From NCBI GenBank assembly GCA_016235555.1, contig JACRKC010000084.1, forward strand, positions 1 through 47,162: DNA of 47,162 nucleotides, in the 5' to 3' direction. The notes under the pieces are model-generated. The model saw only the letters and a list, made by a program, of their open reading frames with translations, was not told where the DNA came from and searched no databases. The position numbers were made by a program, and so were the translations under genes. The DNA is from Verrucomicrobiota bacterium. GTDB taxonomy: Bacteria > Verrucomicrobiota > Verrucomicrobiia > Opitutales > Opitutaceae. Position 1 is the stretch's first letter; the number at the start of each line of letters is the position of its first letter. Positions 1 to 47,162 of the stretch are shown here, in pieces.

Positions 1-94
1 CCCGCGTCCCGCGGGCCGTCCTCGGCGTCTCGCCGAGGATTTCGGAGGTGTCGGCGAGACGCCGGCACCAGCACCCGAGACGGGTGCGCTCCCC
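1..94 (-). repeat. Composite nested REP element, truncated at the window edge
   Basis: This is the reverse complement of the element at 18592-18693, with only scattered mismatches. Read on the minus strand it has an outer GGGGAGCGC end, then a stem of the type ACCCGTCTCGGGTGC, then an inner pair built on GGCGTCTCGCCG and CCTCGGCGAGACGCCGAGG. Its far end lies outside the window. It encodes nothing plausible. Confidence 0.75.
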
Positions 95-132
95 GAACCA
101 CCGAACTCTTTGTCACCCTATTTCGCGAGACT

Positions 133-245
133 CAGTAATCCCAACGTTCCGTAGCTTTCAGATTTTCCGTTGTAGGCCCGCCGCTGGGCGGGCAGCCCGG
201 GCACCGGCCGGGCCTGCAGTCCAAAAGCAAGGTGACGTTGGTATA
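133..245. repeat. Intergenic element with imperfect outer inverted repeat and inner GC-rich palindrome pair (copy 1)
   Basis: It shares both flanks with 39748-39857: the left flank holds AGCTTTCAG then TTTCCGT, and the right flank holds TCCAAAAGCAA then GTGACGTT. The flanks are roughly inverted relative to each other. Between them lies a pair of GGCCCGCC and GGCCGGGCC type palindromes. In this copy the right edge reads GGTATAAG, so it lacks the ATG that copy 2 supplies to a gene. Confidence 0.7.
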
Positions 246-481
246 AGTTGAAGTGCAGCCGTGATCGGCACGCGGGCCGGGCTTCACGCCCGACGTGTCG
301 GGGAAAAATCCCGACCGGCACAGCCCGCGACGGACTTTTTGAAACTGCTCTTGTGCCGCCACCCGGAGGTTTCGTGACCGGTGACCGCGAGCGCCAGCGA
401 GCGGGTGCTGGCGAACGGTCCACGCGCTGACACCCGCCGCCACCAGGCTGCGTCACGTCGCGTTTCTTCCGGGTCGCCGCC
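246..481. other. Intergenic stretch without a convincing gene
   Basis: This lies downstream of the minus-strand kinase gene. It contains a perfect hairpin at 297-315 (GTCGGG arms around an A-rich loop) and a REP-like piece near 388-414 containing GCGAGCGCCAGCGAGC. There is no T-run, so a Rho-independent terminator cannot be claimed. Confidence 0.5.
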
Positions 482-3400
482 CTACCGCTTGAGCACCGCC
501 GCGGAGGCGCGTTCGAGCGCCGCGGCCAGTTCGTCGGTCTTGATCGGCTTGCTGATGTAGTCGTCCATGCCCGCCGCCAGGCACGCTTCGCGATCACCCT
601 GCATGGCGTTGGCCGTGAGCGCGATGATCCAGGGCCGGCGGCCCGGAGCGCCCTCCATCGCCCGGAGGCGTCGCGCCGCCTCGACTCCATCCATCTCGGG
701 CATCTGGACATCCATCAGAATGATGTCGTAGCGCTGGCGTTTCACCGCATCGAGCACCTCGTTGCCGTCGCCCGCGACATCGGCACGGTAGCCCAACCGG
801 CCGAGCATCAACAACGCGACCTTTTGATTCACCGCGTTGTCTTCGGCCAGCAGGAGATGTTCGACCCGCGTGGCCGCCGCGGCCGCCGCCGCCACAAACG
901 GCTGCGTCGACACCGGCCGCTCGGGCGCGACCTCCGCCTTGAACAGCGACGCCAGCGCCTCGAACAGCTGCGCCGGCTTCGCCGGCTTGGTCAGCCGGGC
1001 GGCAAACCACTCCGCCCCGGGGAACCCGACCGTCTTGCCGAGCGACGACAACAGCACCAGCGGCAGACCCGCCGGATCGCGCAACCGGCGGATTTCCTGC
1101 GCGAGTTCGCAGCCGTCCATCCCCGGCATGTGCATGTCGAGCACCGCGACATCAAACAACTCGCCCGCCCGCAGCCGCCGGAGCGCTTCCGCCCCCGATT
1201 CGCACAGCACGGCCTCCATCCCCCACCCGGCCGCCACCTCGCCGAGGATCCGGCGGTTCGTCGCATTGTCGTCCACGACCAGCAACCGCCGCCCCTTGAG
1301 ATTCGCCACGCTCGCGGTCAGCCACGGCCGGGGCTTCGACGCGCAGGCCTCCGCCACAATCGTGAAGGAAAACGCCGAGCCCTTGCCCTCCTCGCTCTCG
1401 ACCCACATGCGGCCGCCCATCAACTCGGCCAGCCGCCGGCTGATCGCCAGGCCCAGGCCCGTGCCGCCAAACTTGCGGGTCGTGGACGCGTCGACCTGCG
1501 AGAAGGATTGGAACAGCCGCCGCTGTCCCTCTTCGGAAATCCCGATGCCGGTGTCCCGGATGGTGCAGCGTAGTTCCACCTTGCCGTCGGCCGGCATCCG
1601 GGCCGCCACGCTCAACACCACCTCGCCGTGGGCGGTGAATTTCACCGCGTTGCCCAGCAGATTCACGACCACCTGGCGCAGACGCGTGGGATCGCCGCGC
1701 ACATTGCCCGGCACTCCGTCCGCGACGTCGTAGAGCAGGTCGAGCCCCTTCTCCGCCGCGCGCGGCGCCAGCAGGTCCAGCGCGCCTTCGAGGCATTCGC
1801 GCACCGAGAATTCCGTCTGCTCCAGCTCCAGCCGGCCGGACTCGATCTTGGAGAAATCCAGGATGTCGTTGATGATCGTGAGCAGCGCGTCGCCGCTCGT
1901 GCGGATCGTCTCGACGTAGTCGCGCTGTTCGGCGGTGAGCTTCGAGTCGAGCAGCAGCGACGTCATGCCGATCACGCCGTTCATCGGTGTGCGGATTTCA
2001 TGGCTCATCATCGCGAGGAAGTGGCTCTTCGCGACGTTCGCCGCCTCCGCCGCCTCCTTCGCCAGCCGGAGTTCCTCGGCCTGCCGCTTCTGGTCCGTGA
2101 TGTCGACCACGGCCGAGATTTCCTGGAAACTGCCATCCGGCAGCGGCTCGCGGCGCACCGAGCGGACCGCCCACACCACGGCACCGTCCCGCCGCAGGTA
2201 GCGTTTCTCGTGCGAGAACGCCTGGATCTCGCCGGCCTCCAGCCGCGCGTAAAGCCGGCGCTGGTGCTCCAGTTCGTCCGGATGGCTGATGTTCGCAAAC
2301 ACACCCGGCTTCTCCACGTCGGCCCGCGTCAGTCCGCAGATCGTCAGGTGCGCCTGGTTGATGTGCCGCTCGATGACTCCGCCCCCGGACTCGTGCCGCC
2401 ACGAGATGCCGATCGGCATCGCCTCGAAGATGAACCGGAACTGCCGCTCCTTGCGGGCGGTCTCCTCCTCGGCCTGCTTGAGCTCGGAAACATCGACCAG
2501 CGTGGTGATCTCCAGCGGCTGGCCGCCCGCATCGGCCAGCAGGGTGGTGTTCATCACCGCCCACACCACCTTCCCGCCCGGATGCAGGTAGCGTTTCTCG
2601 AGTGAGAACTCGCCGATTTCGCCGCGGTAGAGCTGGTCGAGCAGCAGCCGTTGCTTGGCGCGATCGTCGGCGTGCGTGACGGCGAAATAGCTCTCCGTGT
2701 CGCGGGAGCGGGCGACCGGCACCCCCGTGATGCGCTCGTGCGCCGAGTTGACGATGCGCGTGGCCGCGTCGCGCCCCCGCATCCACGAAATCCCGACGGG
2801 CGCGCGCTCGAAGATGCTCCGAAACAGCGCCTCCTTCTCCGCGAGTTCGCGGGCGATGCGTTTGCGGTCCGTGATGTCGAGTTGCAGCGCCACGAAGCCG
2901 GTGACCACCCCCTGCTCGTCCCGCAGCGGCTGGATGTCGATTTCCACCCAGATCGGCCGCCGGTCTTTGCTGTAGTTCAGGAGTTCACCCTTGAACGGCC
3001 GGCCCGTATCGCAGTCGGCCTTGATCGCCGCGATCGTCGCCACGGCCGCCGGATCGGTTTCCGCGCCATGGAGGATTTCGCTCGGGCGCCGCCCCCGCAC
3101 CTCGTCAAACGTGAAGCCGAACAGGCGCGTGAAACTCTCGTTCACCCATTCGATCCGCCAGTCCGTGTCGGTCACGATCACCGAACTCGCCGTCCGGCTC
3201 GCCACCAGCGCCAGCCGGCGCGAGGAGGCGGAGATGCGATCCGCCAGCGCGAGCGCACGCGCGCGCGCCCCGACCAGCGCCCACGTCAGCAGGGAACTCA
3301 GGACCGAGACGCACAGGCCGCCGCCCAGCAGCACCCATTCGAGCCACCGGTTGCCCCGCACATCGAACTCCCGGTTCGTCCGCATCCGGAGCAGCCAGTT

Positions 3401-4303
3401 GCGGCCGTAGACCGGCACCGTCAGCGAGGCCGTGAAACTCGCGCCGCCTCGCGCGACCAGTCCGGCCCAATCCGCATCGCCCAGCGCGAGCCGGCCGTCG
3501 TGGTCGAACAGCACCGTCTCCGCCCGGGCGTCGTCCCCGTCGAACGCCTCGAATTCCACCTGCCCATCGGTCACATCCGCCACCGACCGCAACAGATGAT
3601 CCGGCCGCAGCGAGGCGTAGACCCAGCCGCGCAACGCCCGCGCCCGCTCGTCCGGCGAGCCCGCCGGGAGCCCCGCCCCGTAGACCGGCAGAAACAACAG
3701 GCAGCCGGGCGCGGTCGCGGTCCCCTCGACGACGTTGATCCGCCGCGAGATCACGGGCTGGCCGGTCCGCATCGCCACCTCCGCCGCCACGCGCCGCGTG
3801 TTGCCCGAGCCCACGTCAAGGCCGAGCACCCCCGCGTTCCGGGCGCGCGGCTCGATGTGGGTCACGATATAGAGAAACGGATTCTCGCCCCGCCGCTCGG
3901 CCGCGAAACCGGCCACGCCGTCGGCCCGCATCCGCGCCTCCAGTTCCCCGAGCCGGTCGCGCGCCACGCGCTCCACGTAGCCCAGGCCGATCACGCCCCG
4001 GTCAAAAAACCGGGCCAGTGAATTCACGAACGCCGCCCACTGGGCGTGGGAGAGGTCCGCCTCGCTCTCGACGATGGGCCGCGCGGCGTGCAGGGCCTGC
4101 TCCGCCGCGAGAAACCGCGCCTTGACCGCCACCAGCACCCGCTCCTTCAAACGCTCAAACCGGGCCGAATTCTGCGCCTGCAGTTCCAGCCGCACCAGCA
4201 GCCAGCCCGCCACCGCGATCGCCACGCCCCCCAGCAGCACCAGCAGCGGGAGAAACCGGCTGCGCCGTGGACGCGTTGGCGGGATCGGGTGGTTGCGGGC
4301 CAT
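482..4303 (-). CDS. Hybrid sensor histidine kinase (CHASE-like sensor, three PAS, HisKA, HATPase, two receiver domains)
   Basis: The 1,273-residue protein starts at the Met just before the first membrane segment (about residues 16-37); the reading frame continues upstream only into the repeat at 4369-4521. A periplasmic CHASE-like sensor (about 45-300) is followed by a second membrane segment (about 315-340) and three PAS/PAC units (about 365-740). The HisKA box has MSHEIRTP with phospho-acceptor His768. The ATPase has N (NLLGNAVKF), G1 (DTGIGI) and G2 (GGTGLGL) boxes. Two receivers follow, with Asp1056 (LDMHMPGMDG) and Asp1198 (MDVQMPEMDG). It probably autophosphorylates and relays phosphate inside itself. 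No separate regulator or Hpt gene is adjacent, so the output is unknown. It is the last gene of the minus-strand run, separated from lpxB by 339 bases holding a mobile element. Confidence 0.93.
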   Translation of the reverse strand: MARNHPIPPTRPRRSRFLPLLVLLGGVAIAVAGWLLVRLELQAQNSARFERLKERVLVAVKARFLAAEQALHAARPIVESEADLSHAQWAAFVNSLARFFDRGVIGLGYVERVARDRLGELEARMRADGVAGFAAERRGENPFLYIVTHIEPRARNAGVLGLDVGSGNTRRVAAEVAMRTGQPVISRRINVVEGTATAPGCLLFLPVYGAGLPAGSPDERARALRGWVYASLRPDHLLRSVADVTDGQVEFEAFDGDDARAETVLFDHDGRLALGDADWAGLVARGGASFTASLTVPVYGRNWLLRMRTNREFDVRGNRWLEWVLLGGGLCVSVLSSLLTWALVGARARALALADRISASSRRLALVASRTASSVIVTDTDWRIEWVNESFTRLFGFTFDEVRGRRPSEILHGAETDPAAVATIAAIKADCDTGRPFKGELLNYSKDRRPIWVEIDIQPLRDEQGVVTGFVALQLDITDRKRIARELAEKEALFRSIFERAPVGISWMRGRDAATRIVNSAHERITGVPVARSRDTESYFAVTHADDRAKQRLLLDQLYRGEIGEFSLEKRYLHPGGKVVWAVMNTTLLADAGGQPLEITTLVDVSELKQAEEETARKERQFRFIFEAMPIGISWRHESGGGVIERHINQAHLTICGLTRADVEKPGVFANISHPDELEHQRRLYARLEAGEIQAFSHEKRYLRRDGAVVWAVRSVRREPLPDGSFQEISAVVDITDQKRQAEELRLAKEAAEAANVAKSHFLAMMSHEIRTPMNGVIGMTSLLLDSKLTAEQRDYVETIRTSGDALLTIINDILDFSKIESGRLELEQTEFSVRECLEGALDLLAPRAAEKGLDLLYDVADGVPGNVRGDPTRLRQVVVNLLGNAVKFTAHGEVVLSVAARMPADGKVELRCTIRDTGIGISEEGQRRLFQSFSQVDASTTRKFGGTGLGLAISRRLAELMGGRMWVESEEGKGSAFSFTIVAEACASKPRPWLTASVANLKGRRLLVVDDNATNRRILGEVAAGWGMEAVLCESGAEALRRLRAGELFDVAVLDMHMPGMDGCELAQEIRRLRDPAGLPLVLLSSLGKTVGFPGAEWFAARLTKPAKPAQLFEALASLFKAEVAPERPVSTQPFVAAAAAAATRVEHLLLAEDNAVNQKVALLMLGRLGYRADVAGDGNEVLDAVKRQRYDIILMDVQMPEMDGVEAARRLRAMEGAPGRRPWIIALTANAMQGDREACLAAGMDDYISKPIKTDELAAALERASAAVLKR

Positions 4304-4368
4304 CGGGGCAGCACGAAAGCTGAATCCGCCGCCCTCGCCAATGCTGATTTGTCGCTCAGCGCGCATCG

Positions 4369-4521
4369 GGGCGCATCTCAGTTTCTTGCAGCGAGGCGAA
4401 AGGTGGGCCGGCCGCTCCGCGGGCGGCCATAGGCGCGCAGCATTCGAAGTGCGCTGGCCGGGCGCGGAGCGCCCGGCCCACCCCCGCGGTGCGGCACATT
4501 GCAGGAAACTGCGATGCGCTC
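4369..4521. mobile_element. MITE-like element, family III copy a, with 9-bp target-site duplication
   Basis: Terminal inverted repeats read GGGCGCATCTCAGTTTC at the left and, as reverse complement, GAGCGCATCGCAGTTTC at the right. The 9-bp direct repeat CGCGCATCG flanks it at 4360-4368 and 4522-4530. Inside (4402-4482) is an inverted pair of REP-like palindromes starting GGTGGGCCGG and ending CCGGCCCACC. It has no coding capacity. Related copies are at 32564-32715 and 39429-39543. It occupies half of the gap between lpxB and the kinase gene; the rest (4531-4642) shows nothing recognisable. Confidence 0.8.
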
Positions 4522-4642
4522 CGCGCATCGAAAAAACCTCACCGTCATATCAAATCGGAACGGAACGCGTGACCGTTTCGCTCGGTGCGGCGAAAGCCTC
4601 GCGGCTCCCGCCACGCCGCGCGGCGATTCCTTCGACGCCCGC

Positions 4643-5824
4643 TCAGAGCCACCGGGCGACCCAGTCCGCCGCCGTGCCGCCGGCCTGCCCCGGATTCGTC
4701 GACTGCGCCGGCTGCGCGAGCAGCGCGCTCAATTTCGTGGCGAGCATCGCCGTCCGCTCCCGCCTCGCTCCGTCGCCCGTGCAGGCCCGCAGTTCCGCCG
4801 CCAGCGCCGCCGCCGTCGCCGCGCCCTGGATGTATTCGGGATACATCGGCTCGCCCAGCAACAGATTGGCGATGCCGAGGTGCTCCACCTGCACGAGCAG
4901 CCTGCCGAGGAGATACGTAAGCGGATTCGCCCGATACGCCACCGCACCGGGGATGCCCGCGAGCGCGCAGTGCATCGACATCGTGCCGCTCGACGTGAGC
5001 ACGGCAGACGCGGCGACGGGCACGCCGGTGGGTTGCAGGCGGACATTGGGCGGCGGTTTCGCGGCCTGCAGCACGGCGAAAATCTCGTCGCTCGGAAACA
5101 GCACCGTCGCCCACCGCTCCGTCGCACTGCCGCGCGCGAACTCCGCAAACCCCGCCAGCAGCGCCGGAAAAATCCGCCGCACCGCCTGCACGCGGCTCCC
5201 CGGCAGCAGCAGCACCGGCCCCGCCGGATCGTAGCGCACCGGCGCGGCGTAATCCGGCGCCACGAACGGATGCCCCACAAACTCCACCGGCAGCGGCGTG
5301 TCCGCGTAGCACTTCACCTCGAACGGGAAAATCACCGCCATCGCATCGAGGTCGCGTGCCATCGCGAAACGCCGCCCCGCCTTCCACGCCCAGATCTGCG
5401 GCGAGATGTAGTAGAGCGTCTTGATCGCTCCCCCGCCCTTCACCGACAGCCCGCGCTCGCGCAACGCCGCCGCGAGCCGGAGATTGAGCCCCGGGTAATC
5501 CACGAAACACACCGCCCGCGGCCGGTGCTCGCCCAGCCAGCGCAGCGTCTCCTCGAACAGCGCGCGAAAAAACGAGTAGTTCTTCAGCACCTCCACGAGC
5601 CCGACCACCGACGACGCCGTCATGTCATGCAGCAACTGCGCGCCCGCCGCGGCGAGCTTCGGCCCGCCCAGCGCCGCGACCACGAGCCCCGGCTGCTTCG
5701 CGCGCAGCTCCCGCACCATCCGCGCCGCATGCTCGTCCCCCGAATGCTCCCCCGCCACGACGAGCAAATCCGCGCGCCCATCCGAAGGTGGCGGCAGGCG
5801 AAACCTGGAGGCTGCCACACTCAT
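4643..5824 (-). CDS. lpxB: Lipid-A-disaccharide synthase
   Basis: The 393-residue protein matches the usual length of LpxB (about 380-390). It joins UDP-2,3-diacylglucosamine and lipid X to form the tetraacyl disaccharide of lipid A at the inner face of the cytoplasmic membrane. The N-terminal VVAGEHSGDEHAA matches the family's AGExSGD motif, and the C-terminal half has SGTMSMHCALAGIPGAVAYR, the GT-B nucleotide-sugar side. I chose the start MSVAASRF over a Met ten codons upstream because GAGGCGG lies just before it and the conserved domain begins soon after. The gene sits downstream of a Gfo/Idh/MocA oxidoreductase; lpxA and lpxD are not in the window. Presence of this gene implies an LPS-type outer membrane. 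Confidence 0.93.
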   Translation of the reverse strand: MSVAASRFRLPPPSDGRADLLVVAGEHSGDEHAARMVRELRAKQPGLVVAALGGPKLAAAGAQLLHDMTASSVVGLVEVLKNYSFFRALFEETLRWLGEHRPRAVCFVDYPGLNLRLAAALRERGLSVKGGGAIKTLYYISPQIWAWKAGRRFAMARDLDAMAVIFPFEVKCYADTPLPVEFVGHPFVAPDYAAPVRYDPAGPVLLLPGSRVQAVRRIFPALLAGFAEFARGSATERWATVLFPSDEIFAVLQAAKPPPNVRLQPTGVPVAASAVLTSSGTMSMHCALAGIPGAVAYRANPLTYLLGRLLVQVEHLGIANLLLGEPMYPEYIQGAATAAALAAELRACTGDGARRERTAMLATKLSALLAQPAQSTNPGQAGGTAADWVARWL

Positions 5825-5835
5825 GATCCGCCTCG

Positions 5836-6021
5836 CACCCCAACGGGGCAACATTCGGTAGCCCAGCGCAACGCCCTGGATTCTCGCTCGAACGAAAACA
5901 AGCCCTGACGGGGCGCGATAACTCCGACGTCAGCGCGTCGCTTCAGGGCGCGGACAAAACCAAAACTCCGAAACCCGGGGCGCGACCCCGGGCGATCGAA
6001 CTCCACCCCGTTGGGGCGGCT
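5836..6021. repeat. Intergenic palindromic element between lpxB and the oxidoreductase gene
   Basis: The element is bounded by matching palindromes, CACCCCAACGGGGC at the left and CACCCCGTTGGGGC at the right. Inside are further GC palindromes: AGCCCTGACGGGGC with its partner TTCAGGGCGC, and CCCGGGGCGCGACCCCGGG. No direct repeat was found at the ends. A transcript continuing from the oxidoreductase gene to lpxB would carry this structure between the two cistrons. Confidence 0.6.
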
Positions 6022-6066
6022 GCGTGCTCCAGCTTTTGCGCCTTCTGTGCCTTTTGTGGCCATCGC

Positions 6067-7050
6067 TCACTTCGCCGCCGCGCGAATCTGCTCCGTGATC
6101 GCGATCGCCACTTCGAGGGCGCTTTTGCCCAGCGCCGCGCCGACTTTTGGCTGTTTCCGCTGCCCCACGCTCTCGACGAAGCTCGCCAGCTCCAGCGCCA
6201 GCGGCTCGCCCTTCTCGATCGGAATGTCCTTCACCGGAATCGCCGACAGATCGCCCGCCTTCACGAGGCCGATCTTAATTTTCAACCCGTAGGCCACGAT
6301 GTCGCTCTTCTTCACGAGGTGGCCTTTCTGGTTCATGAAATCGAGCGACAGGTAGGCGTCGCCCTGGAAGATGCGGATCTCACGCTGCTTCTTCGTGCTC
6401 ATGCGGCTCGCGCTCAGGTTGGCCACGCAGCCGTTGGCAAACTGGATGCGCGCATTCGCGATGTCCTCGCTCTTCGAGAGCACGGTCACGCCCACGGAAT
6501 CGATCTTCACGATCGGCGATTTCACGAGCGCGAGCACGATGCCGATGTCATGAATCATCAGATCGAGCACGACGCCGACCTCCGTGCCGCGCGGCTGGTA
6601 GGGCGCGAGTCGCTCGGCCGTGAGGTAGCGCGGTTCGTCGATCTCCTTTTCGAGGAAACTCATCACCGGGTTGAAGTGCTCGATGTGCCCGACCTGCACG
6701 AGGCAGCCCTTTGCCTGCGCCGCCGCCAGCACGCGCTCCGCCTCGTCCAACGACGCACACAGCGGTTTCTCGATCAGCAGGTGGCAGCCCTTGGCGAGCA
6801 GCGGCAGCGCGACCTGCTCGTGCTTGTCCGTCGGCACCACGACGGACACCGCATCGCAATCCGCCCCCAGCTCCTCGAGCGTGGCGAAGCGGCGGCAGTT
6901 ATGCTTCGCACAAATCTCCGCGGCGCGGGCGTCGCTCGTCTCATAGATGCCCGCGAGCTCCGCCCCCGGCAGCGCGGCGTAAATGCGCGCGTGATGCTGC
7001 CCGAGCGAACCCACGCCCGCGACGCCGCAGCGAACCTTCGTTTTAGCCAT
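6067..7050 (-). CDS. Gfo/Idh/MocA-family NAD(P)-dependent oxidoreductase, possibly acting in lipid A synthesis
   Basis: The 327-residue protein has an N-terminal Rossmann fold (GVAGVGSLGQHH, about residues 9-20) and the family's EKPL motif with its catalytic Lys (HLLIEKPLC). The C-terminal alpha/beta domain includes DLMIHDIGI, where a His is expected at the active site. I started at MAKTKV because the Rossmann strand begins five residues later; the frame upstream runs through a regulatory-looking palindrome pair. A gene of this family next to lpxB is a recurring arrangement, and GnnA (UDP-GlcNAc 3-dehydrogenase of Acidithiobacillus and Leptospira) belongs to it. GnnA is therefore a reasonable hypothesis, but the partner aminotransferase GnnB is not in the window, so I keep the family name. 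Confidence 0.85.
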   Translation of the reverse strand: MAKTKVRCGVAGVGSLGQHHARIYAALPGAELAGIYETSDARAAEICAKHNCRRFATLEELGADCDAVSVVVPTDKHEQVALPLLAKGCHLLIEKPLCASLDEAERVLAAAQAKGCLVQVGHIEHFNPVMSFLEKEIDEPRYLTAERLAPYQPRGTEVGVVLDLMIHDIGIVLALVKSPIVKIDSVGVTVLSKSEDIANARIQFANGCVANLSASRMSTKKQREIRIFQGDAYLSLDFMNQKGHLVKKSDIVAYGLKIKIGLVKAGDLSAIPVKDIPIEKGEPLALELASFVESVGQRKQPKVGAALGKSALEVAIAITEQIRAAAK

Positions 7051-7154
7051 GCGGGCGAGTGTGCTCCCCGCCCCGCCGCGCGCAACCCCGGAGCGCAGCA
7101 CTCCCCCGTTCCGACGCCACCGCACCCGGCCCGCGCCGCCCCCGCCCTCCGGCG

Positions 7155-7235
7155 GTTTGTCATCCATTAGATGACAAACTCCCGTTTTTCTCCTCTGAAA
7201 CACAAAAACCGTTTGTCATCTAATGGATGACAAAC
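7155..7235. promoter_or_regulatory. Pair of 25-bp operator-like palindromes in inverted orientation
   Basis: Both sites (7155-7179 and 7211-7235) have the arms GTTTGTCATC and GATGACAAAC around five bases. The centre is CATTA in the first and TAATG in the second, so the two are exact reverse complements. The 31-base spacer is AT-rich for this genome and contains a short A-run. The pair lies about 105-185 bases upstream of the minus-strand oxidoreductase start and 9 bases past the end of the LolD gene. Exact dyad symmetry and twinning suggest a dimeric repressor or activator with two sites; I cannot name the protein. A role as transcription terminator is less likely, because no T-run follows. 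Confidence 0.55.
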
Positions 7236-7243
7236 GCTCCGGC

Positions 7244-7900
7244 TCAATGCAGCACGCCCTCGCGCAGGAAAAGCTGGCGGTTCGTTTTTTTCGCGTGCGC
7301 GGCGTTGTGCGTCACCAGCACCAGCGCCGTGCCAGTCTCGCGGCAGACCGCCAGCAGCAGGTCGATCACCGCGTCGCCCGTGTGCTCGTCGAGATTGCCC
7401 GTCGGCTCGTCAGCCAGGATCAGCCGCGGCGAATTCATCAGCGCCCGCGCCACCGCTACGCGCTGCCGCTCTCCACCCGAAAGCTGCGACGGCAGGTGCG
7501 TCGCGCGCTCGGCTAGCCCGACGCGCCTCAGCAACTCGTCCGCCCGCGCCCGCTCCGCGGCGCCCGGCACCGCGACGATGCGTGCGGCCATCAGCACATT
7601 GGCCCGCGCATTCAATTCGGGGATCAGGTAGAAGGACTGGAACACCATCCCGAGGAACTTCGCGCGCCGCGCCGTGCCCGTGTCGGCCACCCCGCCCCAC
7701 TCCAAGGTTCCGGTGTCCGCGCTATCGAGTCCCGCGAGCAGATTGAGCAGCGTCGATTTTCCCGAGCCCGATTCGCCGCGGATGCTCACGCTCTCGCCGG
7801 CCGCCACTTCGAGATCGACGCCGCGCAGCACCGCCAGCTGCTGCGTGCCGCTGAGGTAGTTTTTCGCGAGGCGTTGTGCCTGGAGAACAACTTCAGCCAT
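7244..7900 (-). CDS. lolD: ABC transporter ATP-binding protein, LolD type
   Basis: The 218-residue protein is complete for a LolD/MacB-type ATPase. It has Walker A GESGSGKST (residues 42-50), the signature LSGGERQRVAVARAL, Walker B LILADEPTGNLDE and a switch His in LVLVTHN. It should power the permease encoded immediately upstream (8047-9276), which releases lipoproteins from the inner membrane to the carrier LolA. A 146-base gap with a long hairpin element separates the two genes. LolD cannot be separated from other MacB-like ATPases by sequence alone, but the LolC/E partner supports the name. Confidence 0.85.
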   Translation of the reverse strand: MAEVVLQAQRLAKNYLSGTQQLAVLRGVDLEVAAGESVSIRGESGSGKSTLLNLLAGLDSADTGTLEWGGVADTGTARRAKFLGMVFQSFYLIPELNARANVLMAARIVAVPGAAERARADELLRRVGLAERATHLPSQLSGGERQRVAVARALMNSPRLILADEPTGNLDEHTGDAVIDLLLAVCRETGTALVLVTHNAAHAKKTNRQLFLREGVLH

Positions 7901-7915
7901 GTGCGCCTCCCGGAA

Positions 7916-8022
7916 GGTAGGAGCCTGCTTGCAGGCGATTCAGCCCGTAGCGGAAACCGTAAGGTTTTCGCGCGAAACGCTTACGCGTTCCGCTCCGAAT
8001 CGCCTGCCAGCAGGCTCCTGCC
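7916..8022. repeat. Long nested hairpin between the LolC/E-type and LolD genes
   Basis: The outer arms are GGTAGGAGCCTGCTTGCAGG and the near-exact complement ending CAGCAGGCTCCTGCC. They continue inward through GCGATTC/GAATCGC, and then an inner pair built on GTAGCGGAA and TTCCGCTCC. Nearly the whole 107 bases can fold into one extended hairpin. Headed by GTAG, it has the form of a REP pair. In an mRNA covering both genes it would lie between permease and ATPase. Confidence 0.75.
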
Positions 8023-8046
8023 TCTTTCGCAGCGAAGATGCTTGGG

Positions 8047-9276
8047 TTACTCACTGCGCAGCGCCTCCACGGGTTTGAGCCTTGCCGCCCGCCACGCCGG
8101 CAACAGGCCCGCCAGCGTCGAAATCACGATCGTCAGCCCGACGATCAGCATCACCTCGTTCACCGAGGTGTGCGCCGGCAGTTGTTTGAACTGGTAGAAT
8201 CGCTGGAGCACCTCCTGCCGCTGCGTCACCCGCGCGATGGCCAGCACAATGTCGTTGCGCACGGCCAGCGCGCCGAAGCCGAGCGCGAGCCCGAGCAGCG
8301 TCCCGAACACCCCGATGAACAGCCCTTGCGCACAAAAACACGCCGCCACGTGCCGCGGCGCACCGCCGAGCGCGCCGAGCAGGCCGATCTCACGCGTCTT
8401 TCGCACCACGGAGATGAGCAGCGAACTCGTCACCGAAAACGCCGCCACGATCACCACGAAGAGCAGCAGGAAGAAAATCATGCCCTTCTCCAGATTCAGC
8501 ACCCACAGGAAGTCGGAAAAACTGTCCTGCCAGGAATGCGCCCGCACGCCGCGCGGCACCGCGGCATTGATGAGCGCCACCGCCTCATCCTCGTTCACCC
8601 CGGGCTTCAAGCGCACGTTGATCCCGTGCGCCGCCGGCCCAAGGCCGTAGAGATCCTGCGCCGCTCGCAACGTGCAGTAGAGGGTGTTGCTGTCGAGCTG
8701 CTGGTGTCCGATCTCCAGCACGCCCACGATCTTCAGCTCCCGCGGCAGGAAAACCTCGTCGTTCTTCAATTTCTCAAAGATGAGGGGCGAATACACCTCC
8801 AGCGTGTCACCGACGAAGGCGCCGAGACTGGACGCCAGCTGCGCGCTCAGGATCACCGCGTCGTCGTCGAGGTCATCGAGCCGGCCCCCATGCACAAAGC
8901 GCGCGAGATTCGCCACCTTGTCGATCGTGGCGAGGTCCAGCCCGCGCAGCAGCGGATAAGCGGGACGCTGCTTGTAGACCACCGCCACCGGTCCGGTCGC
9001 ATAGGGTGTGGCGGCAGTCACCCCGGGAACGGAGACGATCCGCTGGATGACGCCGCGGTAGTCGGCCAGGTAGCCGCTCGCCCGCACCTGCACTTCGCCC
9101 TCGGTGTCGACGATCATCCGCCGGATCTCATGGCCAAATCCACCCATCACGCTCGTCACCACGACGAGCAGCGCCACGCCCAGCGCCACGCCCAGCACCG
9201 AAATCGCCGTGAAAAACGGAAACTTCCGCCCGCTCGGGAAGAGCTGCTTCAGGGCGAGGTAGAGATACCAAGGCAT
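8047..9276 (-). CDS. Lipoprotein-releasing ABC transporter permease, LolC/LolE type
   Basis: The 409-residue membrane protein has the standard MacB/FtsX plan: an N-terminal membrane segment (about residues 20-45, FTAISVLGVALGVALLVVV), a periplasmic domain of about 230 residues, and three C-terminal membrane segments ending near LAGLLPAWRAARLKPVEALR. That closing motif (P-A-W-R-A-A...P-x-E-A-L-R) is typical of LolC/LolE. With the neighbouring LolD it would extract lipoproteins from the inner membrane. There is only one permease gene, so a homodimer (LolF-like) arrangement is possible. It lies 89 bases downstream of lysS on the same strand, an order seen in other diderm bacteria. Confidence 0.88.
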   Translation of the reverse strand: MPWYLYLALKQLFPSGRKFPFFTAISVLGVALGVALLVVVTSVMGGFGHEIRRMIVDTEGEVQVRASGYLADYRGVIQRIVSVPGVTAATPYATGPVAVVYKQRPAYPLLRGLDLATIDKVANLARFVHGGRLDDLDDDAVILSAQLASSLGAFVGDTLEVYSPLIFEKLKNDEVFLPRELKIVGVLEIGHQQLDSNTLYCTLRAAQDLYGLGPAAHGINVRLKPGVNEDEAVALINAAVPRGVRAHSWQDSFSDFLWVLNLEKGMIFFLLLFVVIVAAFSVTSSLLISVVRKTREIGLLGALGGAPRHVAACFCAQGLFIGVFGTLLGLALGFGALAVRNDIVLAIARVTQRQEVLQRFYQFKQLPAHTSVNEVMLIVGLTIVISTLAGLLPAWRAARLKPVEALRSE

Positions 9277-9365
9277 CGGGGAAGAAAGGCGAAAAGGCCG
9301 AAGGGCTGAAAGACTGAAGAAACGACGCCGTATGGATTGTTTCAGCCTTTCAGCTTTTCAGGCCT

Positions 9366-10859
9366 TCAGCCCTTCGACTCTCCGGGCCGCAGCTGCGGAA
9401 ACAGAATCACGTCGCGAATACTCTCCGCGCCGGTGAGCAAAATGCACAGCCGGTCGATGCCCACGCCCATGCCACCCGCGGGCGGCATGCCGTGCTCGAG
9501 CGCGAGCAGGAAATCCTGGTCGATGTTCTGCTTCTCCTCGCCCGCCTGCGCCTCGAACATCTGGCGCTGCACGTCGGGATCGTTCTGCTCCGAGTAAGCG
9601 GGCGCCACTTCCATGCCGCCGATGATGCACTCGAACACATCGATCAGGCCCGGGTCCTCGGCGTTGAGCTTCGCGAGCGGACACAGCTCTTTCGGCAGGT
9701 GCGTGACGAACGTCGGCTGGATCAGCGTCGGCTCGATCTTCTTGCCGAAGATCTCGTTCACCACCTCGTGTGTTTCCCAACCGGCGTGGATTTCCAGCCC
9801 GAGCTTCTGCGCGGCTTCGATCGCCTTGGCGCGGTAGTCGGGCGTGTTGCGGAGGGCGCTGAGCTTGAAGCCCGCCGCCTCGTCGATAAGGTCGAAGTAG
9901 CGCGCCTCGCGCCACTCGCCGGCAAAGTTGATCGTCTGGCCGCTCGCCGCATGTTTCACCTCGTGCGTGCCGATGACGTTCGTGCAGATGTCGGCAAAGA
10001 TTCCCTTGAGCAGATCCATCATGCCGCGGAAATCCGAGTAGGCCTGGTAAACCTCGAGCATGGTGAACTCGGGGTTGTGTTTCCGCGAGACGCCTTCGTT
10101 GCGGAAGATGCGCCCGATTTCGAACACGCGATCGTAGCCGCCCACGAGCAGGCGCTTGAGGCGCAGTTCGAGCGCGATGCGCAGGTAGAAATCGGCACCG
10201 AGCGCGTTGTGGTGCGTCACGAACGGCCGCGCCGCCGCGCCGCCCGCCACGCCTTCGAGCACGGGCGTTTCCACCTCGATGAACTTCCGCGCCGCGAGCG
10301 TGGCGCGCACGCTCGACACGATGCGGCTGCGCAACATCAACCGCGCGCGCGACTCGGCGTTCATGATCAAGTCGAGATAGCGCTGGCGGTAGATCGCCTC
10401 GGGATCGGTGAGGCCGTGGAATTTCTCCGGGAGCGGACGCAGCGCCTTGCTCACGAGCGTGAAGGCATCCACGCGCACCGTGATTTCGCCGGTCTTGGTT
10501 TTGAACAGCGCCCCGTTCACCCCGATGATGTCGCCGAGATCGAGCTGCTTCTTGAAGATGCCGTAGCGCTCCTCGCCGAGCACGTCCTTCTTGAAATAGA
10601 GCTGAATCGGCCCCTGCTGGTCCTGGATCTTCACGAACGAGCTGCCACCCTGCACGCGGAAGGTCACGAGGCGGCCGGCGACGGTCACGTTGACGGCGTA
10701 GTCCTGTCCGTCGACGTAGAGCGCTTTGGCCTCGGCGGAGAAGTGGGTGGTCGCGACATTGGCGCGAAACGGATCGAAGCCCGCGGCCCGCATCTCGGCG
10801 AGCTTGGCGCGTCGCACCGCATGCTGGTCGTGGGAGATGTCCTGTGGGTTGTCGCTCAT
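9366..10859 (-). CDS. lysS: Lysyl-tRNA synthetase, class II
   Basis: The 497-residue enzyme charges tRNA-Lys. The N-terminal OB-fold anticodon-binding domain (about residues 55-150) includes VTVAGRLVTFRVQGGSSFVKI and a GPIQLYFKK strand. The catalytic domain has class II motif 2 (VFEIGRIFRNEG, followed by HNPEFTMLE) and motif 3 (GMGVGIDRLCILL). Its length equals typical bacterial LysS. I started at MSDNPQD, which precedes the conserved region by the usual distance; upstream the frame enters a repeat. It is the first gene of the minus-strand run, and its promoter must lie in the repeat-filled divergent gap 10860-11375. No T-box or riboswitch was recognised. Confidence 0.96.
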   Translation of the reverse strand: MSDNPQDISHDQHAVRRAKLAEMRAAGFDPFRANVATTHFSAEAKALYVDGQDYAVNVTVAGRLVTFRVQGGSSFVKIQDQQGPIQLYFKKDVLGEERYGIFKKQLDLGDIIGVNGALFKTKTGEITVRVDAFTLVSKALRPLPEKFHGLTDPEAIYRQRYLDLIMNAESRARLMLRSRIVSSVRATLAARKFIEVETPVLEGVAGGAAARPFVTHHNALGADFYLRIALELRLKRLLVGGYDRVFEIGRIFRNEGVSRKHNPEFTMLEVYQAYSDFRGMMDLLKGIFADICTNVIGTHEVKHAASGQTINFAGEWREARYFDLIDEAAGFKLSALRNTPDYRAKAIEAAQKLGLEIHAGWETHEVVNEIFGKKIEPTLIQPTFVTHLPKELCPLAKLNAEDPGLIDVFECIIGGMEVAPAYSEQNDPDVQRQMFEAQAGEEKQNIDQDFLLALEHGMPPAGGMGVGIDRLCILLTGAESIRDVILFPQLRPGESKG

Positions 10860-10947
10860 GGAACCGCGCAACGTGGCGGGCGGGTGCGCATGGGGCAAAC
10901 GGAATCTCGGCGCCTGCGCCAAGGTCCACGCCCGTCCCGCTCTGCCG

Positions 10948-11134
10948 CAGTAAACATCCCCGGAGCAAGCTCCGGGCATTTGATCAATCCCACCATGTTC
11001 CGCTCCCAACCTCGCCGGTTTTGTGGCACGGGTCTCCTGCCCCGTGATCCACTTCGCCACGGGTCAGGAGACCCGTGCCACCTCCCAACCAAACCGAAGC
11101 CAGCTTCGCGGTCTCGGCCCCACCGCGAATGAAC
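10948..11134 (+). repeat. Frame-and-cassette element, family I copy A
   Basis: Its left frame begins GTAAACATCC and holds the hairpin CCGGAGCAAGCTCCGG and then CATTTGATCAA. The inner REP pair at 11023-11081 starts GTGGCACGGGTCTCC and ends GGAGACCCGTGCCAC. The right frame (11085-11134) holds the hairpin CGAAGCCAGCTTCG and ends CGCGAATGAAC. The right frame matches that of copy B at 46 of 50 positions by eye. The stretch 10860-10947 next to lysS shows nothing recognisable. Confidence 0.8.
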
Positions 11135-11275
11135 GAGGCGAGACGCCTCGTCCACGACCGCCCGCCGTCGTGGCTGAGGCGTCCCGCCTCAGTTCACCCA
11201 CGGCTCCTGGTCTGGTGGAGCGCCTTGACCCCAAGACGCTTTTGTAGGGCGGGGTCGCCGAACCCCGCCTCAGCC
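11135..11275. repeat. Cluster of further REP-like palindromes in the lysS/propeller gene divergent gap
   Basis: An inverted pair GAGGCGAGACGCCTCGTCCAC and GTGGCTGAGGCGTCCCGCC lies at 11135-11195. A GTGGAGCGCCTTGACCCCAAG palindrome begins at 11215, and GTAGGGCGGGGTCGCCGAAC begins at 11244. The remaining 100 bases to the start codon at 11376 show no obvious promoter by eye. Confidence 0.6.
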
Positions 11276-11375
11276 CCAGCGAACCGGCCACCCGCGTCCT
11301 CGCCATGTCGACCGGCCAAGAAACACGCAGCATCCTCTCTTGCCACATTTCTGCATTTACGGCTTGCTGCCCAAC

Positions 11376-14300
11376 ATGACCCCCGCGGCCCGGATTCGGT
11401 CTCTCGCCCGCCTCGTCCTCGCGCCCCTCGCCTTCAGCCCGCCCGCACTGCGCGCACAGGCCTGGCTGCTCGACCCCGCCGCCCGACCGGCGATTTATCA
11501 GGAGGCACCTGCGTTGTCCGGCGCGTCGTTCACGCCGTTGTCCGATGGACGGGTGCTGGCCTACGGAGCGTTTTCGCACGCCGACGGGCGCGCCGTCCCC
11601 GGCCTCGCCCTCGTCCGCGCGAACGGCGTCACCGAGCCTGCCTTCGCCGCCGAGAATTCCGCGACCGATCGGGTCACGGCGGCAGCGCCGCTCACGGACG
11701 CACGATTCCTCGCGGTCACCTCCAAGGCCCCGCCAGTGGCGATCCCCTACTTCTATTCGAACGGCGACATCGCTGTAACACCGATCATCGATCCGGGAAT
11801 CGTCAGCCGAGGCGACACCGTTTCCATCCGCGGCTCACCTTCCAACCTTGTCCGCCTGCTCGCCGACGGTCGACGCGACCCGGCCTTCACGCCGCTCGCG
11901 TGCGACGGCGGCCCAAACCTCACGCCGCTCCCCGACGGACGCGTGCTCGTCTGGGGCAGCTACCGCACCCTCGGCGGCGCACCCCGTAACAGCCTCGCCC
12001 GCCTCAACGCCGACGGCTCGCTCGATCCCGCCTACCTGCCGTCGCTCGCGGCCGTGCCCGTCGTCATCGCAAACCTGGCCGTCGGCACGGACAGCTCGGC
12101 CGTCGTGAGCGGTTTCTATTACGACGCGGATTTCCGCATCACCTACTTCTTCAAGCGCCTCAACTCCGACGGCAGCGTCGATCCCCAGTTCGTCCCAGCG
12201 CGCATCACCTCGACTTTTGAGCAACTGGCCGTGCAGGCAGATGGTCGCGTGCTCGCCGGCAGCGGCCCGCTCGCCCGCTACACGCCGACCGGGACCGTCG
12301 ACCCGACTTACAACGTGCGCGTGCCGACGCGAAACAACGGTATCACCCGCATCGCCCCGCTCCCCAACTCCCACCTCGCCGTCCAGTCCTACTACACCAC
12401 CCCGGCCGGTTATGCCCTGACGGGCGTTTTCATCCTCGGCCCCGACGGCGAACTCGAGCGCGATTTCCAAGCCGAGCCCGGCGCACCCAACTCCCATCGC
12501 CTACTCGCGGCGTTTCCGGACGGACGGCTCCTCCTCCTGCGCAGCAGCGCCACGCTCGCCGTCACCTACGGCGAGCCCATCTCCGCGACCGATCCCGCCG
12601 TGGCCTCCGCCGCCACGGCGACCGCCGCGAGCACCGGCGCCACGATCAGCACCGTCGTGCCCATCTACGTCGAGCCCACCGAAACCGCCCAGTCGCTCGC
12701 CGTGGCTACCGATCCAAGAAGTCCGGCCGTGCCGTTCGGCTTCAGCCCCACATTGCGCTCGACCGCCTATATCACGCGGCTCGATGCCGATGACCGCGGG
12801 CGCGTTTACGCGAGCGGCAACTTCACGCATGTCGAAGGCCAGCCGCGCCCCGGTTTCGCGCGCTTCCTTGCCAGCGGCGCGTTTGATCCGTCGTTTGCCC
12901 CGCCGTCGGCCGCACTACAACTCGTGTTGCCCGACGGCCGCGTGATCGTGCGTCAGTCGGGCAAGCTCACGCGCTTGCGCGACGATGGCACAGTCGACTC
13001 CGGTTTCAGCGTGCCCGCCGCCCTCGACAAAGACACCACCCGCGTGCTCACCGCCGCGCCCGACGGCTCGCCCGTCGGGGCGGGCCGGCTGCTCCTTTCG
13101 GTGCTCGAACCCAACACGTCCAGCGAGGCCAGCCTCAAGCTCGTCTGGCTCGGCCCGGGCGGCGAGCGCCTCACGACGTTGCCGACGGTGTTTGGGGGAT
13201 TCGGATACTGGACCTACACCTACCTCATTAACCCCGGGCCGATCATCCCAATAACTCCCGTCATTCCGACCCCAGGCGGAGGCACTTCCAGCACCACCGT
13301 GCCAGCCACGGCCACGGCCGCGACCGCGGACATCACCACCGCGGCGGTGGCAGTCGCCGCCGGAGCCGCAACCGCGACGGCTTCGGCTGGCGCGACGACC
13401 GCCAACATTCCGGTGATCACTACTCCCGTTGCGAACCCGCAACCCGCCACACCCGTCACTCCGATTGTCCCGGTGACTCTGAAATTCGTCGCCACCAACG
13501 CCATCAACGCCGCCCGCCTCCTCCCCGACGGCCGGTTGCTCATCACTGGGTCTTTCCGCTCCGTCGGCGCTACTGCCGTGCGCGACGGCGTTGCAACAGT
13601 CACGGTCGGCAGCAACACAATCGCCGGTGTTGCTTGGCTCACCGCTGACGGCTGGCCCGTGCCGATCAATTCGTCACCGCCTCCGACAATGCCCGCCACC
13701 GATGCAACCTCGCTCGGTGTGTCTTCAGCCATCTCGTCACCTATTTCCATTCCGCTCCCCGACGGCACCGCGCTCGTCTTCGACACCGTCGTTGACCGCG
13801 GCCTCGGTCGCACCCGCGCCCGCCGCCTCCGCGACGATGGCACGTTCGACCCGCAGTTCGCCCCCGCGCTCGGCTCGCTGCCCACCGCCACGCGCGTGCT
13901 GTCCGACGGATCGTTCTTCGTGAACGGCCGGCGCCTCCTGCCTTCCTCCGCCCTCGATCTCAATTTCGCACCTTCCGCTACCGTCGGCACCGTCGCCGCT
14001 CCGCTCGCCGCCGCCGCGATCACCCACGCCGGACACCTCTGGATCGCGGGTTACTTCGACACGCTCGATGGCCAGCCGCGCGCCTCGCTCGCCCGCTACG
14101 AATCGCGCGAGATCGTCGGCTTCACCTTCGTGCCCACCGCGCAGACGCTCGTCACCGGCCGCACCGCCACCTTCACCTCGGTGCTCGGCACCAACCAGCC
14201 CGCGACCTTCCGCTGGACCCTCAACGGCGCCACCGTCCCCGGCGCCACCGACGCGACCCTCGTCCTCGCCAACACCTCCGCCGCGTCCGCCGGCGACTAC

Positions 14301-15221
14301 CGCGCCATCGCCACCATCGCCGGCCGCGAAATCGCGAGCCCGCCCGCCACGCTCACGCTCACGCCCAACACCTCGCGCCTCGTCAACTTCTCCGCCCGCG
14401 GCGCCGTCGCCCCCAACTCGCCGCTCATCACCGGATTCGTCGGCGCCGACGTGCCGCCGCGGCCCGTGCTCGTGCGCGCCCTCGGCCGTGGCCTGCCGGT
14501 GAGCGGTGTTGCGACCGGCACGTTTGCGATTTCCTTCGCCTCCTGGGTGCTGCCCGATCCCGTGCTCACGCTCTACCGCGGCAGCACCAAGATCGGTGAG
14601 GATCGCGGCGGCGCGGCGAGCCGGGCCGCCGCGGTCCTCGGCCTCGCCGTCGGCGCCACACCGGTGCGCACGTTCGCGTCCTTGCCTCTCACGATCAACT
14701 ACGGTTCCGCCCTGTGGCCCAGCCTCGGCGCCGGCGCCTACACCGCCGTCATCGGCAGCGGCGACGGCGGCAGCGGCGTGATCATCCTTGAACTCTTCGA
14801 CAGTGCCGCGAGTCCCGCCCCGGCGCTGGTCCGCAATTTTTCCGTCCGGGGTCGCACGGCCCCCGGCACCGACGTGCTCACCGCCGGCTTCGTCGTCGCC
14901 GGCAACGGCCCGCGGCGCCTGCTGATTCGCGGACTCGGCCCCGCTCTCGGCGGCTTCGGCATCGGCGGCGCGATCGCCGAGGTGCGCCTGCACGTGTTCT
15001 CCTCCGCCGCTTCGGCGCCGATCGCGTTCAACTTCGGGTGGGCCGACGATCCCGCTCTCGCCGCGGCGGCCCGGGGCGCGCAGGCCTTCGCGCTGCCGGC
15101 CGGCAGCGGCGATGCCGCCCTGCTGCTCACGCTCGAGCCCGGCGCCTATACCGCCCAGCTCTCCGGCGCCGGCAGCGCCGCGGGCAACGCGATGATCGAG
15201 CTCTACCTCGTCGAAAACTGA
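11376..15221 (+). CDS. Secreted delta-60-repeat propeller protein with Ig-like and duplicated C-terminal modules (paralogue 1)
   Basis: The 1,281-residue protein has a Sec signal peptide (residues 1-28, cut near LRAQA). Repeats of the delta-60/DUF5122 type follow, for example PDGRVLVWGSY with RLNADGSLDPAY, up to about residue 905. An Ig-like domain with FRWTLNGATVPGATDATLVL spans about 910-990. Two tandem copies of a module follow, one with RLVNFSARG and one with LVRNFSVRG...AGFVVAGNGPRRLLIRGLGP. A Thr/Ala/Pro-rich stretch (about residues 607-705) interrupts the propeller and is absent from paralogue 2. I took the ATG at the signal peptide rather than a TTG 12 codons upstream. The product is probably surface-exposed or released; no sorting signal or enzyme motif was seen. 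Only 8 bases separate it from the next gene. Confidence 0.88.
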   Translation: MTPAARIRSLARLVLAPLAFSPPALRAQAWLLDPAARPAIYQEAPALSGASFTPLSDGRVLAYGAFSHADGRAVPGLALVRANGVTEPAFAAENSATDRVTAAAPLTDARFLAVTSKAPPVAIPYFYSNGDIAVTPIIDPGIVSRGDTVSIRGSPSNLVRLLADGRRDPAFTPLACDGGPNLTPLPDGRVLVWGSYRTLGGAPRNSLARLNADGSLDPAYLPSLAAVPVVIANLAVGTDSSAVVSGFYYDADFRITYFFKRLNSDGSVDPQFVPARITSTFEQLAVQADGRVLAGSGPLARYTPTGTVDPTYNVRVPTRNNGITRIAPLPNSHLAVQSYYTTPAGYALTGVFILGPDGELERDFQAEPGAPNSHRLLAAFPDGRLLLLRSSATLAVTYGEPISATDPAVASAATATAASTGATISTVVPIYVEPTETAQSLAVATDPRSPAVPFGFSPTLRSTAYITRLDADDRGRVYASGNFTHVEGQPRPGFARFLASGAFDPSFAPPSAALQLVLPDGRVIVRQSGKLTRLRDDGTVDSGFSVPAALDKDTTRVLTAAPDGSPVGAGRLLLSVLEPNTSSEASLKLVWLGPGGERLTTLPTVFGGFGYWTYTYLINPGPIIPITPVIPTPGGGTSSTTVPATATAATADITTAAVAVAAGAATATASAGATTANIPVITTPVANPQPATPVTPIVPVTLKFVATNAINAARLLPDGRLLITGSFRSVGATAVRDGVATVTVGSNTIAGVAWLTADGWPVPINSSPPPTMPATDATSLGVSSAISSPISIPLPDGTALVFDTVVDRGLGRTRARRLRDDGTFDPQFAPALGSLPTATRVLSDGSFFVNGRRLLPSSALDLNFAPSATVGTVAAPLAAAAITHAGHLWIAGYFDTLDGQPRASLARYESREIVGFTFVPTAQTLVTGRTATFTSVLGTNQPATFRWTLNGATVPGATDATLVLANTSAASAGDYRAIATIAGREIASPPATLTLTPNTSRLVNFSARGAVAPNSPLITGFVGADVPPRPVLVRALGRGLPVSGVATGTFAISFASWVLPDPVLTLYRGSTKIGEDRGGAASRAAAVLGLAVGATPVRTFASLPLTINYGSALWPSLGAGAYTAVIGSGDGGSGVIILELFDSAASPAPALVRNFSVRGRTAPGTDVLTAGFVVAGNGPRRLLIRGLGPALGGFGIGGAIAEVRLHVFSSAASAPIAFNFGWADDPALAAAARGAQAFALPAGSGDAALLLTLEPGAYTAQLSGAGSAAGNAMIELYLVEN

Positions 15222-15229
15222 CCGCGACC

Positions 15230-18200
15230 ATGCGCCGCTCTCTCCTCGCCCTCGCCGCCGGCCTCGGCCTCGGGTTCGCACCGGCGCTCTCCGCGCAGAC
15301 CTGGTCGCTCGATCCTTCGTTCGCGCCCACCCTGGTGCTGGACGACGCCAACATCCCGGTTTCCAACCTGCGATTGCTGCCCACGCCCACCGGCCAGTTT
15401 CTCGTCCTCGGCAATTTCAACCGCGCCGACGGCGTCGCGGCGGCCGGTCTCGTGCGCCTCAACGCCGACCTCACCCTCGATCGCACCTTCGTCCCGGAGA
15501 TCACCACCAACGAAACGCCCCTCGCCGTCGCGCCGCTCTCCGCCGGCCGCGTGTTGCTGGCCGTGCGCCAGACCGGCGGCTTCGAAGATGCGCGCTTCTC
15601 CAGCGCCGACCGCGTCTACCGGCTCCGCGCCGACGGACGCAAAGACCCGGATTTCCCGCGCGTCGAGATTTCCGGCACGTTCAACCTCGTGCCGTTGCCC
15701 GGCGGCCGCGCCTTCGCCTACGGCACCTTTCGCACTTACGCCGGATTCGGTCACCGCGGCGTGATCCGCCTCCTGGACGACGGCACCGCGGACCGCAGCT
15801 TCATCACGCAGACCTCCGTCGACGACTCGTGGACGCTCGCGCCCGGCCCGGCCGATACGCTGGCGGTGAGCGACTGGTCATCCGCCGGGAGCTTCAGCTT
15901 CCTCTTCGTAAACCGCCTCCGCGCCGATGGGTCGATCGATCCGACGTTCACGCCGGCCGTGCGCGAAGGCTTCCCCCTGCTCGCCATGCAGCCGGACGGC
16001 GCGATCGTCGCATGCGCCTACGGCAATCGCCCCGTGTGCTACTGGCCCGACGGTTCGCTCTCACCCACCTACGCGCGGCACGCCTCGCTGGCGAACGTGC
16101 GGGCCCTCGTGCCGCTCTCCGGCGGTCGCGTCGCCGTGCAATCCAACACCGACTTCAGCCGCGGCCCCTCGAACCCCTACGGCGGCGTCTACGTGCTGAC
16201 GCTCGAGGGCGAAATCGAAACCGACCTCCGCCGCGCCGCCGGCACCACCGATCAACTCGGCGTGCTCGCCGCCCTGCCCGACGACCGGCTCCTGCTCACG
16301 CGCGCGCCGCTGGGCCCGAATCCCACCTCCGCCGTGCCGCCCACCAATCGCACCCTCGCCCTCGCTTCGGCCGACGGCCGCTCACTCACGCCCTTCCCCA
16401 CCGCGCTCGCGGCGCGCTACGAACCTTCGGTCTCAGCCATTGCGATCGATGCCACCGGCCGCGCCATCGTCCAGGGTGACTTCATCTACCCCAACCGCCA
16501 GTCGCAGGCCTTCCTCACGCGCCTCCTGCCCGGCGGTGTGCCCGATCCCTCGTTCCCGCGCGACGCGGGCAACTTTTCTCTCACGCTCGCGCTGCCGGAC
16601 GGCGGCGCCATCGTGCGCAGCGGTTCGGCGGGTTACATTGCTGCCGACGGCACTCGCAAGTTCGACGTTCGCTACCTGCGCTGGCGCGCCGATGGCACCA
16701 CCGATTGGGCGTTCTCGTTTCCTGCGTCCCTCGAATCTTCCCTCGTGAACTGGGTCACCGCGACGCCCGATGGCCGCCTGCTCGTCGCCGTTCGTCGCAC
16801 GTCACCCAACCCCGCTCAGCTCACGGGTTCATCGCTCGTTTGGCTCGCCGCCGATGGGCGGATCCTCGACACGCTACCGCCGATCTTTTCGTTGGTCGGG
16901 CTCTCCGCGCAACCGCTCGCCGATGGCCGGCTGCTCGTCGCCGGCGGATTCACGCGCGTCGATGGCACACCCTGGCCGTATGTGGCGCGCCTGCTCGCGA
17001 GCGGCGAACTCGACCGCAGCTACACCGCGCCCGCGCTGCCGCTGGACCAGATCGATTCCGCCCAGACGCTCCCCGATGGCCGCGCGGTCGTGTTCGGACG
17101 CATCTGGGTCAACGGCGTGTCCCAACCCCGCGCCCTCCGGTTGCGTGCCGATGGATCGCTCGATCCCGATTATCTCGTCCCCGTCACGCGCTTCGGCAGC
17201 CGGTTGCTCCCCGACGGTTCCTTCGTCACCGCCACCCAGCGATTCACGCCGGACGGTGCACTCGATCTCAACTTCACGCCCTTGCTGGTGCGCGACGGAG
17301 CGCCGGGCACGCTCGGAGCCGCCGCCCTCGGACCGGATGGCGCCCTGTGGGTGGGCGGCCGGTTCTCCGAAATCGCCGGCGTCGCGCCGCGCCCGGCTCT
17401 CGCACGTTTTCTCCCCGCGGAGCGCGTCGCCATCACCGTGGCGCCGGCCGACATCACCGTCGCGCAAGGCGCGACCGCCACCTTGCGCGTCGGCCTCGGC
17501 ACCGCGCGGCCCGCCACCTACCAGTGGACCCGCGACGGCGTGCCGGTGCCCGGCGCCACGCGGTCGGAGTTGGAAATCGTCGCCGCCCGCCCCGAGGCCG
17601 CCGGCACGTATCGCGTCAGTATCGCCGTCGCCGGCCAGACGCTCGTGAGTCCACCGGCCGCCGTCACCGTCGCCCGCAATACCACGCGGCTGGTCAACAT
17701 CTCGGCGCGCACCCTCGTGACTCCCGCCGCGCCCTTGTCCGCTGGTTTCGTCCGCGCGGGCGGCGACGCGCCGCAGCCCATCTTGTTGCGCGCCGTGGGG
17801 CAGGGATTGCAGATTTTTCAGTCCACCATGCTCCGCGATCCGGTGCTCACGCTTCGTGACGGCGCCCGCATCGTCGCCCAGGACCGCGGCGGCGTGAACG
17901 AGCCAGCGATCGTCACACGCGCCCAACAGGTCGGCGCGTTTCCCATGGATCTGAGCCAAGGTTTTTTGGGTGGCACCTTGGGCTCGGGCCTCGCGCTCAA
18001 TCTCGGCGGCGGTGCGTTTACCTTCACCGCCGCCAGCGGCGATGGTGGCTCCGGCGTCTGCTTGTTGGAATACTACGACGCCGCTCCCGCCGGCACCGCC
18101 CTCGCGGCGCGCAATCTGTCCGTGCTCGCCCCCACCGGCCTCGGCAACTCGCTCCTCACCGCCGGCTTCGTCGTCGCCGGCAACGGCCCGCTCCGCGTGC

Positions 18201-18499
18201 TCGTGCGCGGGCTCGGCCCCGTCCTCGCGAGCTTCGGCGTGAACAACGCGATCTCCGATCCCGCGCTCAGCGTCTACCCCGCCGGCGAACGCGAACCCTT
18301 CGCCACCAACGCTGGTTGGGCCAACGACGCCACGCTCGCCGACGCCGCCCGGCGCGTGGGCGCGTTTGCGTTGCCCGCCGGCAGTCGCGACACCGCCGTG
18401 CTCCTCACCCTCGACCCCGGCGCCTACCTCGTCCAACTCGCGAGCGCCCGCGGCGCCACCGGCACCGGGATGATCGAGCTCTACGTCGTGGATTTCTGA
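15230..18499 (+). CDS. Secreted delta-60-repeat propeller protein with Ig-like and duplicated C-terminal modules (paralogue 2)
   Basis: This 1,089-residue protein is the shortest of the three paralogues. It has a signal peptide (MRRSLLALAAGLGLGF, cut near ALSAQ), a run of delta-60 repeats such as RLRADGSLDPDY, and an Ig-like domain (TYQWTRDGVPVPGATRSELE). Two C-terminal modules follow (RLVNISART..., then LAARNLSVL...AGFVVAGNGPLRVLVRGLGP) and it ends MIELYVVDF. At the positions where paralogues 1 and 3 carry Thr/Ala/Pro-rich insertions this protein runs straight through, so it may show the ancestral plan. With an 8-base gap to the upstream stop it is very likely co-transcribed with paralogue 1. 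Function unknown; a cell-surface or adhesive role is only a guess. Confidence 0.88.
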   Translation: MRRSLLALAAGLGLGFAPALSAQTWSLDPSFAPTLVLDDANIPVSNLRLLPTPTGQFLVLGNFNRADGVAAAGLVRLNADLTLDRTFVPEITTNETPLAVAPLSAGRVLLAVRQTGGFEDARFSSADRVYRLRADGRKDPDFPRVEISGTFNLVPLPGGRAFAYGTFRTYAGFGHRGVIRLLDDGTADRSFITQTSVDDSWTLAPGPADTLAVSDWSSAGSFSFLFVNRLRADGSIDPTFTPAVREGFPLLAMQPDGAIVACAYGNRPVCYWPDGSLSPTYARHASLANVRALVPLSGGRVAVQSNTDFSRGPSNPYGGVYVLTLEGEIETDLRRAAGTTDQLGVLAALPDDRLLLTRAPLGPNPTSAVPPTNRTLALASADGRSLTPFPTALAARYEPSVSAIAIDATGRAIVQGDFIYPNRQSQAFLTRLLPGGVPDPSFPRDAGNFSLTLALPDGGAIVRSGSAGYIAADGTRKFDVRYLRWRADGTTDWAFSFPASLESSLVNWVTATPDGRLLVAVRRTSPNPAQLTGSSLVWLAADGRILDTLPPIFSLVGLSAQPLADGRLLVAGGFTRVDGTPWPYVARLLASGELDRSYTAPALPLDQIDSAQTLPDGRAVVFGRIWVNGVSQPRALRLRADGSLDPDYLVPVTRFGSRLLPDGSFVTATQRFTPDGALDLNFTPLLVRDGAPGTLGAAALGPDGALWVGGRFSEIAGVAPRPALARFLPAERVAITVAPADITVAQGATATLRVGLGTARPATYQWTRDGVPVPGATRSELEIVAARPEAAGTYRVSIAVAGQTLVSPPAAVTVARNTTRLVNISARTLVTPAAPLSAGFVRAGGDAPQPILLRAVGQGLQIFQSTMLRDPVLTLRDGARIVAQDRGGVNEPAIVTRAQQVGAFPMDLSQGFLGGTLGSGLALNLGGGAFTFTAASGDGGSGVCLLEYYDAAPAGTALAARNLSVLAPTGLGNSLLTAGFVVAGNGPLRVLVRGLGPVLASFGVNNAISDPALSVYPAGEREPFATNAGWANDATLADAARRVGAFALPAGSRDTAVLLTLDPGAYLVQLASARGATGTGMIELYVVDF

Positions 18500-18530
18500 G
18501 TCGCCCCGCTTGTTGTGCCCGCTGCCGTCC

Positions 18531-18757
18531 CGATGAACATCCCCGGGGCATTTGATCGAAGCCAATGCATTGCGCAATTTCACCTCGGCTCGGGGAGCGC
18601 ACCCGTCCCGGGTGCCGGCTTCGGCGTCCCGCCGAGGCCTCCCATGTCCTCGGCGAGACGCCGAGGACAGCCTGCGGGACGCAGGCGCTCCCCGGAATTT
18701 TCCACCTACCCCCGTTTCCAACCAGGTCGGAGCAAGCTCCGGGATATCAGACCGACG
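18531..18757 (+). repeat. Frame-and-cassette element, family I copy E, carrying a large composite REP insert
   Basis: The left frame reads GATGAACATCCCCGGGGCATTTGATC, lacking the usual internal hairpin half. The insert at 18592-18693 is a triple-nested palindrome: outer GGGGAGCGC/GCGCTCCCC, middle ACCCGTCCCGGGT with TGCGGGACGCAGG, and inner GGCGTCCCGCCGAGG with CCTCGGCGAGACGCC. The right frame (18716-18755) has CCAACCAGGTCGGAGCAAGC and its closing arm. It abuts copy B directly. Confidence 0.75.
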
Positions 18758-18934
18758 ACAGTAAAGATCCTCGGGGCAAGCCCCGAGGCATTAGACCAAT
18801 CCCACCATGCAACCTTCGACTACTCATCGTAGCGGCGAGCGCCAGCGAGCCGATGTTCTTCGACTCGCTGGCGCTCGTCGCTACCCAACCAAGCCGAAGC
18901 CAGCTTCGCGGTATCGGACCCGCCGCGAATGAAC
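18758..18934 (+). repeat. Frame-and-cassette element, family I copy B
   Basis: The left frame begins GTAAAGATCC with hairpin CTCGGGGCAAGCCCCGAG. The inner REP pair at 18829-18884 starts GTAGCGGCGAGCGCCAGCGA and ends with the complementary arm closing CGTCGCTAC. The right frame (18885-18934) holds CGAAGCCAGCTTCG and ends CGCGAATGAAC. The remaining 77 bases before the start codon at 19012 show nothing recognisable. Confidence 0.8.
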
Positions 18935-19011
18935 GATCGCACCCAATCGTTGTCTACCGCCGCATCGCAAACTTCTCCGGCCCCACCGGCTCGCCCACCC
19001 GCCTCCCCACC

Positions 19012-22000
19012 ATGCGCCGTCTGATTTCGACCCTCGTCGCGCTCCCGCTCGCCACCCTCTCCGCCAGCCTGCACGCGCAAGCCTGGTCCCTCGATTCCGC
19101 GGTCGCGCCCGCGATCGTCAACGACGTCTCGCAACTGCTCAACGCGACCTTCGTGCCCACCCCGTCCGGCCAGTTTCTGGTCTTCGGCGACTTCACCCAT
19201 ATTTCCGGCACCGCCGCCCCCGGCCTCGCGCGCCTCGGCAGCGACGGCAAACTCGATCCAACGTTCGCCGCTGACCTCGCGGCGGATGAACGCATCACCG
19301 CGATCGCACCCCTCACGGACGGACGCAGCGTTGCCTTCGTCGCGACCAACACGCGCGTGTCCGTCGTGACCGCGACACCGCCCGTCGTGTTGCCCGGCAC
19401 CGGCGGACAGTCGATTGATCCGACAGCCACCGCGACCACGGCCGTCACAGTTGTTCCGGTTGGCGGCACGCTCACCGGCGGCAGCCAAGCTCCCGGGCCG
19501 ACGGTGAGCCGACTCATCCGCTTCCGATCAGACGGCCGAAAAGACACCACGTTCACGGCGCTCAACTGTGATGGCTATCCGCAACTGACTGCGATGCCGG
19601 ATGGTCGGGTGATTGCTTGGGGATCGTTTCGCGTGCTGGGGCAGGCGCGCAATTCTCCTCTCGCGCGACTCAACACCGATGGGACGCTCGATGCCGCATT
19701 TGCACCCTCGCTCACCACTGCAATTCTCAGCGCTTCGGCCATCGCGCCAAGCACCGACGGCTCGTTCTTCGCCAGCGGCTGGTCCGCCGGCATACCAATC
19801 CCAATCGGACCCGGAGCGCTGCCGGGCAACCCTGATCCGGGCAGCGTCGCGGTGCCCGTGATGCCGACCCCGGCGAAAGCCTTCCTCGTGCGCATTTTCG
19901 CGAACGGCTCGGGTGATGTGCGCTTTGTGCCCGAGAACATCACCACGACATTTTCGATGCTCGCGGCCCAGCCCGACGGCAGCGTGCTCGCCGGCAACGC
20001 CGGCTACCTCTCCGTCAATTCCATCCGCTCCGGCATGCTCGACCGCTTCACGCTCACCGGCGTGCGCGACCGCACCTACTCGGTCCAAATTCCCGCGCTC
20101 AACGGCATCACGCGCGTCCTTCCTCTCTCGGGTGGAAGACTCGCCGTCGAGGCGACCGTCGGGTCGGCCAGCGTCTACTACGGCGGGCCCGCCGTCTTCA
20201 CGCTCGGCGTGAACGGCCAGCTCCTCACCGACTGGCGAAAAGTCCCCGGTGCGCGCGAAGGCCAGCGGCTTCTCGCGGCGCAGGCGGATGGCCGCTTGCT
20301 CGTCGCGCAGGGCACGCTCGTCGTCGCGTCGTCATTTTATCCCGTGCCCTACGATGCCACCGCGCCCGCCGTCGCAACCATCATGCCCGTTTTCCTCGGA
20401 CCCACGCTCGTCGATCCCGCGCTCGCGATCAGTCCGCCCGACGCGAGCGCGGCGCCTGCCCTGAGCCCGTCGAATGGGCCCACGACCCCGCTCGCCACGC
20501 TCCCAACCACGATCGTTCACCGTTATCCGGGCAACGTGAGCCGGCTGGAAACCGACTCGGCCGGCCGCGTGCTCGTCGCGGGATCGTTCACGCAGATCGA
20601 CGGCCAGCCGCGCGCTGGGCTCGCGCGCTTCCTCGCGAGCGGCGCTCTCGACAACGCGTTCGCCCCGAGCGCCAGCGAGCTTCTGTTCGTGCCACCCGAC
20701 GGCCGTCCCATCGTGCGCCGCACCGCGATCGGGCCGATCGATGCGACGGATGGCTTTCATCGCTACGTCACGCAGGTCGCGCGCCTCCAAAACGACGGCA
20801 GCGTCGACGCGGCGTTTGCGTTTCCCGCCAATCTCGACGCCACGAAAACCACCTGGCTCGGCGCGGCGTCCGACGGCTCGCCCGCCGGGGCGGGTCGGCT
20901 GCTCGTTGCCGCGTTCGATCCCGACGCCTCCAAGGAGGAAAACCTGAAACTCATCTGGCTGGGCGCCGACGGCCACCGGCTCACGACGCTGCCGACCGTG
21001 TTCAACGGCTTCACCCGCTTCTTCGTCATGCCCCTCGCCGCGACCGACGGCACCGCGGTCGCCGGACCCACCGATCTCGTGTCGACGCTCTATCCGCTCG
21101 GCTATGGCCAGCCCAACGTCCTCGACCGCGCGCAACTTCTCGCCGATGGCCGGCTGTTGGTCGCGGGAGCGTTCTCCAAAGTCGACGGCTTGCTCCGCCC
21201 CGGGCTCGCCCGCCTTCAGGCGGACGGCACGGTCGACACCGCCTACGCCCCCGACACCGGATCGATCCAGTTTCTTGGCTCCACCCTGCCGCTCGCTGAC
21301 GGTCGCGCATTCGCATTCGGCAGCTCGATCACGAGTGGCCGGTGGCAGTCACGTATCCTCCGCTATCTGGCCGACGGAAAAATCGATGCGTCCTTCCAGC
21401 CGCCCACCAACACGATCAGCAGCGGCGCGCGCGTGCTCGCCGACGGGGTGTTTTTCTCGAACGGCCGCCGCTTCACCGCGGACGGCTGGCCCGACCTGAA
21501 TTTCGCACCGCAACTGGGCTACGACACCGGCACCGGCTACGCTTACATTGCGACGATCGCCACCGACGGACGGCTCTGGCTCGGTGGCAATTTCGACCGG
21601 GTCAACAACCAGCCGCGCACGGCGCTGGCCCGCTTTGCGCTCACGGAAATCATCGGCATCACCGCTTCGCCGGTGAACCAAAGGGTCGTCACCGGCCGCG
21701 ATGCGTTCTTGCAGGTCGCGATCGGCACCACTCAACCGGCGAGCTTCCGCTGGACGCGAGACGGCGTGACGTTGGCGGGCGCCACGAGCGCCAATCTTCG
21801 GGTCCCGTCGGTAAGTGCCGCCGACGCGGGAGTCTACCGTGCCATCGTGACGATCGGAACGCAGACGTTCACGAGCGATCCCGCCACGCTCACCGTTGTG
21901 CCGAGCACTTCGCGGCTCACGAATTTTTCCGCGCGCAGTCTCGTCGGGCCCGGTTCTCCGCCGCAGGTTGCAGGCGTGGTCTGCGCCGGTGCGCCGCCGC

Positions 22001-22761
22001 GCAACGTGCTGTTGCGCGCGGTCGGGCGCGGCCTGCAATCGATCACGAACGCCAGTGGCAGCTCGCTGATGCTTTCGGTGCCCGTGCTCACGCTCTACGA
22101 TGGCGCCGGCGGACTGGTCGCCCAAGATCGCGGCAGCGCAACGGCGCCGGCGATTGTGTCACTTGCTGCGCGTGTCGGAGCGTTTCCATTGAATGAAATC
22201 TTTGCGCCGCCCAGTCCGCAGGTGCTGGGCTTGATCGTAGGCTCAGCGCTCACGCCCACGCTCGGCGACGGCGCATATACCGGAATCACGACGAGCGGCG
22301 ATGGTAGCAGTGGCGTCAGCTTGTTCGAATTTTACGACACCGGCAGCGCCGATTCCTCAGTGCCTTTGGTCCGCAATATTTCCATCCGAGGCACGACAGC
22401 TCCGGGCGCGGGCGTGCTCACGGCTGGCTTCGTGATCGCCGGCAACGGCCCGCTGCGCCTTCTCGTGCGCGGCGTCGGGCCGGCGCTCGCGACGTTTGGC
22501 CTGAGCGGCACCATCGCCGATCCGCGGCTCGAGGTCTTTTCGGGCAATGCGGGCGGGATTCTCGCCTCCAATACGGGTTGGGCTAACGACCCCGAGGTCG
22601 CCGACGCGACGCGACGCACGGGAGCATTTTCGTTGGCCGCCGGCAGCCGCGATTCGGCGTTGGTGGTGACCCTCGAACCCGGCGGCTACACCGCGCAACT
22701 TTCCAGCGTCACCAACGCCTCCGGCAACGCCCTGATCGAAATCTACGTCGTGGATTTCTGA
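19012..22761 (+). CDS. Secreted delta-60-repeat propeller protein with Ig-like and duplicated C-terminal modules (paralogue 3)
   Basis: The 1,249-residue protein begins with a signal peptide (MRRLISTLVALPLATLSASL, cut near HAQA). Delta-60 repeats follow (ARLGSDGKLDPTF, ARLNTDGTLDAAF and others). The Ig-like domain is marked by SFRWTRDGVTLAGATSANL, and two C-terminal modules end at EIYVVDF. It is most like paralogue 1: both share LIWLG/LVWLG...RLTTLPTVF and a DGSPxGAGRLL stretch. Two Thr/Ala/Pro-rich insertions (near residues 120-165 and 445-500) lie where paralogue 1 also varies. The gene is separated from paralogue 2 by 512 bases filled with two repeat elements, so it probably has its own promoter there. 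The start is the only ATG leading directly into the signal peptide. Confidence 0.88.
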   Translation: MRRLISTLVALPLATLSASLHAQAWSLDSAVAPAIVNDVSQLLNATFVPTPSGQFLVFGDFTHISGTAAPGLARLGSDGKLDPTFAADLAADERITAIAPLTDGRSVAFVATNTRVSVVTATPPVVLPGTGGQSIDPTATATTAVTVVPVGGTLTGGSQAPGPTVSRLIRFRSDGRKDTTFTALNCDGYPQLTAMPDGRVIAWGSFRVLGQARNSPLARLNTDGTLDAAFAPSLTTAILSASAIAPSTDGSFFASGWSAGIPIPIGPGALPGNPDPGSVAVPVMPTPAKAFLVRIFANGSGDVRFVPENITTTFSMLAAQPDGSVLAGNAGYLSVNSIRSGMLDRFTLTGVRDRTYSVQIPALNGITRVLPLSGGRLAVEATVGSASVYYGGPAVFTLGVNGQLLTDWRKVPGAREGQRLLAAQADGRLLVAQGTLVVASSFYPVPYDATAPAVATIMPVFLGPTLVDPALAISPPDASAAPALSPSNGPTTPLATLPTTIVHRYPGNVSRLETDSAGRVLVAGSFTQIDGQPRAGLARFLASGALDNAFAPSASELLFVPPDGRPIVRRTAIGPIDATDGFHRYVTQVARLQNDGSVDAAFAFPANLDATKTTWLGAASDGSPAGAGRLLVAAFDPDASKEENLKLIWLGADGHRLTTLPTVFNGFTRFFVMPLAATDGTAVAGPTDLVSTLYPLGYGQPNVLDRAQLLADGRLLVAGAFSKVDGLLRPGLARLQADGTVDTAYAPDTGSIQFLGSTLPLADGRAFAFGSSITSGRWQSRILRYLADGKIDASFQPPTNTISSGARVLADGVFFSNGRRFTADGWPDLNFAPQLGYDTGTGYAYIATIATDGRLWLGGNFDRVNNQPRTALARFALTEIIGITASPVNQRVVTGRDAFLQVAIGTTQPASFRWTRDGVTLAGATSANLRVPSVSAADAGVYRAIVTIGTQTFTSDPATLTVVPSTSRLTNFSARSLVGPGSPPQVAGVVCAGAPPRNVLLRAVGRGLQSITNASGSSLMLSVPVLTLYDGAGGLVAQDRGSATAPAIVSLAARVGAFPLNEIFAPPSPQVLGLIVGSALTPTLGDGAYTGITTSGDGSSGVSLFEFYDTGSADSSVPLVRNISIRGTTAPGAGVLTAGFVIAGNGPLRLLVRGVGPALATFGLSGTIADPRLEVFSGNAGGILASNTGWANDPEVADATRRTGAFSLAAGSRDSALVVTLEPGGYTAQLSSVTNASGNALIEIYVVDF

Positions 22762-22790
22762 GCACGCGTGCACATCCGCCCTTGCCTTGA

Positions 22791-22907
22791 GGTGGAGCGC
22801 GTTGCCCTCAACGCGCTTTTTGTGGGAGGGGCTTTATGCCCCGACGAGTCGCGGGGTAAACCCGCTCCCACCTCCAAGCCAGCGCGTTGAGGACAACGCG
22901 CTCCACC
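22791..22907 (+). repeat. 117-bp nested palindromic element, family IV copy a
   Basis: The outer arms are GGTGGAGCGCGTTG and its complement ending CGCGCTCCACC. Within lies a 50-bp inner palindrome (22822-22871) starting GTGGGAGGGG and ending CGCTCCCAC. The whole 117 bp match the reverse complement of 24973-25089 at 111 positions by eye. It lies just upstream of the first TMTC-like gene. Confidence 0.85.
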
Positions 22908-22976
22908 TCCCTGCCGCTTCCGCACCCCTGCAAACTTCCGGCTGACAACCGCACTCGGAGCCGCAACGTGGGCCGC

Positions 22977-24830
22977 GTGTCTGCCTCCGCTCCGCCACCC
23001 GCCGCCCCCGACCACGCGCCCGACTCGCGGGCGCGCGTGTGGCTCGCGGCCGGCCTGATCGCGCTCGCCGGGCTCGTCGCGTATGCCCACTCGTTCCACG
23101 GCCCCTTCATCCTCGATGATCTTCCGGCCATCGCGGAGAACCCGACGATTCGCGACCTCCCGGCGTGGCGCCAGGTGCTGTCGCCACCGACTAACGGCGA
23201 GACCGTCACCGGCCGGCCGCTGCTGAATCTCTCCTTCGCCCTCAACGTCGCGCTCGGCGGCCACGACGTGCGCGGGTTTCACGCGCTCAACCTCGCGCTG
23301 CATCTCGCCGCCGGCCTCGTGCTGTTCGGCCTCGTGCGGCGCACACTCAGGCGGCCGCTCGCTCCTCCGGCCTTGCGCGCGCACGCGTTGCCGCTCGCGG
23401 CGGCCGTCGCCGTGCTATGGACGGTGCATCCGCTCGCGACCGAGTCGGTCACCTACATCGCGCAGCGCGCCGAGTCGCTGGTCGGGCTGTTCTATCTGCT
23501 CACGCTTTACGGATTCATCCGCAGCGTGGACTCGCCCGCGGCCGCGGCGTGGCGCATCGCCTCGGTGGCGGCCTGCCTGCTCGGAATGGCCACCAAGGAG
23601 GTCATGGTCACCGCGCCGCTGCTCGTGCTCCTCTATGATCGGACGTTTGTGGCGGGGAGCTTCGCCACGGCGCTGCGCTCGCGCCGGGGCTACTATGCGT
23701 CGCTCGCCGCCACATGGGTTTTGCTCGGCTGGCTCGCGCTGCGCACGGGCACGCGCGGCGGCACCGCCGGATTCGGCCTTGGCGTGACGCCGTGGAACTA
23801 CGCGCTCACCCAATGCGACGCCATCGTCCGCTATGTCGTGCTCGCCGCGTGGCCGCACCCGCTGGTGATCGACTACGGGCTCGATGTGGTGAAATCTTCG
23901 TTCGCCGTCTGGCCGCAGGGCCTCGCGCTCCTCGTCGCGCTCGCGGCTACGATCGTGGCGCTTCGGCGCTGGCCGGCGGCGGGTTTTCTGGGCGCGTGGT
24001 TCTTCGCACTGCTGGCACCGAGCTCGAGCTTCATCCCGGTGGCCACGCAGACGATGGCCGAGCATCGCATGTATCTCCCGGTCGCCGCGCTCGTCACCGG
24101 CGCCGTGGCGCTCGGGTTTCTCCTGTTTCGTCGGCGCCTGTGGTGGACGGCGGCGCTCTGCCTTCTGATCGGCGGCACCCTCACGGCGCGCCGCAATCTC
24201 GACTACCGTTCGCGCCTCGGGATCTGGTCCGACACGCGCGCGAAACGGCCGCTCAATCCCCGCGCCCACCAGGAATACGCGCTCGCCCTCTTTCACGCCG
24301 GTCGGGTCGCGGAGTCGCTCCCGCCGTTTGCGGAGGCGATCCGGCTGTTTCCCGGCTACGCCGCCGCCCACCACAACCTCGCCTCCTCGCTGCTCGCACT
24401 CGGCCGGCTCGACGACGCCGCGCAGCACTACGCCCGGGCCGCCAGACTCAAACCCACCCTTCCCGAACCGCACGACATGCTGGGCAACATCCGCGCGCAG
24501 CAAGGCCGCTGGCCCGAGGCCGCCGGCCACTACGCCGACGCGTTGCGCCTCCGACCGCAGCTCACCGAAGCCCGCATCCACCTCGCCAACGCCCTCGTCT
24601 TCACCGACCGCCCGGCCGAAGCCGCGGCCCACTACGCCCTCGCGCTCCGCGAGGTCCCGGGCACGGCGGAACTGCACAACAACCACGGCGTCGCCCTCCT
24701 GCGGAGCGATCGTCCCGCCGAAGCCGCGCAGCAATTCTCCGCGGCCCTCCGTCTCGACCCGCAAAACCGCGACGCCGCGAGCAATCTCGCCCTCGCCCGC
24801 AGCCGGCTCGGCGCGCAGCCGGGACGTTGA
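22977..24830 (+). CDS. TMTC-like multi-pass membrane protein with C-terminal TPRs (array member 1)
   Basis: The product has about 617 residues, with some ten membrane segments followed by about five TPR units from residue 425 on. The first outer loop holds the acidic pair Asp47-Asp48 (FILDDLPAIAENPTI). Conserved blocks follow: HPLATESVTYIAQRAESLVG, ATKEVMVTAP and AEHRMYLP. The same blocks, as HPxHTEAV...GRAE and AERVLYLPS, mark the eukaryotic TMTC O-mannosyltransferases of the GT-C fold. I infer a lipid-linked-sugar-dependent protein glycosyltransferase acting on the periplasmic side; the sugar is unknown. The GTG at 22977 was chosen because the resulting SASAPPPA start resembles array member 7 (SASAQPPA); GTG at 22968 is an alternative. 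The gene is bracketed by the inverted 117-bp repeats. Confidence 0.8.
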   Translation: MSASAPPPAAPDHAPDSRARVWLAAGLIALAGLVAYAHSFHGPFILDDLPAIAENPTIRDLPAWRQVLSPPTNGETVTGRPLLNLSFALNVALGGHDVRGFHALNLALHLAAGLVLFGLVRRTLRRPLAPPALRAHALPLAAAVAVLWTVHPLATESVTYIAQRAESLVGLFYLLTLYGFIRSVDSPAAAAWRIASVAACLLGMATKEVMVTAPLLVLLYDRTFVAGSFATALRSRRGYYASLAATWVLLGWLALRTGTRGGTAGFGLGVTPWNYALTQCDAIVRYVVLAAWPHPLVIDYGLDVVKSSFAVWPQGLALLVALAATIVALRRWPAAGFLGAWFFALLAPSSSFIPVATQTMAEHRMYLPVAALVTGAVALGFLLFRRRLWWTAALCLLIGGTLTARRNLDYRSRLGIWSDTRAKRPLNPRAHQEYALALFHAGRVAESLPPFAEAIRLFPGYAAAHHNLASSLLALGRLDDAAQHYARAARLKPTLPEPHDMLGNIRAQQGRWPEAAGHYADALRLRPQLTEARIHLANALVFTDRPAEAAAHYALALREVPGTAELHNNHGVALLRSDRPAEAAQQFSAALRLDPQNRDAASNLALARSRLGAQPGR

Positions 24831-24972
24831 CCGACACGCCCATGCCCCGCATCGGTCGTCGCGCGGTGCACCCGGGAGAAACCGATGCCAACGACGCGCT
24901 TCCGCTGGAGCGAAACGCCCGGCCGGCATCGTGCTGTCGGCACTGCCTTCACTGACGAAACGCGTGGATCGA

Positions 24973-25089
24973 GGTGGAGCGCGTTGACCCCAACGCGCTG
25001 GTTTGAAGGTGGGAGCGGGTTTACCCCGCGACTCGTCGGGGCGTAAAGCCCCTCCCACAAAAAGCGCGTTGAGGTCAACGCGCTCCACC
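24973..25089 (-). repeat. 117-bp nested palindromic element, family IV copy b (inverted relative to copy a)
   Basis: It is the reverse complement of 22791-22907 with 6 mismatches by eye, including the 50-bp inner palindrome at 25009-25058 (GTGGGAGCGGG ... CCCCTCCCAC). It lies between array members 1 and 2, 47 bases before the start used for member 2. The stretch 24831-24972 shows nothing recognisable. Confidence 0.85.
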
Positions 25090-25136
25090 TTGACTGCGAT
25101 CCTCCGCCCAAGATCGCCGCCAGACCGCCCGCCTTG

Positions 25137-26828
25137 GTGCGCCGACGATCGCAGACCAACGCCCCGTCCGCCACCCCGGCCGCGCCCGCGCCGCCGGCGG
25201 ACCGGGTGCACTGGCCGATCGTCGGCCTCGTCGCGGCCACGCTTCTCGCCTACCTGCCCGTGTTTCGCGCCGGTTTCGTCTGGAACGACGACGACTATGT
25301 GACGGCGCCCGCCCTGCGCTCGCTGGCCGGACTGGGCCGCATCTGGACGGACGTGGGCGCGACCGAGCAATACTACCCGCTCCTGCACAGTGCGTTCTGG
25401 CTGCAACACCGCCTGTGGGGCGAGACCGCGTCGCTCTACCACCTCGTGAGCGTGTTGCTCCACGCCACCAGCGCCGTGCTCTTCGCACTCGTCCTCCGCC
25501 GCCTCGCCGTGCGCGGCGCGTGGCTGGCGGCCGGTCTCTTCGCGCTCCATCCGGTGTGCGTCGAGTCCGTCGCGTGGATCTCCGAGCAGAAGAACACGCT
25601 CTCGCTCGTGTTCTTTCTCGGCGCCACGCTCGCTTATCTCCGCTGGCAGGCCACGCCCGACCGCCGCGGTTACGGGCTGGCGACCGCGCTGTTCGGGTGC
25701 GCGCTGCTTTCGAAATCGCTCACCGCCGTCCTGCCCGCCGCGCTGCTCGTGATCGCCTGGTGGCGCCACGGTTCGCTCGACTGGCGCCGCGACGCGCGCC
25801 CGCTGGCGCTGTGGTTCGCGCTGGGAATTGCGATCAGCCTGTTTTCGGCGTGGGTGGAACACGCCGTCGTGGGCGCGGGCGAGGCCGCGCTCGGTCTCAC
25901 GCCCCTGCAACGCTGCCTGCTCGCCGGGCGCGCGGTGTGGTTCTACGCGGGCAAGCTCCTCTGGCCGTCCGGGCTGAGTTTCTTTTATCCGCGCTGGGAA
26001 ATCGACGTCACGGACTGGCGCTGGTCTGCCCTCGCGGCGGCCGCGCTCGCCCTCGTCGCCGCGCTCGGGGCGCTGCGCCATCGCACGCGCGGTCCGCTCG
26101 CCGCGGCGCTGTTCTTCGGCGGCACGTTGATTCCGGTCGCCGGGTTCTTCGACCTCTACGGCTTCGTGTATTCGTTCGTCGCGGACCACTGGCAATACCT
26201 GCCGAGCCTCGGGCTGTTCGCGCTCGCCGGCTCCGGCGGGGCCGCCCTCGGCGCGCGGCTCGCTCGCTTCGGCACCGGGTGGCCGCCGGCCCTCGCCGCG
26301 GCGGTGCTCGCCACGCTCGGGGCGCAAACCTGGCGCCAGACCCACCAATACCACGACCTCGTCACCCTGTTTCGCACGATCCAGCAAACCAACCCGCAGA
26401 GCTGGATGCCGCACGCCAGCCTCGGACAGATGCTGCTCGACGCCCGCCGGTATCAGGAAGCGCTCCCGCTGCTCGAACGCGCCGTCGCGCTGTCGCCGGC
26501 CTCGGTCCAGCCCCGCAACAATCTCGCGATGACGCTGGAGAACCTCGGCCGGCCCGCCGAGGCGTTGCGGCACTTTCAAGTCGCGCTGGCCCGCAAACCC
26601 GACTCACCGGAGTTGCACTACAACATCGGCAATTTGCAGCGCCGGCTCGGACGATCGGCCGAGGCGATCGCGAGCTTCCAACTCGCCGTGCGCCTCAAAC
26701 CGGACTTCGCCTTTGCCCATCAAAATCTCGCGATCGCCCTGCACGAGACCGGCCGCACCACCGAGGCGCGCCGGCACGCCGACCGCGCCCGCCGGCTCGA
26801 CCCCACGCTGCCCGCGGTGAACTTCTGA
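25137..26828 (+). CDS. Multi-pass membrane protein with C-terminal TPRs, TMTC-related (array member 2, VESVAW subfamily)
   Basis: The 563-residue product has the same plan as array member 1 but belongs with member 3 to a second subfamily. The first loop has Asp51-Asp53 (FVWNDDDYV), the central block reads HPVCVESVAWISEQKNTLSL rather than TESVTYVVQR, and the late block is ADHWQYLPSLG. About four TPRs follow from residue 415, the fewest in the row. A membrane glycosyltransferase role is inferred from the GT-C-like pattern. GTG at 25137 is preferred; a TTG lies directly before it. The start lies 47 bases downstream of the 117-bp repeat. Confidence 0.8.
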   Translation: MRRRSQTNAPSATPAAPAPPADRVHWPIVGLVAATLLAYLPVFRAGFVWNDDDYVTAPALRSLAGLGRIWTDVGATEQYYPLLHSAFWLQHRLWGETASLYHLVSVLLHATSAVLFALVLRRLAVRGAWLAAGLFALHPVCVESVAWISEQKNTLSLVFFLGATLAYLRWQATPDRRGYGLATALFGCALLSKSLTAVLPAALLVIAWWRHGSLDWRRDARPLALWFALGIAISLFSAWVEHAVVGAGEAALGLTPLQRCLLAGRAVWFYAGKLLWPSGLSFFYPRWEIDVTDWRWSALAAAALALVAALGALRHRTRGPLAAALFFGGTLIPVAGFFDLYGFVYSFVADHWQYLPSLGLFALAGSGGAALGARLARFGTGWPPALAAAVLATLGAQTWRQTHQYHDLVTLFRTIQQTNPQSWMPHASLGQMLLDARRYQEALPLLERAVALSPASVQPRNNLAMTLENLGRPAEALRHFQVALARKPDSPELHYNIGNLQRRLGRSAEAIASFQLAVRLKPDFAFAHQNLAIALHETGRTTEARRHADRARRLDPTLPAVNF

Positions 26829-26850
26829 TCGCGTGCGGACCTCGAGCCTC

Positions 26851-27025
26851 CCGGCGCTCGCTCCGGCGCCCTTGATCAAACCCATCATGTCCCGCTGCTT
26901 CTCGCATCGGCCCCGCGGCCCGGGTCTCCCGACCCGTGATCCCGCTCCCCGCGGGTCAGGAGACCCGGGCCACTTTCCAACCGAGCCGGAAAAATTTCCT
27001 GGCGATCGGCCCCTTCGCGCATGAC
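26851..27025 (+). repeat. Frame-and-cassette element, family I copy C, running into the next start codon
   Basis: The left frame has a diverged hairpin (CCGGCGCTCGCTCCGG) then TTGATCAAACCCATCATG. The inner REP pair at 26915-26973 is a variant of copy A (GGCCCGGGTCTCC ... AGACCCGGGCCAC). The right frame has CCAACCGAGCCGGAAAAATT then TCC, where the stem is GGAA/TTCC in place of CGAAG/CTTCG, and it ends CGCGCATGAC. The ATG in that ending is the start codon of array member 3 (27021). Confidence 0.7.
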
Positions 27026-28976
27026 CCCCTCCGCGCCCCCGCCTCTCTCCCCGTGGCCCTCCCGGCTCCTCGCCGCCGCCCTCCTCGCCGCCGCGTTCGT
27101 CGTTCATTGGCCCGCGCTGCACGGCACCTGGCTGTGGGACGATCGGGTCGATCTCCCCGACAATCTCCAGCTTCGCACCCTCGGCGGCTTGTGGAACATC
27201 TGGGCGCACCCGACCGTGCTCTACGATTTTTACCCGCTGAAACACACGGTGCAGTGGGTGCAATGGCAGCTCTGGGGCGAACACACCCTCGGCTATCACG
27301 TCACCAACGTCGCGCTGCACGCGCTCTCCGCCCTGCTGTTCTGGCGCGTGCTCGGGCAGCTCGGCCTGCGGTTCGCCTGGGCCGGCGGCCTGCTCTTCGC
27401 CGTCCACCCGCTCACCGTCGAATCGGTCGCGTGGATCGCCGAACTCAAGAACACCCTCTCCCTGCCCCCGCTCCTCCTCGCCACGAGCGCGTTCATCGAA
27501 TGGATGGACGATGCGCGGCGCGGCACCTGGCTCCGCGCGCTCGCGTGGTATCTCGTCGCCCTGCTCTGCAAGACTTCGGTGGTCATGTTTCCCTGCACGC
27601 TGCTCCTGCTGCTATGGTGGAAACGGAGCTCCCTTGCCCGCGCAACTGGCACCGGCCGCTGTGAATCCTCCAGCGTTTCGGCGGCGGCGGCCTCGGACCG
27701 CCGCGACAGATCGCCGTCCTCGGCTCTTGCTTCACCCATCGTCCGCCGCCACCTGCTCGCCACCGCCCCGTTCTTCGCCCTCTCGCTGGTGCTGGGGCTC
27801 GTGACCGTGTGGTTCCAGGTGCACCGCGCGATCGCCGGCGAAGTCATCACGATCGGCGGCCCCACGGCGCGGCTCGCGCTGGCCGGCACCGCCGGTGGTT
27901 TTTATTTTTGGAAGAGCGTCTGGCCCTTCGACCTGCTGCCGATCTACTCCCGGTGGTCCGTGTCGCCGTTTTCGCTCTGGCACGCGTTCGCCTGCGCGGC
28001 GCCCGTCGCCACCCTGGCGGTCTGTTGGTGGCGGCGCGCCACGTGGGGCCGCCATGCGTTGCTCGGCCTCGGCTGGTTCGCGCTTCACGTCGCGCCATTC
28101 GTCGGTCTCATCACCGCCTCCTACATGCGCTTTTCGTGGGTCATGGATCATTTCGCCTACGTTGCGTTGCTCGGGGTGATCGGGCTTGTCGTGGCCGCCT
28201 TGGAATGCGCCGTCCCGTTCCGCGCTGCGACCGCGGGCGTCGTGGCACTCGCCGGCCTGTTCACCTGGCACGCGCGCGCCTACGCGCACCACTTTCGCGA
28301 TGAACATTCCCTCTGGAGCTTCACCGTCGCCCGCGATCCGGACGCCTGGCTCGCCCACTACAACCTTGGCGTCGTGCTCGACAAACGCGGCGAGCGCGAC
28401 GCCGCCCGCCGCCACTACGAAACCACGCTCCGTTTGAAGCCCACCTACGCCGAGGCCCACGGCAACCTCGGCGTCCTGCTCGCCGACCGCGGCGATTTCG
28501 CCGGCGGACTCGCCCACCTCCGCGAGTCCGTCCGCCTCGATCCCGCCTACGCCGAAGGCTTCAGCAACCTCGGTTTCGCCCTGCTCAACGCCGGCCACGT
28601 CGCCGACGCCATCGCCGCGCTCGAACACGCCGTCCGCGTCAAACCCGACTACGTCGACGCCTACGCCAACCTCGGCAGCGCCCTCCGCCGCGCCGGCCGC
28701 ACCGCCGATGCCATCGCCCGGTTTCAGACCATCCTCCGCCTCCGCCCCGACTCGCCGACCGTCCACTTCAACCTCGGCAACGCCCAGCGCGACCTCGGCC
28801 AGCTCGCCGGATCCATCGCCAGCTACGAACGCGCCATCGCCCTCCGGCCCGCCCTCGCCGTCGCGCACCGCAACCTCGCCATCTCCCTCCGCGACACCGG
28901 CCGCACCGCCGAAGCCCGCGCCCGCTACGCCGAAGCCCGCCGGCTCGACCCCAGCTTCCCCCCTTGGCCGGAGTGA
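27021..28976 (+). CDS. Multi-pass membrane protein with C-terminal TPRs, TMTC-related (array member 3, VESVAW subfamily)
   Basis: The product has 651 residues. The acidic pair is Asp40-Asp41 (LWDDRVDLPDN) and the central block is HPLTVESVAWIAELKNTLSL; the late block has MDHFAYVALLG. Around residues 210-235 a soluble Ser/Ala/Arg-rich loop (SSVSAAAASDRRDR) is absent from member 2. About six regular TPRs follow from residue 445 (for example AHYNLGVVLDKRGERDAARRHYE). Function is inferred as for the other members. Its ATG lies in the right end of repeat copy C, so its upstream leader is made largely of repeat sequence. Confidence 0.83.
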   Translation: MTPSAPPPLSPWPSRLLAAALLAAAFVVHWPALHGTWLWDDRVDLPDNLQLRTLGGLWNIWAHPTVLYDFYPLKHTVQWVQWQLWGEHTLGYHVTNVALHALSALLFWRVLGQLGLRFAWAGGLLFAVHPLTVESVAWIAELKNTLSLPPLLLATSAFIEWMDDARRGTWLRALAWYLVALLCKTSVVMFPCTLLLLLWWKRSSLARATGTGRCESSSVSAAAASDRRDRSPSSALASPIVRRHLLATAPFFALSLVLGLVTVWFQVHRAIAGEVITIGGPTARLALAGTAGGFYFWKSVWPFDLLPIYSRWSVSPFSLWHAFACAAPVATLAVCWWRRATWGRHALLGLGWFALHVAPFVGLITASYMRFSWVMDHFAYVALLGVIGLVVAALECAVPFRAATAGVVALAGLFTWHARAYAHHFRDEHSLWSFTVARDPDAWLAHYNLGVVLDKRGERDAARRHYETTLRLKPTYAEAHGNLGVLLADRGDFAGGLAHLRESVRLDPAYAEGFSNLGFALLNAGHVADAIAALEHAVRVKPDYVDAYANLGSALRRAGRTADAIARFQTILRLRPDSPTVHFNLGNAQRDLGQLAGSIASYERAIALRPALAVAHRNLAISLRDTGRTAEARARYAEARRLDPSFPPWPE

Positions 28977-29361
28977 GGCGGTCGCGCCGGCCGCGTCAAA
29001 CCGCGGATCGCCGACACGGCGCCGCGGCTATGACGCGATAGTCCCAATGCATCCGGCCACTCGTTTTTGACACCGGGCGCACCGCACTCCGCCACGCGGT
29101 TCCCAGCGCGGCCCTGCCGCAATCGAACCATTGGAACACGAAGGCCGGGGCGACCGGGAAGAACAAGGAACCGGATTCTCCCCGACCTTCCCGAACTTCC
29201 TGTTCAAGCATCTTGTTCAAGCTGGGCGTTCCTTCGACTTCATCCACGAAATCCGCGTCATCTGCGGTCAAGGAATGCCTGTTCCCCGCTTTGGTCGCGG
29301 CGTCGGCCAGCGACCGGACCTGCGGGCCAATGCCGGTGGACGATTGGCCGTCCACTTTCCC
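28977..29361. other. Intergenic stretch, apparently old dispersed non-coding sequence
   Basis: No frame here has a credible start, length or composition. On the minus strand, 29160-29270 can be read as fragments such as LTADDADFVDEVEG and LFFPVAPAFVFQWFD, a pattern I recall as a recurring intergenic sequence in several phyla rather than a real protein. It forms the gap between array member 3 and the mobile element at 29371. Confidence 0.45.
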
Positions 29362-29370
29362 GTCGCTGCG

Positions 29371-29511
29371 GGGTGTAACTCAAAGTGAGGTCATCTTTCG
29401 AGGGCCTCGGCTGTAGCGGCGGTCTATGACCGCCGTCGTTGCGCCAAGGGCATTCGTTCGGCGGTCATAGACCGCCGCTACAGATCGCTGACCTCGGTTT
29501 GAGTCACACCC
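29371..29511. mobile_element. 141-bp MITE-like element, family II copy a, with 9-bp target-site duplication
   Basis: Terminal inverted repeats read GGGTGTAACTCAAAGTGAGG at the left and GGGTGTGACTCAAACCGAGG as the complement of the right end. The 9-bp direct repeat GTCGCTGCG flanks it at 29362-29370 and 29512-29520. The inner REP pair starts GTAGCGGCGGTCTATGACCG and ends with the complementary arm closing CCGCCGCTAC. It lies 64 bases upstream of lipA and has no coding capacity. Confidence 0.88.
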
Positions 29512-29575
29512 GTCGCTGCGTGCCCGCCGAAAACCCGCTTGTTATCCCGGGCGTTTCGTATGCATTCCTCGCCCG

Positions 29576-30490
29576 ATGTATCCGCAGTCCTCCACCGACA
29601 CCACGCGCAAACCCACCTGGCTCCGCGCCAAGCTGCCCGGCGGCCCCGGCTACACCGCCACGCGCGCCCTCGTCGACCGCAACGCCCTCCACACCGTCTG
29701 CCAGAGCGCCCAGTGCCCCAACCTCGGCGAATGCTGGTCGCGCGGCACCGCTACCGTGATGATCCTCGGCAACATCTGCACCCGCTCGTGCACGTTCTGC
29801 GCCATCGCCACGGGCCGCCCGACCGAACTCGACCTCGGTGAACCCGCCCGCGTCGCCGACGCCGTCGCCCGGATGAACCTCCGCCACTGCGTCATCACCA
29901 GCGTCGCCCGCGACGAGCTCGCCGACGGCGGCGCCAGCGTCTGGGCCGCCACCATCCGCGCCATCCGCCACCGCTGTCCCCACACCGCCATCGAAGTCCT
30001 CACCCCCGACTTCAAGGGCCACCTCGCCCACGTCGACCTCGTGCTCGACGCCCGCCCCGACATCTTCAACCACAACCTCGAGACCGTCGAGCGCCTGCAA
30101 AAACCCGTGCGCGTGCAGGCCCGCTACGACCGCTCCCGTTCCGTCCTCCGCCACGCCAAAGGCCGCGGCTTCACCACCAAGACCGGTCTCATGCTCGGCG
30201 TCGGCGAGACCCACGAGGAACTCGAGCAGACCCTCCGCGACATCGCCGCCGACCGCACCGACATCCTCACCATCGGCCAGTATCTCCAACCCACGCCCAA
30301 GCACCTGCCCGTTTCGCGCTGGGCCACGCCGGAGGAATTCACGCACTGGAAAAACTTCGGCCTCAGCCTCGGCCTCGGCGTCGTGGAGAGCGGCCCGCTC
30401 GTGCGCTCCAGCTACCACGCCGACGAGCAGTCGCAGAAATACACCGGCCCCGAGCACCTCAACACCGCCAACGCCCTCGCCGGCGCTTAA
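29576..30490 (+). CDS. lipA: Lipoyl synthase (radical SAM)
   Basis: The 304-residue enzyme inserts two sulfurs into octanoyl groups on lipoyl carrier proteins. It carries both iron-sulfur cluster motifs: the auxiliary cluster Cys42, Cys47, Cys53 (CQSAQCPNLGEC) and the radical SAM cluster Cys68, Cys72, Cys75 (CTRSCTFC). It ends in the family's SSYHADEQ, whose Ser ligates the auxiliary cluster. Length and motifs are normal, so it should be active. Its position is odd: a housekeeping gene within a row of TMTC-like genes, with no lipB neighbour in view and a MITE directly upstream. The ATG at 29576 gives the standard N-terminus. Confidence 0.96.
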   Translation: MYPQSSTDTTRKPTWLRAKLPGGPGYTATRALVDRNALHTVCQSAQCPNLGECWSRGTATVMILGNICTRSCTFCAIATGRPTELDLGEPARVADAVARMNLRHCVITSVARDELADGGASVWAATIRAIRHRCPHTAIEVLTPDFKGHLAHVDLVLDARPDIFNHNLETVERLQKPVRVQARYDRSRSVLRHAKGRGFTTKTGLMLGVGETHEELEQTLRDIAADRTDILTIGQYLQPTPKHLPVSRWATPEEFTHWKNFGLSLGLGVVESGPLVRSSYHADEQSQKYTGPEHLNTANALAGA

Positions 30491-30700
30491 CGCCCGCCCC
30501 TCGTGGACGAGGCGTCCCGCCTCGTGCCCCCGGCCCGTCCCCACCATCACCTGCGTGTAGCTCTGCGTCGTCTCCACGTTCTCAGCCAACAGCGTTGCAG
30601 TCGGATGGTGCGAAATGAGGTGGCAGCCGAGGTCACGAGGCTGGTGTTTGCGACTCACCCCAAGCCGGCCTCCCCTGCCCGCCGGTTCAGGACATCGCCA
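30491..30700. other. Gap after lipA: one REP palindrome and an integrase-like remnant
   Basis: A GTGGACGAGGCGTCCCGCCT palindrome lies at 30502-30525, of the same stem family as 11135-11195. The remainder includes the recombinase-like fragment annotated separately. No intact gene is present. Confidence 0.5.
30542..30625 (-). pseudogene. Possible remnant of a tyrosine recombinase C-terminus
   Basis: On the minus strand this reads HPTATLLAENVETTQSYTQV. The ending VETTQxYTxV is the region of the catalytic Tyr in Xer- and integron-type integrases, and the HxxATxLLEN block normally lies about 25 residues before it; here the intervening sequence is missing. It lacks a start and the Arg box, so it cannot be functional. 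The match is short and could be chance. Confidence 0.3.
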
Positions 30701-30715
30701 GCAGCCTTTGCGGCT

Positions 30716-30856
30716 GGGTGTGACAGGGCGTGAGGTCAGTAAACCGAGGCCTTGGTTGTAGCGGCGGTCTGCGACCGCCGAACGAGAACCCTTGGCGCAT
30801 CGACGGCGGTCGCAGACCGCCGCTCCAGCTGGCTGACCGCACTTCCGGTTGCAGCC
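30716..30856. mobile_element. 141-bp MITE-like element, family II copy c, with 9-bp target-site duplication
   Basis: The left end is GGGTGTGACAGGGCGTGAGG and the complement of the right end is GGCTGCAACCGGAAGTGCGG, which aligns with the left end of copy b. The 9-bp direct repeat TTTGCGGCT flanks it (30707-30715, 30857-30865); the identical stretch extends left to 15 bases because GCAGCC also precedes it on both sides. The inner REP pair is a GTAGCGGCGGTCTGCGACCG variant. Length equals copies a and b exactly. Confidence 0.8.
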
Positions 30857-30880
30857 TTTGCGGCTGCGCACCTTTTTCTG

Positions 30881-30919
30881 TCATTGCGCGGAGCTCCGTC
30901 ACGAAGCAATCCATCTGAA
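30881..30919. repeat. Short dispersed repeat of the TCATTGCG...GAAGCAATCC type
   Basis: TCATTGCGCGGAGCTCCGTC is followed by ACGAAGCAATCCATCTG. Near-identical short sequences recur between genes in many unrelated bacteria. It ends 5 bases before the glycoside hydrolase start codon, so it would form most of that gene's leader. Confidence 0.5.
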
Positions 30920-30924
30920 AAACC

Positions 30925-32520
30925 ATGCCGCGATTCCCCCTCGCCGCTCTCGTCGTGTTCGCCGCCGCCGCCCGTGCCGCCGATTTCGCCGTGCTCGATC
31001 CCGCCGCGTTCGCGCCCCACGTCGGGCGCTTCAACACGATGGAGCCCGAGACCGTCGTCAACGTGGTGCCCAACTCCGCCGCGTGGGACTGGCTCCGCGC
31101 CCAGGTCCCGCTCTTCACCTGCCCCGATCGCGACTTCGAGGAAACTTACTTCTTCCGCTGGTGGTCGCTGCGGAAGCACCTGATCAAAACGCCCGCCGGC
31201 GGCCACGCGTTCACCGAATTTCTCCAACGCTCCGATCCGATCAGCAGCGCCGTCGGCCATCACGTGATGGAAACGCGCTGGCTCCGCGATTCGCGTTTCA
31301 CCGACGACTACGCGCGCCACTGGCTCCGCGGCGGCCCCGACGGTGCCCTGCACCCGGCCTTCCACAACTTTTCCGAGTGGCTGGCGCACGCGCTCTATTC
31401 GCGCTGGCTCGTCAACCGCGACACCGCCTTCCTCACCGGCCGCCTCGACGATCTCGTGCGCAACTACGCGCAATGGGACACGGAGCGCCTCACCTCCGGC
31501 GGACTCTACTGGCAATACGACGTGCGCGACGCGATGGAGGAATCGATCAGCGGCGCGCGCACCAAACAGAACCTGCGTCCGCCGCTCAACAGCTACCAGT
31601 TCGGCAACGCCATCGCGATCGCCGCGATCGCGCGCCTCGCCGGCCGCGGCGAACTCGCGCGCGAGTTCGAGGCCCGGGCCGCGACGCTCCGCCGCCTGGT
31701 CGAGGACCGCCTGTGGGATGACCGCGCGAGATTCTTCAAAGTTCGCCTCGAGGACGGCCTGCCTGACGCGCCCAGAGCGCGCCGGCGCGACCCGGCGTTT
31801 ACGGTTCCGCCCGAAAAACTCCACGCCACGCTCAGCGACGCCCGCGAGCAGATCGGTTTCATTCCGTGGTATTTTTCGCTCCCCACCCCCGGCCGCGGCT
31901 ACGAAGCCGCCTGGGCGCAGTTCACGGACGAAGCCGGCTTCCGCGCCCCCTTCGGCCTCACCACCGCGGAGCGGCGCCATCCACAATTCCGCACGCACGG
32001 CACCGGCACCTGCGAGTGGGACGGCGCCGTCTGGCCTTACGCCACCTCGCAGACGCTCACCGCCCTCGCCAACGCGTTGCGCGACTATCCCGCCGTCCCC
32101 GTCACGTCGCGCGATTGGTTCGACGCCCTCGTCACCTTCGCCCGCTCGCACCGCGCGCCCGACGGCAAGCCCTACCTCGGCGAATATCTCGACGAGAAAA
32201 CGGGCGCGTGGATCAAGGTCCGCAATCCCGAGCGCAGCCGCTACTATCACCACTCCACCTTCGCCGATCTCGTGATCACCGGTCTCGCCGGCCTCCGCCC
32301 GCGCGCGGACGACACGATCGAACTCGCGCCGCTGCTGCCCGCCGGCACCTGGGATTGGTTCTGCCTCGACGGCGTGCGCTATCACGGCCGCACGCTGACC
32401 ATCGTCTGGGATCGCACCGGCGAGAAATTCAACCGCGGCACCGGGTTGACTCTCCTCGTCGACGACCGGCCGGTGGCTCGCGCCGAATCGTTGACGCGAC
32501 TTACAGCGCGCATCCCGTAG
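30925..32520 (+). CDS. Secreted glycoside hydrolase, MGH1-like / GH63-type (alpha/alpha)6 barrel
   Basis: The 531-residue protein has a Sec signal peptide (residues 1-19, cut near ARA). The body is an alpha-helical barrel of the mannosylglycerate-hydrolase/GH63 (clan GH-G) type. Likely catalytic acids are Asp202 in YDVRDAMEESISG and Glu364 in CEWDGAVWPYATSQ; the substrate-facing blocks FFRWWSLRKHL and RSRYYHHSTFADL also fit. It should hydrolyse an alpha-glycoside (mannosyl- or glucosyl-) in the periplasm or outside the cell, with linkage unknown. It is the only non-housekeeping gene inside the TMTC-like row, which hints at trimming or recycling of the glycans those proteins add (inference). 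Its stop codon lies inside a GTAG-headed REP. Confidence 0.82.
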   Translation: MPRFPLAALVVFAAAARAADFAVLDPAAFAPHVGRFNTMEPETVVNVVPNSAAWDWLRAQVPLFTCPDRDFEETYFFRWWSLRKHLIKTPAGGHAFTEFLQRSDPISSAVGHHVMETRWLRDSRFTDDYARHWLRGGPDGALHPAFHNFSEWLAHALYSRWLVNRDTAFLTGRLDDLVRNYAQWDTERLTSGGLYWQYDVRDAMEESISGARTKQNLRPPLNSYQFGNAIAIAAIARLAGRGELAREFEARAATLRRLVEDRLWDDRARFFKVRLEDGLPDAPRARRRDPAFTVPPEKLHATLSDAREQIGFIPWYFSLPTPGRGYEAAWAQFTDEAGFRAPFGLTTAERRHPQFRTHGTGTCEWDGAVWPYATSQTLTALANALRDYPAVPVTSRDWFDALVTFARSHRAPDGKPYLGEYLDEKTGAWIKVRNPERSRYYHHSTFADLVITGLAGLRPRADDTIELAPLLPAGTWDWFCLDGVRYHGRTLTIVWDRTGEKFNRGTGLTLLVDDRPVARAESLTRLTARIP

Positions 32521-32541
32521 CCGGCCGGCTCCCGCCGGTTT
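32517..32541. repeat. Single REP palindrome overlapping the glycoside hydrolase stop codon
   Basis: The palindrome GTAGCCGGCCGGCTCCCGCC, continuing GG, begins with the GTAG whose TAG is the stop codon at 32518-32520. It is followed by TTTTTCC, so it could serve as a transcription terminator for the gene. Confidence 0.5.
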
Positions 32542-32563
32542 TTCCACGACCGGTCGAACGATG

Positions 32564-32715
32564 GAACGCAGCTCGCTTTCGTGCAGTGAGCCGAAAGACG
32601 GGCCGGCCGCTCCGCGGGCGGCCAGGGGCGAGCGGGAATCCCCGCGCGCTGGCCGGGCGCGGAGCGCCCGGCCCACCCCGCGGTGCGGTGACGCCGCCGG
32701 AAAGTGAGTTGCGCC
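32564..32715. mobile_element. MITE-like element, family III copy c, with degenerate target-site duplication
   Basis: The complement of the right end reads GGGCGCAACTCACTTTC; the left end GAACGCAGCTCGCTTTC matches it at 13 of 17 positions. The flanks are CGAACGATG (32555-32563) and CGAACGAGG (32716-32724), 8 of 9 identical. The inner REP pair (about 32600-32676) is nearly the same as in copy a (GGGCCGGCCGCTCCGCGGGC and partner). It looks older than copy a because ends and duplication have drifted. Confidence 0.65.
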
Positions 32716-32770
32716 CGAACGAGGCCGCCACCCGTGTTTCGCCTCGAACCTTGCCGCGGCGTCGCCGTAA

Positions 32771-35113
32771 ATGGCCGCCGCTTCCGATCGCGATTCCGTC
32801 CTGATGCCCTCCGCCGCCACCACCGCCGCTCCGAAAATCCCCTGGTTTGCCGCCGGGGTCGTCGGCCTGGTCTGCGCGGCGTATGCGAACTCGCTCGGCG
32901 GTCCCTTCGTCTTCGACGACACGCACGCCATCCTCGACAACCCGACGATCCGGTCGCTGTCCTGGCCGGCGTTGGCGCCACCCCGCGGCGGCGGACTCAC
33001 GGTCGAGGGCCGCCCGGTGCTCAACCTCACCCTCGCCCTCAACTACGCGCTCAGCGGCACGCGCGTCTGGAGCTATCACCTCGTCAATCTCGTCATCCAC
33101 GCCGGCGCGGCGCTCGCCCTCTTCGGCGTGATCCGCCGCACGCTCGTTCGTTTGGAGAAATTCAGCGTGAGCGCCGCGCCCCTGGCGTTTCTCGCCGCCG
33201 GTCTGTGGGCGCTGCACCCGCTGCAAACCGAATCGGTCACCTACGTGGTGCAGCGCACCGAGTCCCTGATGGGGCTGCTGTTCCTCACCACCCTTTACTG
33301 CGCTCTCCGTCAGGCCGGCGAACCCCACCGCCGGCGGTGGACGGTCTTCGCCGTGGCTTCCTGCTGGCTCGGCATGGCCACCAAGGAAGTGATGGTCGCC
33401 GCCCCGCTGCTGGTGCTGCTCTACGACCGCACGTTTCTCGCCGGCACGTTCCGCGAAGCCTGGCGGCTGCGAGCGCGGCTGCACCTCGGACTCGCGTTGT
33501 CGTGGCTGCTGCTGGGTTTTCTGGTCGTCACGACCGGTGATCGCGGCGGCACGATCGGCGCGGCGGCCGGCGTCTCTCCGTGGGACTACCTGCTGAGCCA
33601 GTCGCGGGCGATCATGCATTATCTCCGTCTCACGGTGTGGCCCGATCCGCTGGTTTTCGACTACGGACCGGACTTCGTCTCGTTCGCCCGCGCCCTGCCC
33701 TTTGCCGTGGCCGACGTCGGGCTCGTCGTTCTCACGGCGGTCGCACTCCGGCGGCGCCCGGCCCTCGGCTTCGTCGGCGCATGGTTCTTCGTCATCCTCG
33801 CGCCCACCTCGTCGTTTGTCGGCGGCACGCGCCAGATGCTCGCCGAGCACCGCATGTATCTTTCGCTCGCCGCTCCGCTCGTGCTGGCCGTGGTCGGTCT
33901 GCACCGATGGCTCGGACGGCGGAGCTGGGTGCTCTGGGGCGTGGCCGCGGCGGCGCTCGGCACCGTGACGGTGGCGCGCAACCGCGACTACCGGAGCGAA
34001 CTCGCGATCTTCGGCGACACCGTGGCCAAACGCCCCGGCAACGCCTACGCCCGGAACAACTACGGCTCCGCGCTGGTCGCCGCCGGGCGCCACGCCGAAT
34101 CCGCCGAACAATTCGCCACCGCCGCCCGGTTGCTCCCGACCTTTGCCCAGGCACACAACAACCTCTCCGGCGCCCTCTACCGCCTCGGGCGTCCCGCCGA
34201 CTGCCTCGAGCACGCGGCCACCGCGGTCCGGCTGCAGCCCAACTACCCCGAGGCGCACGCCAACCTCGGCACGGCCCGGCTCCGCCTCGGCGACCCCGCC
34301 GCGGCCATACCCCACTTCCAGACGGCGCTGCGTCTGAAGCCGGACTACGCCGATGCGCTCGGCAATCTCGGCGCCGCGTATCTCCAGGCCGGCCGCCCGG
34401 CCGAGGCCGCGGCCCAATACCTCGCGCTGGTGCGGCTCGCCCCGGAGCGCAGCGACGCGCATTACAGCCTCGGCGTCGTCCGCCAGCAGAGCGGCGATCT
34501 CGCGTCCGCGATTCCCCACTACGAGGCGGCCCTGCGCCACCGCCCCGATTACCCGGAAGCTCACAGCAACCTCTGCCTCGTGCTGCTCCAGCTCAATCGT
34601 GCCGCCGACGGCATCGCCCACGGCGAGGCCGCCGTCCGGCTCGCGCCCGGCTTCGCCGACGCCCACTACAACCTCGCGCTGGCGCTCAGCCGCGCGGCCC
34701 GGCTGCCCGATGCCCTCCGCCACTTCGAACACGCCGTGCGGCTCGCGCCGGATCAAGCCGATGCCCGCTTTCAGCTCGCCAATGCGCTCTACTCGTCCGG
34801 CCGGCCCGCGGAGGCGGTCCCGCATTATGAGTTTGTCGCCCGCGCCCAACCGGCGAACCCCGACGCGCACAACAACCTCGGCAGCGCGCTCTTCCAGGCG
34901 ACGGACCGGATCGACGACGCCATCGCGTGTTTTCGCACCGCGCTCCGCCTGAAGCCCGGCTACTCGGCCGCGCACAGCAACCTCGGCGTCGCGCTGCTCG
35001 CGCAGCACCGGACCGCGGACGCGATCGCGCATTTCGATGAGGCGTTGCGCCTCGACGCCACCAACGCCGACGCCGCCCAGCACCTCGAGCGTCTGCGCAC
35101 CCAGCGCCCCTAG
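32771..35113 (+). CDS. TMTC-like multi-pass membrane protein with ten C-terminal TPRs (array member 4)
   Basis: At 780 residues this is the largest array member. Acidic pair Asp49-Asp50 (FVFDDTHAILDNPTI), then GRPVLNLTLALNYALSG, HPLQTESVTYVVQRTESLMG, ATKEVMVAAP, and the late block AEHRMYLSLA. About ten TPRs begin near residue 425. It is closest to array member 5, sharing RGGTIGAAAG and a GTRQMLAEH stretch, which suggests a recent local duplication. The ATG at 32771 is used; another Met 11 codons downstream is possible. The predicted role is membrane-bound protein glycosylation, as inferred for the whole row. Confidence 0.85.
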   Translation: MAAASDRDSVLMPSAATTAAPKIPWFAAGVVGLVCAAYANSLGGPFVFDDTHAILDNPTIRSLSWPALAPPRGGGLTVEGRPVLNLTLALNYALSGTRVWSYHLVNLVIHAGAALALFGVIRRTLVRLEKFSVSAAPLAFLAAGLWALHPLQTESVTYVVQRTESLMGLLFLTTLYCALRQAGEPHRRRWTVFAVASCWLGMATKEVMVAAPLLVLLYDRTFLAGTFREAWRLRARLHLGLALSWLLLGFLVVTTGDRGGTIGAAAGVSPWDYLLSQSRAIMHYLRLTVWPDPLVFDYGPDFVSFARALPFAVADVGLVVLTAVALRRRPALGFVGAWFFVILAPTSSFVGGTRQMLAEHRMYLSLAAPLVLAVVGLHRWLGRRSWVLWGVAAAALGTVTVARNRDYRSELAIFGDTVAKRPGNAYARNNYGSALVAAGRHAESAEQFATAARLLPTFAQAHNNLSGALYRLGRPADCLEHAATAVRLQPNYPEAHANLGTARLRLGDPAAAIPHFQTALRLKPDYADALGNLGAAYLQAGRPAEAAAQYLALVRLAPERSDAHYSLGVVRQQSGDLASAIPHYEAALRHRPDYPEAHSNLCLVLLQLNRAADGIAHGEAAVRLAPGFADAHYNLALALSRAARLPDALRHFEHAVRLAPDQADARFQLANALYSSGRPAEAVPHYEFVARAQPANPDAHNNLGSALFQATDRIDDAIACFRTALRLKPGYSAAHSNLGVALLAQHRTADAIAHFDEALRLDATNADAAQHLERLRTQRP

Positions 35114-35157
35114 AGTCGATCATGAACTTCCAGCGACGAAACAGGCGCAGCTCAGTG

Positions 35158-35226
35158 GTAGGGCCGGTCTCCGACCGGCCCATTCGTGCGGTGCGCATGC
35201 GCCGGGCAGGTCGCAGATCTGCCCGA
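35158..35226. repeat. REP pair with unlike stems between array members 4 and 5
   Basis: The first palindrome is GTAGGGCCGGTCTCCGACCG continuing GCCC; the second, read as complement, is GTCGGGCAGATCTGCGACCT continuing GCCC. They face each other like the other pairs, but their stems differ in sequence, so each folds on its own. A short GC palindrome CCCCCGCGTGCGGGGG follows near 35238. Confidence 0.6.
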
Positions 35227-35283
35227 CTCCCAGCCGCCCCCGCGTGCGGGGGCCATGACCGCCACTGACCCCGCCGCCCGGCC

Positions 35284-37401
35284 ATGCCCGCTTCCTCCCT
35301 CGTCTCCATCGCGTCGGCGCTCTGCCGGCGGGACGATTTCCGGCGCGCCGCCCTGCTCGTCGTCGCAGTGTTCGCCGCCTACTGCAACATCTGGTCCGCT
35401 CCCTTCGTCCTCGACGACCACCTCTCCATTTTGCGCAACCCCACCATCCACCGCCTCGGCTGGGAGGCGCTGGTTCCGCCCCGGGGATTTGGTTTCACCG
35501 TGGAAGGCCGGCCGGTGCTGAACCTGTCGCTGGCGTTCAACTACGCGTGGACGGGCCCGGCGGTCTGGAGTTACCACCTCGTCAACGTCGCCATCCACGC
35601 GCTCGCCGCGCTCGTCCTGTTCGGCGTGGCACGGCGCGCCCTGGCCCGCGCCCGGTGCCCCGGGCCCGATGCGGTTGGTTTCGCCGCCGCATCCCTGTGG
35701 GCGCTGCATCCGCTGCAAACCGGGTCGGTCTCCTACGTCGTCCAGCGGACCGAGTCGCTCATGGGGCTTTTTTTCCTGCTGACGCTCTACGCCGTGCTGC
35801 GCGGAGCGGAGTCGGACCGACCCGCGCGGTGGCAGGCGCTCGCGTGCGTAGCCTGTGCCCTCGGCATGGCCACAAAGGAAGTGATGGTCGTCGCGCCGGT
35901 GATCGTGCTGCTGTTCGACCGGACGCTGCTCGCCGGCTCGTTCCGCGAAGCGTGGCTCCGTCGCCGGGCGCTCTACTGCGGCCTCGCAACGACCTGGCTG
36001 CTGCTCGCCTGGCTCGTGCTCGGCTCCGGCAGTCGCGGCGGCACGATCGGCGCGGCGGCCGGAATTTCGCCCTGGGACTACGCTCTCTGCCAGGCCCGCG
36101 GCGTGGTGCACTATCTCTCACTCGCGCTCTGGCCGGTCCGCCTGATCTTCGACTACGGGACGGATCGGGTGTCGCTGGCGGAAGCCGCTCCGTTTGTCGC
36201 GATCGACCTCGTGTTGCTCAGCCTGACCGGGATCGCGCTGTGGCGGCGTTCGCCCGTCGGGCTGCTCGGCGCCTGGTTCTTCCTGATCCTCGCGCCGACC
36301 TCCTCCGTCGTCGGTGGCACGCGCCAGATGCTGGCCGAGCACCGGCTCTATCTCTCGCTCGCCGCCGTCGCGGTCGCGTTGGCCGGCACGGCGTTCATCG
36401 TCCTCGGCCGCCGCGCCTGGGTTTTGTGCGCGACGGCCGCCGTCGCACTCGCCCTGACCACCGCGCAGCGCAACGTCGATTATCGCAGCGAACTCGCCCT
36501 CCACGGCGACACGGTCGCCAAGCGCCCCGGCAACATCTACGCCCGCATCAACTACGGCAACGCCCTCCTCGTCGCCGGTCGCGCCGCGGAGGCGGTGGGC
36601 CAGTTCGAGGCCGCCACGCGCCTGCGGCCCGGCTTCCACCTCGCGCTCAGCAATCTCGCCGGCGCCTACCATCAGGCCGGTCGCTCCGCCGACGCGGCGG
36701 ACGCCGCGCGCGCCGCGCTCGCCGCCAAGCCCGATCACGCCGAGGCCCGTTTCAATCTTGCCGCGGCGCTCCTCCAACTCGGCCGCCCCGTCGAGGCGAT
36801 CACTCATTACGAAACCGCGATCCGACTCAAACCCGACTACGCCGAAGCCTGCAACGGCCTCGGCGCCGCGCTCGCCGCCGCCGGCCGCTCCGCCGAGGCG
36901 ATCGCCCGGCTGCAGGACGCCGTCCGGCTTCGGCCCGGCTTCGCCGAGGCTCACTACAATCTCGCGACCGCGCTCGTGCAGACCGGCGATGCCCCCGCGG
37001 CGGAACCGCACTACCTCGCCGCGATCCAGCATCGTCCCGATTATGCCGATGCGTATTTCAATCTCGGGACCACGCTCCTCCAGCGCGGCCGGTTCGCTGA
37101 GGCGGCGCGGCACCTCGACACCGCCGCCCGGCTGCGGCCCGGCCATGCGGGCAGCCAGAGCAACTTGGGACTGGCGCTGATGCAGCTGGGGAATCTCGAC
37201 CAAGCCAAAGCCCGGTTCGAGGCGGCGTTGCGCATCGACGCCAACTTCGCCGACGCCCACTGCAATCTCGCCGTCGTGCTCGCTCGCGGGGGCCGGAGCG
37301 CCGACGCCATCGGCCACCTTGAAGCCGCCCTGCGCGCCAACCCGGACCACGCGTTTGCCCGCGAAACGCTGGCGAAGCTCCGCGCCACCCCGCCGCCGTA
37401 A
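35284..37401 (+). CDS. TMTC-like multi-pass membrane protein with eight C-terminal TPRs (array member 5)
   Basis: The product has 705 residues, with acidic pair Asp44-Asp45 (FVLDDHLSILRNPTI), GRPVLNLSLAFNYAWTG, HPLQTGSVSYVVQRTESLMG, ATKEVMVVAP and AEHRLYLSLA. The Glu of the usual TESVTY block is Gly here (TGSVSY), which may matter if that residue binds substrate. About eight TPRs run from residue 415 to the end. The stop codon TAA is shared with the left end of repeat copy D. It is the nearest relative of array member 4. Confidence 0.85.
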   Translation: MPASSLVSIASALCRRDDFRRAALLVVAVFAAYCNIWSAPFVLDDHLSILRNPTIHRLGWEALVPPRGFGFTVEGRPVLNLSLAFNYAWTGPAVWSYHLVNVAIHALAALVLFGVARRALARARCPGPDAVGFAAASLWALHPLQTGSVSYVVQRTESLMGLFFLLTLYAVLRGAESDRPARWQALACVACALGMATKEVMVVAPVIVLLFDRTLLAGSFREAWLRRRALYCGLATTWLLLAWLVLGSGSRGGTIGAAAGISPWDYALCQARGVVHYLSLALWPVRLIFDYGTDRVSLAEAAPFVAIDLVLLSLTGIALWRRSPVGLLGAWFFLILAPTSSVVGGTRQMLAEHRLYLSLAAVAVALAGTAFIVLGRRAWVLCATAAVALALTTAQRNVDYRSELALHGDTVAKRPGNIYARINYGNALLVAGRAAEAVGQFEAATRLRPGFHLALSNLAGAYHQAGRSADAADAARAALAAKPDHAEARFNLAAALLQLGRPVEAITHYETAIRLKPDYAEACNGLGAALAAAGRSAEAIARLQDAVRLRPGFAEAHYNLATALVQTGDAPAAEPHYLAAIQHRPDYADAYFNLGTTLLQRGRFAEAARHLDTAARLRPGHAGSQSNLGLALMQLGNLDQAKARFEAALRIDANFADAHCNLAVVLARGGRSADAIGHLEAALRANPDHAFARETLAKLRATPPP

Positions 37402-37580
37402 AAATCCCCGGAGCAAGCTCCGGGGCATTTGACCAAACCATCCATCATGTCCTCCCCCCGATTTCCGGCTCTGGTGGCTGCGAGCGTAAGCGAGTGGTTT
37501 CTCGTCCACTCGCTCACGCTCGCGGTTACACCAACCAAGGCGAAGCAAGCTTCGCGGTCTCGAACCCAACGAGAATGAAC
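37398..37580 (+). repeat. Frame-and-cassette element, family I copy D, filling the whole gap between two genes
   Basis: The left frame begins GTAAAAATCC (its TAA is the upstream stop codon) with hairpin CCGGAGCAAGCTCCGG. The inner REP pair at 37474-37529 starts GTGGCTGCGAGCGTAAGCGA and ends CTCACGCTCGCGGTTAC. The right frame has CGAAGCAAGCTTCG and ends CGAGAATGAAC, whose ATG (37575) starts the next gene. Its right frame matches copy A at about 43 of 50 positions by eye. Confidence 0.82.
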
Positions 37581-39419
37581 ACCGCCTCCGGTGGGATCAA
37601 CCTCGCCTGCCTCGGCCGGCTCGCGCTGCACCCGTCGCTCGCGCCGTTGCTCCTCGTTGCCGCGGCCGCGTGCGCCTATCTCAACGGCCTGACGGTGCCG
37701 TGGCTCTTCGACGACGAGCGCGCGATCACGGGCAACCCCACGATCCGCCATCTCTTCTCGCCCGCCGCCCTGCATCCCCCGGCCGACGGCAGCGGCGTCG
37801 CCGGCCGGCCGCTCGTGAACCTGACCCTCGCGGTCAACCACGCGATCGGCGGCGACGCTGTGCGGGGCTACCACGTCTTCAACCTCGCGCTCCACTGCGG
37901 CACCGCGCTGCTCGTGTTCGGGCTGGCGCGGCTCACGCTCGGGCAACCCACCGTCGCCGCCTGGCTCCGTCCAGCGGCGCGGCCCCTCGCCCTCGCCATC
38001 GCCGCACTCTGGGCGCTGCATCCCCTCCAGACCGAGTCCGTCACCTGCGTGATTCAACGCACGGAGTTGCTCGTGGGATTTTTCTACGCGGCGACGCTTT
38101 ACAGCCTCGCGCGCGCGGCGCTCGCGCCCGGCGTCCCCCGCTGGCCGGTCGTCTGTGTCACGAGTTGCCTCCTCGGGATGGCGGGCAAGGAGGTCATGGT
38201 CACCGCCCCGGTCATCGCCTGGCTGTTCGATCGCACGTTTTTCGCCGGCACGTTTGCCGCCGCGTGGCGCTCCCGCGGGCGGCTCCATCTCGCCCTCGGC
38301 GCAACCTGGCTCCTGCTCGCGCTGCTGGTCGCCGCCCACGGCGGCACGCGCGGGCCAGCCGCGGGATTCGGCCTCGGCGTGAGTTCGTGGTCCTACGCGC
38401 TGACGCAGTGCGACGCGCTGCTCCTCTATGTCCGGCTCGCCCTCTGGCCGCACCCGCTCGTGCTCGACTACGGCACCGATCTGGTCACCGACGCCGCGGC
38501 GGTCGCTCCAGCCATCGTGCTGTGTGTCGCCGCCGGCCTCGCCACGGTCGTGGCGGTCTGGCGCTGGCCGGCAGCCGGCTTTCTCGGTGCGTGTTTTTTC
38601 GTCATCCTCGCGCCGAGTTCCAGCGTGGTGCCGCTCGTCACCCAGACCGTGGCGGAACACCGGATGTATCTGCCGCTCGCCGCCGTGGTCGCGCTGGCCG
38701 CGACGGGTGCGTTTCGCCTCTGCGGATCGCGGCTGTGGGCGCCGCTGGTGCTCGCGGCCGGTTTGTTCGCAGGCCTGACCGCGCTGCGCAATCGCACCTA
38801 CCAGGACGAACACGCCATCTGGGCCGACACCGTCGCGCGGCGGCCCGGCAACGCCCGCGCCCACATGGGGCTGGGCCTCGCGTTGTTCCGCGCCGGGCAC
38901 CATGAGCAGAGCCTGGCCCGGCTCGCGCAAGCCGTCACGCTGCGTCCCGCCTACGCCGAGGCGCACAACAACCTCGGCCTCGCCCTCGCCCGGACCGGTC
39001 GCACCGCCGAGGCCATCGCCGCCTACGAGGCCGCGTTGCGCGCCCTGCCCGGTTACCCGGACGCCGCCTACAATCTCGCGGTCGCGCTGCTCCAGCTCGG
39101 GCGCGCCCCGGAAGCGATCGCCCGCCTGCGCGACGTCGTGCAAGCCCGGCCGGACTTCGCCGCGGCGCGCAACAACCTGGGTATCGCTCTGGCCAGCACG
39201 AACCGCCTGCCGGAGGCGGTCGCGGAGTTCGAGGCGTTGCTGACACTCGATCCGGCCAACGCCGAGGCCCACAACAACCTCGGCACCTGCTGGCGCAACC
39301 TCGGCCGGCCCGCCGCCGCGCGACGGCATTACCAGGAGGCCGTGCGGCTGCGGCCCGGCTTCACCCTCGCGCGGGAGAACCTCGCGCGGCTGGTCGCGCC
39401 CGCGGCGCCGCCACCGTGA
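37575..39419 (+). CDS. TMTC-like multi-pass membrane protein with five C-terminal TPRs (array member 6)
   Basis: The product has 614 residues, acidic pair Asp46-Asp47 (WLFDDERAITGNPTI), GRPLVNLTLAVNHAIGG, HPLQTESVTCVIQRTELLVG, AGKEVMVTAP and AEHRMYLPLA. About five TPRs begin near residue 424. It resembles array member 1 in RGxxAGFGLGV and WPHPLVxDYG. The start codon is the ATG inside the right end of repeat copy D; the frame upstream of it consists of repeat sequence only. A family III element has inserted one base after the stop codon region (target duplication 39420-39428). Confidence 0.85.
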   Translation: MNTASGGINLACLGRLALHPSLAPLLLVAAAACAYLNGLTVPWLFDDERAITGNPTIRHLFSPAALHPPADGSGVAGRPLVNLTLAVNHAIGGDAVRGYHVFNLALHCGTALLVFGLARLTLGQPTVAAWLRPAARPLALAIAALWALHPLQTESVTCVIQRTELLVGFFYAATLYSLARAALAPGVPRWPVVCVTSCLLGMAGKEVMVTAPVIAWLFDRTFFAGTFAAAWRSRGRLHLALGATWLLLALLVAAHGGTRGPAAGFGLGVSSWSYALTQCDALLLYVRLALWPHPLVLDYGTDLVTDAAAVAPAIVLCVAAGLATVVAVWRWPAAGFLGACFFVILAPSSSVVPLVTQTVAEHRMYLPLAAVVALAATGAFRLCGSRLWAPLVLAAGLFAGLTALRNRTYQDEHAIWADTVARRPGNARAHMGLGLALFRAGHHEQSLARLAQAVTLRPAYAEAHNNLGLALARTGRTAEAIAAYEAALRALPGYPDAAYNLAVALLQLGRAPEAIARLRDVVQARPDFAAARNNLGIALASTNRLPEAVAEFEALLTLDPANAEAHNNLGTCWRNLGRPAAARRHYQEAVRLRPGFTLARENLARLVAPAAPPP

Positions 39420-39428
39420 ACCCGCCCG

Positions 39429-39543
39429 GGGCGCATCTCACTTTCCTGCACTGCGGAGGGGCGCTTTTCCGAGCGCCCAAGCTCGGCGGTTGAAAACCGC
39501 CGCTCCATCGATCTCTCCGGACTGCAGGAAACTGAGATCCGCC
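39429..39543. mobile_element. MITE-like element, family III copy b, interrupted by a family II element
   Basis: The left end GGGCGCATCTCACTTTCC pairs with the right end GGAAACTGAGATCCGCC. The copy is completed by one base at 39695, beyond the inserted family II element. The 9-bp direct repeat ACCCGCCCG flanks the whole composite at 39420-39428 and 39696-39704. Its inner palindromes are GGAGGGGCGCTTTTCCGAGC and the complement GGAGCGGCGGTTTTCAACCG, unrelated to those in copies a and c. Confidence 0.82.
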
Positions 39544-39684
39544 GGGTGCAACTCAAAGTGAGGTCAGTTTTCGAATGCCTCGGCTGTAGCGGCGGTCTAT
39601 GACCGCCGTCGTTGCACCAAGGGCATTCGTTCGGCGGTCATCGACCGCCGCTACAGATCGCTGACCTCAGTTTGAGTCACACCC
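39544..39684. mobile_element. 141-bp MITE-like element, family II copy b, nested in a family III element
   Basis: The left end is GGGTGCAACTCAAAGTGAGG and the complement of the right end is GGGTGTGACTCAAACTGAGG. It is flanked by the direct repeat GAGATCCGCC (39534-39543 and 39685-39694), which is a duplicated piece of the family III right end. The interior is nearly identical to copy a, including the GTAGCGGCGGTC pair and the central CCAAGGGCATTCGTT. Confidence 0.88.
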
Positions 39685-39747
39685 GAGATCCGCCCACCCG
39701 CCCGTTCGGGGTTTGCGTCCACCCGCGCCCCGTGTGCCATGAACGTG

Positions 39748-39857
39748 TGATATCAACGACCCGGAGCTTTCAGACTTTCCGTGGCAGGCCCGCCCGGTGG
39801 GCGGGCTGCCCGGCAAACGGCCGGGCCTGCAATCCAAAAGCAAAGTGACGTTAGTAT
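39748..39857. repeat. Intergenic element with imperfect outer inverted repeat (copy 2), running into the next start codon
   Basis: It is homologous to 133-245: the left flank holds AGCTTTCAGACTTTCCGT and the right flank ATCCAAAAGCAAAGTGACG then TTAGTATG. Inside is a GGCAGGCCCGCC / GGCCGGGCCTGC pair. The ATG at its right edge (39856) is the start codon of array member 7. The stretch 39705-39747 shows nothing recognisable. Confidence 0.7.
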
Positions 39858-42003
39858 GAGCGCCTCCGCCCAGCCCCCCGCGCCGCGCAGTCCGGCGAAT
39901 CGCCGGCGCGTCCTCGCGGCCATCGCGCTCCTCGCCGCCGCCGTCGCGGCCTACCACAACAGCCTGCACGGCGCGTTCGTCTTCGACGACATCGACTCCC
40001 TCCTCGAGAATCCCACCCTCCGGAGCTGGTGGCCGCCGTGGAGCCCGTTCATCCCACCGCATTCCAGCACCGACGGCGGGCTGACGGTCAGCGGACGGCC
40101 GGTGTTGAACGCCTCGTTCGCCCTGAACTTCGCGATCAGCGGCACCGACCCGTGGAGTTACCACCTCGGTAATCTGCTCATCCACGCCGCCGCCGGCCTC
40201 GTGCTCTTCGGTCTCGCGCGCCGCACCTTCGGGCTGATCCTGGCCCGCCGCGGCCAGCCCGGGGCGCCCGCGGATTTTCTCGGCTTCGCCACGGCGCTGC
40301 TGTGGACGGTGCATCCGCTGCAAACCGAATCGGTCACCTACGTCGTCCAGCGCGCCGAGTCGCTGTGCGGTTTGTTTTATCTGCTCACCCTCTACGCCAC
40401 CAGCCGGAGCGCGGAGCCCGGCGCCGGCCGGCGGTGGCCGCTCGTGGCCGTCGCGGCCTGCACGCTCGGCATGGCCACGAAGGAGGTCATGGTCTCCGCC
40501 CCGTTGCTCGCGCTGTTCTACGACCGCACTTTTCTCGCCGATTCATTCCGGAGCGCCTGGCGGCAACGGTGGCGGCTGCACCTCGCCCTGTTTGGCCCGT
40601 GGGTGGTGCTGGCGCTGCTGGTCGCGTCGGGCGGCGGCAACCGTGGCGGCTCCATCGGCGTCGGTGTCGAGGTCTCGTGGTGGGGCTATCTGCTCACGCA
40701 ACCCGTGGCATTGCTGCGCTACCTCGCGCTCGGCTGCTGGCCGGCGCCGTTGGTGTTCGAATACGGCAGGTTCCTCGTCGGCCGATGGACCGGGGTCGCG
40801 CCCCAGGCGCTGCTCCTCCTCGGGGTGGTCGTCGCGGGCGCCTGGGGCTTCGTCCGCCGCTCGCCCTTCGGTTTCGCCGTCGCGTGGGGCGCCGCCGTGC
40901 TCGCGCCCACGACGCTCGTTCCCGGCACGACCCAGCTGATCGTGGAGCACCGGGTTTACCTCGCCGCGGCGCCCGCGCTGGCCATCGGAGTCTTTGGATT
41001 GTTCGCCATCTGCGGCCGGCGCGTCTGGCTGCCGGCGCTGATCGCCGGAGCGGCGTTCATCGCCCTCACGGTGGACCGCAATCGCGACTACGCCTCCCCC
41101 GTCGCCCTCTGGGGCGACACGGTGGCGAAGCGCCCCGCCAACCTCATCGCCCGCGTGCAATTTGGCAACGCCCTCCTCGCCGCCAACCGGCCCGCCGAGG
41201 CGCTCGCGCAATTCGAGGCCATGCGACAACTGGACCCGGACTCGGCCGCCGCGCACAGCGGCCTCGGCACCGCGCTGCTCGCCCTGCAACGCCCCGCCGA
41301 CGCCGTCGCGCCGCTCGAGACCGCCGCGCGTCTCCAGCCGGACCTCGCGGTGGCCCACCTCAACCTCGGGCTCGCGCTCCAGCGCACCGGCCGGCCCGCC
41401 GAGGCGCTCGTCCGCCTCGCCACCGCCGTGCGCGTGCAGCCGGAATTCGCGCCCGCCCGCGAAGCCTACGCCGCACTCCTGCTCCAGTCCGGCCGGCCCG
41501 CCGAGGCCCAGGCCCAATGGGAGCGCCTCGTGACCGATTCGCCAGCCACACACCCGTTGCGCATCAAGCTGGGCGATCTCCTCCTGCAAACCAACCAACC
41601 GGCCGCCGCCGCCGTCCACTACGAACGCGTCCTGCGCGACGAGCCGGGCCACGTGCTCGTGCACGCCAACCTCGGCAGCGCGCTCGCCCTCCTCCAGCGC
41701 TTCGACGAAGCGTTTCGGCACTTTGAAACCGCGCTCCGGCTCCAGCCGGGCAGCGCCGGCGTGCACAATGCCTACGCCGATGCCTTGCTCCGGGCCGGGC
41801 GCAACGCCCCGGCCCTCGACCACGCCAGCGAAGCCCTGCGCCTGCAACCCGGCTTCGTCGAGGCGCACTGCAACGTCGGCAACGCCCTCAGCCAGATGGG
41901 GCGCGCCGCCGAGGCGATCCGCGCCTACACGACGGCGCTGGCGCTCCGCCCCGACTACGCTCCCGCTCAACAAAACCTCGCGCGCCTGCGCGGCACGCCG
42001 TGA
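39856..42003 (+). CDS. TMTC-like multi-pass membrane protein with eight C-terminal TPRs (array member 7)
   Basis: The product has 715 residues, acidic pair Asp44-Asp45 (FVFDDIDSLLENPTL), GRPVLNASFALNFAISG, HPLQTESVTYVVQRAESLCG, ATKEVMVSAP and a late block VEHRVYLAAA. About eight TPRs run from residue 427. The N-terminal SASAQPPA resembles array member 1, suggesting they derive from each other. It is the last of the row and converges with the minus-strand operon, with only 24 bases (a short GC palindrome) between the stops. The start codon is the ATG at the edge of the upstream repeat; no Shine-Dalgarno sequence is visible there. Confidence 0.85.
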   Translation: MSASAQPPAPRSPANRRRVLAAIALLAAAVAAYHNSLHGAFVFDDIDSLLENPTLRSWWPPWSPFIPPHSSTDGGLTVSGRPVLNASFALNFAISGTDPWSYHLGNLLIHAAAGLVLFGLARRTFGLILARRGQPGAPADFLGFATALLWTVHPLQTESVTYVVQRAESLCGLFYLLTLYATSRSAEPGAGRRWPLVAVAACTLGMATKEVMVSAPLLALFYDRTFLADSFRSAWRQRWRLHLALFGPWVVLALLVASGGGNRGGSIGVGVEVSWWGYLLTQPVALLRYLALGCWPAPLVFEYGRFLVGRWTGVAPQALLLLGVVVAGAWGFVRRSPFGFAVAWGAAVLAPTTLVPGTTQLIVEHRVYLAAAPALAIGVFGLFAICGRRVWLPALIAGAAFIALTVDRNRDYASPVALWGDTVAKRPANLIARVQFGNALLAANRPAEALAQFEAMRQLDPDSAAAHSGLGTALLALQRPADAVAPLETAARLQPDLAVAHLNLGLALQRTGRPAEALVRLATAVRVQPEFAPAREAYAALLLQSGRPAEAQAQWERLVTDSPATHPLRIKLGDLLLQTNQPAAAAVHYERVLRDEPGHVLVHANLGSALALLQRFDEAFRHFETALRLQPGSAGVHNAYADALLRAGRNAPALDHASEALRLQPGFVEAHCNVGNALSQMGRAAEAIRAYTTALALRPDYAPAQQNLARLRGTP

Positions 42004-42027
42004 CCGCCGCGCGGCGCGCCGGCTCCG

Positions 42028-43419
42028 TCACTGCAACTTCAACGGCAGCGCCCCGAGTCGGGCGTTCAGCGCGTCGAGCAGCGCGCCGGTCTGCTGTGCC
42101 GCCACGTCTCCGCCCGGCCGCAGCGTGCGCATCGGCGTGAAATCCTTCAGCACCGCGCAGTAGTCGCTGTTGACCATCATGCCGAGCAGCTCGCCGGTCT
42201 TGCTGAAAACCAGGTCGCCACGCGACGGCGCGAAGTCGCCGAAGAGGCGCTTGAAAAGCCGGTTGTCCACGCGGACGAAGCCGGGCTGCGACGCGTCGAG
42301 TTTGAAGCCCACCTCGCCGTAGCCTTTGCCGCCGCCGCTGATGAGCACCGCCTCGGGAAACTTGAACGCATCGGCGGCCAGCGGATAAACCTTGGCGCCC
42401 AGCGACGCGGCTTGCAACGCGTCGACCGGCAGCACGAGCACGCGCGGATCGGCCGCGAGGAAATGCACCGTGCCGGCCGCGCTGCGGTAGTTGGGCGGCC
42501 GGCTGAACTCGACGGCGAGCTTCTCCCAGTTCGGATTCGACTCGGCGGGCGCGAGCAGCGTGTCGGCCACATGCACGAGCGCGAAGATCTGCCGGCCCTC
42601 CGTCACGAGCACCGTGCGCGGCTCGCTCGTCTTGTTGACCGGGCCGAGCAGCCCCTTGCGGCTCGCGGTGAACGTCGTCGTCACGCGGTTCGCGAGGAAA
42701 TCGTTGAACAGCACGTTCGCGTTGATCGGGCGGTTGTCGCGGATCTCCCTGGTCAGCTCGCCGGATTTCTCCGCGAGCTGGCCCACGCCCTGCGCCAGCT
42801 GCGTCGCCGTCTCCTGCACCTTGGCGCGCTCCTGGCGCTCGGTCTCGACCTGCACCTTCAGCCCTTCGGCGCGTTCGCGCAGATCCTTTTTCTCCTGCTC
42901 GCCGACGACGACCGCCAGCGTGAGCGTGCCGATCTGTTTCTGCGCGTCGGCATTCTTGCGTTCCAGCTCGCCGGCGCGCTGCTTCTCGCGCTCGGCCAGC
43001 GCGCGCTGCTCGGCGAGATCGCGTTGGAGCTGGGCGAGTTGTTCCTTGGTGAGCGTGGCTTCCTGCGTGACGACGGCCACGCGTTTGCCGAGATCGGCGG
43101 CCGTGCGCTGGGTCTCGCTGAGCGAGGTCGCCAGCCTGGCTTTCTCGGCCTGTTCGGCGGCGAGGGTTTTTTCGCGCGCGGCGAGCGTCGCGTCGGTCGC
43201 GGTGAGTTTCTCCGCCAGCTGGTCGCGGCGCGACTGCTCGTCGGCGAGCGACTGGCGCATCGTCTCGACGAGATCCTGGTCTTTCGTCACGGCGTTGGCG
43301 CCGAGTTCGGGCACGGGCGCCTGCGTGGGCCGCGCCGGCTCCGCCTTCTCCCAGCGCGTGAGCGCGAGGAGGTTGAGCAGGAGAAAGTCGCAGATGATGA
43401 GGAGGAGCGTCTTGTTCAT
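42028..43419 (-). CDS. Membrane-anchored coiled-coil protein with C-terminal beta domain, possibly trypsin-like
   Basis: I do not recognise a named family. The 463-residue protein has one N-terminal membrane segment (MNKTLLLIICDFLLLNLLAL, with an Asp at residue 11 at its start). A long charged coiled coil follows (about residues 45-225, rich in Glu, Gln, Lys, Ala), then a C-terminal domain of about 230 residues. That domain ends SRGDLVFSKTGELLGMMVN, reminiscent of the GDSGGPLxNxxGxxxGI strand of trypsin-like proteases but without the nucleophilic Ser, so an inactive fold is likely. It lies 4 bases downstream of the 580-codon-frame neighbour in one operon. The Asp-at-helix-start anchor recalls MotB/ExbD stator subunits (inference). 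Confidence 0.7.
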   Translation of the reverse strand: MNKTLLLIICDFLLLNLLALTRWEKAEPARPTQAPVPELGANAVTKDQDLVETMRQSLADEQSRRDQLAEKLTATDATLAAREKTLAAEQAEKARLATSLSETQRTAADLGKRVAVVTQEATLTKEQLAQLQRDLAEQRALAEREKQRAGELERKNADAQKQIGTLTLAVVVGEQEKKDLRERAEGLKVQVETERQERAKVQETATQLAQGVGQLAEKSGELTREIRDNRPINANVLFNDFLANRVTTTFTASRKGLLGPVNKTSEPRTVLVTEGRQIFALVHVADTLLAPAESNPNWEKLAVEFSRPPNYRSAAGTVHFLAADPRVLVLPVDALQAASLGAKVYPLAADAFKFPEAVLISGGGKGYGEVGFKLDASQPGFVRVDNRLFKRLFGDFAPSRGDLVFSKTGELLGMMVNSDYCAVLKDFTPMRTLRPGGDVAAQQTGALLDALNARLGALPLKLQ

Positions 43420-43423
43420 GACG

Positions 43424-45088
43424 TCACACCTTGGCCTCGGCCTGCGCCTCGAGGATCAGCTCGCGCTTGTAGGCGCGCACGTGGCGGATTTTCACGAGCG
43501 CCACGCAGATGATGCCGAAGAGATTCGAGGCATAGGCCGCGAGGAGATTGGCCTGGATCACCCCGAGCACCTGGAGCACGAGCGCGGTCGCCGTGCCGGC
43601 GATGCCGACGTAGAGCCCGCCGTCGAAGAGGTTCTCCTCGTTCTCCATGAGCTTGAGCTTCACCAGCGGCGGCACGTTCTGCCGGGCCACATCGCGAATC
43701 TTCACGAGGCAGATGAAATACATCACGACCTGCAGCGAAGCGAAGAGGCCGACCGAGAGCAGAGTGGAGGAATCCATGGTTGTAGTGGGTTGAGAGGGTT
43801 GGGCCGGGGGCGCTTCGGCCGTCGCGACGAGCACGGGAATACGGAGGCGCACGCGGTATTCCGACGGCGGCGCCGCCTTCAGCAAGAAGGGTTCGGTGGC
43901 CACGACGAGCAGCCCGGCAAACATCACCGCGAGCGCTCCGGCGCGCATCCGCGGCAGCGCCGACATCGGCAGGTTCAATTCCGACGCCCGCGGCAGCACC
44001 GTCTCCAGTCCGCGGACGATCAGCCACGCGCCGAGCACAAACCCGAGATACTTGAGCACCAGCGCGAGCTGGCTGTGCAGCAGCGCAAACTCCGCCGCCG
44101 CGTCCAGCGCCGGGCTCGTCGTGCGCGTGACCGGCACCTGACGGCTGAGCAGCAGCTTGACGGCACCCTGGCCGTGCGCGAGGGCGAGCCGCAGATCCTC
44201 CACGCCGGCTTTGCCAAACTGGATCAGGTAGCCCGCCGCCTGGTCCGCCGAGTCGGAGAACAGCGCCGCCGCATAGAGCAGCGCCAGTTGATCGGGCGCT
44301 ACACGCGCGAGATGCGCAAACTCGCCCACCGTCTTGGCATTCGCCGTGCGGCGCAGCAACTCGCTCAGTTGCATCCAGTCCAGCCGGCGTCCGAGCGACA
44401 GCAGATCGAGGAAGAAGGGCTCGAGGTCGGCGAGCTCCTTCCGCGCCACCGCCGTCTCGGCCAGCGCACGCAGCTCCCGTTGCAACGGCGGCGCGGACCG
44501 CTCCCCTTGGTAAAGCAGCGCCGAGAGGAGGATGAGCGCATCGAGCGGCTGGCCACCCGGTTTCGTCGCCGGCATGAATCGGCCCGTCGCCGTGAGTCCC
44601 CGCAGATTGAGCAACGCCTGCACGCCCGGGGAGCGGGAGTTCGCCAGATAACCGCGCAACACCTCGCGCGATTTCTCCGGAATAAAAAACGTCAGCACCG
44701 GCGTGCTCGCCCGCTTGCTGGTGTCCACGCGCAGATTGAACAGCGGATCGATGAAGGGATCCCAGCCGCCCCACGCCGCGATGCCGGGCTGCCGCGTCGT
44801 GGCCGTCTCGATCGCGCTCGCGAGCGCGGGCGACCGCGGATCGTCGGTCGCCTTCGCGGCGGCCAGCACCAGCGACGCGGGTCCGATTTTTTCGAGATCA
44901 ACGAGATCCCGGCCGTAAGCGCCGAGCGAGGGCGTGCCGGCGCCGGCTTTGCGCAGCAGCGGCGGGTTGACCGACTTCAAATTGGCCGGCAGCAACCACG
45001 CAGCCGTCACCAGCGCGAAGCCCGTCAACAGCAACAGCCAGCCGGGGATCGGCGAGTGCGCGGGGTGGCCCGGGGTGGCGGCGTTCAT
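43424..45088 (-). CDS. Multi-pass membrane protein of unknown function, possibly with a MotA/TolQ/ExbB-like C-terminus
   Basis: No named family was recognised. The 554-residue protein has an N-terminal membrane anchor (about residues 18-36), a soluble alpha-helical region of about 300 residues rich in Leu and Ala, and about five further membrane segments after residue 330. The last segments, GGLYVGIAGTATALVLQVLG and AAYASNLFGIICVALVKIRH, followed by a basic tail, resemble the GLLGT and TTxxGL helices of MotA/TolQ proteins, though weakly. A Pro/Thr-rich linker (AEAPPAQPSQPTTT) precedes them. The start MNAATPGH is the first Met before the anchor and faces def across a 65-base divergent promoter gap. 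The downstream gene 4 bases away is presumably its partner. Confidence 0.7.
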   Translation of the reverse strand: MNAATPGHPAHSPIPGWLLLLTGFALVTAAWLLPANLKSVNPPLLRKAGAGTPSLGAYGRDLVDLEKIGPASLVLAAAKATDDPRSPALASAIETATTRQPGIAAWGGWDPFIDPLFNLRVDTSKRASTPVLTFFIPEKSREVLRGYLANSRSPGVQALLNLRGLTATGRFMPATKPGGQPLDALILLSALLYQGERSAPPLQRELRALAETAVARKELADLEPFFLDLLSLGRRLDWMQLSELLRRTANAKTVGEFAHLARVAPDQLALLYAAALFSDSADQAAGYLIQFGKAGVEDLRLALAHGQGAVKLLLSRQVPVTRTTSPALDAAAEFALLHSQLALVLKYLGFVLGAWLIVRGLETVLPRASELNLPMSALPRMRAGALAVMFAGLLVVATEPFLLKAAPPSEYRVRLRIPVLVATAEAPPAQPSQPTTTMDSSTLLSVGLFASLQVVMYFICLVKIRDVARQNVPPLVKLKLMENEENLFDGGLYVGIAGTATALVLQVLGVIQANLLAAYASNLFGIICVALVKIRHVRAYKRELILEAQAEAKV

Positions 45089-45153
45089 GTGGGTGCAGTA
45101 TTGGTTTGCCCGCGTGAAATGGCAAACCCACGCTGGCCGGCCTTTCCGACACG

Positions 45154-45735
45154 ATGTCCCTGCCAATTGTTCGCTACAATGATCCCGTTTTGCGCAAGAA
45201 AGGCGCGCGCGTGACCGCCTTCGATGCGGCTTTGGCGGAACTTTCCCGACAAATGGTGGCGACCATGCACGCGGCCCACGGCATCGGCCTCGCGGCCCAG
45301 CAAATCGGCCGGGCGCTCCAGTTGTGCGTCGTCGATCTGCGCGATGTGGAGGGCAAATTCAAGTGGACGCTCGACGGCGCCCGCCCGCCCCTCGAGCTCT
45401 TCATGCCAATGACGCTCGTCAACCCCGAGGTCACCGTCGCCCGCGGCACCGAGCAGGAAATTTACGAGGAGGGCTGCCTCTCCTTCCCGCAGATTCGCGG
45501 CGACGTCGAGCGGCCGGTGGCGATCACGGTAAAATATCAGGACGAGCGCGGCGTGCCGCACGAACTGGCCTGCGACGGCCTGCTCGCCCGTTGCATCCAA
45601 CACGAGGTCGACCACCTCAACGGCGTGCTCTTCATCGATCGCATGGACAAGAAAGTCCGCGCCACGCTCGACGACGCGATCAAAGCGCTCGCCAAAGCCA
45701 CCCGCGAAGCCGCCAAGCAATCCGTTTCCCCATGA
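45154..45735 (+). CDS. def: Peptide deformylase
   Basis: The 193-residue enzyme removes the formyl group from new proteins using a bound metal. All three motifs are intact: GIGLAAQQ (residues 43-50), EGCLS with metal ligand Cys108, and QHEVDHLNG with His150, Glu151 and His154. Between residues 68 and 85 it has a short insertion (KFKWTLDGARPPLELF) compared with the E. coli enzyme. Its stop codon overlaps the next start (ATGA), so the two genes are translationally coupled. The start at MSLPIVRYND fits the family's N-terminus. Confidence 0.96.
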   Translation: MSLPIVRYNDPVLRKKGARVTAFDAALAELSRQMVATMHAAHGIGLAAQQIGRALQLCVVDLRDVEGKFKWTLDGARPPLELFMPMTLVNPEVTVARGTEQEIYEEGCLSFPQIRGDVERPVAITVKYQDERGVPHELACDGLLARCIQHEVDHLNGVLFIDRMDKKVRATLDDAIKALAKATREAAKQSVSP

Positions 45736-46814
45736 GTGCACCGCAAAAAGCCGACGGCATGAACTACGCGCCGCAGGGCAAACCCGCCCCGGTCGTGAAA
45801 CCGGGCGAGTTCGTCTTTGCCGCCGCCCACCTCGATCACGGCCATATCTACGGCCAGTGCAACGGCCTCCTCGAGGCCGGCGCCGACCTGAAATGGGTCT
45901 ACGATCCCGATCCCAAAAAGATCGAGGCGTTCCGCGCCAAGTTCCCCGCTGTGCAGGTCGCGCGCGCCCTCGACGAAATCCTCGACGATCCCGCCGTGAA
46001 ACTCGTCACCGCCGCCGCCGTGCCCTGCGATCGCGGGCCGCTCGGCTGCCGCGTGATGGAATCCGGCCGCGACTACCTCACCGACAAGACGCCGTTCACC
46101 TCCCTCCCCCAGCTCGACCAGGCCAAGGCCGTCGTCGCGCGCACCGGCCGCAAATACATGGTCTACTACTCGGAGCGCCTCCACGTGGAGGCCGCGATGT
46201 ATGCGACCGACTTCGTCGCCAGCGGCGCCATCGGCAAGATCATCCAGGTGATCGGCCTCGGACCGCACCGGCTCGGCAAAGCCGGCCGCCCCGCGTGGTT
46301 CTTCGAGAAAGCCAGATTCGGCGGCATCCTCTGCGACATCGGCAGCCACCAGTTCGAACAATTCCTCACCTACACCGGCGCGACCGACGCCACCGTCACG
46401 CAAGCCACCGTCGCCAACTACGCCAACCCCGACAAACCCGAGTTCGAGGATTTCGGCGAGGCCTCGCTCCTCGGCGACAACGGCGCGACCAACTACATCC
46501 GCGTCGACTGGTTCACACCTGACGGCCTCAGCACGTGGGGCGACGGCCGCACGTTCATCCTCGGCACCAAGGGCTACGTCGAACTGCGCAAATACGTCGA
46601 CGTCGGCCGCGACAAAGCCGGCGACAACGTCTACATCGTCGACGGCTCCGGCGAACGCTACGTCAACGTCGCCGGCAAGGTCGGCTTCCCGTTCTTCGGC
46701 CGCCTGATCCTCGACTGCCTCAACCGCACCGAAACCGCGATGACGCAGGCCCACGCCTTCAAAGCCGCCGAGCTCTGCCTCCGCGCGCAACTCGCTGCGC
46801 GCAAAATCGCCTGA
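45732..46814 (+). CDS. Gfo/Idh/MocA-family oxidoreductase
   Basis: The 360-residue protein has an N-terminal Rossmann domain, here with an unusual entry AAAHLDHGHIYGQCNGL in place of the common GxGxxG. A DKTPF motif carries the presumed catalytic Lys (usually EKP), and the C-terminal domain includes GGILCDIGSHQFEQFL with the catalytic-site His. Members act on sugars, inositols or related compounds with NAD(P); this branch is widespread in Verrucomicrobiota and Planctomycetota and its substrate is not known to me. It overlaps def by 4 bases (ATGA), so it is in the def operon, and is followed after 10 bases by the adenosyltransferase gene. Confidence 0.85.
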   Translation: MSAPQKADGMNYAPQGKPAPVVKPGEFVFAAAHLDHGHIYGQCNGLLEAGADLKWVYDPDPKKIEAFRAKFPAVQVARALDEILDDPAVKLVTAAAVPCDRGPLGCRVMESGRDYLTDKTPFTSLPQLDQAKAVVARTGRKYMVYYSERLHVEAAMYATDFVASGAIGKIIQVIGLGPHRLGKAGRPAWFFEKARFGGILCDIGSHQFEQFLTYTGATDATVTQATVANYANPDKPEFEDFGEASLLGDNGATNYIRVDWFTPDGLSTWGDGRTFILGTKGYVELRKYVDVGRDKAGDNVYIVDGSGERYVNVAGKVGFPFFGRLILDCLNRTETAMTQAHAFKAAELCLRAQLAARKIA

Positions 46815-46824
46815 TCTCACCCGC

Positions 46825-47162
46825 ATGTCCCGCTCGATCGCCACCCGCACCGGAGACGACGGCTCCACGAGCCTGCTCTACGGCCAGCGCGTGCCGAAGA
46901 ACCATCCGCAGATCGAGGCCGTCGGCGCCTGCGACGAACTCAACGTCGCCCTCGGCGCCGTTAAGCCGCACCTCACGCCGGCCACTCCGCGCGACGCCGC
47001 CGTGCTCGCGCTCCTGCTCCGCGTGCAGAAAAATCTCGTCGCGATCATGGGCGAACTCGCCTGCGCCGAGACCGACGCCGCGCGCTACGCCGCCTCTCAG
47101 TTCGAAAAGCTGACCGAACCCGATCTCACCCGGCTCGACGGGGCCGTCGCGACGCTCGAGAC
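46825..47162 (+). CDS. ATP:cob(I)alamin adenosyltransferase, PduO type (cut by window end)
   Basis: Only the first 112 residues are present. The N-terminus TRTGDDGSTSLLYGQRV matches the TKxGDxGxTxLxxG ATP-binding motif of PduO/MMAB enzymes, and the next helix begins VGACDELNVALG as in the family (xGxxDELNxxLG). The enzyme converts cob(I)alamin to adenosylcobalamin. It lies 10 bases after the oxidoreductase stop and is probably the third gene of the def operon. The C-terminus lies beyond the window. Confidence 0.9.
   Translation, partial: MSRSIATRTGDDGSTSLLYGQRVPKNHPQIEAVGACDELNVALGAVKPHLTPATPRDAAVLALLLRVQKNLVAIMGELACAETDAARYAASQFEKLTEPDLTRLDGAVATLE

Follow-up and report, generated by a model that had tools for sequence, protein, structure and literature searches.

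What is the function of seven TPR-containing membrane proteins encoded one after another in a bacterial genome? The genes lie in a 47,162-nt stretch of verrucomicrobial DNA (the window), apparently from the Opitutus group, and the original prediction read them as a row of relatives of the eukaryotic TMTC O-mannosyltransferases. In humans these enzymes place mannose on cell-adhesion proteins. Human TMTCs act on Ig-like domains, with TPRs proposed to recruit acceptors; the portion of the source drawn on here describes TMTC activity in animal cells and leaves acceptor choice by TPRs open (PMC11292533).

Seven divergent paralogues

Seven plus-strand ORFs at 22887-42003 encode membrane/TPR proteins (GC3 0.87-0.89). 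TPRs were detected in all seven and the membrane domains can all be aligned, so the row of related proteins stands. They form two subfamilies, both TMTC-like in having a GT-C-type domain plus TPRs. Group A comprises gene 1 (22887..24830), with DD, HPLATESVTYIAQRAES, KEVM and AEHRMYL; gene 4 (32771..35113); gene 5 (35284..37401), whose membrane domain is 63% identical to that of gene 4; gene 6 (37494..39419); and gene 7 (39781..42003). Group B consists of gene 2 (25134..26828) and gene 3 (27021..28976). For gene 1, an in-frame GTG at 22977 within the ORF that opens at 22887 may be the real start. Membrane-domain identity is 46-63% within group A, 34% between 25134 and 27021, and 20-26% between the groups. 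Judged by sequence, the array did not arise by recent duplication; its members are old and divergent.

The secreted glycosidase reported between the paralogues was found, but not by itself. An MGH1-like glycoside hydrolase (30925..32520, plus strand; PF22422, E 1e-77), probably exported and with an N-terminus that by eye resembles a signal peptide, shares the interval with lipA, a lipoyl synthase gene that we regard as a bystander (29576..30490, plus strand; NF004019, E 6.2e-120, over cut-off). An 86.5% identical homologue of lipA likewise adjoins family members in L140, one syntenic relative.

Relationship to GT-C glycosyltransferases

Automatic annotation says little about these proteins: NCBIfam offers TPR-type models only, and the cut-off is exceeded in just two of the seven, both times by a generic TPR domain. 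An own-genome profile search returned the seven at E 0 to 1.8e-197, values that follow by construction, since the seven made that profile. The GT-C clan model PF13231 (PMT_2) exceeded its curated cut-off of 26.1 bits in two array proteins, 25134 (E 2.2e-7, 31.7 bits) and 39781 (E 4.7e-7, 30.6 bits); 32771 scored below it (17.2 bits) and the other four were not listed. At E up to 0.01, PMT_2 matched 8 of 27 family domains from the source genome.

PF08409 (TMTC_DUF1736) matched none of the seven array proteins at E up to 1 among the matches listed, and one of the 27 own-genome domains (the C108 protein; E 0.006, below cut-off). Run on the source genome alone it gave no match, with controls silent too; across the phylum, 7 of 194 genomes gave a match at an E value of 0.01, two of them over cut-off, and the controls were again silent. 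The group A profile matched these PF08409-type bacterial proteins end to end (99.4%, E 1.1e-21, 384 columns). Run against PDB sequences, the 27-domain profile found no GT-C chain and only weak matches, to an ABC permease. E. coli ArnT gave no match to the family, a result that is no argument against kinship because ArnT was used as a single sequence and not as a family profile.

Conserved residues and predicted topology

Seven residues (D49, D50, R81, H149, E164, K205 and R361) are invariant in all 54 aligned group A proteins. The alignment includes 17 of the 19 group A proteins of the source genome, together with 37 of the 79 named loci; of 40 loci tried, 39 could be read through, and two more were left out. 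The acidic motif of the first outer loop is DD in every one of the 54, WDD in 27021 and NDDD in 25134, which bears out the acidic first loop described for all seven array proteins. The HPL-TESVTYVVQR-E block proves less uniform than described, with exceptions inside group A itself: TYIAQRAES in 22887, HPLQTGSVSYVVQRTES in 35284 and TESVTCVIQRTEL in 37494. The KEVM block is present in five proteins, but the other two retain its Lys alone; the EL3 Lys is kept in all 27 own-genome domains. Group A has Glu in EL2 in place of the TMTC Asp (54 of 54), and both group B array genes have Asn at the aligned position. The EL5 site of TMTC1 R404 ('AERV') is His in all seven array proteins and in 49 of the 54 aligned group A proteins. 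One residue past it stands an Arg in all 54; in the alignment, no Arg occurs at the EL5 site of 25134 or 27021.

AlphaFold2 gave a pLDDT of 78.7 for gene 3, and of 93.4 (pTM 0.85) for gene 4. In the gene 4 model (32771-35113) a membrane domain (residues ~23-408) precedes the TPRs (~425-777). It has about 11 helices, counted by reading the model and with helix 367-408 divided by reading into TM10 and TM11; helix order and K/R pattern fit 11 TM helices followed by TPRs. DD, HPLQTES, KEV, DYG and EHR sit in loops predicted to face one side. Four of the five loops on this catalytic side carry 0-0.62 K/R per 10 residues (the short EL3, 1.67), and four of the five opposite carry 1.92-2.21 (the fifth, 0.67). 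Structure searches listed TPR or similar repeat proteins only; full-length proteins had been modelled, TPRs included, and the lists were accordingly filled with TPR matches, so we give no weight to the lack of GT-C entries in them. The proposed comparison with GT-C folds yielded a confident model with TMTC-like loop order, but left the fold itself unconfirmed.

The predicted TMTC/GT-C kinship survives in a modified form. PMT_2, the match to PF08409-type proteins, the conserved catalytic-loop residues and the loop order support it; the lack of a PF08409 match in the seven and the His that all of them carry at the phosphate-binding Arg site of TMTCs do not. By sequence, the array proteins belong with the GT-C-type glycosyltransferases, but they are not strict TMTCs.

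Copy number across genomes

The family expansion that had been claimed is evident well beyond the array. The source genome contains at least 27 genes of the TMTC-like family, 19 of them in group A, and a survey of genomes gave up to 25 family matches per genome (at most 31 candidates were scored in each). Two ORFs of the source genome, L041 and L044, carry long N-terminal extensions, which we judged from their make-up to be out-of-frame readings.

Copy number was compared with domain counts in 13 genomes, namely G000 and 12 others hand-picked from the family-count survey; G000 was entered as 19 (group A), against 23 in the survey, and for both Plug and Ig_3 it was given the value 150, a lower bound. 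Copy number showed no significant correlation with the number of Plug matches (rho 0.47, p 0.10) or of Ig_3 matches (rho 0.30, p 0.32) in these genomes. On these values we rejected receptor number as the driver of copy number; that the enzymes track Ig-domain proteins, as in animals, is at most a possibility. In the source genome, Ig_3 matches number at least 150. G017 has 5, with 10 family matches; G020 has 103, and 62 to Plug, yet nothing in it matches group A at E 1e-20.

TonB-dependent receptor genes upstream

In related genomes, the next same-strand upstream gene encodes a TonB-dependent receptor for 24 of 175 family genes, about one in seven, compared to 5 of 440 background genes. The receptor HMM was built from frequent neighbors, which makes the Pfam Plug model the independent test: it matched 15 of 71 upstream genes and 2 of 100 controls (p 4e-5). 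Direction is biased: on the same strand, 24 receptors lie just upstream but 1 just downstream, whereas for the opposite strand the numbers are 3 and 4. The remaining 151 family genes lack a same-strand receptor next upstream; 45 of them follow a paralogue, and 7 lie at the edge of a contig.

These counts come from 119 loci, which overlap in part between sources, distinct genes being defined by identical core sequence. Genes were called with a simple GC-position script in place of a trained gene finder; at L078, L091 and L123 no family gene was called although each contains a match, and L049 has none. For the upstream set, 71 of 79 same-strand non-paralogue genes were scanned (repeats were dropped, as were ORFs with unknown letters or of fewer than 120 or more than 1600 aa); the controls are 100 of 415 genes, doubtful ORF calls among them.

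Receptor class also follows enzyme clade. Across 19 sorted pairs there are 2 class changes on the tree, compared to a mean of 7.3 and a minimum of 5 in 200 shuffles; classes were defined by our own motif strings, and 5 of the 24 receptors could not be sorted and were left out. The FastTree tree excludes 4 of the 175 genes, which have short domains, and 57 of its 171 inner branches are weakly supported. Sodium:solute symporters (6 of 71) are also found among the upstream genes, as are members of PF25183 (7 of 71), a family not among the best 25 of 113 listed for the controls. Some symporter loci also contain genes that by eye are of the glycerate kinase, DUF1343 and LacI types.

The pairing of receptor and enzyme genes suggests, short of proof, dedicated enzymes that would glycosylate exported proteins. 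Specialization for different targets, as originally proposed, gains support from how deeply the array members have diverged and from the receptor-class pairing seen elsewhere; against it, no TonB receptor adjoins the array within the window.

Possible donor synthesis and candidate acceptors

The source genome encodes six ArnC-like enzymes (E below 1e-28), the best of which shares 46% identity with E. coli ArnC. Such donor synthases make transfer from a polyprenyl-phosphate-sugar plausible, to judge from these similarities. Six loci have a GT2 gene next to one of the family (PF00535 was checked for one).

Three plus-strand ORFs upstream of the array encode delta-60 (DUF5122) beta-propeller proteins. 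That at 11340..15221 has, by eye, a Thr/Pro/Ala-rich stretch and an Ig_3 match below cut-off (E 0.0021). The second, 15038..18499 (DUF5122, E 2e-39), contains an Ig-like domain (Ig_3, E 1.4e-5, below cut-off); the start of this ORF overlaps the preceding gene, and its real start lies later. The third, 18565..22761, directly upstream of gene 1, is again Ig-like (DUF5122, E 2.4e-49; Ig_2, E 1.1e-6, 29.3 bits, cut-off 27). We infer that these proteins are the nearest candidate acceptors in the window.

Proposed function and alternatives

On balance, we think it probable that the array encodes inner-membrane GT-C glycosyltransferases for exported proteins, a bacterial sister family of TMTC. The membrane domain of about 11 helices would have catalytic loops that face the periplasm, draw a sugar from a polyprenyl-phosphate carrier and pass it to exported proteins. 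The periplasmic TPR coil would select the acceptors, and divergent copies may serve different ones, TonB-dependent receptors in part of the relatives.

An enzyme of the same catalytic type could instead, like ArnT, modify lipid A, O-antigen or another surface glycan, its TPRs docking a partner protein. ArnT is the closest solved TMTC relative by HHpred, and GT-C acceptors are diverse, according to PMC7801869. The GT2 neighbors in six loci are as compatible with a glycan pathway as with a donor synthase. The window also contains lpxB; however, the gene order from lpxB to lysS is conserved in a relative, with no obvious link. TPR coils are protein-binding parts, and the class-wise pairing with receptors suits protein acceptors better, such that we regard a surface glycan as an unlikely acceptor. 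More improbable is a membrane domain that has ceased to transfer sugar and anchors a periplasmic TPR platform aiding the insertion or operation of TonB receptors and other exported proteins. The upstream receptor genes fit such a role, group B lacks two of the catalytic-loop sites, and a GT-C-like protein without activity, PIG-U, is described in PMC7801869; a mere anchor, however, would need no seven invariant catalytic-loop positions, and these, DD included, are found in 54 of 54 group A proteins.

The neighbor link may have a separate origin, compatible with any of these readings: receptors and enzymes could be co-carried in shuffled nutrient-use cassettes. Symporters upstream of family genes, the glycerate kinase, DUF1343 and LacI-type genes nearby, and the lack of a significant correlation between copy number and receptor number are consistent with this, but the direction bias and the class-by-clade pairing argue against it, and we consider it possible though doubtful. 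Returning to glycosyltransferases for exported proteins, a bolder version, which we advance as speculative and rather unlikely, is a many-enzyme system of the Opitutus group with one TMTC-like transferase per TonB-dependent receptor or giant adhesin, the TPR coil reading the client; animal TMTCs would then be a narrow branch of this bacterial family. If glycosylation of exported proteins is correct, it may add a layer to verrucomicrobial outer membranes, which are rich in receptors, and a bacterial family with gene pairs that name candidate acceptors would render acceptor choice testable in simple cells.

Comparison with known systems

The array proteins share with TMTC1-4 (CAZy GT105, PF08409) a membrane domain followed by TPRs, DD in the first outer loop, the EL3 Lys, the RP of SHKSYRP and the loop order (TMTC motifs as given in PMC7801869). 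They differ in lacking a PF08409 match, in having His at the Arg404 site (group A has an Arg at the next position, group B has no Arg there), in the Glu that replaces the EL2 Asp in group A, and in not keeping the His and Lys of SHKSYRP. TMTC1-4 are animal O-mannosyltransferases, whereas the array proteins are bacterial.

TPR proteins of PF08409 type from the same phylum (L157 and L158 over cut-off, L159 and L164 below) have the same domain order, but the QRxE, KEV and AEHR of group A are replaced in them by GRAEL/GRADL/GRGEL, KEN/KEH and GER/AER. ArnT and PMT/POMT, to our knowledge, have no TPRs, and neither the PDB nor the ArnT comparison gave a direct sequence match to the family. They are nevertheless alike in being of GT-C type with an acidic first-outer-loop motif (PMC7801869), and PMT_2 matches part of the family. 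General O-glycosylation in Bacteroidota would resemble the proposed system in that glycosylation of exported proteins is reported there. New in this analysis are the presence of at least 27 genes in one genome, an array that is not recently duplicated, the receptor neighbors, and a receptor class that follows enzyme clade.

Organization of the array

The window is a complete contig (C50, G+C 69%) of a host genome of 8.03 Mb in 140 contigs. From left to right, the minus strand carries a hybrid sensor kinase at the left end, lpxB, a Gfo/Idh-type oxidoreductase, lolD and lolE (identified by eye), and a D/K/N-type class II tRNA synthetase, here named lysS; three delta-60 (DUF5122) beta-propeller proteins are encoded between lysS and gene 1. 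The sensor kinase (482-4528) is of the CHASE-PAS hybrid type, with two receiver domain matches. All three propeller proteins upstream of the array have Ig-like domains, one passing the Pfam cut-off and two falling below it. The first (11340-15221) contains a long Thr/Ala/Pro-rich low-complexity stretch; such regions are often O-glycosylated elsewhere.

The plus strand from 22887 to 42003 holds seven open reading frames, whose products each begin with a hydrophobic domain of about 410 residues and carry TPRs after it. Genes 1-3 (22887-24830, 25134-26828 and 27021-28976) are followed by lipA, an MGH1-like glycosidase, and genes 4-7 (32771-35113, 35284-37401, 37494-39419 and 39781-42003). From gene 1 to gene 7, consecutive plus-strand genes are separated by 92-599 bases, a small opposite-strand ORF call (28996-29355) being disregarded.

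Family assignment and subfamilies

The membrane domains fall into group A (genes 1, 4, 5, 6 and 7), sharing 46-63% identity, and group B (genes 2 and 3), which are 34% identical to each other and 20-26% identical to group A. The sequence blocks that the original prediction attributed to all seven proteins are real, but have exceptions among the genes. It picked out a true family, in the right neighborhood of known enzymes. Genes 2 and 7 pass the cut-off of the Pfam GT-C model PMT_2, and gene 4 has a match below the cut-off; among 27 own-genome domains PMT_2 matches eight at E-values up to 0.01, and the TMTC domain PF08409 matches one (E 0.006). PF08409 exceeds its cut-off in two of 194 genomes of the phylum, and a weak match (E 0.0025) at G006:C19:247472, in another genome, lies inside a group A gene. 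Aligned to a PF08409-type bacterial profile of four proteins, two above cut-off and two below, group A matches over the full length (384 columns; probability 99.4%, E 1.1e-21). The aligned motifs, group A given before the profile, are DD with DD, RP with RP, HPL-TESV with HPLHSEAV, QRTES with GRAEL, KE with KE, DYG with DYS and AEHRMY with GERLYY.

Predicted structure and conserved residues

The AlphaFold2 model of the gene 4 protein (54 aligned sequences) has a pLDDT of 93.4 and a pTM of 0.85; that of gene 3 (seven sequences) has a pLDDT of 78.7. Helices in the gene 4 model are TM1 23-41, TM2 99-127, TM3 135-148, TM4 159-183, TM5 187-202, TM6 206-224, TM7 227-255, TM8 305-328 and TM9 330-347; residues 367-408 were assigned to TM10 and TM11 by inspection, and TPRs continue thereafter up to 777. 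The DD pair lies on the long TM1-TM2 loop and the DYG motif on the long TM7-TM8 loop, and the loops bearing DD, HPLQTES, KEV, DYG and EHR all lie on one side of the model. With loop limits set by hand from this model, four of the five loops opposite the catalytic side have 1.92-2.21 K/R per 10 residues and the other one has 0.67. On the catalytic side, four of the five loops have 0-0.62, the exception being the six-residue EL3 at 1.67, where the Lys is the conserved one. Structure searches with the models returned only TPR and similar repeat proteins among the matches listed, the top match for gene 4 being the TPRs of O-GlcNAc transferase. From sequence, we infer a GT-C fold for the window family.

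Seventeen residues (gene 4 numbering) are invariant in 54 of 54 group A proteins: D49, D50, R81, P82, N106, H110, H149, P150, Q161, R162, E164, K205, E206, W290, P291, R361 and Y363. Such invariance argues for a working active site in group A.

Copy number and history

The host encodes at least 27 family proteins, 20 of them on 17 contigs besides the window's. Alignment inspected by eye places 19 in group A and five in group B, with three closer to classical TMTC or its kin. Of 57 genomes including the host's, 31 contain group A profile matches at an E-value of 1e-20: 27 of the 37 from the same family and four of the 20 from elsewhere in the order. Each has 1-25 matches, some of which belong to other groups. 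Across the phylum, a 27-row profile, with about nine candidates scored per genome, matches in 87 of 194 genomes. By record title, the 79 best named relatives of gene 4, among 165 places with a match, come from draft genomes of Opitutae or other Verrucomicrobia, with one exception titled Syntrophaceae.

A tree was built from 171 family members plus four outgroup rows. In it, the smallest clade containing all five group A genes of the window covers 137 of the 175 tips, genes 4 and 5 being the only close pair. The array is therefore not a recent local amplification. The relative L140 keeps the order of the window, with lpxB-to-lysS homologues, two family members and lipA; the lysS-lipA site for family genes is thus common to both. 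Tandem arrays also occur in relatives: L138 has six members, of which the last is on the opposite strand, L137 has five, and the short contig L141 has four.

Neighboring genes

Neighbors were analyzed in 119 loci (the window, 19 own-genome stretches, 79 named loci and 20 stretches of relatives), picked by similarity or tandem arrays and not by neighbors, which together hold 175 distinct family genes. Directly upstream, 24 family genes have a same-strand gene for a TonB-dependent receptor and three an opposite-strand one; the others have a paralogue (45), another gene (96) or a contig edge (7). Receptors lie next downstream on the same strand once and on the opposite strand four times, and account for five of 440 genes at least three places off. 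Of 71 upstream genes in an independent Pfam test, 15 have Plug, against two of 100 control genes (Fisher p 4e-5), and seven have the Oar-like barrel PF25183.

N-terminal motifs sort the 24 receptors into classes of 11, five and three, leaving five unsorted. On the tree these classes require two changes, the minimum possible (200 shuffles: mean 7.3, minimum 5), and receptor presence requires 13 (shuffles: mean 22.4, minimum 17). Among own-genome members outside the window, three of 20 have a same-strand receptor directly upstream. Results that count against the pairing are that most members (151 of 175) have none there and that no receptor lies beside the window array. Across 13 genomes copy number does not significantly track the number of receptors or of Ig_3 matches, and in one genome, where Plug matches 62 times and Ig_3 103 times, the group A profile finds nothing. 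The value of the family lies in its scale and the receptor pairing, which jointly render acceptor choice testable.

Plug and Ig_3 each match the host genome at least 150 times, Ig_3 in very long ORFs (open frame up to 6826 aa), spread over contigs including C63, C101, C114 and C125; in genome G003, a single reading frame near position 3962929 of C1 stays open for 14967 aa and contains an Ig_3 match. By Pfam, sodium:solute symporters are six of the 71 upstream genes. In three loci (L058:1-7767, L061:1305-7743 and L063:1453-7647), family members near window genes 4 and 5 lie behind genes identified by eye as a glycerate kinase (L058, L063), DUF1343/NamZ-like, a LacI-type regulator (L058, L061) and a sodium:solute symporter.

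Probable sugar donor

Six ArnC-like glycosyltransferases are encoded in the own genome (E < 1e-28; the top one shares 46% identity with E. coli ArnC), so the host likely makes polyprenyl-phosphate sugars. A gene of a GT2 cluster, in which PF00535 was confirmed for one gene, adjoins a family member in six loci (L134:7887-8669, L148:8416-9198, L155:6790-8307, L075, L108 and L133), lying between two family members in L134 and L148. GT2 genes are common.

Comparison with TMTC

Our literature search, in which coverage of subscription papers and bioRxiv preprints was poor, found no paper describing the bacterial family; tentatively, it may be undescribed in bacteria. PMC7801869 states that TMTC homologues exist even in prokaryotes, and gives as key residues of TMTC the EL1 DD, Asp in EL2 together with Lys in EL3, the Arg of AERV in EL5, and a His/Lys in SHKSYRP. 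The window family retains the EL1 DD and the EL3 Lys, whereas the EL2 Asp is Glu in group A, with no acid retained in group B. Where TMTC has the EL5 Arg, all seven window proteins carry His, followed directly by an Arg in group A only, and the His/Lys pair of SHKSYRP is not retained. On two tested features the window family lies outside TMTC proper; our best guess is that it works as TMTC does.
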